IMG/VR virus record: IMGVR_UViG_3300007734_000707
Span: 1 to 47,871 of that record
Source of the DNA: a virus
Direction: 5' to 3' (one strand)
Length of the DNA stretch: 47,871 nt
In this document: positions 1 to 47,871 of the stretch, one piece after another
Position numbering within the stretch: position 1 is the first letter of the stretch
Layout: every line of letters starts with the position of its first letter
Translations under genes and position numbers: made by a program
Notes under the pieces: generated by a model
What the model saw: only the letters and a program-made list of their open reading frames with translations
What the model was told of the DNA's origin: nothing
The model's database searches: none

Positions 1-38
1 CGAGACACTCGTGCAACCGACCACTGCTACGCCGAGTC

Positions 39-260
39 ATGGAGCCGCGTGCACACCTAGAACCATCGCACCTCTACGGCCACTGGGGCCACACGCCCTG
101 GCTCCTCCAGATTTTCGGGAAGTCGACACACAGGCGCAAGGTGATCGCGCGGTGTGATGGTGAGGCCGGCAGGTTCAACTGGCAGTACGGCTACAGGTCG
201 ATCTACGGGACCGTGGCGCTTCCGGTGCCGCGCACTACCCCGCCACAAGGTAACCTCTGA
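39..260 (+). CDS. Possible small hypothetical protein at the left edge
   Basis: A 73-residue open frame that stays open to the window edge upstream, so it may be the 3' end of a longer gene. I do not recognise the product and it has no clear motif. No convincing Shine-Dalgarno sequence precedes the ATG. Its TGA stop lies in the spacer of the dispersed palindrome at 250-266, and the next gene starts at 268, which fits a tightly packed operon. It could be a chance frame in GC-rich DNA. Confidence 0.3.
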   Translation: MEPRAHLEPSHLYGHWGHTPWLLQIFGKSTHRRKVIARCDGEAGRFNWQYGYRSIYGTVALPVPRTTPPQGNL

Positions 261-266
261 GGTAAC
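250..266. repeat. Dispersed palindrome, one mismatch
   Basis: GTAACCTCTGAGGTAAC. Directly before the ATG at 268; the right arm serves as its ribosome binding site. Confidence 0.8.
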
Positions 267-267
267 C

Positions 268-570
268 ATGATTACGCCCACCGTCGGCCGCATCGTCTGG
301 TTTCGCGCTAAGCTCCAAGAGGGGCTCCCGCAGGATACGCCGGAGCGCGCGGCGATCGTGGTCGGGGTCCTGGGCGATCGGGCGATCAACGTCCTGGTGT
401 TCGACTTCGACGGCCACGCGGTCCCGATGCTGAACGTCCTTCTTCTGCAGGACGACGACTCGCCGCCGACCGCGGTCAGCTACTGCCAGTGGATGCCGTA
501 CCAGAAGGGCCAGGCGCTCAAGTCCGAGCAGGCGTCCAAATCACCCGCCGCACCAGGAGGCGCCAAATGA
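268..570 (+). CDS. Conserved phage hypothetical protein (TVGRIVWF-type)
   Basis: A 100-residue protein starting MITPTVGRIVWF, with a central beta-rich part and a C-terminal tryptophan motif (CQWMPY). Small phage proteins with a P-T-V/I-G-R-I-V start and a late W are common in proteobacterial phages, but their function is unknown. The ATG directly follows the palindrome at 250-266, whose GAGGTAAC arm acts as the ribosome binding site. The stop overlaps the next ATG by four bases (ATGA). The longer frame starting at 154 is rejected because the start at 268 gives the family-like N-terminus. Confidence 0.8.
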   Translation: MITPTVGRIVWFRAKLQEGLPQDTPERAAIVVGVLGDRAINVLVFDFDGHAVPMLNVLLLQDDDSPPTAVSYCQWMPYQKGQALKSEQASKSPAAPGGAK

Positions 571-791
571 AGGCAGCGTTCGCGATCTACTACCTCGTCA
601 TCGTGGGGCTGAACTCGGAACCGAAGGTCATGCCGCAGTTGGTCTCCAACGCGCGCTACGAGTCGGCGGAGACGTGCGAAGACGCCCGCTTTGAGCGCGA
701 AGCAAATGCGTGGCGTGTGGCGAAGGAAACCTACGGCGAAGACGTGCTCGTGAAAACGATGTGCGACGAAGCGCCGAGTGATCCGGCTTAA
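567..791 (+). CDS. Small secreted or membrane-anchored hypothetical protein
   Basis: 74 residues. The ATG at 567 overlaps the previous stop (ATGA) and has a strong AGGAGG at 555-560. The N-terminus (MKAAFAIYYLVIVGL) is a short hydrophobic stretch like a signal peptide or anchor. Two Cys lie in the mature part (ETCEDA and KTMCDE) and could form a disulphide in the periplasm. No family recognised; the role is unknown. Confidence 0.7.
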   Translation: MKAAFAIYYLVIVGLNSEPKVMPQLVSNARYESAETCEDARFEREANAWRVAKETYGEDVLVKTMCDEAPSDPA

Positions 792-892
792 CAACTTCGG
801 ACGCCTCAACCCGAAAGGGCAGGTCGGGCCCCAACAAGAAAGCTCGGATATGCAGCCCGAGCCGTCCGAATTACGTATTCCCAGAGGTGGCC

Positions 893-1183
893 ATGAAGAT
901 CGACATCCGCCTGCCGCACCTCGGGTACACAGTCAGGATCCGAGGCCCGAAGCCGCATCCAGACGGTAAGCCATCAGCCGCTTGGATTACGCGGGACAAC
1001 GCCGATCGCTGCACGATCTACCTACCGAACAAGCTCACTCCGGGCATGGTGTCGCACGAGCTCGTGCACGCGCTGCAGTACATCTGCGAGGACCGGAACA
1101 TGGAGTTCCTTACCGAGTCAGAGCACACGGCCTACCTCATGCAGTACATGATGAACCGGTGCTTCGGATACACGTTCGGGTAA
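893..1183 (+). CDS. Small HExxH zinc-metallopeptidase-like protein
   Basis: 96 residues from the ATG at 893, which has AGAGGTGG just upstream; a GTG at 887 is a less likely start. H55-E-L-V-H59 matches the HExxH zinc-binding motif, and acidic residues in TESEH (about 75-78) could supply a third ligand. Small phage proteins with the pattern SHELVHALQ followed by E/H-H-x-AY-x-x-QY are widespread and usually annotated hypothetical or metallopeptidase. It sits alone between two short non-coding stretches. Peptidase activity is inferred from the motif only; at this length it would be a minimal enzyme. Confidence 0.75.
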   Translation: MKIDIRLPHLGYTVRIRGPKPHPDGKPSAAWITRDNADRCTIYLPNKLTPGMVSHELVHALQYICEDRNMEFLTESEHTAYLMQYMMNRCFGYTFG

Positions 1184-1270
1184 GTATCCCCAAAGTAACC
1201 ACCAAGTATCACCATAGTATCTATAGAAGTTGAAGACGTTTATACTTGCTCTCGACAGTGTTTGGACTCA

Positions 1271-1284
1271 TGTAGGGCCCTACA
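1271..1284. repeat. Perfect 14-bp palindrome before the 1308 gene
   Basis: TGTAGGGCCCTACA is a perfect inverted repeat with no spacer, 24 bases upstream of the ATG at 1308, in a non-coding stretch (1184-1307). It is unlike the GTTACC palindrome. It could be an operator for the short rightward operon, or chance. Confidence 0.5.
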
Positions 1285-1307
1285 AGATTTCACGGTGGAG
1301 GTTTGCG

Positions 1308-1505
1308 ATGGCGGTTTCCGGTTCAATGGATGGTGGTCGGGCGTTCGCGCTCGACAAAGCTGTGCAAGCAGCCAGCCAGGGAAAAACCGGTGGCGCCCAC
1401 GGCGAACGTCTTCCGATGTCCAACGACGAGATCGTCGAGATGGCCAAGGCGTTCCACGCGTTCTTGGTGCCGGAACCGTCGAACATCATCAAGGCGAGGG
1501 CGTAA
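1308..1505 (+). CDS. Small hypothetical protein
   Basis: 65 residues. The ATG at 1308 has GGAGG seven bases upstream (in GGTGGAGGTTTGCG). A TTG at 1230 in the same frame is rejected because it would read through the 14-bp palindrome and lacks a good ribosome binding site. The N-terminal half is Gly/Ala-rich and the C-terminal half looks helical (DEIVEMAKAFHAFL). No family recognised. Its TAA overlaps the ATG of the next HTH gene (TAATG), so the two are likely coupled. Confidence 0.65.
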   Translation: MAVSGSMDGGRAFALDKAVQAASQGKTGGAHGERLPMSNDEIVEMAKAFHAFLVPEPSNIIKARA

Positions 1506-1786
1506 TGGCGACCGACGCAGCACTTCCGGGGCAGAGCGAACTCCCGCTCCCCGAGACCCAGAACGCCCCCGTCCTCCGCGGCGTGGTTGGCCTCATTACG
1601 CCGGCCGAGCTCGCGCTCGCGATCGGCGTCGCCGAGCAGACGCTCTCCGGCTGGCGCAGCGCCGGGACCGGGCCGAATTTCGTGAAGCTCGGTAAGGGCG
1701 TGTTCTACCGCCTCTTCGACATCCAGACCTGGATCGCCGATAGCGTTACCCGCGTGGTAACGAGCGGCGCGAGAAAGCCGGAGTGA
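1505..1786 (+). CDS. Excisionase/AlpA-like helix-turn-helix DNA-binding protein
   Basis: 93 residues. Residues about 31-80 form a MerR/excisionase-like winged HTH: a TPAELALAIGV helix pair, then EQTLSGWRSAGTGPNFVKLG, then VFYR and a W-containing helix (IQTWIAD). The GTGPxFVKLG-x-x-V-x-YR signature is typical of AlpA/Xis-type regulators. It could be the excisionase, a lysis-lysogeny regulator, or the protein that binds the dispersed palindrome; the sequence does not decide. A perfect palindrome copy (1745-1761) lies in its own 3' end, encoded as V-T-R-V-V-T. It overlaps its neighbours by TAATG and GTGA. Confidence 0.75.
   Translation: MATDAALPGQSELPLPETQNAPVLRGVVGLITPAELALAIGVAEQTLSGWRSAGTGPNFVKLGKGVFYRLFDIQTWIADSVTRVVTSGARKPE
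1745..1761. repeat. Dispersed palindrome, perfect copy
   Basis: GTTACCCGCGTGGTAAC. Inside the 3' end of the HTH gene, encoded as V-T-R-V-V-T. Confidence 0.85.
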
Positions 1787-2088
1787 GCCGCTGCCTAATA
1801 TGCGGACTTCCGCTCCCGTGCCGGGATCACCCGGCGCGGCCCAACCTTTCATTTGCCGGAGGATCTCACTTTGAGCCGAACCCAGAATACGGCCGCGCGG
1901 AAAAAGTCCGCGAAATCACGCCGCAAGAAGACGAAATCGCGGCCAGCCTGACGATCCACAGGGCGGACAAGATGACCACAGTGGGTCGGAAGGCGATAGC
2001 GAACTGGCTCCGGGAACACGCGAAAGCCCTGGAGAAGTACGGTCACGAGTACAGCCCGAGGTTCAGGGGGTCGTACCGCTACCGGTAA
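1783..2088 (+). CDS. Small hypothetical protein with a Cys/His cluster
   Basis: 101 residues from a GTG that overlaps the previous stop (GTGA). The N-terminus has C4, C7, C13 and H15 (CLICGLPLPCRDH), a possible zinc site. The C-terminal half is basic (GRKAIANWLREHAKALEKYG) and could bind nucleic acid or a partner. The run AGGGGG at 2065-2070 near its end is where a -1 slip would lead into the start-less coding stretch that follows. No family name is claimed. Confidence 0.65.
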   Translation: MSRCLICGLPLPCRDHPARPNLSFAGGSHFEPNPEYGRAEKVREITPQEDEIAASLTIHRADKMTTVGRKAIANWLREHAKALEKYGHEYSPRFRGSYRYR

Positions 2089-2342
2089 TCGACTCCAGCA
2101 GGCGACTTGCGGCGAACGATCCCGAAAGCAACGTCGACCTTCATACCGTCGAGGATGTCCTCGAGCGCGCCGGCGATCTAGGGCTGGATAACGTCATCGT
2201 CCTGTCGCAGCGCGGGGACGGGACCCTCGTATTCCTCTGCACATCCGACACGACCGTGGCCGAGGCCAACTGGCTGGCGGACCGACTAAAGCAGTTCATG
2301 CTGTGCCCCGACAGCTTCAAATTCGTGGAACCCAAGTCATGA
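2070..2342 (+). CDS. Conserved small phage protein encoded without a normal start codon
   Basis: This frame is open from 1875 to the TGA at 2340-2342 but has no ATG, GTG or TTG until close to its end. The translated part (90 residues from 2070) looks real: it begins VVPLPVI, has a beta hairpin like VIVLSQRGDGTLVF, and then an EANWLADRLKQFML helix. This matches the plan of a common small phage protein (LPVI start, VVVLG-x-x-x-x-G-x-x-x-F, then WLLE-x-x-K). It follows the 1783 gene in the -1 frame, at the GGGGG run 2066-2070. Either it starts at an unusual codon, it is made by a -1 frameshift from the 1783 gene (about 186 residues fused), or its start has been lost. Confidence 0.55.
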   Translation, partial: VVPLPVIDSSRRLAANDPESNVDLHTVEDVLERAGDLGLDNVIVLSQRGDGTLVFLCTSDTTVAEANWLADRLKQFMLCPDSFKFVEPKS

Positions 2343-2354
2343 TTGGAGACGACC

Positions 2355-2576
2355 ATGCTTCTTGAGGTCAAACGCGACCAGAAATACCCATTCCTGACAC
2401 TGGCGCCGGTCATCGAGGGCACCAAGCCGGTAGAGGTGATTGAGCTGTCCAGCGACGACTTCGCGGACTTCGAGGAGGCGAACCGGAGGTTTGCTGAGTG
2501 GCAGCCCCGGATCTCGGACGCGCCGGCGGTAGAAGTTACCCCTCAAGGTAACTCGTCAGGTCCAAGCCCCGGCTGA
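2355..2576 (+). CDS. Small hypothetical protein at the convergent junction
   Basis: 73 residues from the ATG at 2355, with GGAG at 2345-2348. Beta-rich N-terminal half, then an acidic helix (SSDDFADFEEANRRFAEW). No family recognised. It is the last gene of the rightward left-end operon. Its end overlaps by 21 bases the end of the leftward large terminase gene. The palindrome at 2535-2552 lies in its 3' end, encoded as V-T-P-Q-G-N. Confidence 0.65.
   Translation: MLLEVKRDQKYPFLTLAPVIEGTKPVEVIELSSDDFADFEEANRRFAEWQPRISDAPAVEVTPQGNSSGPSPG
2535..2552. repeat. Dispersed palindrome, perfect copy (spacer 6)
   Basis: GTTACCCCTCAAGGTAAC. At the convergent junction just outside the terminase gene end. 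Confidence 0.85.
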
Positions 2577-4043
2577 AACGGGCTTAGAGGCCACGCGGCG
2601 ACGCCTCAGCAGGTGCCGGGCCATCAGCTCGCCCATCCTCCCGTGCGCCGTCAAACACACATACTGCAGTGCATCAACGATGTCGGAGAACGGATGCGTC
2701 TTCGACGGCAGTGGCTTGCGCACGCCGGCGCGCGTCTTGGCGTAGCGGTAGCCGCCCGCCAGTGCCCGGATGAGGACAGGGCATCGAACCTTGTCGATGA
2801 GGATCTTACCCCCGCCGTCCGCCTGGCCCAGTAGCCAGCTCTCTACAGCGCGCAGCCGCGGGTCGATGTCATTTGTCGGCGCCGGGAACGCTGCGAAGCC
2901 AAGCCGCACGAGCGCGTCGAACGACGTCTCTTCGCCGATGCTCTCCTTGGCCATGCCCGCCGGATCGCCGATCATCGCAACAGGCTTGCCCAGATAGCGT
3001 TCGCCAAGCAGCACAGGGCGCACGGCGCGGTCGATGTGGAGCTCCAGCCCGATGCCCTCAGCGATGATTTCTTCCAGCACGAGCAGCCGGCCGCGGTGGT
3101 CGACCTGACAGATGAGCGAGCAGGGGTCACGCCCGAAGTCCTGCCCGATGAGCAGCGGCAGGCTGTTAACCGGCTCCAGCTCATCAACGACATGGAAGGC
3201 GCTCTTGAAGCTTTCGCGGAACACAGCCGAGCCCGACGGGTCATCGCCAAACTGGGCGTGCACGTAGCGCCGCACCCAGTCGATGCCGTTGGAGCGCGCC
3301 AGGCGCTCGTAGTATTTCCGGCCTTGCGCAAGGCGCGCCGGATCGTCGAGCGGCAGCTTGAGCGTCTCGGGGGTCTGTGTCAGCCAGTTGAGGTTCTCAG
3401 CGATCTCCTCGAGACCGCCGGGCTGGATGAAGATGTCCCAGTCCTCCGGCTTGTTGTCGACCATGAACTTGTGCCAGTCGCTGCCTTCAGCGGGCATGTT
3501 CGTGTCGACGATCAGGCCAAACCAGGTGGCGCCGCCCATAGCAGCGGAGGGGTAGCGGCCGCAGCGGCCGGCGATCGGATCGAGCAGGTTGACGCTGATC
3601 TCGATACCTTCCGAGATCCAGGCACCCGTGAGCTGCATGGACAGCAGGCGTCGCTGGTCTTCGAGGTCCTCGAGTGGGATCAAGATCCACTCGGACCGGA
3701 CGTCGCCAATCTCAATGAAAATCGTGTTCTCGGACACCTTGAACGAGCACATGCCCGTCAGCCACTGCGTAATGTCCTTGAGAACGGTCTGCTTGAGCTG
3801 GCTGAGGGTCTGGCGAAGGATCGCGAAGCGGGTGTATCGCAGGCCGTCAGGCGCCTTCGCCTGCTCGCACGCGCGCCGGAACAACTCGAAAATACAGGCG
3901 GTGGTCTTGCCGGAGCCGACCGGTCCGGCGATCAGCCGGCCGAAATAGTCGCTCTTCATGAACAGAGCGCACGTCGGAGGCGCGTCGTAGTTGATCTCGC
4001 GCATCCCGAAAGCGGTGGTCCCCAGAAATCCCGCTTTACTCAC
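2556..4043 (-). CDS. terL: Terminase large subunit (ATPase and nuclease)
   Basis: 495 residues, the usual length for TerL. It packages DNA into the prohead and cuts concatemers. Walker A is at about 40-47 (GPVGSGKT), and the LTGAWISEG segment (138-146) is where the catalytic Glu after Walker B is expected. The C-terminal half is an RNase H-fold nuclease: GQDFGRDP (D302), LVLEEI (about 322-326), MIGDPAG (D360) and a late HPFSDIVDALQY that supplies the last acidic residue. The start is a GTG overlapping the end of the upstream metallophosphoesterase by eight bases. It is transcribed leftward, away from the portal gene. Confidence 0.93.
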   Translation of the reverse strand: MSKAGFLGTTAFGMREINYDAPPTCALFMKSDYFGRLIAGPVGSGKTTACIFELFRRACEQAKAPDGLRYTRFAILRQTLSQLKQTVLKDITQWLTGMCSFKVSENTIFIEIGDVRSEWILIPLEDLEDQRRLLSMQLTGAWISEGIEISVNLLDPIAGRCGRYPSAAMGGATWFGLIVDTNMPAEGSDWHKFMVDNKPEDWDIFIQPGGLEEIAENLNWLTQTPETLKLPLDDPARLAQGRKYYERLARSNGIDWVRRYVHAQFGDDPSGSAVFRESFKSAFHVVDELEPVNSLPLLIGQDFGRDPCSLICQVDHRGRLLVLEEIIAEGIGLELHIDRAVRPVLLGERYLGKPVAMIGDPAGMAKESIGEETSFDALVRLGFAAFPAPTNDIDPRLRAVESWLLGQADGGGKILIDKVRCPVLIRALAGGYRYAKTRAGVRKPLPSKTHPFSDIVDALQYVCLTAHGRMGELMARHLLRRRRVASKPVSAGAWT

Positions 4044-5292
4044 GCTCCACCGAGTCGAGGATCATCGCGTTGACGCGGCTGAACTCCCCTACCTCCTTGT
4101 GGTACGTGATCGCCTGCACGCTGCGACCCGATAGAAAGCCCTTGCCGTAGTGCCAGGAGTCGCATGGGATCGGGGCCTGGTGCGCCTCGCAGATGCACCC
4201 ATTGAGCTCGGTCGCCAGCTTTTCCTTGTGGTGGACGTGGAAGCCGTGCGCGTAGCGCGCGCGGGTAACTCCCCACATCTCTGGCCGGCGCGCAGCCATA
4301 ATCGAGGGCAGATCCCTGAGCTTCGCCAGGTGCCCGTGCGTCGCGGCGAGCATCGTGATGCCGAATTGCTCGAAGTAGAACAGCGACGGATCGAGGTCTA
4401 CCGTGACGCGCTTGTCGTTGCGATACCAGGCCGACAGGAAGTAGGCGATGGCAACGCACGCTTCCTCGTCGTGGTTGCCCTTCAGGATCCGGATCGTGAG
4501 ATGCTTGTGCCGGCGCAGAGCCGCATCCGCGGTGCGAACCATAAGCCGACAGGCCATGTCGACGACCTTCTGGTAGCGCCCGTCGACGTCGAGCACGTTG
4601 CCGGACTTGGCTGTGGTGTTTTCGCCCGTGTTGGCGTGCAGGAGATCGCCGCCGCCCAGGATGACCGCCCTGGCGCTGCACGGCGCTCGTGAGATGACGT
4701 CTTCGATCGCGGTGCCGATGACGCGCTCGGCGATTTTGACGTCCCAGTTAAAGTCGACCTCGTGACCCCAGGCGAACATCCCGATATGCCAGTCATTGCA
4801 GGGGATTAACGTCAGGAGCTTCGCGTCTACGTTGGCCGGCTGCTTGGAAGCTTTCGCCGCGGGCTTGAACTTCTTGAAGGCGGCAGCGATGCCATCGACG
4901 AGCGCCTGCGGGTCGCGCGCGCCGGGTCGCCCCATGACATGCTGGTGTAGGATCCGGCCTTCGGCGTCGAGCAGCGCGGTGACGCCCTTGAGGGCTAGTC
5001 CAGGCGGCATCTCGAACACAGGCCCCGGAGCCTTCATCTGCTTGACCGAGGTGCCCTTCATCTCGCCTTTGGGGCCGAGCTGCGTGGACGTACTCTTGAT
5101 CTCAAAGCCGGGGAGGACCGGCGCGAACCCCAGGCGGCCCTCGGCGGCAGCCTGCTGCGCCCGCTTATAGCGATCGGAGAATGACGACGGCGCGATCCCG
5201 AGCGAGTCGGCAGCAGCCTTTTGGTTGCCGTATTTGGTGTAGGCGGCGATCGTCTCGGCGAGCTCAGTGTCGGTGTTCTTCCGGAGATCCAT
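4036..5292 (-). CDS. Calcineurin-like metallophosphoesterase with N-terminal HTH
   Basis: 418 residues from the ATG at 5292, chosen because GAGGAG lies five bases upstream; a GTG at 5298 is part of that signal. Residues about 8-45 look like a homeodomain-like or terminase-small-type HTH (NQKAAADSLGIAPSSFSDRYKRA). The phosphoesterase domain carries the full metal-ligand set: D167-x-H169 (NDWHIG), GGGD (about 213-216), GNHDE (272-276), H319 (THGH) and H-x-H (GFHVHH, about 350-355). It probably acts on DNA or nucleotides. Lying between the two terminase genes suggests a role in packaging or DNA processing; that is inference. Confidence 0.85.
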   Translation of the reverse strand: MDLRKNTDTELAETIAAYTKYGNQKAAADSLGIAPSSFSDRYKRAQQAAAEGRLGFAPVLPGFEIKSTSTQLGPKGEMKGTSVKQMKAPGPVFEMPPGLALKGVTALLDAEGRILHQHVMGRPGARDPQALVDGIAAAFKKFKPAAKASKQPANVDAKLLTLIPCNDWHIGMFAWGHEVDFNWDVKIAERVIGTAIEDVISRAPCSARAVILGGGDLLHANTGENTTAKSGNVLDVDGRYQKVVDMACRLMVRTADAALRRHKHLTIRILKGNHDEEACVAIAYFLSAWYRNDKRVTVDLDPSLFYFEQFGITMLAATHGHLAKLRDLPSIMAARRPEMWGVTRARYAHGFHVHHKEKLATELNGCICEAHQAPIPCDSWHYGKGFLSGRSVQAITYHKEVGEFSRVNAMILDSVERE

Positions 5293-5294
5293 AT

Positions 5295-5825
5295 TCACTC
5301 CTCGTTGTGTTCGTCGCCGTCGTCGTCACCCATATCGTCGGCGACGTGGACGGCTTGCCCCTCGATTACCTTTGAGGGTAACTCCTTCACAATCTTAATT
5401 TTCTTGTCAGCGCCCAGGTTGATCGTGACGCTGAAGCGTTCGCCTACGACGCCTCCACCATCTGGCCGTTCGTTACCCATACCGGCGATCCGGGCGAGCA
5501 GCTTCACGACTTCGGTCTTGGCGCTGAGTAGTTCTTTCGGGTCGTGGATGCGGGCGTTTGCCTCGAGCAGCCACTCTTCGAGCAGGGCGCTCGACTTTAA
5601 TTTTGTCCGCTCGTGCGTGTTGCCGGCGGCTTCCCAGGCGGTGACTTCGCTCTCTAGCAGACGGAGAAAGCGAGGGTCGAGCTTGAGCTTCTCCCAGTCG
5701 CTCGCCGTGAGTTGATTGTTCTTGAGAATAGTTTCGATGCTGTTCAGGTCCATCGCGATTTCGCGAGCGATGCGCAGAAACTGCACGTCGGTCGAATACG
5801 AAACCGGAAGACTATCTGAACCCAT
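5295..5825 (-). CDS. terS: Probable terminase small subunit
   Basis: 176 residues, first gene of the leftward packaging operon. The body is helical (IETILKNNQ, DWEKLKLDPRFLRLLESEV, TKLKSSALLEEWLLEAN, AKTEVVKLLARIAGMG), followed by a beta strand (FSVTINLG) and a very acidic C-terminal tail (DDMGDDDGDEHNEE). I saw no clear classical HTH; the assignment rests on position, size and helical character. It starts 42 bases from the -10 of the leftward promoter at 5867-5895. The palindrome at 5365-5382 lies in its 3' part. Confidence 0.65.
   Translation of the reverse strand: MGSDSLPVSYSTDVQFLRIAREIAMDLNSIETILKNNQLTASDWEKLKLDPRFLRLLESEVTAWEAAGNTHERTKLKSSALLEEWLLEANARIHDPKELLSAKTEVVKLLARIAGMGNERPDGGGVVGERFSVTINLGADKKIKIVKELPSKVIEGQAVHVADDMGDDDGDEHNEE
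5365..5382. repeat. Dispersed palindrome, one mismatch (spacer 6)
   Basis: ATTACCTTTGAGGGTAAC. In the 3' part of the small terminase gene. Confidence 0.75.
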
Positions 5826-5866
5826 TTTTACTTTCCGGATACCAAACTATTCTTGCGTAAACGCAG

Positions 5867-5895
5867 GCTATACTTTATCAGCAGGGTTATGTCCA
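5867..5895 (-). promoter_or_regulatory. Leftward sigma70-like promoter for the terminase operon
   Basis: Read on the minus strand: TGGACA (5895-5890), a 17-base spacer, then TATAGC (5872-5867). This matches the consensus at five of six and four of six positions with ideal spacing. Transcription would start near 5860, about 35 bases before the ATG at 5825. A clear rightward promoter for the portal operon was not found in this divergent region (5826-5932). Confidence 0.6.
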
Positions 5896-5913
5896 GAAAT
5901 GCTTGGACGTCGA

Positions 5914-5930
5914 ATTACCTCACAGGTAAC
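5914..5930. repeat. Dispersed palindrome, one mismatch
   Basis: ATTACCTCACAGGTAAC. Directly before the portal TTG start; in the divergent control region. Confidence 0.8.
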
Positions 5931-5932
5931 CG

Positions 5933-8002
5933 TTGAGCGATCAAATCGGGCAAAACGGTACGCTTCAGGTGGTGCCTGAGAGCGTGCTCCAAGCGCACGA
6001 GGCAGCGCAGGCTTCTGCTCGCGTGAAATCCGAGGAAGGCGCCAAGGAAGACGTCTCGCTCACAAACCTAGCGTCGTACATCCAAACCCAGTTCGAGATT
6101 TTCACCAGCCACCGCAACAGCGCGTCCGGTTGGTCGGAACGCCTTCTGAGCGCACTGCGCGCCTTCAATGGCCAGTACGACGCAACGAAGCTGGCCCAGA
6201 TCAAAGAGTTTGGCGGATCGGAAGTTTACGCGCGCGTCGTGGCGATGAAATGCCGCGGCGCCAGCGCGCTCCTGCGCGACGTCTACCTTTCGTCCGATCG
6301 CCCGTGGGGTCTTGACCCGCCCGATGATCCTGACGTGCCGGCCGAGCAAATCCAGAACATCCAGACACTCGTGCAGGGCGAGCTCCATTCGGCCCATTCG
6401 CTGGGCGGCGACCCGTCGATCGACGTCGATGCCGTGCGAGATCGCATCATGCTCTTGATGGACGCCGCGCGCGCCGCCGCCAAAAAGAAGGCGGCCAAGC
6501 AGGCGAACGTCGCTGAGGACAAGATCGAGGAGCTGCTGGTGCAGGGCGGCTTCTACAAGGCCCTGGCCGAGATCATCGTCGACATTCCGCTGTTCCCGAT
6601 CGGCATCCTCAAGGGGCCTGTCGTCCGCATCGTGCCGACCGTGAGCTGGGCCGGCGCACGCGCCACCATTGCAAACACCCCGCGCCTGTTCTGGAACCGC
6701 GTGTCTCCGTTCGATCTGTGGTTTACGCCCGGCGTCGCGGACATCGAAGACGCCAGCGTAATCGAGCGCACGCGCGTCACACGCGCCGACCTCAACGATC
6801 TCCTCGATCTCCCCGGCTACGACACCAACGCAATTCGCGCCGTCCTTGAAGAGTACGGCCGCGGCGGCCTCAACGATAATTGGGACCGGACGGACACCGA
6901 GCGCGCGCAGCAGGAGAACCGGGAAAACCCGAATACTAATCGGTCCGGCCTCATCTCGTGCCTCGAGTTTCACGGGAACGTGCAGGGCACGATCCTGCTG
7001 GAGCAGGGCATGGATCCTGCGCAAATTCCCGATCCCGTCCGCGACTACATGATCCAGGCGTGGAAGATCGGCCGACACATCATCAAGGTTCAGATGTCGC
7101 CGAGCCCGCGCAAGCGGCACCCGTATTTCGTCACCTCGTTCGAGAAGGTCCCCGGAACGCCGGTCGGCAACGGCCTGCCTGACATCCTTCAAGACGTGGC
7201 CGAAGTGTCCAACGCGGTCCTCCGCGCGCTCGTGAACAACCTCTCGATTTCATCCGGCCCGCAAGTGGTCATCAACACGGATCGCCTGGCACCCGACGAG
7301 GATGCCGAGAGCATGTTCCCGTGGAAGCGATGGCACACGACGTCGGACCCGCTCGGCAACAACGCCCAGATGCCGATCAGCTTCTTCCAGCCGGTGTCGA
7401 ACGCGAACGAGCTGCTTGCGACGTTTGGCAAGTTCAACGACATCGCTGACGAGCTGTCCGCCATCCCGAAATACCTTTCGGGTGGCACGTCCGGCGGCGC
7501 CGGCCGAACGGCCGCCGGCCTCGCGATGCTTATGGGCAACGCCTCGAAGATACTGCAGACCGTCTCCGCGAACATGGACCGGGACATCGTTGATCCCGCT
7601 CTCGGCGGCCTCTTCGACATGCTCATGCTGACAGATGAGTCAGGTCTCCTCACCGGCGAGGAGAGGGTCCGCGTACGCGGCGTGAGCGTCGCGATGCAGC
7701 GCGAGACGCAGCGTTCCCGCCAAATCGAGTTCCTTACGGCAACGGCGAACCCGATCGACGCCAACATCATGGGTCCGAAGGGCCGCGCGGCGGTGCTGCG
7801 CAGCGTCTCCACCACCATCGGCATGTCAGAGCCGATCGTGCCTGGCGACGACGAACTCGAGCAGATGCACCAACAGCAGCAGCAACAGGCTCAGCAGGAT
7901 ATGGGCGAGGCCGGCGCGGAAGCGCAGGGCGGCCAGAAGCGACGCGCGATCACCCACGACATAGGCCCACGTACACCCCGCATCGCGGGTGGTGCCGGCT
8001 AA
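5933..8002 (+). CDS. Portal protein
   Basis: 689 residues, a typical size for a podovirus portal (head-tail connecting protein). It forms the dodecameric ring through which DNA is packaged and ejected. Features seen: a helical N-terminal part with RLLSALRAFNGQY and GGSEVYARVVAMKCRGASALLRDVYL, a core with FWNRVSPFDLWFTPG, and a C-terminal Gln-rich tail (EQMHQQQQQQAQQ) before a basic end. The start is TTG at 5933, directly after the palindrome 5914-5930, whose CAGGTAAC arm serves as ribosome binding site. It begins the long rightward virion operon. Assignment rests on order, length and overall pattern. Confidence 0.85.
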   Translation: MSDQIGQNGTLQVVPESVLQAHEAAQASARVKSEEGAKEDVSLTNLASYIQTQFEIFTSHRNSASGWSERLLSALRAFNGQYDATKLAQIKEFGGSEVYARVVAMKCRGASALLRDVYLSSDRPWGLDPPDDPDVPAEQIQNIQTLVQGELHSAHSLGGDPSIDVDAVRDRIMLLMDAARAAAKKKAAKQANVAEDKIEELLVQGGFYKALAEIIVDIPLFPIGILKGPVVRIVPTVSWAGARATIANTPRLFWNRVSPFDLWFTPGVADIEDASVIERTRVTRADLNDLLDLPGYDTNAIRAVLEEYGRGGLNDNWDRTDTERAQQENRENPNTNRSGLISCLEFHGNVQGTILLEQGMDPAQIPDPVRDYMIQAWKIGRHIIKVQMSPSPRKRHPYFVTSFEKVPGTPVGNGLPDILQDVAEVSNAVLRALVNNLSISSGPQVVINTDRLAPDEDAESMFPWKRWHTTSDPLGNNAQMPISFFQPVSNANELLATFGKFNDIADELSAIPKYLSGGTSGGAGRTAAGLAMLMGNASKILQTVSANMDRDIVDPALGGLFDMLMLTDESGLLTGEERVRVRGVSVAMQRETQRSRQIEFLTATANPIDANIMGPKGRAAVLRSVSTTIGMSEPIVPGDDELEQMHQQQQQQAQQDMGEAGAEAQGGQKRRAITHDIGPRTPRIAGGAG

Positions 8003-8017
8003 CCAGAGGAGAGAGTT

Positions 8018-8302
8018 ATGGCGAAAAAGTCGATCAGCTTCCCGAAGGGCGGCAACGGAAAAATGTTCGGCAAGACCGGCGCAGGCACCCAGAAGCCTGG
8101 CGTCACGGCGAAGTCGAGCGGCAAGGGCGGCAAGTTCGCCGCAGGTGGCAAGGGCAAGATGTTTGCCGAAGCCGAAGCCGGTCCGCAGACGCCCGGCACC
8201 ACAACCTCGGGCGGTCAACGCGCCAAGGAGACCCAGTGGGCTGCTGGCGGCTCGACCAAGATGTTCGGCAAGCAGTCGGCTTCGCCGGCGAAGCCCTGCT
8301 GA
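8018..8302 (+). CDS. Small Gly/Lys-rich phage protein with a repeated KMFGK motif
   Basis: 94 residues, start ATG with a strong GAGGAGAGAG upstream. The motif G-x-x-KMFxK/E followed by A-G-x-Q-x-P-G occurs about three times (at about residues 13, 46 and 80). This pattern is shared by a family of small conserved proteins found just after the portal gene in many proteobacterial phages; its function is unknown, possibly a minor head protein. Low complexity suggests it is disordered until bound. Confidence 0.75.
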   Translation: MAKKSISFPKGGNGKMFGKTGAGTQKPGVTAKSSGKGGKFAAGGKGKMFAEAEAGPQTPGTTTSGGQRAKETQWAAGGSTKMFGKQSASPAKPC

Positions 8303-8336
8303 TAGCAGCGCGAAACCTCAAACGGGAGTTAAGTAG

Positions 8337-8729
8337 ATGGCTGACATTATTGCGAAGTCCAACATTTCCCCCGGCGGTGCCGAGAGGGAAGTGAAGAAAC
8401 TCGAAGCGATCCTCGCCGGTCTTTCGGCCGCTGAAGTCGCGTTCCTCGACGGCGCTGTCGCCGGCACCGTTGCCGTCGGAAAAGCCGTCGTCCCCACCAC
8501 CGGCAAGGTTGTGGACGCCCTCGACATCACGGCGTTGAAAGTCAACGGCGTTGCCGTCGGCACGACCGTGGCGAGCGGAACGCAGGCGGCCAAGCAGGCC
8601 GACCTCGATACGGCTCTCGGCAACAGCGCCACCGGCACGCAGATCGCTACCGCCGTGAACGCGATCGCCACTGCCGTGAACGCGATCTACGACCGCCTCG
8701 AAGCGTTCAAGATCAACTCGGCGACGTAA
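8337..8729 (+). CDS. Small structural protein (putative head fibre or decoration)
   Basis: 130 residues, with GGGAGTTAAGTAG before the ATG. The composition is Ala/Val/Thr-rich: a helix (GGAEREVKKLEAILAGLSAAE), a middle with beta propensity (GKVVDALDITALKVNGVAVG), and a C-terminal helical or coiled stretch (TATAVNAIATAVNAIYDRLEAF-like, with the VNAIATAVNAI repeat). This fits a trimeric coiled-coil head fibre or decoration protein, and it sits between portal and capsid genes. No family name is certain. Confidence 0.6.
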   Translation: MADIIAKSNISPGGAEREVKKLEAILAGLSAAEVAFLDGAVAGTVAVGKAVVPTTGKVVDALDITALKVNGVAVGTTVASGTQAAKQADLDTALGNSATGTQIATAVNAIATAVNAIYDRLEAFKINSAT

Positions 8730-8730
8730 A

Positions 8731-8961
8731 GTGACGTCGTACTCGAAAATCAAGAACCCGGTTCCCGCCCCGCGCGCAAAACCCGCTGGGGCGGGAAAGT
8801 TTCCGCACGTCACGGCGCCGAAGCTCGCGCCGCTCAAGACGCGCATCTACACGAAGGCGTCACTGAACGAAGACCCGATGAAGTTCACAGAGTCGGGCTT
8901 CGGGGATACCGGACTTGAGGAAACACCCTCGATTATCGGCATGGGAAGAAACGCAAAGTGA
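8731..8961 (+). CDS. Small hypothetical virion-module protein
   Basis: 76 residues from a GTG two bases after the previous stop; no strong ribosome binding site, so translation is likely coupled. Pro/Lys-rich N-terminal half (NPVPAPRAKPAGAGKFPH), then an acidic stretch ending in GMGRNAK. No recognised family. Position suggests a minor head protein. Confidence 0.6.
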   Translation: MTSYSKIKNPVPAPRAKPAGAGKFPHVTAPKLAPLKTRIYTKASLNEDPMKFTESGFGDTGLEETPSIIGMGRNAK

Positions 8962-9218
8962 ACCAGAATTACGACAAGGACCTGACGATGCCGGCTGCGC
9001 GCCTTGCGCTCGCGGCTCCGCGCGAATGGAAGGAATTTGTCGACGCGATGAAAGCGTACACGGACACGCGTCGCGACCTGCTCGTGCAGGCACCGCAAGA
9101 CACGGTCTTGAAGGCACAGGGGCAAGCTTTGCAGTGCGGGCAACTGCACACCCTACTAAACGACGCGGTAAATGCCGCCAACCGCGCCACTGCCCCTGGC
9201 GGAAAACCCAAAACTTGA
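8958..9218 (+). CDS. Small helical hypothetical protein
   Basis: 86 residues from a GTG overlapping the previous stop (GTGA). Mostly helical by composition: AARLALAAPREWKEFVDAMK, RRDLLVQAPQDTVLKAQGQA and LHTLLNDAVNAAN. Similar small helical proteins near the capsid gene are common in this kind of phage and have no assigned function. It is not a recognisable enzyme. Confidence 0.65.
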   Translation: MNQNYDKDLTMPAARLALAAPREWKEFVDAMKAYTDTRRDLLVQAPQDTVLKAQGQALQCGQLHTLLNDAVNAANRATAPGGKPKT

Positions 9219-9232
9219 AGGAGTGAGTACCA

Positions 9233-9661
9233 ATGGTTGATCGCTTTGTTGCAGCTCAGACCTCGGAGACCGACGCAATCAACGTGTTGGCCGACGAGCT
9301 CCACAACCAAGTCGCCGTCGCAACCGTTAAGTCGGGCGCGACCACGGCTTGGACTGCCGCTGAAATGCTCTCCGGCCTGATCCGTCAGACCGGCGCGCAC
9401 GGCGCGCTCGGCATCACCACCGCAACTGCGGCGGCGCTTGTCGCGTTGATGAAGAACGTCCAGGTCGGCTCGCAGTTCACGTTCGCCTATCAGAACGTCG
9501 ACGACAACACGTCGACCCTGACCGGCGGCACTGGCGTGACCCTCGTGGGCACGACGGCTGTTCCGACCAACAAGACGCAGCTCTTCCGCGGCGTCGTGAC
9601 GAACAAGACGGCCGGCGCCGAAGCCGTGTCGCTCTACGGACTGCTCTACGCACCCGTTTGA
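9233..9661 (+). CDS. Putative capsid decoration or minor head protein
   Basis: 142 residues, with AAGGAG before the ATG. An N-terminal helical part is followed by an obvious beta-sandwich-like run (GSQFTFAYQNVDD, TLTGGTGVTLVGTTAVPTN, TQLFRGVVTNKT, EAVSLYGLLYAPV). This beta pattern near capsid genes is typical of decoration or head-stabilising proteins, but also of some fibre-base proteins. A strong hairpin follows the gene (9671-9695), so it ends a transcription unit or a differential-expression step. Confidence 0.6.
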   Translation: MVDRFVAAQTSETDAINVLADELHNQVAVATVKSGATTAWTAAEMLSGLIRQTGAHGALGITTATAAALVALMKNVQVGSQFTFAYQNVDDNTSTLTGGTGVTLVGTTAVPTNKTQLFRGVVTNKTAGAEAVSLYGLLYAPV

Positions 9662-9670
9662 TCTGAAATG

Positions 9671-9695
9671 CTGGCGGGGCCGTAAACCCCGCCAG
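9671..9695 (+). terminator. Hairpin after the decoration-like gene
   Basis: CTGGCGGGG pairs with CCCCGCCAG across a seven-base loop, nine base pairs and very GC-rich. The following bases (CACCTTCCT) hold only a short T run, so it may be a weak or partial terminator or an mRNA-stabilising structure before the scaffold gene. Confidence 0.6.
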
Positions 9696-9778
9696 CACCT
9701 TCCTAAGTCGGTAGCCCAACCCGGCCTACCCACAACAGCCCGTGCCAGCCTGCTCGCACGCGCAACCCTGGAGTCACT

Positions 9779-10834
9779 ATGTCCAAGAAAGCGAAGCAAC
9801 TCGCTCCCGTTGATACCGACGTGAAAATCCCGGCCGCTGTCACTGCCGCCGCCGACAAAGCCGCCGCTCTCCACCAAGAAGCCTACGCAGCTCCCGCCGA
9901 GGCTACACCCGCTCCAGCGCCGGCCGCCGAACCGGCGCCCGCTGCCGCAGCTCCCGCCGAGGCTACACCCGCCGCCGAGCCCGCTCCCGCTCCGGCAGCA
10001 GCCACCCCGGAACCGGCCCCCGCGCCAGTTGTTACCACGAAGGGTAACGACACCTGGGAACACAAATACCTGTCGCTGAAGGGCAGGTTTGACCGCTCCG
10101 AAACCGTTACCCGCGCCCTGAAAGATCAGATCGCCGGCCTCGAGACCGTCATCGCGTCGATGTCGGTTTCAGCGCCGGCCGCCCCGGCGTCTTCCCCGAG
10201 CGCAATTACCGCCGCCGAGCGCGAAGCTTTCGGCGACGACTTCATCAATCTGGCGTCGAAGGTGGCGGCTGAAAAGTTCGCTCCCGAGGTCACGGAGCTC
10301 AAAGCGACCGTAAAAAATCTTACGGAGCGCCTCGAGAGCACGGCCACGAAAATCGGCCAAAGCGATCGAGACCGGATGCACGCCGACCTAACCACGGCCG
10401 TACCGAACTGGCTCGAAGTGAACGAACAAGACGCGTTCAAAGACTGGTTGGCATTGCCAGCGCCGTACTCCAGTGCTATCAAGCTTGACTTATTGAGGGC
10501 GGCATACGCGGCAAATGATACGCCCCGCGTGCTCGCCTTCTTCCAAGGCTTCCTCGCTGAAGAGGCTGCCAAGGTCCCGCAACCCGAGCCCGTACCGACG
10601 CCGCCAGCTCCGCTGGCCGCACCAAAGGTCCCGCTCGAACAGTTCGCGGCGCCAGGCAGAGCCAAGACTGCGGCGGCCCCACCGGCCCCCGTTGAGAAGC
10701 CGATCTTCACCCGCGCCCAAGTTTCGCAGTTCTACGTCGACGTGGCCGCCAAGAAGTGGGTCGGCCGCGAGGACGAGAAAGCACGCATGGACAAAGCGAT
10801 CGTCGATGCAGGCCGCGAGGGGCGTATCCGGTAA
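9779..10834 (+). CDS. Scaffolding protein
   Basis: 351 residues directly before the major capsid gene, the usual place for a scaffold. The N-terminal third is an Ala/Pro-rich linker made of near repeats (APAEATPA, PAPAAEPAPA). A helical coiled-coil-like core follows (DTWEHKYLSLKGRFDRSETVTRA, DQIAGLETVIASM), then LKATVKNLTERLESTATKIG. The C-terminal region has a second Pro-rich linker and a short basic helical end (DEKARMDKAIVDAGREGRIR), as expected for a capsid-binding tail. Start ATG with GGAG upstream. Two palindrome copies are linked to it: 10031-10048 inside and 10840-10857 just after its stop. Confidence 0.75.
   Translation: MSKKAKQLAPVDTDVKIPAAVTAAADKAAALHQEAYAAPAEATPAPAPAAEPAPAAAAPAEATPAAEPAPAPAAATPEPAPAPVVTTKGNDTWEHKYLSLKGRFDRSETVTRALKDQIAGLETVIASMSVSAPAAPASSPSAITAAEREAFGDDFINLASKVAAEKFAPEVTELKATVKNLTERLESTATKIGQSDRDRMHADLTTAVPNWLEVNEQDAFKDWLALPAPYSSAIKLDLLRAAYAANDTPRVLAFFQGFLAEEAAKVPQPEPVPTPPAPLAAPKVPLEQFAAPGRAKTAAAPPAPVEKPIFTRAQVSQFYVDVAAKKWVGREDEKARMDKAIVDAGREGRIR
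9887..9971 (+). repeat. 60-bp period repeat in the scaffold linker
   Basis: The bases GCAGCTCCCGCCGAGGCT and the following ACACCCG occur at about 9887-9911 and again at about 9947-9971. They encode the AAPAEATP-type linker. This is a low-complexity expansion in a disordered linker and could vary in length between relatives. Confidence 0.7.
10031..10048. repeat. Dispersed palindrome, perfect copy (spacer 6)
   Basis: GTTACCACGAAGGGTAAC. Inside the scaffold gene, as V-T-T-K-G-N. Confidence 0.85.
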
Positions 10835-10839
10835 ACCCG

Positions 10840-10857
10840 GTTACCCTGTGGGGTAAC
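10840..10857. repeat. Dispersed palindrome, perfect copy (spacer 6)
   Basis: GTTACCCTGTGGGGTAAC, with outer bases also paired (GG/CC). Between scaffold and major capsid genes. Confidence 0.85.
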
Positions 10858-10880
10858 CACCCTCACAAGAGGCTTCTCAA

Positions 10881-11870
10881 ATGTCATTTCCCGTAGCGTC
10901 CGGTGTTACCACCCCGGCGATCTACCCGGCAGGTTCCACTGGCAATGGCATGTCCGCTGCCGGTTTCATTCCCGAGATCTGGTCGGGCAAGCTGGTCGAA
11001 AAGTTCTACGCGTCGACCGTGCTCGCGGCGATCTCGAACACTGACTACGAAGGCGAGATCAAGAACCAGGGCGACAAGGTCAAGATCCGCACGAAGCCGA
11101 CGATCGCGATCAGCGATTACAAGGCCGACGGCGTTCTGGCTTTGCAGCGTCCGGTTGGCGCCACCATCGAGCTTGCCATCGACCAGGGCAAGTACTTCAG
11201 CGTCATCCTCGACGACGTGATGGAAGTTCAGAGCGATCTGAACTCCATGTCGATGTGGGCCGACGACGCCTCCGAGCAGTTCAAGATCACGGTCGATACC
11301 GCCGTGCTCCTGGGCATCCTCAACGGCGCCACCGCCACCTACAACCGCGGTCTGACCGCTGGCAAGATCTCCGCCGGCATCAACCTCGGTGTGACTGGCA
11401 CGCCGCTGGCTCTCGTCAACGCTGATCCGGGCGCAGGTGAAGTCGAAGTCCTCGACATGATCCTTCGTCTCGGCCAGGCGCTCGACGAGCAGAACATCCC
11501 GGAAACCGGCCGCTGGCTTGTGCTGCCGACCTGGGCTGCCACGCTCGTGAAGCGTTCGGAGCTCCGCCAGGCGTACCTGTCGGGCGACAGCGTCTCGATG
11601 CTGCGTAACGGCCGCATCGGCATGATCGACCGGTTCACGCTCTACACGTCGAACCTCCTGCCTGCCGGCGTTGCCGGTGGTCTGGCGGCCGGCGAGACGG
11701 CGGTCTACGCGGGCCATGCCCACGGTCTGACCTTCGCTTCGCAGTTCACCAAGACCGAGACCCTGCGTTCGGAACAGACCTTCGGCAACATCCTGCGCGG
11801 CTTGCAGGTGTACGGCTACAAGGTCGTGGACGGCCAGGCGCTCACTCAGGCGATCATCTCGAAGGCGTAA
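10881..11870 (+). CDS. Major capsid protein
   Basis: 329 residues, HK97-fold coat protein by order, size and pattern. It begins with a short region ending in GFIPEIWSGKLVEKFYAS, the usual start of P22/N4-type coat proteins. It then has a spine-helix and P-domain-like pattern (KVKIRTKP, LDDVMEVQSD, DMILRLGQALDEQNIPETGRWLVLPTWAATLVKRSELRQA), and a C-terminal QTFGNILRGLQVYGYKVVDGQAL. Start ATG with AAGAGG upstream and codon use typical of a highly expressed gene. The TAA stop is part of a palindrome copy (11867-11883), and a strong hairpin follows. Confidence 0.9.
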   Translation: MSFPVASGVTTPAIYPAGSTGNGMSAAGFIPEIWSGKLVEKFYASTVLAAISNTDYEGEIKNQGDKVKIRTKPTIAISDYKADGVLALQRPVGATIELAIDQGKYFSVILDDVMEVQSDLNSMSMWADDASEQFKITVDTAVLLGILNGATATYNRGLTAGKISAGINLGVTGTPLALVNADPGAGEVEVLDMILRLGQALDEQNIPETGRWLVLPTWAATLVKRSELRQAYLSGDSVSMLRNGRIGMIDRFTLYTSNLLPAGVAGGLAAGETAVYAGHAHGLTFASQFTKTETLRSEQTFGNILRGLQVYGYKVVDGQALTQAIISKA

Positions 11871-11883
11871 CCTTCGAGGTAAC
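11867..11883. repeat. Dispersed palindrome, one mismatch
   Basis: GTAACCTTCGAGGTAAC. Contains the TAA stop of the major capsid gene and precedes the terminator. Confidence 0.8.
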
Positions 11884-11889
11884 GGAAAC

Positions 11890-11913
11890 GGGGCTCCCCT
11901 AACCGGGAGCCCC
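11890..11913 (+). terminator. Rho-independent-like terminator after the major capsid gene
   Basis: GGGGCTCCC pairs with GGGAGCCCC across a six-base loop (CTAACC), followed by AATTTCC. A nine-base-pair GC stem with a weak T run fits an attenuating terminator that limits readthrough from the capsid gene into the connector genes. Confidence 0.7.
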
Positions 11914-11932
11914 AATTTCCCTGGAGGTTCGT

Positions 11933-12283
11933 GTGGCTGCTCTTGATACGGTAGCGAAATACGTGACGGCAGCCCGAGTTCTTCTGCAGGACAAGGTCGC
12001 GCCGTATCGCTATTCCGACGACGAGCTCTGCCTCGCCCTCAGCCTTGCGATGATCGAAGCCCGGCGCCTCCGCGCCGATCTCTTTATTGGGCGCTCTGAC
12101 GCTGTGCCCAGCTACACGGCAAACGACACTACCGCAGTGGTTTTCGACCAGCAGTACCGGACGGCCATCCTCTACTACATGGTCGGCCACGCCCAACTTC
12201 GAGACGAAGAGGATACGCAGGACGCCCGCGCATCTGTGTTCCTCAACAAATTTGCAGCGCAGCTTCTGACGATACAGGCGTGA
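11933..12283 (+). CDS. Head-tail adaptor protein (DUF6682-like)
   Basis: 116 residues from a GTG with GGAGG at 11922-11926. The pattern KYVTAARVLLQDKVAPYRYSDDELCLALSLAMIEARRLRADLF, then a Y/T strand and a long helix (YRTAILYYMVGHAQLRDEEDTQDARA) ending in FLNKF, matches phage adaptor proteins of the DUF6682 type. Such proteins bind below the portal ring. Position directly after the capsid gene supports this. The family call is by pattern memory and not by a search. Confidence 0.7.
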   Translation: MAALDTVAKYVTAARVLLQDKVAPYRYSDDELCLALSLAMIEARRLRADLFIGRSDAVPSYTANDTTAVVFDQQYRTAILYYMVGHAQLRDEEDTQDARASVFLNKFAAQLLTIQA

Positions 12284-12290
12284 GGAACTG

Positions 12291-12893
12291 ATGGCCACCC
12301 AGACGCCAGAACTCACCCGCCTGATGAGCAACGCGCGCGTGCATATTCCCGGCGCGCTCGACGATACGTTGAAGCTTGAGCTCCACAACACGCTGGCCGA
12401 GTTCCTACTCAAGACCAAGTTCTGGCGGGAGCAGATCGAATACACGGTGCGCCCCGGCCGTACAGCTTATGAGTTGGCCGGCACCGAGTCGGGCGCGATC
12501 TTCGCGCTGGTCGCCAACCTAAACTCCAACGGCAACCCCGTCGCCGCTTCGATGGCGACCGCTGGGACGCTCGACCTAACCAATGATCCAGGAACTGTTG
12601 AGGTTCTGACCGCCGAAGTGGCGCTCACGGTTGTCGATCCCGACGCGTCGGACGACTACCCCCAGATCCCCGACGATCTTCTGGTCATGTACGGGGAGGG
12701 CATCCTCGCCGGCCTCGTCGGCCGCATGATGTCGCAGCCTGCCAAGCCGTACACGAACGAGCGGATGGGCATCTTCAATCTTCGGAAGTTCAACGTATCC
12801 GTCGCAACGGCGCGAGCCGCGGTGGCGCACAAGAACATACACGGTGGCCAGGCATGGCGCTTTCCGCCGTTCGCATCCGGCCATCAACGATAA
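12291..12893 (+). CDS. Head-tail connector or tail tubular protein
   Basis: 200 residues, with GAGGAA before the ATG. A helical N-terminus (LHNTLAEFLLKTKFWREQIEYTV) leads to a beta section and a C-terminal helical part (DDLLVMYGEGILAGLVGRMMSQ, then YTNERMGIFNLRKFNVSVATARAAV). The W-R-E-x-x-E-Y-T-V-x-x-G motif is typical of connector/gatekeeper proteins next to the adaptor in podovirus-like genomes. Exact role (stopper, tail tube, nozzle base) is not decided by the sequence. Confidence 0.65.
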   Translation: MATQTPELTRLMSNARVHIPGALDDTLKLELHNTLAEFLLKTKFWREQIEYTVRPGRTAYELAGTESGAIFALVANLNSNGNPVAASMATAGTLDLTNDPGTVEVLTAEVALTVVDPDASDDYPQIPDDLLVMYGEGILAGLVGRMMSQPAKPYTNERMGIFNLRKFNVSVATARAAVAHKNIHGGQAWRFPPFASGHQR

Positions 12894-12905
12894 CGGGAGA
12901 CCACT

Positions 12906-13289
12906 ATGACGATCGCCTATTCGACCACGGTGAAGAACACTCGCCTGCAGGCAGTGATCGACGCCCTCGACGCCGCCGCCAGCTTCGCGGTGCTTGTGAT
13001 TGGCACCTCGGCGCTCTCGGGCGCCACGGGCGTGCTCGCCACGGTCACGCTACCGAAGCCCTCGGCCACGAAGTCCGGCGGCATCCTGACGCTGGCCGGA
13101 ACGCCACTGCTCACCACGGCGTCCGCCTCCGGCACCGCCGCGAAGGCAGAACTTCGCGACAGCATCGGCACCGTCATTGCCAGCGGACTGACCGTCGGGA
13201 CCAGCGGCGCAGACATCATCATCAACGCGGTCGCCATCTCGAGCGGCCAGAGCGTCCAGCTCAATTCGGGCGCCATCACTCACGGCTAA
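12906..13289 (+). CDS. Small beta-rich structural protein
   Basis: 127 residues, GGGAGA before the ATG. N-terminal helix (NTRLQAVIDALDAAASFAVL), then an all-beta body with Gly/Ser/Thr-rich strands (GTSALSGATGVLATVTLPKP, GGILTLAGTPLLTTASASG) and a final GQSVQLNSGAITHG. It looks like the phage families of small tail or fibre-base proteins that follow the connector. No enzyme motif was seen. Confidence 0.6.
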   Translation: MTIAYSTTVKNTRLQAVIDALDAAASFAVLVIGTSALSGATGVLATVTLPKPSATKSGGILTLAGTPLLTTASASGTAAKAELRDSIGTVIASGLTVGTSGADIIINAVAISSGQSVQLNSGAITHG

Positions 13290-13304
13290 AGGCGGCACTG
13301 CTTA

Positions 13305-14042
13305 ATGAGCTACGTCTCTGGGTTTGACGACATTGGGTTTGAGAACTCTGCGTTTGCCGTAAACGACCACGGCGCGCTGAGCTCATCCGAGGCTGTCGAC
13401 ACAGCAGCGGTCTCCGCCAGTCTGTACTGGGCTGCCGCCCTGGCGACCACTGAGGGCACCGACACCGCCGCGCTTGACGTCACTACGTCGATCGCTGTGA
13501 CACTTGCCGCCACGGAAGCTGCCGACACCACTGCGCTTGATGTGACGGCGAAGACCATCGCTACCCTAGCGGCCACGGAAGCTGCCGACACCACTGCGCT
13601 TGATGTGACGGCGAAGACCATCGCGGCCCTTGCCACGACGGAACCGGCAGACGTTGCCGCGGTTGTCCTGATCGGCAACCTAGAGCTTGTTCTGGCGGCT
13701 ACGGAAGCGCCGGACTCCGTGAATATCACGGTGGCCGATCTCCTCCTGACCGTTGCGGCCGTCGAAGCGCCAGATGTCTCGACTATCTCCGTCACGAGCA
13801 AGACCCAGGGAGCTCTCTGGACCGGAGAAGCCCGCGACGTCTTGGCCGCCAGCCTGACTGAGCTGAACGGGCTCGTGCTCGTGACGTCCGAGAATACCGA
13901 CGCGCTCTACGCGCGCGCGTTCGCCGGCCGGTTTGTCTATCCGGATACCGAAGTCATGGTCGTGCCGGCTGAGGCGCGCGGGATGACGGTGCTTGCTGAA
14001 CCACGATCAATGACCGCGCCCGGTCGCCGGCGCGCGGCGTAA
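13305..14042 (+). CDS. Repeat-rich fibre or neck structural protein
   Basis: 245 residues. The middle is built from tandem 21-residue repeats, of the form LAATEAADTTALDVTAKTIA, two nearly identical and others diverged (LAATEAPDSVNITV, VAAVEAPDVSTISV). The nearly identical pair comes from a 63-bp DNA repeat at about 13510-13630. The N-terminus (GFDDIGFENSAFAVN) resembles tail-fibre or neck proteins, and the C-terminus is basic (APGRRRAA). The repeats suggest an elongated shaft that can change length by recombination. Function otherwise unknown. Confidence 0.6.
   Translation: MSYVSGFDDIGFENSAFAVNDHGALSSSEAVDTAAVSASLYWAAALATTEGTDTAALDVTTSIAVTLAATEAADTTALDVTAKTIATLAATEAADTTALDVTAKTIAALATTEPADVAAVVLIGNLELVLAATEAPDSVNITVADLLLTVAAVEAPDVSTISVTSKTQGALWTGEARDVLAASLTELNGLVLVTSENTDALYARAFAGRFVYPDTEVMVVPAEARGMTVLAEPRSMTAPGRRRAA
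13510..13635 (+). repeat. 63-bp tandem repeat (two close copies)
   Basis: CCACGGAAGCTGCCGACACC starts at 13510 and again at 13573, and the match continues for most of the 63-bp period. The protein unit is 21 residues. Weaker diverged copies extend on both sides in the same gene. Confidence 0.85.
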
Positions 14043-14051
14043 AGGAAGCCC

Positions 14052-14354
14052 ATGAAGCACCTAGCCAAGTATGTGCAGGCTTCCGAGGAGCGAAAGCGGT
14101 ACGCGATCGACTATTCGGAGTGGCTCGACAGCGGGGAGACGATCGCGACGGTCGCCTTTGAGGTCGAAACCAACGTCGGCGCCACAATCCCTCTGCTCAT
14201 CGACGGCTACGCGATCAACGGCGACGACGATGGGCTCATTCTTTTTGTTAGCGGCGGAGACGATGGGGAAACCTATCGCGTGCTAGTCACCATTACGACG
14301 TCTGGTGGCCAGACCAAGGAAGACTTCATCGTGTTCGTCATCAGTAACCCGTAA
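14052..14354 (+). CDS. Phage fibre-tail adaptor protein
   Basis: 100 residues, AAAGGAAG before the ATG. The sequence begins KYVQASEERKRYAIDYSEWLD, then GETIATVAFEV, and ends with a beta part (LILFVSGGDDGETYRVLVTI, TSGGQTKEDFIVFVI). The K-R-Y-x-I-D-Y-S-x-W-L-D-S-G-E-T pattern with a late GGxDGxTYxVxVxxTTSGGQxKED is typical of the small fibre-tail adaptor proteins that precede fibre genes. It is a beta-sandwich likely joining a fibre to the tail. The stop is followed directly by the double palindrome at 14344-14373. Confidence 0.75.
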   Translation: MKHLAKYVQASEERKRYAIDYSEWLDSGETIATVAFEVETNVGATIPLLIDGYAINGDDDGLILFVSGGDDGETYRVLVTITTSGGQTKEDFIVFVISNP

Positions 14355-14373
14355 GGGTTACCTATAAGGTAAC
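14344..14373. repeat. Double palindrome with three half-sites
   Basis: A perfect copy GTTACCTATAAGGTAAC at 14357-14373 shares its left arm with an outward-facing repeat at 14344-14360 (GTAACC-N6-GGTTAC). Between the fibre adaptor and the next fibre gene. Confidence 0.85.
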
Positions 14374-14383
14374 GAGGCAAATT

Positions 14384-15013
14384 ATGACGCTGGCCATCAC
14401 CCACACCAAGGTCTCGGGCAAATCCGACGGCACCGACGCGACGCTCGTTCAGCCTTCGGACTGGAACGCGGCGCTCACCACGTCGATGGCAACGGCCAAG
14501 ATCCTCGGCCGTAATACGGCGGGCACTGGAGCGATCGAAGAACTCGCGCCGGCCACCGTCGTGACGATGCTGGGCGCTGCCGGCCTGGCGCTCAACAACG
14601 CGCTTTCGGGCAACAACACGCTCTCCGGCAACAACACGCTCTCCGGCAACAACACGCTCTCCGGCAACAACTCGTTCACCGGCGTGAACACCTACACCAA
14701 GACCCAGACGGCAACTCCCGCCGCGCTGACGTCAGGCGCTGCCGGCGATGCCGCGGCGAACCAAGCGTTCACCGTCGATGTGAACGGCTCGACCTTTACG
14801 ATCACAAACCCGACCGGCGGCGTCGACAAGACGTACTACGCGGTCTGGGTCAAGTACACGACGGCGCACAGCCTCGCGTTCGGCAGCAAATTCAAGACGA
14901 CCGGCTTCACGCCGTCGGCTCTGGCCGGGAAGTACGACCATCTTGTGTTCCGATACGACAGCGGCGCTGACATTTACGCGCTCGTCGGCTCTCGCAACGA
15001 CGTGGAGACGTAA
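14384..15013 (+). CDS. Tail fibre or spike protein with LSGNNT repeats
   Basis: 209 residues. The N-terminus (THTKVSGKSDGTDATLVQPSDWNA) is the kind of adhesin base seen in many phage fibres, followed by TTSMATAKILGRNTAGTGAIEEL. A short shaft of four LSGNNT/S units (18-bp DNA repeats at 14601-14672) comes next. The C-terminal half is a beta domain (FTVDVNGSTFTITNPTGG, KTYYAVWVKYTTAHSLAFGSKFKTTG, YDHLVFRYDSG). Its stop overlaps the next gene's ATG by one base (TAATG). Confidence 0.7.
   Translation: MTLAITHTKVSGKSDGTDATLVQPSDWNAALTTSMATAKILGRNTAGTGAIEELAPATVVTMLGAAGLALNNALSGNNTLSGNNTLSGNNTLSGNNSFTGVNTYTKTQTATPAALTSGAAGDAAANQAFTVDVNGSTFTITNPTGGVDKTYYAVWVKYTTAHSLAFGSKFKTTGFTPSALAGKYDHLVFRYDSGADIYALVGSRNDVET
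14601..14672 (+). repeat. Four 18-bp tandem repeats in the fibre gene
   Basis: The unit CGCTCTCCGGCAACAACA occurs four times, the first with three changes and the last with one. It encodes LSGNNT. Likely to vary in copy number through slippage, which would change shaft length. Confidence 0.9.
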
Positions 15014-17370
15014 TGCTTCCACTCATTGGAGGTTTCGGATCATCGGGTGCGTATCAGGTACAGCGGTGCCTACGCTTCCGCTCGCCGTCGTCGGCGTACG
15101 CGAGCTTCACCCCAGGAGCCTCTGGGCGCGACGCGTGGACGTTTGTTGTGGGCGTCAAGCGCGCCACTCTCAGCGTCGCTATGCACATTCTGTCTGCCGA
15201 TACGAGCAGCGAAGACGCCATCTTTTTCGACACGAACAACAAGCTGTGCGTCACCATCGCCGGAACTGCCCGCCTGGTGTCTACCGCGGCGTTCCGCGAC
15301 CCCTGCGCTTGGGGGCTTCTGCGCGTGGTCTATGACGCGGCCAACGGCACGAACAACCTGAAGCTCCGCGTGTTCTGGAACGACGTCGAGATTACCGCGT
15401 GGGATACCGACACGCGCAGCGGCATCACGACAGGCACCGCGAAGATCAACCACACCGTCGCGCACAACCTAGGTCGCAACGCCAACGGCTCCACGTCGTA
15501 CTACGACGGCTACATGGCCGAGCCGGCGCTGAAGAGCTCGGTTGATGCTGCGTGGGGCACCACTACGGATACAGTCACTAACATCCCAGGTCCGGTGATG
15601 CCGCTAGGCGCGCTCTGGTTCTTGGATTTCTCAGACAATTCTGGAACGACGTCCACGACGCTCGGCAAGGATCGCTCTGGCAACGGCAACAACTGGACGC
15701 CGAACAATTTCAGCGTGTCTGCTGGGTTGACCAACGACAGCTTCACCGACTCGCCGACGAACTATGGAAACGACTCGGGCGCTGGCGGAGAGGTGCGTGG
15801 AAACTTCGCAGTTATGAACTGGCTGGACCGACCGGCTGGTACAGGCGCGTCTCCAGCATTTTCTGATGGCAACCTCACCGTCGCCAACACGTCCGACAAC
15901 CTCAACATGCCCTGCCGGTCGACGCTTGGTTTTAGGTCGGGAAAAATTCGGTTCGAGCAGTACATCGTCACCACCAAAGCGGTTGAGGGCACTGGCGGCT
16001 ATCACGCGGGTGGTTTTTGCCCGGAGACCGCTCCACTGAATAACCCTCCCGGCGCGAACGCGGGTGGCGGCGTCGGTGGATTTGGGCGCGACGGAACCGT
16101 CAACGCCGACGGCGTGCAGACGTACTCCACTGGGGTGTCAACGTGGGCGCAGGACGATATTTACACCCACTTGCTCGACATCGACAACGGCAAATACTAC
16201 CTCGCTAAGAACGGTACTTGGCTGAACTCTGCTAACCCGGACGCTGGCACCGGCTACGTAGCGACCATCACCACAACCGGAAAAGAATGGTACGCCTGCG
16301 CTGAGCACGCGCGCACCGCCGAGAAGAGCACGTTCAACTTCGGCCAGCGCCCGTGGCAGAGCACGCCCGCGAACTGCACGTCGTTCAAGGCGATGTGCAC
16401 CCAAAACAAAACAGCGCCGTCGATCCTGCGCGCCGACGACTACTTCGCGATCAACCTTCGCACCGGAACGGGCGCGTCGTTCAACGTCACTGGCAAGCGT
16501 TTCCAGCCGGACCTAGTGTTTGGCAAGGGCCGCAGCGGCACGACCGATTGGTACGCCTATGACGCCACTCGCGGCGTGCAGAAGGATCTTGGCTTCAATC
16601 TCGCGACCGACGAAACCACGCAGGCGCAGGGCGTGACCGCGTTCAACAGCGACGGGTTCTCCGGCGGCACACTCGCCAAGCTGAACACGAACGCGGCAAC
16701 CTACGTCAACTACCTAATTAAAAAGGGCGCGCACTTCGACATCGTTACCTACACGGGCAACGGATCGAACCGCACCATTGCCCATGCGCTGGGCGTCGCG
16801 CCGTCGCTCGTAATCATCAAATCGCGCACGACCGCAGGATCTGACACCGGTTGGCCCTTGTGGAGCAACGGTCTCGCCAACACCGAATACATTCTGATGA
16901 ACACGGCTGGCGTGAAGGTTACTGGAGCGACCACGTTCTGGAACAGCACGTCTCCCACCAGCAGCGTGTTCAGCCTCGGCACCGCGGCTGAGGTCAATGC
17001 GAACGGTGACACGTATGTCGCTTACGTGTTCGCGGATACCCCCGGCTTCTTCAAGGCCGGCGCTTTCACAGGAAATGCGAACGCCGATGGCCCGTTCGTG
17101 CCGCTCGGCTTCCGACCCAGCCTGGTCTCGATCAAGAACCCATCCGGCACCAATCGTTGGTGGGACGTCGACGGGGTTCGTAATTCGTACAATCCGGTTG
17201 GCCTTGAAATCGACTTCTCAGCGACGACTGCCGAGGCGTCGACCACGGGCATCGACATCGTCTCCAACGGGTTCAAGCTTCGCGAGCTGGGCGCCGCGCT
17301 CAACTCCGCGAACGCCATGTTGTACTTCGCTTTCGGCGAGTTCCCCTTCAAATACGGCCGCGCGCGGTAA
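15013..17370 (+). CDS. Large tail fibre or receptor-binding protein
   Basis: 785 residues. The N-terminal part (to about 200) looks like a concanavalin/LamG-type module (CLRFRSPSSAYASFTPGASG, DAWTFVVGVKRATLS, GLLRVVYDAANGTNNLKLRVFWN, GRNANGSTSYYDGYMAE). The centre resembles a SPRY-like module (GGYHAGGF, GVGGFGRDGTVNADGVQTYS, YTHLLDIDNGKYYLAKNGTW). The C-terminal part has repeated units of the type DIVTYTGNGSNRTIAHALG with PSLVIIKSRT, seen in many phage fibres (DUF7483-type). It is probably the host-recognition protein. Overlaps the previous gene by TAATG. Confidence 0.75.
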   Translation: MLPLIGGFGSSGAYQVQRCLRFRSPSSAYASFTPGASGRDAWTFVVGVKRATLSVAMHILSADTSSEDAIFFDTNNKLCVTIAGTARLVSTAAFRDPCAWGLLRVVYDAANGTNNLKLRVFWNDVEITAWDTDTRSGITTGTAKINHTVAHNLGRNANGSTSYYDGYMAEPALKSSVDAAWGTTTDTVTNIPGPVMPLGALWFLDFSDNSGTTSTTLGKDRSGNGNNWTPNNFSVSAGLTNDSFTDSPTNYGNDSGAGGEVRGNFAVMNWLDRPAGTGASPAFSDGNLTVANTSDNLNMPCRSTLGFRSGKIRFEQYIVTTKAVEGTGGYHAGGFCPETAPLNNPPGANAGGGVGGFGRDGTVNADGVQTYSTGVSTWAQDDIYTHLLDIDNGKYYLAKNGTWLNSANPDAGTGYVATITTTGKEWYACAEHARTAEKSTFNFGQRPWQSTPANCTSFKAMCTQNKTAPSILRADDYFAINLRTGTGASFNVTGKRFQPDLVFGKGRSGTTDWYAYDATRGVQKDLGFNLATDETTQAQGVTAFNSDGFSGGTLAKLNTNAATYVNYLIKKGAHFDIVTYTGNGSNRTIAHALGVAPSLVIIKSRTTAGSDTGWPLWSNGLANTEYILMNTAGVKVTGATTFWNSTSPTSSVFSLGTAAEVNANGDTYVAYVFADTPGFFKAGAFTGNANADGPFVPLGFRPSLVSIKNPSGTNRWWDVDGVRNSYNPVGLEIDFSATTAEASTTGIDIVSNGFKLRELGAALNSANAMLYFAFGEFPFKYGRAR

Positions 17371-17396
17371 TCCGCGCAACATAAGGAGCTAGGCTC

Positions 17397-17849
17397 ATGA
17401 GTCGCTTCCAACTTAACGACGGCCGCATCATCCAGCACGATCAGGCGTTCGAGCAGGACGAGCTCAACTACGTTTCGGGCCCTGGCCGCCTCACGCAAGA
17501 AGAGCGCGACGCGATGGGGATCACCGAGGTTGTTGATCCGCCCCGCGCCGACGACCGATTTTACTGGATCGGTGAGGACGGAGCTGCTACGCCGAAGGAC
17601 TTGGTTACCCTAAAGGTAACAGCGGTTTCGAGCGTGAAGCAGACCGCACGGTCGGTTTTGTCCGCCTGGGACTGGCGTGTCATCCGCTCCGCGTCAGGCG
17701 GGGCTGCTCTATCCGAAGAACAGGTCTCTGCCATGCAGGCGGTGCGCGCCTACAGCAACACGCTCGAAGCGGAGATCGCCGCGATCTCTGACGTGCCCGC
17801 GCTCGAGGCGTGGACGAAAGAGCCGAAGAACTGGCCGGAGTTGGCGTGA
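17397..17849 (+). CDS. Tail fibre assembly or tail-associated protein
   Basis: 150 residues, AAGGAG upstream of the ATG. It follows the large fibre gene, the normal place for a fibre assembly chaperone. The sequence runs from YVSGPGRLTQEERDAMGITEV and FYWIGEDG to a helical C-terminal part (RSVLSAWDWRVIRSASGGAALSEEQVSAMQAVR, ending WTKEPKNWPELA). The W-x-V-x-R pattern and the KEP-x-x-WP end are typical of small tail-fibre-assembly-like proteins. The palindrome at 17604-17620 lies in frame, encoding VTLKVT. Confidence 0.65.
   Translation: MSRFQLNDGRIIQHDQAFEQDELNYVSGPGRLTQEERDAMGITEVVDPPRADDRFYWIGEDGAATPKDLVTLKVTAVSSVKQTARSVLSAWDWRVIRSASGGAALSEEQVSAMQAVRAYSNTLEAEIAAISDVPALEAWTKEPKNWPELA
17604..17620. 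repeat. Dispersed palindrome, perfect copy
   Basis: GTTACCCTAAAGGTAAC. In frame in the fibre-assembly-like gene, as VTLKVT. Confidence 0.85.
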
Positions 17850-18073
17850 AAAGGATCAAGAAACACTTCCACCGCTGGCGCGACGTAAAACGCTGGTGGA
17901 GTTTTTGGGCCTCGATCGGCTCGGCCGTATTTTGGAGCGCCATCGTCGGCCTTAACGGGATCTGGCCAGCGTTCCAAGACCTGGTCTCCATCTGGGTGCT
18001 CTGCGCCGTGGCGATCGCGCTCAACGTCACTATCGCCGCTGCTCGTATGTTCAAACAACCGGGGCTTGACTGA
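17846..18073 (+). CDS. Holin-like membrane protein
   Basis: 75 residues from a GTG that overlaps the previous stop (GTGA); the upstream in-frame start at 17810 lies in the fibre-assembly gene and is rejected. The N-terminus is strongly basic (MKRIKKHFHRWRDVKRWW), followed by two hydrophobic segments (FWASIGSAVFWSAIVGLNGIW and LVSIWVLCAVAIALNVTIAAA) and a short polar end. The layout matches small phage holins of the DUF7940 type. Position directly before the lysozyme supports holin function. Confidence 0.75.
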   Translation: MKRIKKHFHRWRDVKRWWSFWASIGSAVFWSAIVGLNGIWPAFQDLVSIWVLCAVAIALNVTIAAARMFKQPGLD

Positions 18074-18615
18074 TGCCTGTTCATCGCAACGTAAAACGAG
18101 CCGGCCCCGCCATCGTCATTCCGGCGGCCGTCGGCGCTCTAGCGGCGGTGTTCATCCCGCGCTGGGAGGGCATGAGCTTGGTGGTCGAGCATCAGCATTT
18201 CGACCCGCCCGGCGTCTATACCGTGTGTAACGGCGTCACCAACCTCGACCCCGACTATGCGTGGATCCGGCCGGGCATGAAGTTCACGACGGAGAAATGT
18301 GCCGAGGCGTTCCAGAAAATCCTCCCGAAATACTACGAGCCGCTTGTCGGCTGCATCGACGGGTTCATGGCGTATCCGCCGCACCGTCAGGTGGCGGTGC
18401 TGTCGTTTGCCTACAACCTCGGGCCCGGCGCGGTCTGCGGCGACCGTAAACACAGCGGGCAAATCGCTGCGACGTTCAACGCCGGCAACGCCAAGGGCGC
18501 GTGCAAAATGATGGGCGCGTACGTCAGAGCCAACGGCGTCACGCTCAAGGGACTTCAGAACCGCCGCTTCGATCCGAAGTGGGGTGAGATCGCTTGGTGT
18601 TCGAGGGAAGACTAA
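18073..18615 (+). CDS. SAR-type endolysin (GH24 lysozyme-like)
   Basis: 180 residues. An N-terminal weakly hydrophobic stretch (GPAIVIPAAVGALAAVFIP, about 11-29) rich in Ala/Gly suggests a signal-arrest-release anchor. The catalytic region follows: E32 (RWEGMS), D44 (HFDPPG) and T50 (VYTVCNG), matching the Glu-Asp-Thr plan of GH24 lysozymes, with a slightly longer Glu-Asp spacing than in T4 lysozyme. Later motifs are VLSFAYNLGPGAVC, AATFNAG and GLQNRR. It cleaves peptidoglycan in the periplasm after membrane release. ATG overlaps the holin stop by one base. Confidence 0.88.
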   Translation: MPVHRNVKRAGPAIVIPAAVGALAAVFIPRWEGMSLVVEHQHFDPPGVYTVCNGVTNLDPDYAWIRPGMKFTTEKCAEAFQKILPKYYEPLVGCIDGFMAYPPHRQVAVLSFAYNLGPGAVCGDRKHSGQIAATFNAGNAKGACKMMGAYVRANGVTLKGLQNRRFDPKWGEIAWCSRED

Positions 18616-18968
18616 TGTGGTGGATTGAGCACATTTTCGCCGGAGCGTTGGCCTACGTGCTCCATTGGGGCACCGGCGCCGCGATTATTGCCGGCTGTCT
18701 GGCGTGCATCTTCGCGATGGGCTGGGTCTCGACGATCCCGCTGATTGGGCCGCCTCTCGCCAAAGTTTCCACTCGCATGTTCATTGAGATCGCGGTCATC
18801 ACCGCGGTGTTCATGGGCGGTATGTGGGTCGGCGACCATGATCGCGCGGCGCGCGTGGCGCAGCAGAAAGTGATCGTGAAGGAGCATGTGAAGGGTGTCG
18901 TCGACGGTACAAAAACTCCGTCTTCCGAGCAGGCTACGGATCCATACGCCGATCCGAACTTGAGGTGA
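18615..18968 (+). CDS. Membrane protein, probable inner-membrane spanin component
   Basis: 117 residues from the ATG overlapping the lysozyme stop (TAATG). Hydrophobic segments at about 8-40 (FAGALAYVLHWGTGAAIIAG, CLACIFAMGWVSTI) and about 56-73 (MFIEIAVITAVFMGGMWVG) are followed by a polar tail (DRAARVAQQKVIVKEHV). Position between a lysozyme and a lipoprotein gene suggests the i-spanin (Rz) role. However, classical Rz has a single N-terminal anchor and a longer coiled coil, so this is tentative; a second holin or antiholin is the alternative. Confidence 0.55.
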   Translation: MWWIEHIFAGALAYVLHWGTGAAIIAGCLACIFAMGWVSTIPLIGPPLAKVSTRMFIEIAVITAVFMGGMWVGDHDRAARVAQQKVIVKEHVKGVVDGTKTPSSEQATDPYADPNLR

Positions 18969-18973
18969 GGTCA

Positions 18974-19204
18974 ATGAAATTCGTTAGTGTCATCTTTTTT
19001 GGCTTACTGCTCGCCGCCTGCCAGACTACGAAAGGCAGCGGCGACGACGAGACAGCGTGCATCGCCCTCGACAAGCCATACACCTACAATCCGGTCAACA
19101 AAGAGAGCTCGAGGCACGCCGGCCCGGCGCTAGCCAAGGACCTCAAGCGTCACAACCAGACGTTCGATCGGCTGCACTGCCCGCGAGGGGACGTGCTCAA
19201 ATGA
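18974..19204 (+). CDS. Small lipoprotein, probable outer-membrane spanin component
   Basis: 76 residues from the ATG at 18974 with GAGG just upstream; an in-frame GTG at 18965 overlaps the previous stop and is possible. The N-terminus (MKFVSVIFFGLLLAAC) is a lipoprotein signal with lipobox LLAAC, so C16 would be lipidated. The mature part is short and has two further Cys. A lipoprotein directly after the lysozyme and a membrane protein fits an o-spanin (Rz1), here as a separate and not embedded gene. Confidence 0.65.
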   Translation: MKFVSVIFFGLLLAACQTTKGSGDDETACIALDKPYTYNPVNKESSRHAGPALAKDLKRHNQTFDRLHCPRGDVLK

Positions 19205-19572
19205 GCAGCGCCCAAGACGCGGCGAAAGACGTGATCGGATCCGCCGCGGCGGATGCTGAACGAGTGGTAGAGCGCGCAGCTCAGCGCGCCGCGGCTCTTC
19301 TGGCACAGCACGCCGAGGATAAGATCGAGGATACGTCGGAGCGCGCCGCGACGAAGGCGTTGAACAAGCTTTTAGTTGGGCTAGGCGTCGACACTAGCGA
19401 CCCGCAAGCGATGATCGCCATGCAGAAAGACTTCGCGTATTTGCGGACGTGGCGGCAGAGCATCGACGCGATGAAAACGCAGAGCCTAAAGACGGCTGTG
19501 GTGGTTGTTGTCACCGGTATGCTCGGAGCGTGCTGGGCGGTGTTCGTCTACGGCTGGCCCGGCTCTAGGTAA
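19201..19572 (+). CDS. Holin-like protein with C-terminal membrane anchor
   Basis: 123 residues; the ATG overlaps the previous stop (ATGA). The first 60 residues are an amphipathic helical region (ADAERVVERAAQRAAALLAQ). Next comes GLGVDTSDPQAMIAMQKDFAYLRTWR, and the end is one membrane segment (TAVVVVVTGMLGACWAVFVYG). The order D-x-x-D/P-x-A-x-x-x-MQ-x-D-x-x-x-LR-x-WR followed by a TM helix is common in phage proteins in lysis regions, often called holin-associated. Function is inferred from that context. Confidence 0.6.
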   Translation: MSSAQDAAKDVIGSAAADAERVVERAAQRAAALLAQHAEDKIEDTSERAATKALNKLLVGLGVDTSDPQAMIAMQKDFAYLRTWRQSIDAMKTQSLKTAVVVVVTGMLGACWAVFVYGWPGSR

Positions 19573-19766
19573 TGCCAAAGCGAGACCCACTGACGCTTCC
19601 GTACCCGAGAGGAATACATCGCCTGGACACGTTGACAGACGTGTTCAAGCAGAACTCCAAGAAACCGTACATTGGGATCACCCAAGGCGGATCGAGCCGA
19701 AAGGCAAAAGGAGCGAAGGTGGCTGCCACTGAGGCCCAGCTTCGTCAAACACAGACTGGAGAATAA
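19572..19766 (+). CDS. Small basic hypothetical protein
   Basis: 64 residues, start overlapping the previous stop (TAATG). Pro/Arg/Lys-rich with the segment LPYPRGIHRLDTLTDVF. No membrane segment and no recognised family. The tight coupling to its neighbours supports a real gene. Confidence 0.6.
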   Translation: MPKRDPLTLPYPRGIHRLDTLTDVFKQNSKKPYIGITQGGSSRKAKGAKVAATEAQLRQTQTGE

Positions 19767-19767
19767 C

Positions 19768-19998
19768 ATGGCCACAACCCCGAAAGCTCAGACCGCCGCG
19801 CCGGCTCCGGCCGCGGCAGCTCCCGCCCCCGAAGTCTCCGTTACCGCCGAGGTAAATCAGACCGCGGCTCCGATCCCGGAACCGATCAAGGTGGCTCCGG
19901 CTCCGGCCAAGGCGAAAGCCGACGCTGCACCGGCCCAGAAGCTTTCCTCCCGCACGATCGCGGAGATGAAGGCCGGCAAGGAGTCGATCTCCAAATAA
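19768..19998 (+). CDS. Small Ala/Pro-rich hypothetical protein
   Basis: 76 residues from the ATG at 19768, with GGAG upstream. Almost entirely Ala, Pro, Glu and Lys until a short end (SSRTIAEMKAGKESISK) that looks like a binding helix. Likely disordered; the composition resembles the linkers of the scaffold protein and the 38503 gene. A one-mismatch palindrome (19840-19856) lies in frame as V-T-A-E-V. Confidence 0.6.
   Translation: MATTPKAQTAAPAPAAAAPAPEVSVTAEVNQTAAPIPEPIKVAPAPAKAKADAAPAQKLSSRTIAEMKAGKESISK
19840..19856. repeat. Dispersed palindrome, one mismatch
   Basis: GTTACCGCCGAGGTAAA. In the Ala/Pro-rich gene at 19768. Confidence 0.7.
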
Positions 19999-20008
19999 CG
20001 GGGCTCTC

Positions 20009-21787
20009 GTGACTGCGATCAAGATCGACACGTTTGGCGGCATGGTGCCGGCAGTAGCAGATAAGCTGCTGCCGGTGTCGGCCGCTGCACGTTCGGAGAA
20101 CACTTGGCTCTATTCAGGCGAGCTCATCGGCCTCCGCCTGCCGACGAAACTCCGAGACTGCGTCCTGGCGTCGACCGGCAAGGTCTACCGCCTGCCGAAC
20201 AGCTACTCCGACGCGAAGCATCTCAGCGACTCGGTCTGGATGGAGTTCGAGAACCCGGACACCGACGTAGTGCCCGCCGCCGTAATTGGCGACACGTTCG
20301 ATCGGCACTACTGGGCGTCGTCGCCTTCGCCCCCGATGTATAGCCCGCGCTCCCGCATTGCGGCTTCCCAATCAGCCTACATCCTCGGTATTCCGTCGCC
20401 GGACACGGCGCCTGGCGTCGTCCCGACCGGCGGCTCGGCGACGATTGCCGCCCGTGCCTACGTCTATACGTGGGTGAGCGCCTACGGCGAAGAGGGCCCC
20501 CCGAGCCCAGCCACCAACGTCACGAACCACCCGGACGCGTCTTGGGCGATTACGCTCACAGCGCCGCTGAGTGGCGACACCACAGGTCGCAACCTGACGA
20601 GAACGCGCATCTACCGCGCGATCACGTCGGCGTCTGGCGTCACGACTTTCTTCCTGGTTACAGAGCTGGCGATCGGAACGCTCACTTACACCGACACGCT
20701 CACCGATGCCGTCGTCGCCCTCAACAGCATCCTCGAGAGCACGAATTGGATTGGCCCGCCAGCGGACCTTAAGGGCATGGTCTCGATGCCGAACGGCATC
20801 ATTGCTGGTTTTCGCGAGAACGAGATCTGGTTCTCTGAACCGTTCCGGCCACACGCATGGCCCGCCGCATACGCTGAAGTCGTCGACTTCCCAGTTGTCG
20901 GCCTCGGCGTCGTCGGCCAGACGCTTGTCGTCTGCACCGCGGGATACCCCGCGACGGCGACCGGAACACACCCGTCGATCATGACAATGTCTAAGCTCAC
21001 GCAGTTCGAGCCGTGCCTGTCGCGCGGATCCATCCTGTCGAGCACGGAGGGCGTGTATTACGCCTCTCCGAACGGACTCATCCTGGTCGCGAGCGGCCAG
21101 GTCACGAACGTGACCAAAGACCTGCTCACCAAGGATAAGTGGATGGCTCTGGTTGAGCTCCCGACCTTGCGCGCCGCGCGCCTGGGCTCGGCGTATTACG
21201 CGTTCGGCAGCTCGCGGTTCGGCGTGTTCTATGATGGCGCTTTTGACTCGGGTGCGTTTGCCCAAGAAGATTTCAGCGGAGCGCGCACGGGCCTCTTGAT
21301 TGACCCGCTGCAGGCTCGCCTCGGGTTCAACATCCTATCGAACGATGAGCCCTCGACCAACGTCATGAACGACCAATGGTCGAGTGAGCTGTTCGTCATC
21401 CGCGCCAACAAGCTGTACTGGCTGGATCTAACTGACAGCGCGCCGACATACGAGCCGTACATCTGGAAGTCGAAGATCTTCCAGACGAACGACAAGAAAA
21501 ACCTCGCGGCCATGCGGATCTACTTCACGGTGCCGGCGTCGACCGCGGCTCAGAACCCAGTCCGCAACGAGAACGCGGTTCAGGTTCTTGCTGCCGACCA
21601 ATACGGCATCGTCCGAGTTTACGGCGATGGCGTGCTGGTCACGACGCGCGAGCTGCGCACGTCCGGCGAGATCATGCGGATCGTGTCAGGCCAGAAGTGC
21701 GACACCTGGCAGTTCGAGATCGAGGCGAGGGTGCGCGTCTCTGCACTGCAGGCCGGGACCAGCGTAAAGGCCCTCGCCAGTGTCTAA
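20009..21787 (+). CDS. Large beta-rich virion protein (putative stopper or nozzle)
   Basis: 592 residues from a GTG with GGGGCTCTC upstream (weak site). It begins IDTFGGMVPAVADKLLP, then SGELIGLRLPTKL, and shows repeated beta-propeller-like strands (AYVYTWVSAYGEEGPPSPAT, MVSMPNGIIAGFRENEIWFSEPFRPHAWP, GQTLVVCTAGYPATATG, EGVYYASPNGLILVASG). Podovirus-like genomes often carry a protein of this size and pattern near the internal virion genes; tail nozzle or hub is the usual guess. It has no enzyme signature. Confidence 0.65.
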   Translation: MTAIKIDTFGGMVPAVADKLLPVSAAARSENTWLYSGELIGLRLPTKLRDCVLASTGKVYRLPNSYSDAKHLSDSVWMEFENPDTDVVPAAVIGDTFDRHYWASSPSPPMYSPRSRIAASQSAYILGIPSPDTAPGVVPTGGSATIAARAYVYTWVSAYGEEGPPSPATNVTNHPDASWAITLTAPLSGDTTGRNLTRTRIYRAITSASGVTTFFLVTELAIGTLTYTDTLTDAVVALNSILESTNWIGPPADLKGMVSMPNGIIAGFRENEIWFSEPFRPHAWPAAYAEVVDFPVVGLGVVGQTLVVCTAGYPATATGTHPSIMTMSKLTQFEPCLSRGSILSSTEGVYYASPNGLILVASGQVTNVTKDLLTKDKWMALVELPTLRAARLGSAYYAFGSSRFGVFYDGAFDSGAFAQEDFSGARTGLLIDPLQARLGFNILSNDEPSTNVMNDQWSSELFVIRANKLYWLDLTDSAPTYEPYIWKSKIFQTNDKKNLAAMRIYFTVPASTAAQNPVRNENAVQVLAADQYGIVRVYGDGVLVTTRELRTSGEIMRIVSGQKCDTWQFEIEARVRVSALQAGTSVKALASV

Positions 21788-21971
21788 TAAATACCCCGCA
21801 ATTCCAGAGCCACGCCCCGACGTTCCGGCGATTTACGACACCCTCGTGGCCGTGAAACAGACCGTCGAGATGCTCGCCGGCGTGCGCGGAGTGCGTAGGG
21901 ACGATCCTGTGACTTGGGGCGAGCTGGTCACGCTCGGCATCATCGCTGAAGACCAGATCCCGAAACGATGA
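21780..21971 (+). CDS. Small conserved hypothetical protein
   Basis: 63 residues from a GTG overlapping the previous gene by eight bases. Helical middle (YDTLVAVKQTVEMLAG) and an end DPVTWGELVTLGIIAEDQIPKR. Small proteins with a late TW-x-x-L-x-x-LG are frequent between fibre and internal virion genes, function unknown. It overlaps the next gene by four bases (ATGA). Confidence 0.65.
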   Translation: MSNKYPAIPEPRPDVPAIYDTLVAVKQTVEMLAGVRGVRRDDPVTWGELVTLGIIAEDQIPKR

Positions 21972-22405
21972 TCGTCTTCAACAACATCGAGCACGGCAAG
22001 GCCATCGCCGCGGCGATCCCCCGGAACTTCAATCCGGAGAAGGACCCGGTCATCAGCAACGTCGATGCCAGCGGAAAGTTACTCGGCGGGGTAATTTATG
22101 ACGGATGCACCGGTTCGTGCATCTTCATCCACCAAGCCGGTTTCAGTAAGCATTGGCTGTCGCGCGATATGCTTTGGGTTGCTTTCGACTACGTGTTTAA
22201 TCAGTTGAAGTGCAGTAAAGTGTGCGGGACTATACCTTCATGTAACCAACCATTACTTGCGCTCAACTTGAAACTCGGCTTTAAGGTAGAGGCCGTCATC
22301 GTCGACGGATACCCAGGCGCCGACATGCTCGTCTTGTCCATGACACGGGACGAGTGCCGCTGGCTGAAGCTGAAGCCCACCAGCCTGAAAGCAGGACCTC
22401 GATGA
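21968..22405 (+). CDS. GNAT-like acetyltransferase
   Basis: 145 residues. The layout fits the GNAT fold: strand GGVIYDGCTGSCIFIH, helix WVAFDYVFNQL, strand KVCGTIPSCNQPLLALNLKLGF (the LNLKLGF element is the classical N-x-x-x-x-x-x-x-LGF motif), then strand VEAVIVDG and end MLVLSMTRDECRWL. A classical acetyl-CoA pyrophosphate loop (Q/R-x-x-G-x-G/A) is not obvious, so activity is uncertain. Phages often carry such a gene among virion genes, and the target is unknown. Confidence 0.7.
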   Translation: MIVFNNIEHGKAIAAAIPRNFNPEKDPVISNVDASGKLLGGVIYDGCTGSCIFIHQAGFSKHWLSRDMLWVAFDYVFNQLKCSKVCGTIPSCNQPLLALNLKLGFKVEAVIVDGYPGADMLVLSMTRDECRWLKLKPTSLKAGPR

Positions 22406-23502
22406 GCTCCAACTCGGCACCCGCAGCGCCCGATTACACCCCAATCGCAAACGCATCCGCCGCCGCATCGGCCGAGAGCGCCGCGCTCGCGCGCGAGCAG
22501 TTCGCATGGGCGAAGCAGACCTACGCCGATAACAAGGGCGTCACAGACAAAGTAGTTGATCGCTTCCTCGAGACGCAGGACAGCAACGACGCTTCGGCGA
22601 AAGCTGATCGTGCTCGCTACGAGAGCATCTACCAGCCGCTTGAAGACAGCCTCGCGAAAGACGCCGACGACTACGCTAATCCCGATCGCAAGGCGCTTGA
22701 GATGGGCCGCGCCGAAGCTTCGGTCGGTCAGAATTTCCAGGCTGCGCGCATCAATGCGCAGCGCGATCTCGAGTCGTTCGGCGTCAATCCCGGAGCCACG
22801 CGCTTTGCGGCGCTCGACATCGGTGCCCGCACGCAGGAGGCCGCTGCCAAGGTTGGCGCTGCCAATCAAGCTGGCCAGCAGGTTGATGCAACCGGCCGCG
22901 CGCTGCGCTCGGAAGCGATCAACGTCGGTCGCGGTTATCCCGGCCAGATCGCGGGCACGTACAACACGGCGAACGGTGCTGGCACCGGCGCGGTGAACTC
23001 AGGTCTTCAGACCGCAGCGAGCGGTGCCTCCACGATGGGCACCGGCGTGGCGTGGAACGGGCAAGCAAACCAGGCCCTGGGTACGTGGGCCGGCGCGCTC
23101 AACACCGGCTTCAACAACGAGACGACCCAGTTCAACGCCAACCAAAAAGCTTCGAGTGGCGTCGGAACGGCTCTCGGCCTCATGGGCGCGTTCCTCGCGG
23201 ACGGCGGTGCTGTAGGCGATGAAACTCCTGGCGGAGCAGTTCCGGCCGGCGCAAGCCCGACGCGCGGCGCTGCTGTTGACGATGTTCCCTCGGCACTCAC
23301 CGTCGGCGAGTTTGTCATGCCGAAGGACACGGTGTCGTGGCTCGGCGAGAAGCACATGTACGGGCTGATCGAGAAGTCCCGAGCGGATCGCGCAGAGGCC
23401 AAGAAGGTCACCGGTGCGGTGCCGAAGGCTCGCCCGATGGCGTCACAACGACCGGCGTTCCAGTCGCGCCCCGGTGCGCTCCCGATCCAGAGGGCTGCGT
23501 AA
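22402..23502 (+). CDS. Internal virion protein (ejection protein)
   Basis: 366 residues from the ATG overlapping the previous stop (ATGA). The N-terminal half is a long helical Ala-rich region (SAESAALAREQFAWAKQTYAD, then QNFQAARINAQRDLESFGV), followed by a Gly/Ala/Asn-rich middle and a C-terminal part with DDVPSALTVGEFVMPKDTVSWLGEKHMYGL. The ADGG-x-V...LTVGEFV-x-P-x-D-x-V element recurs in phage internal proteins. First of three large internal genes before the lysogeny region. Confidence 0.7.
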   Translation: MSSNSAPAAPDYTPIANASAAASAESAALAREQFAWAKQTYADNKGVTDKVVDRFLETQDSNDASAKADRARYESIYQPLEDSLAKDADDYANPDRKALEMGRAEASVGQNFQAARINAQRDLESFGVNPGATRFAALDIGARTQEAAAKVGAANQAGQQVDATGRALRSEAINVGRGYPGQIAGTYNTANGAGTGAVNSGLQTAASGASTMGTGVAWNGQANQALGTWAGALNTGFNNETTQFNANQKASSGVGTALGLMGAFLADGGAVGDETPGGAVPAGASPTRGAAVDDVPSALTVGEFVMPKDTVSWLGEKHMYGLIEKSRADRAEAKKVTGAVPKARPMASQRPAFQSRPGALPIQRAA

Positions 23503-25400
23503 TGGGCTTCGGTCAAGAGATCAAAGACTTCATCTCGGGTTGGCAGGCGGGCGACAAGATCGCCGGCAGCAAAGACGATCGCGAATACAAGCAGCTCCGC
23601 AACCGCATCCTGCGCCAGAAGGCGAGCGACGCTGAAGATCCGGAGATGCAGAAGCTGTCGAAGGACGTCCTGCGCGCGCGCGCCAACCGCTTGAACCGCG
23701 GCTTTCGACCTGTCGACCCGGCCCTTGCCGAGGGCCGGCGCCTGCAAAACAAAATCCGACAGAAGCAGCTCGACCTTCTGGAGAACCCACAGGCTGAGCC
23801 CAACGCCTCCGATGGCGCTGGCGGCTTCACGACGTCTCCGAGCGCCGCCGGTAAGCAGGGTGCCCTGGACGTCGATCCGGAATTTCAGACCTCGGAGCTC
23901 GAGCCCGAGGCTGATACAGCCGGGGATGGCGAGGACGACACGCAGACCACAGCGATGGCGTCGCGCGGCGGGATGATTACCCGGCAGGGTTACTCGGACG
24001 GCGGAGCCGTTGAAGACGAGTCTGCCGACGACGAAGCCGATGAAGCCGACGTCCAGGACGCGACAGAAGCTGACGAAGATGAAGGCGGGGCGCTGCCTAT
24101 CAGCGACACGCCCGCCACACCCGCGCGTCAGGCCCCCAACGCCAAGACGGTGTCTTACAGCCCGGAGGCCGCACACGATGCGGTGAAAGCCGGTACGCAG
24201 TACGCCGCAAAAGAACTAGGCCGTGATGGCGGTAAGGAAGACGGCGCGGTTTCCACTGAGCTGAGCGCAAACGCCAAGAAGGCCGGCTCTCGTGCCTACC
24301 TGAAAGGCGACGGCGCGGCGTCCCACGCAGAGATGCAGGCCGTTGCAAAAGCCATCGACCCCGAAGGGAAGATGAGCGAGAGCGAGCGCACGATGGCGTC
24401 GCTGGCTACGGTCTACGAGTACAATCTCAAGAAGAACAACCCGCAGGGCGCCGATCGCGCCGCGGCGAGCATGGTGCAGTATTATCGGCAGGTCTCCGAC
24501 CGCTACAAGGCGATGAGCGCCGCCGCTGCCGAGCACGGCGATGTCGACGGAGCCATGAAGATGGCCCTGCGCGCGCACGCGAACGTGCCCGACGGCAAGG
24601 ACATGAAGCTCGAGAAGATGGAAGACGGCAAGATCAAGTATTCGATGACCGACGTCCAGACGGGCAAGGTTGTCGAGCAAACGATCGCCACGCCGGAACA
24701 GATCCTCGAGTTCGCGTCGAAGGGCTCGATGCACACGTTTGACGACCTGCTCGTTCGCTCCTCGGCGGATCGCTCGCAGATCAAGAAGGCGGGAAAGACC
24801 GGTAGCCCGACCCTCAAGGCGTCGGATCGCAAGCTGGTCGACGAGGCGATCACCACCGCGTTTGATGACCTGCCGGAGCCGACCAAGACCGCGCTCGACA
24901 AGGATCAGGCCAGCAACATCAAGGGGACCGCGTTCCAGATGCAGGCTGCCAACGCCGGCGCATCACCCGCCGACGCTCTCCGCGCCACAATGGAGATGAC
25001 GCAGGTCGACCCGGCCAACCCCGAGTCCCGCAAGTTTACTACCGTGGGTCCTGTCGACGGCGGCGTGAAGTTCAAGTTGTCGAACGGCCAGACGATGGTC
25101 GTGCCTGACGAGATGATCCCGCGCCTTAAAGCGCAGCGCGACGCCAACGCAAAAGCCGCCAAGACGAAGTTGGAGAAGGCGAAGGCGTCTGGTGACAGAG
25201 CCTCTTCGACAATGGACGCGGCGCTCGATGTCGCCCGCCCAGCGATCGACGCTGTGAAACGCGGAGCTGGTTACTTCCAACCGAGAGAGCCGGCTCCGTA
25301 CGAGAAAGCTGTCTCCGCTCCGTTCACCCTGCCGCGCCGTCAGTCGCTTGATGAGGCTCCCGAGGGAGCGGTTCCAAACCGAGGGCTCGGTGAGCGGTAA
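23502..25400 (+). CDS. Internal virion protein (ejection protein)
   Basis: 632 residues from the ATG overlapping the previous stop (TAATG); the longer in-frame start at 23337 is inside the previous gene and is rejected. The N-terminus is helical (GFGQEIKDFISGWQAGDKIAG) with a basic stretch, then a long acidic region (EDESADDEADEADVQDATEADEDEG) and a helical C-terminal two-thirds (MSESERTMASLATVYEYN, MVQYYRQVSDRYKAMSAAAAEHGDVDGAMKMALRAH). The end is basic and Pro-rich. It fits the second DNA-ejection protein in podovirus-like phages. No catalytic motif was seen. Confidence 0.7.
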   Translation: MGFGQEIKDFISGWQAGDKIAGSKDDREYKQLRNRILRQKASDAEDPEMQKLSKDVLRARANRLNRGFRPVDPALAEGRRLQNKIRQKQLDLLENPQAEPNASDGAGGFTTSPSAAGKQGALDVDPEFQTSELEPEADTAGDGEDDTQTTAMASRGGMITRQGYSDGGAVEDESADDEADEADVQDATEADEDEGGALPISDTPATPARQAPNAKTVSYSPEAAHDAVKAGTQYAAKELGRDGGKEDGAVSTELSANAKKAGSRAYLKGDGAASHAEMQAVAKAIDPEGKMSESERTMASLATVYEYNLKKNNPQGADRAAASMVQYYRQVSDRYKAMSAAAAEHGDVDGAMKMALRAHANVPDGKDMKLEKMEDGKIKYSMTDVQTGKVVEQTIATPEQILEFASKGSMHTFDDLLVRSSADRSQIKKAGKTGSPTLKASDRKLVDEAITTAFDDLPEPTKTALDKDQASNIKGTAFQMQAANAGASPADALRATMEMTQVDPANPESRKFTTVGPVDGGVKFKLSNGQTMVVPDEMIPRLKAQRDANAKAAKTKLEKAKASGDRASSTMDAALDVARPAIDAVKRGAGYFQPREPAPYEKAVSAPFTLPRRQSLDEAPEGAVPNRGLGER

Positions 25401-28400
25401 ATGGCCGAATTTAAAGACCCCTTCGCTGACTACGCCGCGCCAGCGACGGTTACGTCGTCGAAAAACGACGCCTTCGGCTCGCAGCCCGCTGCCGGTGAGA
25501 AGCCATACAGCTATGGCGACACGTCAGACGAAGACAAATCCGGCGATACTTGGAAGGCCGTTAAGTCTGGCGTTCAGTCCGGCGTTGTAGGGCCTGCGCT
25601 TGCCGGCGGCCGGTATCTCGCTGAGCGCAACGGCGCCACAAACCTCACGACGATCTTCAAGAACCTCGGTATTTCCTCGGACGAATACGCCCAGGAAAAC
25701 ATCGACGAGATGAGCCCCGCCGCCCGAAAGGCGATGACGGCGACTGTCACCAGCCCAGAGTTCTGGGAGCACCCCCTTCGCGCAGCTAGATTGAAGGCTG
25801 CGAATATGTCGCCCGGTCTTGCGGCAACGCTGGTGCCAGCCACCATTATGGGTGGCCCTGTCGGCGCGACCTTGATGGCTGGCGTCGCCAATGGCGCGCT
25901 CAGCGCCGGCGCGGCAACCCAGGAAATCTACAAGAAGATCGACGAGACGTCGGACGAGGACCTGCGAAAACAAGTGCCGTTCTACGATGGCCTGCGCGAC
26001 CTCGGCATGGACGAGAAGTCCGCGCGAGAGAAGTTCAACCAGACGACGCAGGGCGAGACGCCGCTCTTCAACCTTTTGATCGGCACTGGCGCTGGTGTCC
26101 TCGGACCGGTGGCCGGCGCAGCGCGCGTCCTAAAGGGCGGAGCTGGTGTCATTGGAGCCGCGGAGCGCGGCGTCATGGGGCGCGCCGCTGTAGGCGCCAC
26201 CGAAGGCGCTGGCGTCAACGCCGTGCAGGGCGGAGCGCAGAACGTTTCAGTCCAAGACGCGCTCATGGACGCTGGCCTTCAGAAGAAATTCGACGCGTCT
26301 TCGCTGGGCAACGCCCTGGTCGAGCAGATGGCTGTCGGCGCGATCATCGGCGGTGGCGCTGGTGCCGCGACGTCGCGCAAGGGACCTCAGCTCGCTCCGA
26401 AGACTGAACCTCAGCTCGCTCCGAAGGTGGAGCCTGTTCGCGCGGAAACGAAAAAGGTCGAAGTTGTTCAAGCCGGCGCGCCGAACGCGGACGAAGCCGC
26501 GGCCTTGGCTGCGAGCCAAACCCCCAAGGTTGAGCTACCGAAGGCGCCCGACGTTACGCCGCAAGAGATCGTGCCGGCGGCAGAGCGCACCCTGACGCCA
26601 GACGTTGCGGCCGCATCCGATCGTCTTTCGGCTGATCCGGTTACCCGCGAGGTAATTCCGGAGGATTTGCCACCTGCCCGCCCTGTGGATAACTCAGTTC
26701 CAGAGACTGTGGAAGCTGCGTCCGATCGCGTGGCGGGCGAACCGCGTGCTCCGCGCGTGCTCGATGCGCAGGATGACGCCGCTAAAGAAGTGCGCCGCCA
26801 GGCGAGAGAAGTCCAAGACACGGCAACCCCGCAGCTTGCTGAAAAGCCGGAGAGCACTGGCAAAAACTGGACCAAGGCTCAGCTCGCCAAGCGTGAGAAA
26901 GACGCCGCCGCTGCGAAGCAAATCTTCGACGAAGAGGGCGCCATCGACGGGACGATCCCGAAGACGGTCGACGAACGCACAGCCCTGCGCGATCGCGTCA
27001 CGCGCATCGTCGAGCGCGCCGAAGAGGCCGGCATCAGCCTGAAGTCGATCAAGGCGTACGACACGACCGCCGATCACATGGTCTACCTGCGCGAAGCCGC
27101 AGACCTGAAGAAGACGCTCGACAAAAAAGGCGCACCGCCGATCACGCGCGACCAGCATATTGCGTCGTTCCTCGGGCGCGAGCGTGCGGCCAAGGCCGGC
27201 GACTTCTCGATCATGCGTGCCGAACGCAAGGCCGAAGGCGAGCTGGCGAAGCGCAAGAACCAGGGCGACGTCGAACAGACGGCGGCACCGACGAAAGAAG
27301 CGCCGGCCGTGCTCCGCATGGACAAGGATCTAGCCTCGCAAGAGACGGAGCTCTCGCTGGCGACGCCTGAGAAAGACGCCGTCGTCGTGGGCCCGGCCGT
27401 GAAATCCCGCACTGGCACCGTGCGCGGTGTCGATGCGCCGACCGAGAAGGGCCCGATCCAGTTCAAGAACGGCTCTGATCGCGCTGTCGCTGCGTCCGAG
27501 GTGAAGAAGATCGAGGTCACCCCCGAGCGTGAGCGTGAAGCTCTCGCCGCGATGGACCGGTTGATGGCCAAGGACAAGTTCCCGAACCCGAAGGTCACTC
27601 CAAAAATCACTCCGAAGGTTGCCGCCATCAAGGAGCGCACCGACGGCCGTCGCCTGGCATCCGACTGGCGTAGCAACAACCACGAAGACGGCGTCGAAAT
27701 TCGTCGGCGCATGAGCGAGGTGCCTGACGCTGATGGTGTGGCCCGCGTTAAGACGTGGGTTGGCGAGCGCACGAACCTCACCAAGCGCGTCATCGAGGAG
27801 AAGGTTCAGCCGTTCTACGACCGATACATGTTTATGGCCAAGCAAGAGATCGCGTTTGAGCGATGGAGGGCTGAGGACAAAGCCGCTGACGCTGCCCCGA
27901 AAGTCACGCCCAAGGTTGCCGCCATCAAGGAGCGCGTAGCTGCGGCCGCAAAGGCAGTCGAGAAGAAACCGACCGAAGCGCAGATCGAGGCTGGCAACTA
28001 TCCGAAGGGCCATGTCTCGATGCACGGCCTCGACATTGCCATTGAGACGCCGCGCGGCGGCGCGCGCAGCGGAACGGGCGCCGACGGGAAGCCGTGGTCT
28101 GTGAAGATGGCGGACCACTACGGCTACATCAAGCGAACGAAGGGCGCCGACGGCGACCATGTCGACGTCTACATCGGAAAGCACCCCGAGTCGAAGCTCG
28201 TGTTCCTGATCGACCAGAACGATCACAAGACGCAGAAGTTCGACGAGCACAAGGCCATGCTCGGCTTCAAGGACGCCACCCAGGCGATGGAAGCCTACGA
28301 GAAGGCGTTCTCGGACGGTAAGGGATTTGACCGCATCGGCCTCATCAAGCCGATGACGATGGACGAGTTCAAGGCGTGGCTCGAACACGGCAACACGACG

Positions 28401-31400
28401 AAGCCCGCTGCCTCAATCAAGCAAAGTGTCCTCGCCCGCGCGAAGGACAACCTCGAAGATATTTTCTTCCACGAGGAGAATATCAAGCCGATCTACACGA
28501 CAACCGGCGATGAAGTCCTCAAGGGCCTGAAGCTGGATCATCTTGATGGCCCGGCGAAGGCCCTGCAGCCGTTCCTCATGGGGCGGATGGGGGAGCTGGC
28601 ACGCGAGACCAAATTCCATATCGTATCAAATGAAGAGATGGCGAAGTTCGTCGGCCACAACCGGGAGCGAAAAGGCGAAGCGCCCTATGGCATGTTCGTC
28701 CCAGACGACAACCCGGCGCATGACTACATCGCGCTGAACATCGACCGGCTCGGAAGCTCAGAACAGGCGATGCATACGGTCGTGCATGAGGTCGTCCACA
28801 AGGCGACAATGCGCGGTATCCACTACAACGAGGATCACCGGGCGATGATCCGCTCGCTCATGATCGAGGCGGAGAGCGCGATCGTGCAGCGGCACGACGG
28901 CGCCATGCCTAAGTGGGCCGCTTACGCCATGAAGGACGAGCACGAGTTCATCGCGGAAGCGTTCTCGAACGAGGCGTTTCAGCAGCTCCTATCGGAGCTC
29001 CCGCTCAGCGCATACAACGCGGAGCGTATCGGTCTTGGCAAAGCTTCCAAGCCGACGATGTGGGACTACTTCGTGGCGAGCGTGCGCAAGATCCTGCGTG
29101 GACTCGGCGTACCAGAGGGCTCGTTCTCCCAGCTCGAGGGCATCCTTCGCGTTGGCGAGAGCATCATCGAGGGTCGGCCGGCGCGATGGACTAGCTCGAT
29201 GAACCCGGAGAATGTGCGTCCAGCGCCGCGCAGATTAAAAATGGAGCCCGCTGCCTTGGATCCTGGAGCGGTCAAAGAACGCATCAGTGACCTCCGTACG
29301 GGCTCGTCCGGAAGGCTCCGAGGCATAAAAGACAAGCTTTCGTCCACAATCATGCTTGGCAACCGAGCGGAGCACTTTCTCCCCGGTGCCGAGAAAGTCG
29401 TCGAATTGCGCTCCATGATGGAGCGGGAGAAGACCCGCATCCTTCAGAATGAGGGCGGCCAGGAGATCGCGCGCGACATCGCGGCGTACGAGCGCGAGCG
29501 TGGCGCGGCTGAGTTCCAGAAGCTGGCGGAGGTTGGCTTCGACGCCTCGAACGCCAACGTGAACCTGGGCGGCGGCAAGAACGATCATCTCGGCAAGGAC
29601 TCGACCAAGGGGTGGCAGGCGAAGGCCAGGCTCCCCGAGTTGGAGAAGCGGTTCAATGCTCTGCCGGCCGAGGGCAAAGAACTCCTCACGCGCACCGTTG
29701 CGTTCTTCAAGAAGCTCCAGAACGACATCGCCCTGCAGGACATCAAGAACATCCTGAAGGTGGCGGGGGTCGACGAGGCGGGCTTGGCCGAGCGCATCCA
29801 CCGCGACGGCATGACTGACGCCGACCAGGCGAAGTTCAAGACGAACACGGTCGTCAACGCGCTGAACGAGGCCCACGCCGTCAAGCAGCTCGACGGCTGG
29901 TATCTGCCGTTCCGGCGCTACGGCGAGCACGTCGTCAATTCGTATCACGAGGTTAAGGCGCCGACCGGCGCTCACCTCATCGGCAAGGACACGGTCCAGT
30001 TCCAGAACTCCAGCGACGCCGCTGCGCGCCGAGAGGCCCAGAAGTATGTCGAGGGCCACGACCTGCGGCACGTCGACACGAAGAAGGTCTGGGTCGACAA
30101 GAACGATCCGACGAAGGCCATTGAGGCAGAACACGTTGACGCGATCCCCGCGTACCGCGTCACCATGCAGCACCAGACCACGGAGTTCTTTGACAGCGAG
30201 GCGATGGCGCGCCGGGTCCAAGAAGACCTCGTGAAGAACGCCCCCAAGTACGGCGTCACGCAGGTCGATGGCGTCCGCAAACGAAGCGACTTCGTCTCGC
30301 AGTCGGGTGACTCGCTCAGCGGGCAAATGCACACGGTCATGTCGGCGCTCGAGAAGCAGACGCGCTTCAAGGCTATGTCGTCCGAAGAGCAGGCCGCCGT
30401 GCGCCAGACGATCAACGAGGCGTCGGTTCGCGTCCTCGGATCAACCCGCCTGCAGAGCACGTTCCAGCAGCGGCGCAACGTCGCCGGCTACTCCGAGGAT
30501 CTCGGTCGCGTTACGGCGGATTACGCACGCGCGGCAACGGGTTACCTGGCGAAGCTGCGGTTCCAGCCGCGCATCGACGAGGCGTTCGGCGAGCTCCACA
30601 AGTACAACGACGAGCACAAATACGAGAGCTCGGATCGCACTATTCGCCGCGACGAGCTGGTCAGCGAGCTGCGCCGGCGCATCTACGAGCAGGCCCCGAC
30701 AGACGCTCAGAGCACGATGGGCCACGTCACGCGCCGCCTGCTGCAGATCTCGCGCCTCGATAAGCTCGCGGGCGTGAGCTTCCACGTCATCAACTCGCAG
30801 GAGCCGTGGACGACTTCGCTGCCAGTGATTGGCGGCCGACACGGGTTTGTCTCGGCCGCGCGCACGCTGGGCGAGGCGTACAACATCATTGGCGCCCGCG
30901 CCGGCATCACGGCTGGCATCAGGGACACCGGCCGCGCGTTCATGAAGGACAACGGCTTCGCTGACTACTTGGCGATGTTCAAGGACTCGATCTCGACGTC
31001 TCCGATGGTCGGAGGGAAGAAGGCCGAGCGCCTCAAGAGCGTCCTCGACTACATGGACAACCGCGGCATCTTCAACGACGACGCGATTTTCGAGGTTGGG
31101 CGCTACGCCGATCCGACGAAGGGCGCGGTGATGCGCGCGCTCGATCGCGCAGATCTCATGGCGAACCAAGTCGGCAACGCCGTCGAGAAGATCAACCGCA
31201 CGGTGACCGGCCTGACGGCGTACGAGCTCGAGTTCAAGAAGAATGGCGGCAACCACGAAGCCGCGATGCACTACGCCTACGAGGTCACCCACGACACGAT
31301 GGGCGACTACTCGAGCTGGAACAGCTCGCCGTATTTTAAGTCGAACGCCGGGATGCTGGCGCTCCAATTCAAGAAGTTCGCCCACAAGACGTATTACCTG

Positions 31401-33005
31401 CTGGGTAACACCCTGCGCGGAACGCTCAAGGGCGACCCGGAAGCGGCCAAACAGTTCATCGGGCTGATGGTGACGCACGCCACTGTGGCGGGCGCGCTCG
31501 GCCTGCCGATCGAGCCGTTCAAGGTGGCGCTGCTCGCGGCGAACGCGATGGGGGTCACGGGCTTCACGTATCAGGATTTCGAGATGATGGTCCGCGTTAA
31601 GGCGGCGGAGGTCCTGGGCCAAAAAGGTGGCGAGATGTTCTCGCATGGCCTCACGCGTGGTCTCGGCGTCGAGACCTCGGCTCGTCAGGGGCTGGACAGC
31701 CTCATGACGTTTGGGTCGCCTTCAGATCCGTCGAAGGTGAAGGACCTGAAGGCGTGGCTGTTCGACACCGTCGCGGGCGCTCCCGCCGGCTGGCTGCTCG
31801 ACCAGATCAAGTCCGCGCAGGCGCTGAGCAAGGGCGACTTCGCGAAGGCCGCGGAGCTCTCCGTGCCGATCAAGGGGTTCACGGACGCTTGGAAGGCAGT
31901 CACCGGGCTCGACCCGAAGCTGGACGCAAAGGGCCGGACGATCCGCGCCGGCTACACGCCGTATGAGGCGGGAGTCCGCGCGCTCGGGTTCACGCCGGCG
32001 ACAGAGGCAGAGAACTTCGAGCAGCGCGCCATGTTCTCGAGCGCCAGCAAGCAGCTCGGCGATGCGCGCGCGAAGCTCATCAACGACTGGGTGATTGCGA
32101 AGCCGGCCGACAAAGGCGCGGCGCTCAAGGCCGCGCAGGAGTGGAGCAAAGACCAGCCTGCCAACGTGAAGATCATGCCGAAGGACCTTCTGTCCGCTGC
32201 CAAGCGCCGCGCCAGCGAGCCCGAGGGCATCCGCGCGACGAAGCGCAACAAGCACATTCTCGAGAAGCTGACGCCGGTCTACGGCGGAAAAGAACACGAC
32301 GAGGCCGACGGCAACAGCATCGGCGCTACGGGCGATATGTCGCGCTGGCCGACGAACGAAGACGCCGACCTGAGCTGGAAAAACGACATGCGTTACGGGA
32401 CGACTGCTGCTGGCGCGTTTGAGCCGGGGTCCCCGATGAACACCATCCAATCACCGGCGGCAGCGTACCGCGGTGAGGAGTCTCCGACGCAGACCCCCAT
32501 CGACCGGGAGACCGCGTACCAGCTCCATAAGGCTTGGATCGGGGCGCAGAGAAGCTCCGTGTCGTCCTTGGGGTTCGACCCACGGAACGTCGCGAGCTGG
32601 CGGAAGGACGTCGCTCTGGTTGAGGGAGACACCACCGAAATCAGAGGCTTCTACACCAAGGGCCGTCCTGGCGGTGGGTCTATGAACGACTACATGGCCT
32701 ACAATCGTTCCTCGGAAACCACGCCAGTTCACGAGTCGATGCACCGCGGGATCCAGATGCTGCGCGCGGCCGGCAAGCTACCGGACTTCGTCGGGGACAA
32801 TGTCTCAGTCAACGGGCGGACGCTACCTAGGGCGTTCACCGAGGAGGCAGTCGTGCGGGCGCTGATGATGCGTCATTTCGGCAACGCAGAAAGCAATCCG
32901 AAACAGATGCGCGACGCCAAGGAGGTCCCCGACACATTGCTCGATGCAGTCGAGAGCGCCGGTGCGCAGCTTATCTCCAAGAAGAGCCCTCGCGGGCCTC
33001 GGTAA
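25401..33005 (+). CDS. Giant polyvalent internal virion protein with pyrophosphatase-like and zincin-like modules
   Basis: 2534 residues, the largest gene. Expected to be ejected with DNA. Modules seen: an N-terminal helical region with hydrophobic Gly/Ala segments (about 130-330); a Pro/Lys linker with repeats; a module at about 865-990 (GNYPKGHVSMHGLDIAIE, then YGYIKRTKGADGDHVDVYIG) that matches the InPase-type domain of large polyvalent phage proteins; a zincin-like HEVVH at 1129-1133; long helical regions; and a second HESMH at 2444-2448. A polyprotein-like array of this sort is typical of polyvalent proteins that protect or process incoming DNA. No polymerase or methylase motif was found. 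Three palindrome-like copies fall inside or at its end. Confidence 0.8.
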   Translation: MAEFKDPFADYAAPATVTSSKNDAFGSQPAAGEKPYSYGDTSDEDKSGDTWKAVKSGVQSGVVGPALAGGRYLAERNGATNLTTIFKNLGISSDEYAQENIDEMSPAARKAMTATVTSPEFWEHPLRAARLKAANMSPGLAATLVPATIMGGPVGATLMAGVANGALSAGAATQEIYKKIDETSDEDLRKQVPFYDGLRDLGMDEKSAREKFNQTTQGETPLFNLLIGTGAGVLGPVAGAARVLKGGAGVIGAAERGVMGRAAVGATEGAGVNAVQGGAQNVSVQDALMDAGLQKKFDASSLGNALVEQMAVGAIIGGGAGAATSRKGPQLAPKTEPQLAPKVEPVRAETKKVEVVQAGAPNADEAAALAASQTPKVELPKAPDVTPQEIVPAAERTLTPDVAAASDRLSADPVTREVIPEDLPPARPVDNSVPETVEAASDRVAGEPRAPRVLDAQDDAAKEVRRQAREVQDTATPQLAEKPESTGKNWTKAQLAKREKDAAAAKQIFDEEGAIDGTIPKTVDERTALRDRVTRIVERAEEAGISLKSIKAYDTTADHMVYLREAADLKKTLDKKGAPPITRDQHIASFLGRERAAKAGDFSIMRAERKAEGELAKRKNQGDVEQTAAPTKEAPAVLRMDKDLASQETELSLATPEKDAVVVGPAVKSRTGTVRGVDAPTEKGPIQFKNGSDRAVAASEVKKIEVTPEREREALAAMDRLMAKDKFPNPKVTPKITPKVAAIKERTDGRRLASDWRSNNHEDGVEIRRRMSEVPDADGVARVKTWVGERTNLTKRVIEEKVQPFYDRYMFMAKQEIAFERWRAEDKAADAAPKVTPKVAAIKERVAAAAKAVEKKPTEAQIEAGNYPKGHVSMHGLDIAIETPRGGARSGTGADGKPWSVKMADHYGYIKRTKGADGDHVDVYIGKHPESKLVFLIDQNDHKTQKFDEHKAMLGFKDATQAMEAYEKAFSDGKGFDRIGLIKPMTMDEFKAWLEHGNTTKPAASIKQSVLARAKDNLEDIFFHEENIKPIYTTTGDEVLKGLKLDHLDGPAKALQPFLMGRMGELARETKFHIVSNEEMAKFVGHNRERKGEAPYGMFVPDDNPAHDYIALNIDRLGSSEQAMHTVVHEVVHKATMRGIHYNEDHRAMIRSLMIEAESAIVQRHDGAMPKWAAYAMKDEHEFIAEAFSNEAFQQLLSELPLSAYNAERIGLGKASKPTMWDYFVASVRKILRGLGVPEGSFSQLEGILRVGESIIEGRPARWTSSMNPENVRPAPRRLKMEPAALDPGAVKERISDLRTGSSGRLRGIKDKLSSTIMLGNRAEHFLPGAEKVVELRSMMEREKTRILQNEGGQEIARDIAAYERERGAAEFQKLAEVGFDASNANVNLGGGKNDHLGKDSTKGWQAKARLPELEKRFNALPAEGKELLTRTVAFFKKLQNDIALQDIKNILKVAGVDEAGLAERIHRDGMTDADQAKFKTNTVVNALNEAHAVKQLDGWYLPFRRYGEHVVNSYHEVKAPTGAHLIGKDTVQFQNSSDAAARREAQKYVEGHDLRHVDTKKVWVDKNDPTKAIEAEHVDAIPAYRVTMQHQTTEFFDSEAMARRVQEDLVKNAPKYGVTQVDGVRKRSDFVSQSGDSLSGQMHTVMSALEKQTRFKAMSSEEQAAVRQTINEASVRVLGSTRLQSTFQQRRNVAGYSEDLGRVTADYARAATGYLAKLRFQPRIDEAFGELHKYNDEHKYESSDRTIRRDELVSELRRRIYEQAPTDAQSTMGHVTRRLLQISRLDKLAGVSFHVINSQEPWTTSLPVIGGRHGFVSAARTLGEAYNIIGARAGITAGIRDTGRAFMKDNGFADYLAMFKDSISTSPMVGGKKAERLKSVLDYMDNRGIFNDDAIFEVGRYADPTKGAVMRALDRADLMANQVGNAVEKINRTVTGLTAYELEFKKNGGNHEAAMHYAYEVTHDTMGDYSSWNSSPYFKSNAGMLALQFKKFAHKTYYLLGNTLRGTLKGDPEAAKQFIGLMVTHATVAGALGLPIEPFKVALLAANAMGVTGFTYQDFEMMVRVKAAEVLGQKGGEMFSHGLTRGLGVETSARQGLDSLMTFGSPSDPSKVKDLKAWLFDTVAGAPAGWLLDQIKSAQALSKGDFAKAAELSVPIKGFTDAWKAVTGLDPKLDAKGRTIRAGYTPYEAGVRALGFTPATEAENFEQRAMFSSASKQLGDARAKLINDWVIAKPADKGAALKAAQEWSKDQPANVKIMPKDLLSAAKRRASEPEGIRATKRNKHILEKLTPVYGGKEHDEADGNSIGATGDMSRWPTNEDADLSWKNDMRYGTTAAGAFEPGSPMNTIQSPAAAYRGEESPTQTPIDRETAYQLHKAWIGAQRSSVSSLGFDPRNVASWRKDVALVEGDTTEIRGFYTKGRPGGGSMNDYMAYNRSSETTPVHESMHRGIQMLRAAGKLPDFVGDNVSVNGRTLPRAFTEEAVVRALMMRHFGNAESNPKQMRDAKEVPDTLLDAVESAGAQLISKKSPRGPR
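26385..26426 (+). repeat. 24-bp tandem repeat in the polyvalent protein linker
   Basis: CCTCAGCTCGCTCCGAAG occurs at about 26385 and 26409. It encodes PQLAPK within a Pro/Lys linker. Confidence 0.75.
26640..26656. repeat. Dispersed palindrome, one mismatch
   Basis: GTTACCCGCGAGGTAAT. In the linker region of the polyvalent protein gene. Confidence 0.7.
27615..27935 (+). repeat. Spaced direct repeat (KVAAIKER) in the polyvalent protein
   Basis: AAGGTTGCCGCCATCAAGGA followed by GCG occurs at about 27615-27637 and again at about 27912-27934. Both encode TPKVAAIKER at the ends of a segment, suggesting duplication of a boundary motif that joins modules. Confidence 0.75.
31393..31409. repeat. Dispersed palindrome, one mismatch
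   Basis: ATTACCTGCTGGGTAAC. In the polyvalent protein gene. Confidence 0.7.
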
Positions 33006-33018
33006 CCCCAAAGGTAAC
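33002..33018. repeat. Dispersed palindrome, one mismatch
   Basis: GTAACCCCAAAGGTAAC. Contains the stop of the polyvalent gene and precedes the ATG at 33020. Confidence 0.8.
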
Positions 33019-33019
33019 C

Positions 33020-33292
33020 ATGTCGTCATATTCCAAGCGCGACCCCAGCTCGCACCGCACGATCGACCAGATCCACAAGATGGATCGGACGTACAACCAC
33101 AAGCCGGAGATGATCCGCCGGCGTGGCGAGCAGAACAAAGGCCGCAAGATCTTGGGGCTCAAGAAGGGCGACCCGCGCGACGCGGGGCACATCAAGTCGC
33201 TCGACAAGGGCGGGAAGACGGTGAGGGGGAACCTGGAGCCGGAGAGCCGCAAATACAATCGCGGCTGGCAACGTCGGGGAAAGCAGCCATGA
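33020..33292 (+). CDS. Small basic HNH-like protein
   Basis: 90 residues starting directly after the palindrome at 33002-33018, whose AAGGTAACC arm is the ribosome binding site. Very basic N-terminal half (MIRRRGEQNKGRKILGLKKG). The C-terminal part reads DPRDAGHIKSLDKGG, then a short linker, GNLEPESRKYNRGW. This matches the layout of small phage HNH-like proteins, which carry a D-x-DH-x-x-P-L-x-x-GG, then N-L-x-x-x-x-x-x-x-N-R pattern. The first catalytic His is preserved (AGHI). Likely a small nuclease or DNA-binding protein. Confidence 0.7.
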   Translation: MSSYSKRDPSSHRTIDQIHKMDRTYNHKPEMIRRRGEQNKGRKILGLKKGDPRDAGHIKSLDKGGKTVRGNLEPESRKYNRGWQRRGKQP

Positions 33293-33525
33293 TCGAACGC
33301 AGGTTCATGGCGTCGTCGAACGTCGCTGAGACGATGCGCGAGCTCGCGCGCAGCAAGCCGCAATACTCGCATCAGTGCACGGAGTACGCCGACGATCTCG
33401 ACGTCGCGGTCGAAGCCTACGTGATCGGCGGCACTCGACCGCACCTAGACAAGATGCTGAGCGAGCTCAGCTACTGCGGGAAGCTCTATACTGCCATCAC
33501 CGGGCAGCCCATGAGGCTGTCGTGA
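33289..33525 (+). CDS. Small hypothetical protein, last gene of the virion operon
   Basis: 78 residues from the ATG that overlaps the previous stop (ATGA). Helical, with CTEYADDLDVAVEAYVIGGTRPHLDKMLSELSYCG. Cys residues at two positions. No recognised family. It ends a few bases from the end of the convergent integrase gene, and a small hairpin (33528-33543) lies between the two stops. Confidence 0.65.
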   Translation: MIERRFMASSNVAETMRELARSKPQYSHQCTEYADDLDVAVEAYVIGGTRPHLDKMLSELSYCGKLYTAITGQPMRLS

Positions 33526-33527
33526 TT

Positions 33528-33543
33528 GGCTAGAGCCCTAGCC
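33528..33543. terminator. Short hairpin between convergent genes
   Basis: GGCTAG pairs with CTAGCC across a four-base loop. It lies between the rightward virion operon and the leftward integrase and covers the integrase stop codon. No T run on either side, so its terminator function is weak or absent; it may instead mark a rearrangement scar. Confidence 0.35.
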
Positions 33544-34423
33544 AGCGCAGCCGACCTTCGACTGCAATCCTAAAGCCAGACTTCTCCGGGCGCGTCTCCG
33601 GATCGTTCCACCGGCGCAGGTGCGCCAGCAATCTGTCAGGCACGGGAATTGGCGGGGTGCGCTTATTCGTGCGCCTGGCGCCAACCGCACGGCGGTAGAA
33701 CATCCCAGCGGCAAGATCGAAGTGTCCGTGCCCAGCCATAGGTTGAAGCGCAGCGCCGCACACGAGTGACGACCTGGTGCCGGTGTAGAGCGCAACGAGA
33801 ATGAACTGCGCCAGATGGCGACGCGGCCGGCGATCGGTGACGACACCTTCCTGCGTCTCCCGATAGTTGCGCACGGTCCGTATAAGCTTCGCGACTTCGG
33901 AACGTGTGAGCCACCGCTCGCGCGACGGATTGGGCGGCGGGAGCACGATCTCGACAACCTTCGAGCAGAGCCCCTCGCGCCGGTGATGGTTTATGGCGGC
34001 GCGCAGCATCGAGAGATTGTGGCGCGCGACCTCCGGTGTGGAGCACGTCGCCATGTACTCCCGACAAAGAACGCCGTTCACGTCGGCCAGTGTCTTGGCG
34101 CCAAAAAAGTCGAGTATGTGGGTGATGATTTGCGCCGATGCTTTGGGGCGCGCGTGGTCCTTGGCCACGTCCCGCGCGTAGAGCGCGAGAATATCCGCGA
34201 CGGGGATCTCCGCCGGATCGCGGGCGTCTACTGCTACCCTTGTTACGTGCTTGCGGCCGATGTAGGTCGAGAGAGCGCGCTCAGCGCCGACACGGTCGCG
34301 CGCGCCGCATCCAGTGCTCTCTTCGTGTCGACCGTCGAGCGTGTCGAGGATGACCCAGTGCGCTTGTCGGGTACTTCGGGCCCTTCTGAGCTGGAGTCGT
34401 GGGCCCTTCGCTTGACGCGGCAC
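33530..34423 (-). pseudogene. int: C-terminally truncated tyrosine integrase
   Basis: 297 residues from a GTG. The N-terminal part (MPRQAKGPRL, WVILDTLDG, SAYERLS-type helices) and the core-binding part match rhizobial phage integrases, and the catalytic domain starts normally: R217 in LYTGTRSS, then K in RTNKRTPPIPVP at about 251-260. The sequence stops after about 80 more residues with AVEGRLRWLGL, so the H-x-x-R box and the catalytic Tyr are missing; intact relatives run to about 350-380. The next DNA belongs to a convergent gene. It may be inactive, or finish in a frame I could not see. The HTH gene upstream overlaps it. Confidence 0.75.
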
Positions 34424-34599
34424 AGATTTCTCATGGTTTGAATGTGGTTGAGCGTGGTGTATTCCTTACCCGCGATCATTTCAACAACAAGTCGACCGCG
34501 GTCCCGCTCTTTTCTGAGGCCGGACACTGTCATGGTGCCATCGGGAAACGCGATACGCACCGCCTCGAGCAGCCGAAGTGGTGCGTCTCCGTCGATCAT
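34243..34599 (-). CDS. HTH/excisionase-like partner of the integrase
   Basis: 118 residues from the ATG at 34599, which overlaps the previous stop (ATGA). The N-terminal half is MerR/excisionase-like: LRLLEAVRIAFPDGTMTVSGLRKERDRGRLVVEMIAGKEYTTL, then RNLCRV. The C-terminal half is a Ser/Thr-rich tail ending SRPTSAAST. It overlaps the integrase by 181 bases, in another frame. This organisation and C-terminal composition are frequent just upstream of integrases in rhizobial prophages, where it acts as a recombination directionality or regulatory factor (inference). Confidence 0.7.
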   Translation of the reverse strand: MIDGDAPLRLLEAVRIAFPDGTMTVSGLRKERDRGRLVVEMIAGKEYTTLNHIQTMRNLCRVKRRAHDSSSEGPEVPDKRTGSSSTRSTVDTKRALDAARATVSALSALSRPTSAAST

Positions 34600-35045
34600 T
34601 CGCAACCCGGACCAATCTCGCCCTTGGCGCCTGGCTTACAGAACGCCTGCCACGGCCTCCAACCCTTTGGGCAATGAAAGCCCCATGACCTGATGACTGG
34701 GCCTGTCATGAAGAGCGTCCAGCAGGGACCGTCGTGCAGCTCGATACGGTGCGCGCCCTTGGCGCTGCGTAGGATCAGCGACGGTGCGCTGTAGATTTTG
34801 CGGAGCTCGACGCCGCCGGCGGAGATGGTGACCTCCGTGTATGACCCGCGCAGCAAATACGAGACGCTCCACCACGGATGATCGTGGAGCGCCCGATCGT
34901 CGTCCGAACGCATGAACTCGTGCAGGTATATGCTGGCGTGGTACGTGCGATAGATCCACCACCGCCGCATATAAGCGACGCCGTTTTCCTGCCCGATGAT
35001 GTAGTCGGGCGGCCGGCTCGCAGCCAGTTTTTCCCACCACTTCAA
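34596..35045 (-). CDS. Cupin-like conserved phage protein
   Basis: 149 residues from a TTG, preceded by the palindrome at 35049-35065 whose GAGGTAAC arm is the ribosome binding site. The pattern is IYLHEFMRSDDDRALHDHPWW, then SVSYLLRGSYTE, then SLILRSAKGAHRIEL, then CWTLFMTGPVIRSWGFHCPKGW. H-x-H plus a later H in a beta-rich frame fits a cupin fold that binds a metal, and similar proteins occur in many phages and prophages with no known function. Confidence 0.75.
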   Translation of the reverse strand: MKWWEKLAASRPPDYIIGQENGVAYMRRWWIYRTYHASIYLHEFMRSDDDRALHDHPWWSVSYLLRGSYTEVTISAGGVELRKIYSAPSLILRSAKGAHRIELHDGPCWTLFMTGPVIRSWGFHCPKGWRPWQAFCKPGAKGEIGPGCE

Positions 35046-35482
35046 GACGTTACCTCCGAGGTAATGGGCTGAAGCTCTATCGTGTAGCCCTTGCGGTGGT
35101 ACGCAGAGACGTTGGCGCGCAGGGGCACCAGCTTCTTCCGCAGCGCGGAAATAATCACGCGTGTCGTGTTCGTGCGGCAGGGCACGTTGCCGTGCAGGGC
35201 GTGGTTGAGTGCCTCGACCGAGACCGGTTCTTTGCCAGCCTCCAGCATCGCGTGGACGAGCACCGCTTCCGACGGCGTGACACGGATCGTCACACCGCCG
35301 CGCATCAAGATGTTCGTGTTGATGTCGACGGTTAGTCGCTCGGAAGAGAGGCGCGTGCTCAACGCCCGGATCAGCGTGGCAGCGGACCCCGCCGTCTCCT
35401 GGTTGAGCTCGCCCTTGTCGAGACGATCGAGCACGGTCTGAACATTCACTGGCATCTCGGAAAACTGCATCGTTGGGTACAT
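35042..35482 (-). CDS. OmpR/PhoB-type winged-helix DNA-binding protein
   Basis: 146 residues from the ATG at 35482, which overlaps the primase stop (ATGA). The C-terminal 90 residues read VTIRVTPSEAVLVHAMLEAGKEPVSVEALNHALH, then TRVIISALRKKLVPL and end with RKGYTIEL. This is the OmpR/PhoB C-terminal winged-helix pattern (LT-x-x-E, V-x-x-LR-x-KL, x-GYxI). No receiver domain precedes it, so it is a stand-alone transcription regulator. A palindrome copy lies in its end (35049-35065). Candidate binder of the dispersed palindrome. Confidence 0.75.
   Translation of the reverse strand: MYPTMQFSEMPVNVQTVLDRLDKGELNQETAGSAATLIRALSTRLSSERLTVDINTNILMRGGVTIRVTPSEAVLVHAMLEAGKEPVSVEALNHALHGNVPCRTNTTRVIISALRKKLVPLRANVSAYHRKGYTIELQPITSEVTS
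35049..35065. repeat. Dispersed palindrome, one mismatch
   Basis: GTTACCTCCGAGGTAAT. Near the 3' end of the winged-helix gene and just before the TTG start of the cupin-like gene. Confidence 0.8.
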
Positions 35483-38433
35483 CACGCCTCGCTGATGAAG
35501 TCGGCCAGCGGGTGACCCGCTAGGTCGATCTGAAGGAGATATTCGGTGGCGCCGGCGTAGACCGTGCCGGAGCCGATGCGGCCGTTGACGGTCTTGCAGC
35601 CCAGCTCTTTCTCGAGCGCGTCCTTGAAGATGTGGCGGGAGAGCTCTTTCTCCTTCAGCCACTGCGACAGGAACGTCGAGCTGATGCGCAGAAGCTTGTC
35701 ATCGACACCGACGTGGACGTAGACGCCATCGAGGCGGCCGACGTCACCAACGACCTTGATCGTTCCGGCGGCGGGCTTGCCAGCCGTGATGTGGATGCGG
35801 TTGGTGAAGATCATGTGGCGCGAGCGCATGGCGTTGAGGAACTGCGCGAGCATATTCGATACGTTCATGGCGACGCGCATGTCGACCGGCTGTGACATTC
35901 GCTGGTGGCGCATCTTCTGAAGTGTCGCGAGCATGAACTCGCGGAGCGCCGGCTCGTCGAAGTCTGACAGCCCTAGCTCGTTCGCGTATCGCGCGCCCAT
36001 ACAGACGCACGTCACAAGAGCAACCCAGAACCGCTCGTCGGGTGTGGTCTTCGTCTCGGCACCCAGTTGCTTTGCGAACTCGCCGACCTCTTGATCGACG
36101 CGCGCCCAGTTGGCGCCAAGGAATTTCGCGTACTGAAGCCCGGCCACTCCGAAGTTGTCGTGAAGCTGCGAGATCGTGCGCTGGGCGTCGCTCGGGTCGA
36201 TCTGATGCTTCTCGCCCGGCTTGATCTCCAGCTCGAACACGCGGAAGAGCCCAGCGGTCGTGGTGCTCGTGCGGCCAATGATGAAGTCCAGCAGGCTGTC
36301 ATTCGACGCGCTGACGAGGATCGTCTGCCACGTACCGGGGTCGCGCTGCTTGATGGCCTGCGTCATGCGGGCCTTTTCCTTGCCGAGCGACAGCCGGAAC
36401 GCCATCTCGACGAACCGCTTCGTGTCGTCCTCGGTCTTGAGCTCGTCCCAATAGAGCGGCAGCGACCGGATCTCGCCGATCTTGTTGATGACGCTGTTCT
36501 GCGTGTCGCTCAGAGCCTGCACGGCTTTGATTGGGTCGCCCCACACCGCCTGCGCCACCTTGAGCGCCGTTGACTTACCGATGCCGGACTCCTGCGAGTA
36601 CGTGCTCATCAGGAGGCCCGACTGGCCGGTGAAGCGCACGAGTGGCGCACCGAACGAAGAGGCGAGGATCGCCGTGAGGTCCGGCCTACCCTGCAGGGTA
36701 ATCAGGTCGCAGGCGTCCATCCACGGTTGGACGTCGCCCGTCGGCGCGTACTGCCGCGCGGTAACTGGGTCGGGGTTGGCGGCGGGATGATCGCCCTTCG
36801 GCGTAAAGAGGCTTCCGCCATAGACGAAGCCCTCAATCTTGCCGCCCTTGGTCGACCACCCGAACGGTGACGACGAGACGGTGTCTTTGCTCTCTTGGAG
36901 CTTTTGGATCCAGGCCACGAAGAACTCCGATGCCAGTTTCGCGTTCACCCGGAGCATGAAGCCTTGGCTCTGGAGGAACTTGCGCATTTCGTTGGTTGCG
37001 ACGCTCTCGAGCGACAAGGCGATCTGCTGGCGCTTGCCGCGCTCGGTCGCCGTATTGAAGTGAAGTATCCACGGATCGCGCTGCAGCCACGCATCGGTCA
37101 GCGGGTAGTCGCTGATCGGCGTCATGCTCGACGTGCCGTCCTCGTTGATGCCGAGCAGCATCACTTGGCCGGTTGCCGTGCGCGTGTAGCCGCTCGGAAG
37201 GTCGTGTGAAATTGCCAGCGAAACCGGAGCTACGATCGGCGCCGAGCCGGCTGGAGCAGCCACACCGAAGCCTGTGACTGTGGGGCCGGGGGCAGGTGGC
37301 GTACCGCGAGCTTGCCATGCCGGATCTCCGGTGATCGCGCGCACCTCGTTGATGAGCGCGCCCGCGCCGGTTCGCGTCGGCGGCGATGTGTGGAGCGTCT
37401 CCCATCTGGACTGGCAGTTGTCGGCGGCGCCGGCCGCGGGGTTTGTCGCCGACCAGGCTTCCCACTCGGCGAGGCCATAATCAGCACCCTCGGTCGCCGC
37501 ATAAACGCGCATCCCGATGGTGTTCCAGAAGTTCCAGTCAACCTTCGTATTTGGGATCGCATCGAGGCAAGCCTTCACTTCTGAGGCCGGCATCGCAGTT
37601 TCGACGCCCGCAGCGAGGTCACTGATGCCTTTAAGTGGAGCTCTAGGTGCCGAGGTAGCGGGCACCTCAAACGAAAGTGCGCCAGCGCGCTGAACCAGAA
37701 AGACTGCGCCAGTCTTGTACGGCGCCAATGCCGTTTCGATCTTCTCGACGCTGTAGTCGAAATCGAGCGGTGTTCCAGCGATGCGGACCGGGCGCGCCAG
37801 ATCCTGCTTGCGGTTGAACGTATCGGGCACGCGCAGAACTCGCGCGGCGTCCGTCGTCACCGCCTCGTCAAACTTGAGCCCGAGGGTCTCACCGGCGTGG
37901 CGTAGTGCTGAGGCTAGGGCAAACCATTCGGCCGGCGTGAGTGCGCGAGCCACGCTCCAGTAGACGTGGAGCCCACCACCCGACGACACGATCATCGTCG
38001 GCTTCGGGAGGCCCGCCGCCGAGATGAATGTCCCCAGCGCCGCCACCGCTTCGGCCATCGTCGCGTAGCCCTTGACAACTTGTCCGGGCACGAGCGGCTT
38101 CACGTCGAGGTCGAGGAAGATCGACTTGAGCGCGACCGCGTTCTCTTGCAGGCGGATCGGCTTCAGGTACTTGAATTTCTTGGCCGTGGTCTTCTCTTGC
38201 GCTTCGCGCTGCGAGCTCTGGCACACGTAGATGTCGAGCGTGTCTTTCGACTTCTGAGCGAACTGGATCGCCTTGATCGCGTCATCGACCGTCGTCACGG
38301 CGCGCCCAGACCAGCCGGGCTTGTCGAACTTCTCGGACTTGAACGTCCAGTGGACGTTGATGAAAGCGGCTTCGCCTTGCTGCGGCCAGGGCAGCACGCG
38401 CGCCAGATAGATGCGAGCTTGGTCAAACGGCAT
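35482..38433 (-). CDS. Primase-helicase (AEP-like primase with D5-type ATPase)
   Basis: 983 residues, the main replication initiation enzyme. N-terminal archaeo-eukaryotic primase-like domain: D108-x-D110 (FLDLDV), SGGGLHVYW (151-159) and AARVLRVPDT. A PriCT-like segment follows at about 280-360 (VKACLDAIPNTKVDWNFWNTIGMR, YGLAEWEAWS). The C-terminal ATPase has Walker A at about 612-620 (SQESGIGKST) and Walker B at about 655-660 (PLYWDEL), then a sensor-like ILVSASND. It primes DNA synthesis and unwinds DNA. ATG start; it directly follows a terminator-like hairpin of the upstream unit. Confidence 0.88.
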   Translation of the reverse strand: MPFDQARIYLARVLPWPQQGEAAFINVHWTFKSEKFDKPGWSGRAVTTVDDAIKAIQFAQKSKDTLDIYVCQSSQREAQEKTTAKKFKYLKPIRLQENAVALKSIFLDLDVKPLVPGQVVKGYATMAEAVAALGTFISAAGLPKPTMIVSSGGGLHVYWSVARALTPAEWFALASALRHAGETLGLKFDEAVTTDAARVLRVPDTFNRKQDLARPVRIAGTPLDFDYSVEKIETALAPYKTGAVFLVQRAGALSFEVPATSAPRAPLKGISDLAAGVETAMPASEVKACLDAIPNTKVDWNFWNTIGMRVYAATEGADYGLAEWEAWSATNPAAGAADNCQSRWETLHTSPPTRTGAGALINEVRAITGDPAWQARGTPPAPGPTVTGFGVAAPAGSAPIVAPVSLAISHDLPSGYTRTATGQVMLLGINEDGTSSMTPISDYPLTDAWLQRDPWILHFNTATERGKRQQIALSLESVATNEMRKFLQSQGFMLRVNAKLASEFFVAWIQKLQESKDTVSSSPFGWSTKGGKIEGFVYGGSLFTPKGDHPAANPDPVTARQYAPTGDVQPWMDACDLITLQGRPDLTAILASSFGAPLVRFTGQSGLLMSTYSQESGIGKSTALKVAQAVWGDPIKAVQALSDTQNSVINKIGEIRSLPLYWDELKTEDDTKRFVEMAFRLSLGKEKARMTQAIKQRDPGTWQTILVSASNDSLLDFIIGRTSTTTAGLFRVFELEIKPGEKHQIDPSDAQRTISQLHDNFGVAGLQYAKFLGANWARVDQEVGEFAKQLGAETKTTPDERFWVALVTCVCMGARYANELGLSDFDEPALREFMLATLQKMRHQRMSQPVDMRVAMNVSNMLAQFLNAMRSRHMIFTNRIHITAGKPAAGTIKVVGDVGRLDGVYVHVGVDDKLLRISSTFLSQWLKEKELSRHIFKDALEKELGCKTVNGRIGSGTVYAGATEYLLQIDLAGHPLADFISEA
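36685..36702. repeat. Weak palindrome copy
   Basis: CCTACCCTGCAGGGTAAT, three mismatches, in the primase gene. Possibly chance. Confidence 0.35.
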
Positions 38434-38462
38434 GGGATCTCGACTAGGCGGACGGGAAAAGG

Positions 38463-38488
38463 TGGGGCCGAGCGGTTGCCCGGCCCCA
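38463..38488 (-). terminator. Leftward terminator after the ssDNA-binding-like gene
   Basis: On the minus strand TGGGGCCG pairs with CGGCCCCA across a ten-base loop, followed by ACCTTTTCCC. An eight-base-pair GC stem with a T4 run fits a weak rho-independent terminator between the 38503 gene and the primase. Confidence 0.65.
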
Positions 38489-38502
38489 AGTTGCCGACGG
38501 CG

Positions 38503-39549
38503 TTATGCCGCCGCCGGACCCATCAGCTCTTCGAGCTTCTTGTCGAGATCGTCGTCGAGGGCCTTCGTGTCAGCCACCTGCACGGGCGGAGCCGCCACGG
38601 CAGGGGCACCAGCACCGAACCCGCCAGCGGCCGGAGCCGCAGCAGGGTTGGCCGCCGGAGCCGGTGCAGTTACCGCAGGGGTAACCACAGCGGCCGGAGG
38701 CTTCGCAGTGGCGGTACGCCGCGCGATTGCGGCGGGTGTCGGAGTGCCGCCCGCAGGTGCCTGAGCCGGAGCGGGCGTTTCAAACGCCAGACCAGCGGGC
38801 TGCTCCGCGGGCGGTGACGTCTCGTACTCGGTCTCGGCGAGGATGCGATCGACGCGCGCGTCGCCGCGGAGCGCCATCACCTTCGTCGCTTCTTCGTCGG
38901 TCAGCGGACGGATCGGAGCGAACAGCAGCTTCGGATACGCATCCGCCGGATCGAACGACATGCGCGTCGCCACGCCGTAGTAGGGGAAGCCGAGCTTGCG
39001 CACGCCTTCACCATACGTCGCCACTTCGTTGAGCGAGCCAGCCGGCACGCGCAGCATCATGGGGCCGCCGAGCATTTCGTTGTTGATGTCGGCGAGCGGG
39101 ACGACAGCGAGGCGCTTCGAGTCGGAGCACGCCTTGCCCTTGCCAGCGGTGCCGTCCTGCTTGACGGCAGAGCCGAACGCATTGCGAGGGCATGTCGCGC
39201 AGACGTTCGCCTGTTTCTTTGTGGACGTCGGATCGGGCGTGACGCCGTTGGCGGAGAAGCAATCCGGTGCCGCCTTCGTGCCTTCCTCGAAGCCCTTCTC
39301 GTACCAGACTTTCGAGATCGCCTGAGACGCCTTGAGGATGACGACTTCGATCGAGCCGCGAGGGCCGTCGCCGTCTTCACGCATGAGCACGGTCTCGTTG
39401 CCCTTGTAGCGGGTCGACCAGACCTTGCCCTTGATGCCGATCATGCCGTAGCCGCCGGAGATGCCAGCGCCGAGATCGTTCTCGGCCTGCACCCCGGCGA
39501 ACACGGTCGAGACCGCGCCGAATTGCTCTTTGATGGTCAGTGCGTTCAT
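38503..39549 (-). CDS. Zinc-binding ssDNA-binding-like protein
   Basis: 348 residues. Cys97, Cys117, Cys120 and Cys141 form a likely zinc site (CFSANGVTPD, CATCPRNAFG, ACSDSKRL). The front part is beta-rich (GYGMIGIKGKVW, TVLMREDGDGPRGSIEVVIL), the tail is an Ala/Pro linker, and the last residues are acidic (DDDLDKKLEELMG). This is the plan of a phage ssDNA-binding protein with an acidic C-terminal tail, and its location next to the primase and DNA polymerase genes supports it. One perfect palindrome (38669-38685) lies in its Pro-rich part, encoded as V-T-P-A-V-T. Confidence 0.6.
   Translation of the reverse strand: MNALTIKEQFGAVSTVFAGVQAENDLGAGISGGYGMIGIKGKVWSTRYKGNETVLMREDGDGPRGSIEVVILKASQAISKVWYEKGFEEGTKAAPDCFSANGVTPDPTSTKKQANVCATCPRNAFGSAVKQDGTAGKGKACSDSKRLAVVPLADINNEMLGGPMMLRVPAGSLNEVATYGEGVRKLGFPYYGVATRMSFDPADAYPKLLFAPIRPLTDEEATKVMALRGDARVDRILAETEYETSPPAEQPAGLAFETPAPAQAPAGGTPTPAAIARRTATAKPPAAVVTPAVTAPAPAANPAAAPAAGGFGAGAPAVAAPPVQVADTKALDDDLDKKLEELMGPAAA
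38669..38685. repeat. Dispersed palindrome, perfect copy
   Basis: GTTACCGCAGGGGTAAC. In the Pro-rich tail of the ssDNA-binding-like gene. Confidence 0.85.
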
Positions 39550-39567
39550 TGTGCTCTCCAGGTGAAA

Positions 39568-39981
39568 TTACGTGCCCGTCTTCCGACGGACGTTGACCTT
39601 TTCGACGGTCGAGAAATTGATGCCGGGTGGCGTAGACTTGTTGGCTTCGATGTACGCTTCCACAGCGGTGACGTTTGCCTTCTTGTCGAGCAAATCGAAG
39701 TCGCCCTGAGACACGACGAAGTTCCAGAACGCCGACATGTCAGCGATAGACGCTGTCTTCTTCGTGGTCTTGCTGACGGTCCCAAGGGCGGTTGCGACGC
39801 TATCGGCGCCGACAGTGTTAAGGTGCGCCAGTAGAACACCGTTCAGTTGCTCGAGTGTCTCATTGATAGGCTTTAATTCTTCTTTGTGTTTGTCCTCGAT
39901 AGCCTTCTTCATGTCGCGGAGCTTGACGTATTGGCCGGCCCGCTTCTCAAAGTTCGGGGGGTCTAGGGTAGGCTGTGTCAT
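39568..39981 (-). CDS. Conserved replication-module phage protein
   Basis: 137 residues. A helical N-terminal coiled-coil-like region (YVKLRDMKKAIEDKHKEELKPINETLEQLNGVLLAHLN) is followed by a beta part ending INFSTVEKVNVRRKTGT. Proteins of this type occur next to single-strand-binding genes in many phages; exact function unknown. The ATG directly follows the palindrome at 39983-39999, which gives GAGGTAACC as ribosome binding site. Confidence 0.65.
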   Translation of the reverse strand: MTQPTLDPPNFEKRAGQYVKLRDMKKAIEDKHKEELKPINETLEQLNGVLLAHLNTVGADSVATALGTVSKTTKKTASIADMSAFWNFVVSQGDFDLLDKKANVTAVEAYIEANKSTPPGINFSTVEKVNVRRKTGT

Positions 39982-39982
39982 G

Positions 39983-39999
39983 GTTACCTCGTAGGTTAC
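39983..39999. repeat. Dispersed palindrome, one mismatch
   Basis: GTTACCTCGTAGGTTAC. Directly before the ATG at 39981. Confidence 0.75.
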
Positions 40000-40199
40000 T
40001 TCCTGTTGGAAAGGATTTCAGCGATAAGCGTAGCGTCAACGGCGCGTGCCACACTGGCGATCGCCACACCATTGGCGTCCAGGACGAGCCACCCCGGAAA
40101 GAACGTCACCGAATGGTCGCCCTTCTGCCCGACGAACGCCTGCGTAAACGGACCCGGAGAGAGCTCAAAGGGGAGGTCGCTCGTCTTCCATTGGCTCAT
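39996..40199 (-). CDS. Small hypothetical protein
   Basis: 67 residues from the ATG at 40199, which overlaps the previous stop (ATGA) in a chain of small genes. Beta-rich: PFTQAFVGQKGDHSVTFFPGWLVLDANGVAIASVA. No family recognised. A longer in-frame start is not supported. Confidence 0.6.
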   Translation of the reverse strand: MSQWKTSDLPFELSPGPFTQAFVGQKGDHSVTFFPGWLVLDANGVAIASVARAVDATLIAEILSNRK

Positions 40200-40375
40200 C
40201 GGCACTCGCCAGTGTCTTCGCCGCGCTCGTTGACGTAGGTTTTGGTGCACCCAAACGGGATGCAGGTGCTCGACATCGCCACCATCTCTCGGCACGGCAG
40301 CACTGGGCGCGATGCTGCCCAAGCGAGATACCCGCACACGGCTGCGCAGAACGTCAGCCCCAACAGCAACCTCAT
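40196..40375 (-). CDS. Short secreted or anchored Cys-rich peptide
   Basis: 59 residues, below common ORF length limits. ATG at 40375 has GGGAG about eight bases upstream and overlaps the stop of the 27-residue gene before it; its own stop overlaps the next ATG. The N-terminus (MRLLLGLTFCAAVCGYLAWA) looks like a signal peptide or membrane anchor. The rest has four Cys (LPCREM, SSTCIPFGCTKTY, GECR). The ATGA chain is good evidence that it is translated. Confidence 0.6.
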   Translation of the reverse strand: MRLLLGLTFCAAVCGYLAWAASRPVLPCREMVAMSSTCIPFGCTKTYVNERGEDTGECR

Positions 40376-40455
40376 TCAAATTCTCCCTGCGTACCCTCGG
40401 TACTTCCGGACTCGTCCCAGCCGTACGGCGTCGGGTCTTCATAGGTTTCGTTCAT
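40372..40455 (-). CDS. 27-residue acidic micropeptide gene
   Basis: Starts at the ATG overlapping the helicase stop (ATGA) and ends overlapping the next small gene's ATG (ATGA). The peptide starts MNETYEDPTPYGWDES and is acidic. There is no known family. It may be a real microprotein or a spacer that keeps translation coupled. Confidence 0.45.
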   Translation of the reverse strand: MNETYEDPTPYGWDESGSTEGTQGEFE

Positions 40456-42020
40456 GCGAGCGCCGCCTCGTTGTTCGCCTCGAAGAGATCGAGGAGGTGG
40501 TCCTGAACTTGTTTGTTCTGGCGCAGCAGGCCGTACACCCGCTTCTCGACCGGAGAGCCCTGCAGGCAGAGGATCTGCTGTTTGTGCTTCTGGCCGACGC
40601 GTCGGATGCGCCGGTTTGCCTGGTCGAAGATCTCGAGCGAGGTCACCGGCCCGAACCAGATTATGGTGTCGGCCGCGGTGAGCGTGATGCCGTGCGCAAG
40701 GCACTGCGGATGCGCCGCCAGGACGTGATACTTCGACGTGTTCTGGAAGATGTTGAAGATCTCGGACCGCTCGGTCATCGACGTGTCGCCCGACACGCAG
40801 GCGTGCTCTATGCCCTCGGCCTTGAGCGCCTCGGAGATGCCGGCGAGCGCGTGCTTGAACGGCACGAACACCAGCACCTTGCGCGAGGTCGAGTTCACCG
40901 CGTCGATCATCGCCGTGATCCGCACGTCGTTGTCGAGCGGGGCGACGCTGCGATCCTTCTGGTAGACCCAGCCGACCGACACCTGCAGCAGCTTGTTCAT
41001 CACGGCGCCGGCGTTGGCGGCGGTGATCTCGCCCGACTGCATCAGCGCGTAGGCGTGGTCGGCCAGCGCCTTGTAGACTTTCTTCTGGCGCGGCCCCATC
41101 TCGACGTCGACCTGCCGCTCGATCAGCTCGGGCAGCTCTACGACGTCGTCCAACGTGAAGCGCACCGCTGGCTGGAGCGCCGCGAACGCACGCTCGGCCG
41201 CGTCTGACTTGGGGACGTACTTGAATTGCGAGACCTTGAGCATCAGCTCGTCGCGGAACCGTCCGAAGTATTTCGGCACGGTCTTCGGCGTGATGATGCT
41301 GGCCTGAGCCCACGCGTCAGTGGGGAGATGCGGGATCGGACCGCCCGTCATGCCCCAGGCCCACTTCATCCCGGCCGCGTACTTCTTCATGACCTTGGTG
41401 CGTTGCGACTGGCCGTTGCGGAACACTGCGAGCTCGTCGATCCCCAGCACGTCAATGTCGGGGCGGTTCATCAGCTCCTCGAACATGACCTTGAGGCCGT
41501 CGTGGTTGATGATGAAGATGTCGACGTCCGTCTCGGCGAGGCGCGCCATGCGGCGCTTCTTGTCGCCGTGGAGCACCGCGCATTTTCTATGGGGCAGGGT
41601 GGCGAACACTTCCTGCGCCCAAGTGAACTTCAGGGTCGAGAGCGGCGCGAAGATAATCAGCTTGCCGCAGAGGTTGTTACTTCGCAGGTAATCCCACGCC
41701 CACAGCATCGACTTGGTCTTGCCGGTGCCCATATCGTTGAGGACGTAGGCGCGCTCGTTCAGCGTCAGGAGAGCGCAGGTTTTCTTCTGCACGTCGAACG
41801 GCGGCAGGAACCCCGGCCAGGTGTAGTGCGTCAGGATCGGCGCCGGCACGTCGAACCCCATGCGCCGGAGCATGAACGTCTCGACAGCGCCGTGCGGCAG
41901 CAGCAGGTGAGGCCCACCATTGAAGTCGATCGGTGTGGCGGACGGGAACAGGTTGCTGACCTCGGCCGCCGAAGGCACGCAGACCAGCTTGCGCTTGGCG
42001 TTGACTGTGACTGGGATCAT
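40452..42020 (-). CDS. SNF2-type DEAD/DEXH helicase
   Basis: 522 residues. Motif I (Walker A) is at about 97-103 (MGTGKTK), motif II at about 195-198 (DELA instead of DEAH/DEAD), motif III near 225 (MTGGPIP), and motif V/VI late (QANRRIRRVGQ). It is a superfamily 2 helicase of the SNF2/DEXH kind used by phages in replication or recombination. ATG start; the gene overlaps the VRR-NUC gene by ATGA. Confidence 0.9.
   Translation of the reverse strand: MIPVTVNAKRKLVCVPSAAEVSNLFPSATPIDFNGGPHLLLPHGAVETFMLRRMGFDVPAPILTHYTWPGFLPPFDVQKKTCALLTLNERAYVLNDMGTGKTKSMLWAWDYLRSNNLCGKLIIFAPLSTLKFTWAQEVFATLPHRKCAVLHGDKKRRMARLAETDVDIFIINHDGLKVMFEELMNRPDIDVLGIDELAVFRNGQSQRTKVMKKYAAGMKWAWGMTGGPIPHLPTDAWAQASIITPKTVPKYFGRFRDELMLKVSQFKYVPKSDAAERAFAALQPAVRFTLDDVVELPELIERQVDVEMGPRQKKVYKALADHAYALMQSGEITAANAGAVMNKLLQVSVGWVYQKDRSVAPLDNDVRITAMIDAVNSTSRKVLVFVPFKHALAGISEALKAEGIEHACVSGDTSMTERSEIFNIFQNTSKYHVLAAHPQCLAHGITLTAADTIIWFGPVTSLEIFDQANRRIRRVGQKHKQQILCLQGSPVEKRVYGLLRQNKQVQDHLLDLFEANNEAALA
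41676..41692. repeat. Dispersed palindrome, two mismatches
   Basis: GTTACTTCGCAGGTAAT. In the helicase gene. Confidence 0.5.
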
Positions 42021-42313
42021 CGGGCCATACCCGCGAGCAGTGCCCGCAGTTCTCCTTTTGCTTGTTCTTCGGTGCTCACGACGATCGCAACGCCGCCGGC
42101 CGCGGTGATCTCCCTAATGCGCTCCTCTTGGCGCGGCGTAGGTGATCCTCCCGGCTTCTTCGTCTCGATGGCGAGAAACTTCCCGAAGAAGCACACCGTA
42201 AAATCCAGCCCCGACTTGCCAAAGCCGCTGGGAACCGGCATCTCCCGGTAGTGATCCGGGTAGACGTCGAGCTCCTTCTTCACAGCCTTTTTGATGCGGC
42301 CTTCTGGTGTCAT
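42017..42313 (-). CDS. VRR-NUC domain nuclease
   Basis: 98 residues, almost entirely one domain. It begins TPEGRIKKAVKKELDVY, then GKSGLDFTVCFFGKFLAIETKKPGGSPTPRQ. The GxxD...E-x-K core (LDFTVCFFGKFLAIETKK) is the PD-(D/E)xK signature of VRR-NUC proteins. In phages it usually lies beside an SNF2 helicase, as here, and may act on recombination or Holliday junction-type DNA. ATGA overlaps with the helicase start. Confidence 0.9.
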   Translation of the reverse strand: MTPEGRIKKAVKKELDVYPDHYREMPVPSGFGKSGLDFTVCFFGKFLAIETKKPGGSPTPRQEERIREITAAGGVAIVVSTEEQAKGELRALLAGMAR

Positions 42314-42543
42314 CCCGCCACCAGAATGACTTTGGTAAGGTCGGTTTCTAGGTCGTCGGTCAACGGAATTTGTACCGGTCGGGTCCCTATGCGAGTAATT
42401 AGGATGTGAGGCGAACCCTCGTTGTCGATGATGCGCGCGATGGCGTCCTCCTGCAGCTCAGGCAGGTGGCGTCCGCGATACATCGCAACGCTGAAGTTGT
42501 GCGGCGGAAGCGGCGTCCCGTTGTGCATCCACAGACAGCTCAT
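42310..42543 (-). CDS. Small hypothetical protein with a shared C-terminal motif
   Basis: 77 residues overlapping both neighbours by four bases. Its end (VQIPLTDDLETDLTKVILVAG) resembles the C-terminal ends of the two genes upstream and of the gene at 43869 (see finding). No recognised domain. Likely a small acidic accessory protein of the nuclease-helicase operon. Confidence 0.6.
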   Translation of the reverse strand: MSCLWMHNGTPLPPHNFSVAMYRGRHLPELQEDAIARIIDNEGSPHILITRIGTRPVQIPLTDDLETDLTKVILVAG

Positions 42544-42827
42544 GGCGCGAGCAGCATGATCTTGGTCTTGAGCTCGCCGCTCGGAAAACCATCCAGCGGA
42601 CAGTCGAACCGGATCTCGTCTGGAACGATGCCCTTCTCCTTGTCAAAAGGCCGGGGGACGCACACCCGCACGATCCCGCTCTTCAGAAGGAACGCCTTGA
42701 CGTGAGGCCCGCGCGTCTTGGGTACGCCCCACAGCTCGTTCAATTCCCGCTGTCCGTCGGCAACGTGGCCGAGGGGGTTCAACCAGCTATCGGCCGGCGC
42801 AGCCTTCATAACTTCAATCGGCGTCAT
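42540..42827 (-). CDS. Small hypothetical protein with a shared C-terminal motif
   Basis: 95 residues overlapping its neighbours by four bases each. N-terminal DSWLNPLGHVADGQRELNELWG, and an end that reads IRFDCPLDGFPSGELKTKIMLLAP. The FPSGEL-x-x-x-x-xLL ending resembles neighbouring small proteins. No family recognised. Confidence 0.6.
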   Translation of the reverse strand: MTPIEVMKAAPADSWLNPLGHVADGQRELNELWGVPKTRGPHVKAFLLKSGIVRVCVPRPFDKEKGIVPDEIRFDCPLDGFPSGELKTKIMLLAP

Positions 42828-43162
42828 GCCAGCACCAACGCGAGCTGCGCTCGCAGCTTTCCAGAGGGATAGTCGTCGATCGGCTCCGCTGGGAACGACA
42901 CTTCGTCGTGCGGGTACGTCGACGAGCAGACGTGAGTGGTGACAGCTCCCGACACCGAGACCGATATACGGATGCGGCCGACAAGAACGCCGGGGAAAAC
43001 CTTCTCCCAGAACAACCGGATTGCCACCGCCGTGCGCTGGGTTCTAACGTCCGCGATGCGTTGCTCGACGATCTCGGGAGCCGTACCGGAGCGGGCGCCA
43101 CCGGCGCGCACCTCGGCGATCGTGCGATCGCTGACTTGATCCAGCTCGAGCTTGAACTTCAC
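42824..43162 (-). CDS. Small hypothetical protein with a shared C-terminal motif
   Basis: 112 residues from a GTG at 43162 which overlaps the RecB-like gene's stop (GTGA); a longer in-frame start further upstream is rejected because it would lie in the nuclease gene. Beta-rich, ending VSFPAEPIDDYPSGKLRAQLALVLA. No known domain. Confidence 0.6.
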   Translation of the reverse strand: MKFKLELDQVSDRTIAEVRAGGARSGTAPEIVEQRIADVRTQRTAVAIRLFWEKVFPGVLVGRIRISVSVSGAVTTHVCSSTYPHDEVSFPAEPIDDYPSGKLRAQLALVLA

Positions 43163-43866
43163 CCGCCCACCCCGTTGTGAGGGCACTGCTTCACGGGGCA
43201 CCACGAGCGACAGAGCCCGCCGGGCTTCGCCGGGTACGACGTCGTGTTGTGCGCGTGCTCCAGCGCCTGGATGCGTGGCCAGAGCCCTCGCCACATCGCC
43301 GGCATGTCGTCCGGCGTGAACATCTGGTCGGTCGTTGCGTTCTCCTTGAGCCATGCGAACGTCGACTTGACCTTCTTGACCTCGGGGAACTTCGCGAACA
43401 CGCAGGCCGCGGCGAGCGCGAGCTGGCACGAGTCCTCGACGATCTTGCCGGTCTTCCAGTCGATGATCCAAGCAACGGGGCCGTGTACCTTAATGACGTC
43501 GCCCTTGGCCCGGAACCACACGCCGGCGTCGAAGTAGCCGCACGACGCGAACTCTCGCGTCAGAGCGAGCTTGGCCTCGACGTGGATGTTACCTTGCCCG
43601 GTAATAACGCGCTGCGCCCACGGCTCGTAGATCGCCATGCTTTTGGGTAGAGCGATGCGCTTCTCGCCGAGCCGGTGCTCGAAGCCCGCGTGGACTTGGT
43701 TGCCCCAGAGCAGGTTGTCGCTCTCTTCCTCCTTGACCTTCTGCGGGTCACCCTTCGGAAGAATGTCGACGTGATACGATTTCTTCGGGCACGCCTCGAA
43801 GTTTTTGAGCTTCGAGTAGCTCCACGTAAATGGCTTCGGCCCGAGGCGGGTCGTTACGGCTACCAT
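43159..43866 (-). CDS. RecB/Cas4-like PD-(D/E)xK nuclease
   Basis: 235 residues. N-terminal WSYSKLKNFEACPKK with Cys26, then LLWGNQVH (H59), E97 and D113 (YFDAGVW), then D136-x-K138 (IIDWKTGK) and Q148. These are the RecB-family motifs. Late Cys at about 219, 223 and 228 (CRSWCPVKQC), together with Cys26, give four ligands, so a 4Fe-4S site as in Cas4/AddB-type nucleases is likely. It may process DNA ends for recombination. A weak half palindrome (ATTACTTC) lies just before the ATG. Confidence 0.88.
   Translation of the reverse strand: MVAVTTRLGPKPFTWSYSKLKNFEACPKKSYHVDILPKGDPQKVKEEESDNLLWGNQVHAGFEHRLGEKRIALPKSMAIYEPWAQRVITGQGNIHVEAKLALTREFASCGYFDAGVWFRAKGDVIKVHGPVAWIIDWKTGKIVEDSCQLALAAACVFAKFPEVKKVKSTFAWLKENATTDQMFTPDDMPAMWRGLWPRIQALEHAHNTTSYPAKPGGLCRSWCPVKQCPHNGVGG
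43588..43605. repeat. Dispersed palindrome, one mismatch (spacer 6)
   Basis: GTTACCTTGCCCGGTAAT. In the RecB-like nuclease gene. Confidence 0.7.
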
Positions 43867-43868
43867 GA

Positions 43869-44246
43869 TTACTTCTCCAGAAGCCGTAGTGCTGTGATGA
43901 GCGCGTCGCTCGGGAACAGCGAGAAGTCGTCTTCGAGAACGACGTGCCCGCCGCTGACGTTGGGGATCACCAGGATCACGACCTTCTCGCCGACCTTGTG
44001 GAAGTGCCAGTGCCGGAAGTAGCTCTCACGGGCGCTGCGAAGCCGCATCGACACCATCTGCGCGAGATCGTCAGACGAGTAGTTCGTGAAGTTCGGATCG
44101 GGTGTCGCGCGCGGTGGTGCCGTACCCGGAGCCAGCGGCAGCGCCCGCCCCATTACGTCTTTATACCGCATCGACTCCTGCTCCCTATGCGCTAGCTCGT
44201 CCATCCATACTAAGGATGGAGCCGGCCCGGCGATCATGTCCGACAT
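43869..44246 (-). CDS. Hypothetical protein of the nuclease operon
   Basis: 125 residues from the ATG at 44246. The start is the least sure: a second ATG three codons later is also possible. The later part reads FRHWHFHKVGEKVVILVIPNVSGGHVVLEDDFSLFPSDALITALRLLEK, ending with the FPS-x-x-L motif shared with neighbouring small proteins. No recognised family. Confidence 0.6.
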   Translation of the reverse strand: MSDMIAGPAPSLVWMDELAHREQESMRYKDVMGRALPLAPGTAPPRATPDPNFTNYSSDDLAQMVSMRLRSARESYFRHWHFHKVGEKVVILVIPNVSGGHVVLEDDFSLFPSDALITALRLLEK

Positions 44247-44272
44247 GCGAGATCGTCCATAAGTTGAAGTGT

Positions 44273-44686
44273 TCAGGCCGCTTTGGCTTCGGGCTCGCTC
44301 GGAGCGACAACCGCCACCTTCGTTACCCCAAGGGTAACCGCGTTGATTTTGTCTTTGTCCTCGGGCGCCAGCCAATAGCCGAGTCCGCGGCGCGACTGGA
44401 TCACGCTGGTGCCGTCGGGTCGGATGATGCCGTGGTCTTTGAGGACGGCGCGCAGCCGGTGGATCGCAACCTTCGCGTCAGTCGCGATGTTGAGCCGCAG
44501 CGTTATCATTTCGGGTGTGACGTTGGGCGTCGACAGCAGGCACCCAAGCAGACTGCAGAGCGATGTCGAGAGCCGGAAGGCGACCCCGAGATTGTCGTCA
44601 TTGAGGCCGAGAGCTTTTTCGAGGTCTGCGATGCGGGAGTTGGCCACGGCCAAGTCGGCCGTCAGTTTGGCGACGGATGCCGTCAT
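44273..44686 (-). CDS. OmpR-type winged-helix protein with N-terminal coiled coil
   Basis: 137 residues from the ATG at 44686 with AAGAGGG upstream; the longer frame from 44869 would begin inside a palindrome and is rejected. The N-terminus is a short coiled coil (LTADLAVANSRIADLEKAL). The second part is a winged-helix motif (VTPEMITLRL, AKVAIHRLRAVLKDHGI, then SRRGLGYWLAP), like the C-terminal domain of OmpR regulators and like the protein at 35042. It ends NAVTLGVTKVA with a perfect palindrome copy (44322-44338). First gene downstream of the palindrome-rich control region, so it is the best candidate for its regulator. Confidence 0.75.
   Translation of the reverse strand: MTASVAKLTADLAVANSRIADLEKALGLNDDNLGVAFRLSTSLCSLLGCLLSTPNVTPEMITLRLNIATDAKVAIHRLRAVLKDHGIIRPDGTSVIQSRRGLGYWLAPEDKDKINAVTLGVTKVAVVAPSEPEAKAA
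44322..44338. repeat. Dispersed palindrome, perfect copy
   Basis: GTTACCCCAAGGGTAAC. In the 3' end of the second winged-helix gene, as V-T-L-G-V-T. Confidence 0.85.
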
Positions 44687-44773
44687 GCGCCCTCTTGGTT
44701 GTTTTTGATGCGCGATACGCAGGACAAGCGAACCAACCTCTACTGAAAGTAAAACCGTCCCGTACCGGAGTGC

Positions 44774-44802
44774 TTGATACTTGGCTGTTACCTTGAAGGC
44801 AA
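44774..44802 (-). promoter_or_regulatory. Leftward sigma70-like promoter overlapped by a palindrome
   Basis: Minus strand TTGCCT (44802-44797), a 17-base spacer, then TATCAA (44779-44774). The imperfect palindrome 44787-44803 covers the -35 and part of the spacer, the typical place for a repressor site. It would drive the 44273 gene and the operon after it, with about 80 bases of leader. Confidence 0.5.
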
Positions 44803-44803
44803 G
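44787..44803. repeat. Dispersed palindrome, two mismatches, over a -35
   Basis: GTTACCTTGAAGGCAAG. Covers the -35 of the candidate promoter at 44774-44802. Confidence 0.65.
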
Positions 44804-44849
44804 AACATTCACTCGAAAGGGCAAGAAATCTTGAACTATTTGCTGTTCG

Positions 44850-44865
44850 GTTACCCCAAGGTAAC
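44850..44865. repeat. Dispersed palindrome, perfect arms (spacer 4)
   Basis: GTTACCCCAAGGTAAC. In the non-coding control region. Confidence 0.8.
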
Positions 44866-44911
44866 ACAAGTATTACTTTTCAATTCTTGGGGGCATTACT
44901 TGCGCCAGAGA

Positions 44912-44929
44912 GTTACCTTGCAGGGTATC
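44912..44929. repeat. Dispersed palindrome, one mismatch (spacer 6)
   Basis: GTTACCTTGCAGGGTATC. In the non-coding control region. Confidence 0.75.
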
Positions 44930-44988
44930 AGGCTATTCCCAATCGGTTACTGTGGTATGCGCGCTATCCGATAGCAACCGCGCAGCCA

Positions 44989-46887
44989 CTACTTGGCGTC
45001 GCCATACGTTTTGCCTGAGCCGACTTCAGCCTTCAGCGGCAAGTCAGCCGCCCACGCCGGCCGCTTCGCCATCTCTTCGAGGATGATCGCCTTGAGCTGC
45101 GGCACTAATTCGATCGGGCAGACGTACACCAGCTCGTCATGCGCCTGCAGGTTCAGCCACAGGCCGGCGTCCTTGACACGCCGTTGGATGCGGACCGCCG
45201 CGTCCATCGTGAGGATGCGCGCGAGCGCCTGCACGATGTTCTCCATGAAGGCGCCGCCGTAGAGCCGCTTCGGCTTTCCGCCGTAGGTGTACGACCAGCC
45301 GTCACGGCTGTAGGCCAGGTCGTGGTATTTGAGCCTCAGTCCGCTGGGTAGAAGCACTGCTCCCTTCTCGAAGGTCACGGGCCCATAGGTGAACGGTTGT
45401 CCGTTGGAGAGCGCCGGGATGCCCTGCTCGCCGAGGATCTTCCAGCCGGCGGGGATCTCGGGATACTTGACAACGCGATACGTGTGCACGACGCCCTGCG
45501 CGACTTCGTCGGTCAGCACGATGGACGTGCCAAGGTACTTGCGCGAGTCGACCTTCACAGTGGTCTGGAACTTCACCCACCCGACGCCGAAGCCTAGGCC
45601 GAGGATGCCGGTCTTTCCGACGAACCCCATCGACACCTGTTCAGGCTGATCGACGAGCTTCCGGTTGACCGGACACTGGAACACCTCCGACGCGAAGGCC
45701 GAGTAGACGTCCTCGTTGTTGGCGAACGCCGCCATGAGCTCCGGCTGCGCGCATATCCACGCGACGATGCGGGCCTCGATCTGCGATGCGTCACCGGCGA
45801 CGACTTCATAGCCATCGGGCGCCGTGAGTGCGCGACGAAGCGGGCTCTTGCGCCCGAGGTTCTGGAGGTTGAGCTTCCATGCGCCGCCGAGGCGATGCGT
45901 GTGAGCTGCACTAAAATTGAGCGGCACTGGCATGAGCGCCGCGTTGCCCTGATCGGGCCACCACAGGCGCGAGATTTTGATGAACCTCTCGGTGCGCGTC
46001 TCTTCCAGCGTAGACTTGTGGCCGAGCCTGGCGCCAACCAGCGCCTGGACCGACGGGTTCTCGTCGTCAGCTAGCTCGATGAATTGCGGGTCGCTCTTGG
46101 CGAAGGCGAATGTCTCCTTGCCGGTGGTCAGCGAAATCTTCATGGGCGGATCGACGCCTAACCCCTGAAGTAACGCAGCGAATTGATCGTTCGACATCAG
46201 CGCCGGCGCCTTACCGTTGGCGTCGTACTGGAGGCCCGCCTGCGCGAGAAGCTGCGCCTTCGACGCCTTCACTTCGTTGAGATGCTCAGCGAGCACAGTC
46301 TGGTCGAGTTGGAAGCGCGGCTGCAGCCCGCAGCGAAGCACCATGTCGAGGACCGCGAGCTCGCTGATCGGGAACAGCTTGTCCTGCGTGACGAGCTTGT
46401 CGAAGATCGCCATCGCCAGGTCGTCGTCGTTGCAGGAATAGTCCTGATATTCTTTGTAGAGCGCCGGATGCGCCTTGATCGCGGCAAGGTTCATGCCAAT
46501 GACATTCGCCACCGTGCCGCCCTTGGCGCCGAGGTTCAGGTGAGTTGCCACGGACTTGAGCGACACGCTCCGGAGGACGTGCCCGAGGACAGCTCGCGCA
46601 ATGCTCATGGAGCAAACAAGAAGCCGCGGGCGGAAGTTGTGGCGGTACGACAGGATGCAGCCGTCGAACAACATGTTGTGCGACAGGTACCCGGCGTTCT
46701 TGTCGGCCTGCGCGATGTAGCGCGGGAAGTCCGGGCCCTCGACCCAGTAGGGTTTCTGTCCCGGATCTTTCACGGCGCAGCCGATCATCTCGAACCGTGG
46801 ATCGAGAACGTACTCGACGGGCGTCATTTTACGGAGTGAGTACTCCTTGTCGTAGTACGTCTCGAAGTCCAGGCCGACGATCTTCAT
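44989..46887 (-). CDS. Family A DNA polymerase with 3'-5' exonuclease
   Basis: 632 residues. Exonuclease motifs: DFETYY (D7, E9), SHNMLFD (about 69-75) and DYSCNDDD (about 149-156). Polymerase motif A is VAGDASQIEARIVAW (D366), motif B is in the RKLVDQPEQVSMGFVGKTG to GLGFG region (about 413-440), and motif C is AHDEL (H583, D584, E585). It replicates the phage genome. The ATG at 46887 follows a degenerate palindrome (46893-46910) that overlaps the upstream gene's stop. Confidence 0.95.
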   Translation of the reverse strand: MKIVGLDFETYYDKEYSLRKMTPVEYVLDPRFEMIGCAVKDPGQKPYWVEGPDFPRYIAQADKNAGYLSHNMLFDGCILSYRHNFRPRLLVCSMSIARAVLGHVLRSVSLKSVATHLNLGAKGGTVANVIGMNLAAIKAHPALYKEYQDYSCNDDDLAMAIFDKLVTQDKLFPISELAVLDMVLRCGLQPRFQLDQTVLAEHLNEVKASKAQLLAQAGLQYDANGKAPALMSNDQFAALLQGLGVDPPMKISLTTGKETFAFAKSDPQFIELADDENPSVQALVGARLGHKSTLEETRTERFIKISRLWWPDQGNAALMPVPLNFSAAHTHRLGGAWKLNLQNLGRKSPLRRALTAPDGYEVVAGDASQIEARIVAWICAQPELMAAFANNEDVYSAFASEVFQCPVNRKLVDQPEQVSMGFVGKTGILGLGFGVGWVKFQTTVKVDSRKYLGTSIVLTDEVAQGVVHTYRVVKYPEIPAGWKILGEQGIPALSNGQPFTYGPVTFEKGAVLLPSGLRLKYHDLAYSRDGWSYTYGGKPKRLYGGAFMENIVQALARILTMDAAVRIQRRVKDAGLWLNLQAHDELVYVCPIELVPQLKAIILEEMAKRPAWAADLPLKAEVGSGKTYGDAK

Positions 46888-46892
46888 GTACG

Positions 46893-46910
46893 ATTACCTT
46901 TCGAGGTTAC
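46893..46910. repeat. Dispersed palindrome, two mismatches (spacer 6)
   Basis: ATTACCTTTCGAGGTTAC. Before the DNA polymerase ATG; contains the stop of the upstream gene. Confidence 0.65.
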
Positions 46911-47629
46911 GCGGCGCGGATTTCACCGAGGGCGCCGCCGTCGTGGACCGCTTCGCCACCGCAAATCTCCACGGTGACGGGCGGCACCGCGCGGGCTTCC
47001 GGCTCTTCGGGCAGCAGCATGGCGCCGGCGATGAGACCTGACGTCATCTTGCAGGCGGCACGCACTTCGGCCGGCATCGGCGGAAGCGAGCGGGGCACCT
47101 TGAAGTCTCGGATGCGGTCCGCGAAGTCGGCTGTGTGTTCTTGGAGCGAAGCGATCGCTACGAGCGACGGCCATAGGAACCTGATCTGATGCTTCGACTC
47201 GCAGTGAGATCCCATCCACTCCATGAGCGCGGCGGCCGTGGCGAAGTCGTAGCGGATCTTGAGCTGTTGGTTGGTCCACTCGACCAGCCGCGTCACGAGC
47301 TCAGGCGGGGCCTTCTTCAAGACTGTGTGGTTTCGCGGTGACAGCGGCGGATCTCCGCCGTCCGGCATCCGGATGACGGTGAAGTTGTAGTTGACGAACT
47401 CAGCGTCGAGCCGGCCATCCTTGAGGTCTCCGCTGTGCGCGCCGCCGTTCGAGGTGACGTCAGCGACTTCAGACGCCGACTTCAGGATCGGCCAGTGCTC
47501 CTTGGGCGCGAACAGCGCCAGGAACTCGTCGTGTGTGAAGCCGAGCGGGAACAGGCGCTCCATGCGCGGCCGCAACTGCGTCAGGTTTTGCTGCAAGTAG
47601 TAGATCTTGTTTCCGAGTGGGCGTGCCAT
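46907..47629 (-). CDS. Hypothetical protein upstream of DNA polymerase
   Basis: 240 residues from the ATG, preceded by a degenerate palindrome (47631-47647) whose GAAGTAACA is the ribosome binding site. Helical N-terminus (NKIYYLQQNLTQLRPRMERLFPLGFTHDEFLALF), then a middle with an aromatic/basic pattern and a long helix (VTRLVEWTNQQLKIRYDFATAAALMEWMG). No motif of a known enzyme. Probably an accessory replication or regulatory protein; function unknown. Confidence 0.7.
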   Translation of the reverse strand: MARPLGNKIYYLQQNLTQLRPRMERLFPLGFTHDEFLALFAPKEHWPILKSASEVADVTSNGGAHSGDLKDGRLDAEFVNYNFTVIRMPDGGDPPLSPRNHTVLKKAPPELVTRLVEWTNQQLKIRYDFATAAALMEWMGSHCESKHQIRFLWPSLVAIASLQEHTADFADRIRDFKVPRSLPPMPAEVRAACKMTSGLIAGAMLLPEEPEARAVPPVTVEICGGEAVHDGGALGEIRAA

Positions 47630-47630
47630 T

Positions 47631-47647
47631 GTTACTTCCGAGGTAAG
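47631..47647. repeat. Dispersed palindrome, two mismatches
   Basis: GTTACTTCCGAGGTAAG. Directly before the ATG of the 46907 gene. Confidence 0.65.
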
Positions 47648-47662
47648 AGGAAACTTGGTGGC

Positions 47663-47749
47663 TTACAGCGTTTCACCGGGAATGTTGCCTTGCGAGAGGA
47701 AGAACCGGAACACTGTCTTGTAGCGCCTTGCCCGCCACCGGCGAACGCA
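47663..47749 (-). other. Possible remnant or start-less small coding stretch
   Basis: The minus strand here reads WRARRYKTVFRFFLSQGNIPGETL and stops at the TAA 47665-47663. The ARRYKTVFRFFL-x-x-GNIPGETL string looks like a real short protein end, but there is no ATG/GTG/TTG start until late in the frame. It may be a fragment, frameshifted, or chance. The rest of 47648-47792 shows no other convincing gene. Confidence 0.3.
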
Positions 47750-47792
47750 CGCTCACCCGTTGCCACCGCGGATGTGGGGGAAACGCCTCCTC

Positions 47793-47870
47793 TCAGGCAG
47801 CCTGTTTGGGGATTTCAACAACATCCCCGAATGGATATTTCACGGCGTCGAGCGGCGAGATGCTCCCCCA
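47793..47870 (-). CDS. 3' end of a leftward gene at the window edge
   Basis: 25 residues ending ISPLDAVKYPFGDVVEIPKQAA and a TGA stop. The frame is open to the right edge, so it is the end of a gene that continues outside, or a short gene if the molecule is circular. Nothing can be said about function. Confidence 0.4.
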   Translation of the reverse strand, partial: WGSISPLDAVKYPFGDVVEIPKQAA

Positions 47871-47871
47871 G

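Follow-up and report, generated by a model that had tools for sequence, protein, structure and literature searches.

The repressor of the temperate phage phiC31 recognizes dispersed palindromic operators, the conserved inverted repeats, which lie mostly in the early region. That system resembles the one described here in that palindromic sites are dispersed for one phage protein (here a candidate), and differs in that its sites are fewer and concentrated in the early region; to our knowledge, it includes no ATPase/VWA cassette. The stoperators of cluster A mycobacteriophages are asymmetric and oriented with the direction of transcription (PMC6550527, PMC9283540). Our array is like those of L5 and TipsytheTRex in having at least 20 copies of one short site genome-wide, many of them in short gaps, in a site whose spelling differs from genome to genome and drifts along with its DNA-binding protein (a candidate in our case), and in the presence of a site ahead of that protein's own gene (PMC6550527, PMC9283540). 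Unlike stoperators, it is built from a palindrome with equal inverted arms and so without orientation, a difference that a sequence-only reading of this DNA had already noted; about half of its copies, which number up to 81, lie deep in genes, its candidate protein has no helix-turn-helix (HTH) match and is set in an ATPase/VWA cassette, and most of its carriers have no recognizable integrase.

We analyzed a window comprising the whole 47,871-nt stretch of viral DNA (62.5% G+C). A motif scan recovered all nine perfect copies of GTTACC-N4-6-GGTAAC that had been reported from the sequence alone, 13 copies with one mismatch (about twelve had been claimed) and seven non-overlapping copies with two mismatches (a few had been claimed), giving 29 sites in total (Table 1). 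The spacer is 5 in 14 of the 22 sites with at most one mismatch, 6 in seven and 4 in one; spacers of 0-3 and 7-17 yielded no such site in the window, and spacers of 18 and 19 one each. As control words in the same window, the direct repeat occurred three times, the everted form once and the reversed word not at all. Shuffling synonymous codons, together with intergenic bases (n = 200), left a mean of 0.10 perfect sites (maximum 2) vs. the nine observed, and 1.08 sites with at most one mismatch (sd 0.90, maximum 4) vs. 22, and among all 4+4 dyads in the window TTAC-N7-GTAA stands out most strongly (12 observed, 0.14 expected). The codon shuffles and control words thus reject chance or coding bias as the origin of the palindromes. 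The earlier estimate of chance had assumed equal base composition, which the G+C content of the window contradicts, but its conclusion holds. As also claimed, sites are spread over all modules and genes of both strands, between genes as well as inside them; 11 of the 29 are intergenic, whereas an intergenic share of 6% of the DNA would predict 1.8. A near-identity DNA search with the first 25 kb of the window found no match in phage records.

Table 1. Palindromes GTTACC-N4-6-GGTAAC located in the window by motif scan (intervals under Location are genes)
Position	Mismatches	Spacer	Location
250..266	1	5	over stop of 39-260
1745..1761	0	5	inside 1505-1786
2535..2552	0	6	inside 2355-2576
5365..5382	1	6	inside 5295-5786
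5914..5930	1	5	upstream of portal gene, intergenic by our gene calls
10031..10048	0	6	inside 9779-10834
10840..10857	0	6	intergenic, upstream of major capsid gene
11867..11883	1	5	GTAACC arm contains TAA stop of 10881-11870
14344..14361	2	6	end of 14052-14354
14357..14373	0	5	intergenic, overlaps site 14344..14361
16744..16761	1	6	intragenic
17604..17620	0	5	intragenic
19840..19856	1	5	intragenic
22078..22095	2	6	intragenic
23976..23993	2	6	intragenic
26640..26656	1	5	inside 25401-33005
31393..31409	1	5	inside 25401-33005
33002..33018	1	5	GTAACC arm contains TAA stop of 25401-33005; just before start at 33020
35049..35065	1	5	end of 35042-35482
38669..38685	0	5	inside 38503-39549
39983..39999	1	5	between 39568-39981 and 39996-40199
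41676..41692	2	5	intragenic
43588..43605	1	6	intragenic
44322..44338	0	5	inside 44273-44686
44787..44803	2	5	intergenic
44850..44865	0	4 (only such site)	within intergenic cluster of three sites
44912..44929	1	6	intergenic
46893..46910	2	6	gap upstream of DNA polymerase gene
47631..47647	2	5	just upstream of 46907-47629

Dispersed sites, 6 to 81 per genome, occur in 20 of the 23 related podoviruses that we compared (viruses of soil bacteria), at about one site per 0.8-3 kb. Their usual form is TTAC-N7/8-GTAA with a phage-specific fifth base. The Rhizobium phage RHph_TM27A (TM27A) carries more than 60 sites and G023 carries 81 (spacing CV 0.58); in 8 of 14 genomes the sites are spaced more evenly than at random. 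The array is under selection and, as predicted, conserved in position: between G003 and G004, which are 81% identical, 22 of 24 and 20 of 23 aligned sites are retained, with an identity of 0.91-0.93 in the arms vs. 0.78-0.79 in the flanks. Sites number 2.49 per kb in co-directional gaps, 1.90 in divergent gaps, 1.18 in the last 60 bp of genes and 0.41 in gene middles, so that gaps and gene ends are favored 2.5- to 6-fold. G002, G005 and G020 have no array, though they nest inside the array-bearing clade. The array, and a site spelling that shifts between phages along with a small phage protein (below), point to a dedicated genome-wide DNA-binding system; a literature search, in which subscription journals were thinly covered, found no earlier description of such an array and no paper on RHph_TM27A.

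The sequence-only reading had proposed a single dimeric phage protein as the binder of every copy, and had pointed to three proteins of the window. Symmetric arms, a fixed spacer, no RNA-type compensation, conservation of the sites and joint loss with a gene cassette do fit one phage-encoded dimer that would bind double-stranded DNA. The distribution of the three proteins does not follow that of the array: a single relative (L021) of the HTH_17/excisionase-like product of 1505-1786 turned up in the first set of proteins compared, the array-less G002 and G005 also encode a protein of the OmpR-type winged-helix kind seen in 35042-35482, and relatives of 44273-44686 occur in few array-bearing phages. 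The best candidate is encoded in the early region, outside the window contig. It belongs to a family of ~240-aa proteins, predicted to be all-helical (18372-19100 in TM27A, early region; 36055-36807 in the Bradyrhizobium contig G011), with a member in each of the 14 TTAC-type genomes for which the early region is covered. The family is absent from the partial window, G001, G012 and G021, whose contigs do not cover that region, and a six-frame profile search did not find it in the array-less G002, G005 and G020. Among the 37 rows carrying the family, 36 show TTAC-N7/8-GTAA, the exception being an 11.7-kb piece with three sites; G028 (L148) was known to be array-positive before the family was detected in it. 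Co-occurrence of the array and the family is partly a matter of shared ancestry.

Variants of the site match variants of the protein: TTACCG-N3 goes with the NQRKLIS group and TTACC[TC]-N4 with the KANISK group of ~240-aa proteins, and TTACG, TTACA and TTACT each come with changed residues at the same stretch. At the level of residues, covariation concerns four deviant phages only, and an all-column ranking singles out no one helix. In 8 of 14 genomes the ~240-aa gene has a site 5-75 bp ahead of it, vs. 17% of other genes (p 0.0008). These patterns suggest that the ~240-aa protein most likely binds all sites.

In the array-bearing relatives, the gene of the ~240-aa protein belongs to a cassette of early genes whose other two products are an AAA+ ATPase (assigned by motifs and PHROG name) and a DUF2201 VWA/metallopeptidase protein, these two being homologs of gp24 and gp25 of N4 (Schitoviridae), an AAA ATPase and VWA-like pair. 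The phrog_1297 ATPase gene adjoins the DUF2201 VWA gene in relatives, outside the window contig, and the ~240-aa gene adjoins both in G003, G004, G016, G018, G019 and G022. The window has no cassette because its contig misses the early region. Array and cassette are present or absent together; the three clade members without an array also have no cassette. Unlike the array-bearing phages, five N4-like genomes with the ATPase/VWA pair showed no comparable dispersed palindrome. The same literature search, thin in its coverage of subscription journals, found no described role for the widespread gp24/gp25 pair, for which the array offers a possible setting. The cassette is also reminiscent of the bacterial MoxR-vWA ternary systems, in which an AAA+ ATPase and a VWA co-chaperone act with a variable third component, such as VMAP, iSTAND or FtsH (PMC7159879), the ATPase here being assigned to AAA+ at large; in our phages, a phage protein associated with a DNA array takes the third place.

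From these sequence comparisons, we consider it somewhat probable that one phage protein, most likely the ~240-aa early protein, binds all palindromes as a dimer on double-stranded DNA, with a specificity that would evolve together with the sites. Once bound, the protein would most likely form a roadblock at which RNA polymerase pauses or stops, limiting its own gene and other early genes; remodeling or removing it would then fall to the ATPase/VWA pair. The palindromes could instead form hairpins in mRNA, for example to hide or expose a Shine-Dalgarno sequence or as processing sites, and several intergenic sites do overlap or adjoin a Shine-Dalgarno region (33002, 39983). However, one-sided arm changes inside genes show no preference for G.U on the sense strand (106 vs. 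116), two-sided changes show no excess of compensation (12 Watson-Crick, 17 not), 27 of the 28 sites of the G006 version have a spacer of 2 bases, and sites are found deep within genes and in divergent gaps as well. This substitution pattern leads us to reject an RNA element, which we regard as extremely improbable, and to take double-stranded DNA as the target. Binding by a host protein, with the phage exploiting or mimicking a host regulon, would agree with site variants that differ among phages of possibly different hosts, but is very unlikely: perfect GTTACC-N5/6-GGTAAC sites are scarce in two Bradyrhizobium genomes (1 in 8.7 Mb and 4 in 7.9 Mb), at least four of the five are on phage contigs, and the array tracks a phage cassette and has disappeared from some members of a clade of close relatives. 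Scarcely better placed is a classical stoperator system, in which an HTH or winged-helix immunity repressor of the window would silence the prophage through operators and stoperators. Such proteins are encoded in the window, a recombinase-like gene (PHROG integrase) is present there and in the nearest relative G011, and G012:C111 resembles a prophage fragment joined to host genes. Against it stand the distribution of the winged-helix and 44273-44686 proteins described above, the symmetry of the site (stoperators lack it and are aligned with transcription; PMC6550527, PMC9283540), and the lack of any PF00589 or PF00239 recombinase match in the 21 records searched, including TM27A. Because the site is symmetric and free of orientation and these 21 records gave no match, a purely prophage-silencing role is doubtful; whole-genome arrays outside actinobacterial temperate phages, in genomes without recognizable integrases, would either extend the stoperator concept or reveal another use of such arrays.

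A weightier alternative, though one that we hold to be rather unlikely, is that the same protein marks or organizes the genome: it would coat or bridge phage DNA to serve its compaction, protection, replication or packaging or to keep it apart from host DNA. The AAA+ ATPase/VWA pair would then drive the complex to assemble or move, and transcription would be affected only secondarily, if at all. Since about half of the sites lie deep in genes and 8 of 14 arrays are spaced more regularly than chance, genome organization fits these features as well as transcription control does. Coverage of all modules in both orientations, the near confinement of perfect Bradyrhizobium sites to phage contigs and the lack of a recognizable integrase or ParB in most array-bearing genomes also agree with it. 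Against it speak the preference for gaps and gene ends, the sites upstream of the putative binder gene and the related phage G007, in which all palindromes are in the early region and seven of nine are intergenic. A ParABS/SopB-type partition centromere is rejected, as ParB (PF02195) had no match in the 21 records searched, of which the window and some others are incomplete. As a tentative generalization, a protein of new fold on 20-80 fairly even, phage-specific palindromes might, with an AAA+ ATPase and a VWA protein, organize, protect or selectively express phage DNA while the site code drifts.

With the roadblock reading, as with genome organization, the ~240-aa family, hitherto of unassigned function, gains a candidate DNA target read off the genome. 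Searches of Pfam (HTH included), PHROGs and PDB sequences found no relative of its members. The structural model (pLDDT 83.8) shows no known DNA-binding fold, with no Foldseek match in the PDB at E <= 0.001; the best VIA-align result (Z 6.6 over 59 residues, C-terminal helices) is not meaningful. BFVD holds only two good matches, the phage proteins A0A7S5UQP1 (64% identity) and A0A6J5KV99 (26%). The natural variant series (TTACC, TTACG, TTACA and TTACT; spacers 5 and 6) suits the study of specificity change at dozens of sites together. G006, G007 and most other DUF3150-like loci carry dispersed palindromes without the ~240-aa family; profile comparison found no homology between the two families, and the DUF3150-like model is the weaker one (pLDDT 73.4). 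As several sites at these loci also start with TTAC, both groups may share a binder. The GGTCC, GGCC and ACCGGT palindromes of G002, G003 and G005, considered as arrays and rejected, are 9-bp repeats locked in phase, resembling collagen-type coding sequence.

The window, a linear and apparently incomplete virus record of 47,871 bases, contains all nine perfect GTTACC-N4-6-GGTAAC copies listed in a sequence-only reading, as well as 13 copies with one mismatch and seven more with two, close to its estimate of about twelve and a few. Spacer length is sharply set: of the sites with at most one mismatch, 14 have a spacer of five bases, seven of six, one of four and none of 0-3 or 7-17. These 22 sites compare with a mean of 1.08 and a maximum of four when synonymous codons were shuffled inside genes (200 shuffles). 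Eleven of 29 sites are intergenic versus 1.8 expected, although such counts are approximate because the gene calls for the window and unannotated relatives are our own.

The array is a family trait. A strong dispersed palindrome was present in 20 of the 23 genomes or large contigs compared, with site numbers ranging from six (a partial prophage) to 81 (G023), and was not found in the relatives G002, G005 and G020. In 18 genomes it takes the form TTAC-N7-GTAA or TTAC-N8-GTAA. The fifth base is usually C; G017 has T instead, G019 has G and G018 has A. G006 carries TTCCCTAC-N2-GTAGGGAA and G007 carries TTACACA-N3-TGTGTAA. A second dispersed palindrome of G006, GGGGCG-N3-CGCCCC, has five perfect copies limited to 52.9-59.4 kb. 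In the N4-like Rhizobium phage RHEph22 (L281-L284), TGGATCCA occurs in 14 bins versus 2.4 expected.

In the 81%-identical pair G003 and G004, 22 of 24 aligned sites are retained and identity is higher in the arms (0.91) than in the flanks (0.79), which argues that the sites are under selection. Conservation of position in related genomes, a test named in the sequence-only reading, holds for this pair, but positions turn over at larger distances. Eight of 14 genomes, including the window, have sites spaced more evenly than random (p < 0.05). When 17 genomes are pooled, co-directional gaps hold 2.49 sites per kb, divergent gaps 1.90 and convergent gaps 0.89; inside genes, the last 60 bp hold 1.18 per kb and the middles 0.41. 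One reason for the preference for gene ends is that the GTAACC arm can supply a stop codon, as at least two window sites (11867 and 33002) illustrate. An RNA-level target is ruled out by the pattern of arm changes: with the sense strand set by gene orientation, one-sided changes yield A.C (116) about as often as G.U (106), and two-sided changes show no Watson-Crick enrichment (12 versus 17 that are not). In G006, the center hardly departs from a length of two bases, which in most sites form a pyrimidine-purine step. Our data show that the array consists of selected double-stranded-DNA, dimer-type sites.

A search for gene families whose presence follows that of the array returned three that are absent from all three array-less genomes: a DUF2201 VWA/metallopeptidase protein (16 array-bearing genomes), an AAA+ ATPase of phrog_1297 (15) and an early-region family of ~240 aa (14). 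Six-frame profile searches detected no ~240-aa member in G002, G005, G020, G006, G007, the window, G001 or G021, and the TTAC-type genomes without the gene are all partial contigs. Conversely, a TTAC array accompanies the family in 36 of 37 rows, which include a few same or near-identical contigs, the exception being an 11.7-kb piece (L256). The family also passed a fresh test: G028, picked for its array (L148), was afterwards shown to carry the gene. G029 has the VWA gene, no ~240-aa gene detected in 39.7 kb and no array; five N4-like genomes that have the ATPase carry no comparable array, and the VWA protein was seen in LIT1, G7C and RHEph22, those N4-like phages whose annotation was covered that far. 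The ATPase/VWA pair alone therefore does not imply an array, whereas the ~240-aa family does.

In six genomes, the ~240-aa gene is a direct neighbor of the ATPase and VWA genes. In 8 of 14 genomes it is preceded by a site at a distance of 5-75 bp, versus 17% of other genes (p = 0.0008). AlphaFold2 models its product as entirely helical (pLDDT 83.8), and no PDB structure matched the model significantly. Two protein subgroups pair with two site forms, TTACCG-N3-CGGTAA and TTACC[TC]-N4-[GA]GGTAA, and in the four phages with TTACG, TTACA or TTACT, a helical stretch (NQRKLISTLRT or KANISKLRQ) differs from that of TTACC members. This stretch may be the recognition helix, a guess only, since ranking all alignment columns, with so few deviants, does not single it out. 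Array and cassette are co-inherited, and site variants covary with protein variants.

We infer that the ~240-aa protein binds the sites directly. Once bound, it would block or pause transcription, as suggested by the preference for gaps and gene ends and by the sites preceding its own gene, and the ATPase/VWA pair might remodel it, a step modeled on AAA+/VWA chaperone pairs (PMC7159879). The main weakness in naming this protein as the binder is the group of G006 and G007, whose ATPase and VWA genes flank a gene of an unrelated family, one member of which shows weak similarity to DUF3150. Nine of ten loci with this family have a phage-specific dispersed palindrome, several starting with TTAC; either the family supplies a second binder, or the outer TTAC is read by some component that the two groups share. 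The main rival to transcriptional control is that the array serves genome organization or marking. The earlier proposal of a stoperator-like system stands in part: the dispersed sites would bear some functional resemblance to cluster A stoperators (PMC6550527, PMC9283540), but the array is not a member of that system, its site being symmetric and no known repressor having been found. We group it with dispersed-operator systems, but the chance that it belongs elsewhere is substantial.

Regarding lifestyle, contig C111 of the Bradyrhizobium genome G012 has host-type genes without sites followed by phage genes with six, and looks like a prophage fragment; contig C166, with one perfect site, is perhaps a further piece. 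In a second Bradyrhizobium isolate (G011), contig C42 has the size of a whole phage and includes a gene related to the recombinase-like one of the window. Four of the five perfect sites in these two genomes fall on C111 and C42. No PF00589, PF00239 or ParB match was obtained in 21 records searched, so most array-bearing genomes are not recognizably temperate, although absence of PF00589 is no proof, since this profile also misses the window's own recombinase-like gene.

The window's portal, terminase, capsid, DNA polymerase, primase and helicase genes match one group of short-tailed phages. Its nearest relatives by portal tree and identity are two Bradyrhizobium contigs (~70%), and the closest named ones are Rhizobium phages RHph_TM27A, TM27B, TM29 and TM3_14A (portal identity 60%). 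It lacks an early region matching ~18-31 kb of RHph_TM27A (60.9 kb). Among aligned early-region proteins (A1), a match to the Acb2/Tad1 hairpin domain PF24729 (E 1.3e-6) makes one a possible counter-defence protein; one weakly matches GcrA (PF07750). The window's cysteine dioxygenase-like gene is a candidate auxiliary metabolic gene.

Coordinates of features in the window and its relatives
Feature	Record	Position	Remarks
DNA repair exonuclease family protein	window	4036-5292	phrog_704; among first relatives only G004 has one
2534-aa protein, structural module	window	25401-33005	PF18823 inorganic pyrophosphatase domain, E 2.6e-51
Recombinase-like protein	window	33530-34423	integrase by PHROG (E 1e-15); PF00589 misses it; relative at G011 59475-60497
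Cysteine dioxygenase-like gene	window	34596-35045	phrog_4786, E 1e-50
OmpR-type winged-helix protein without receiver domain	window	35042-35482	
OmpR-type winged-helix protein without receiver domain	window	44273-44686	by eye and weak relatives
Second dispersed palindrome	G006 (L071)	52905-59412 (12905-19412)	
Perfect site	G012 contig C166 (Bradyrhizobium sp. 139, second contig)	712-729	
Two small paralogous families	L005 (TM27A)	21874-25035 and 23280-23956	four copies each, mostly early region
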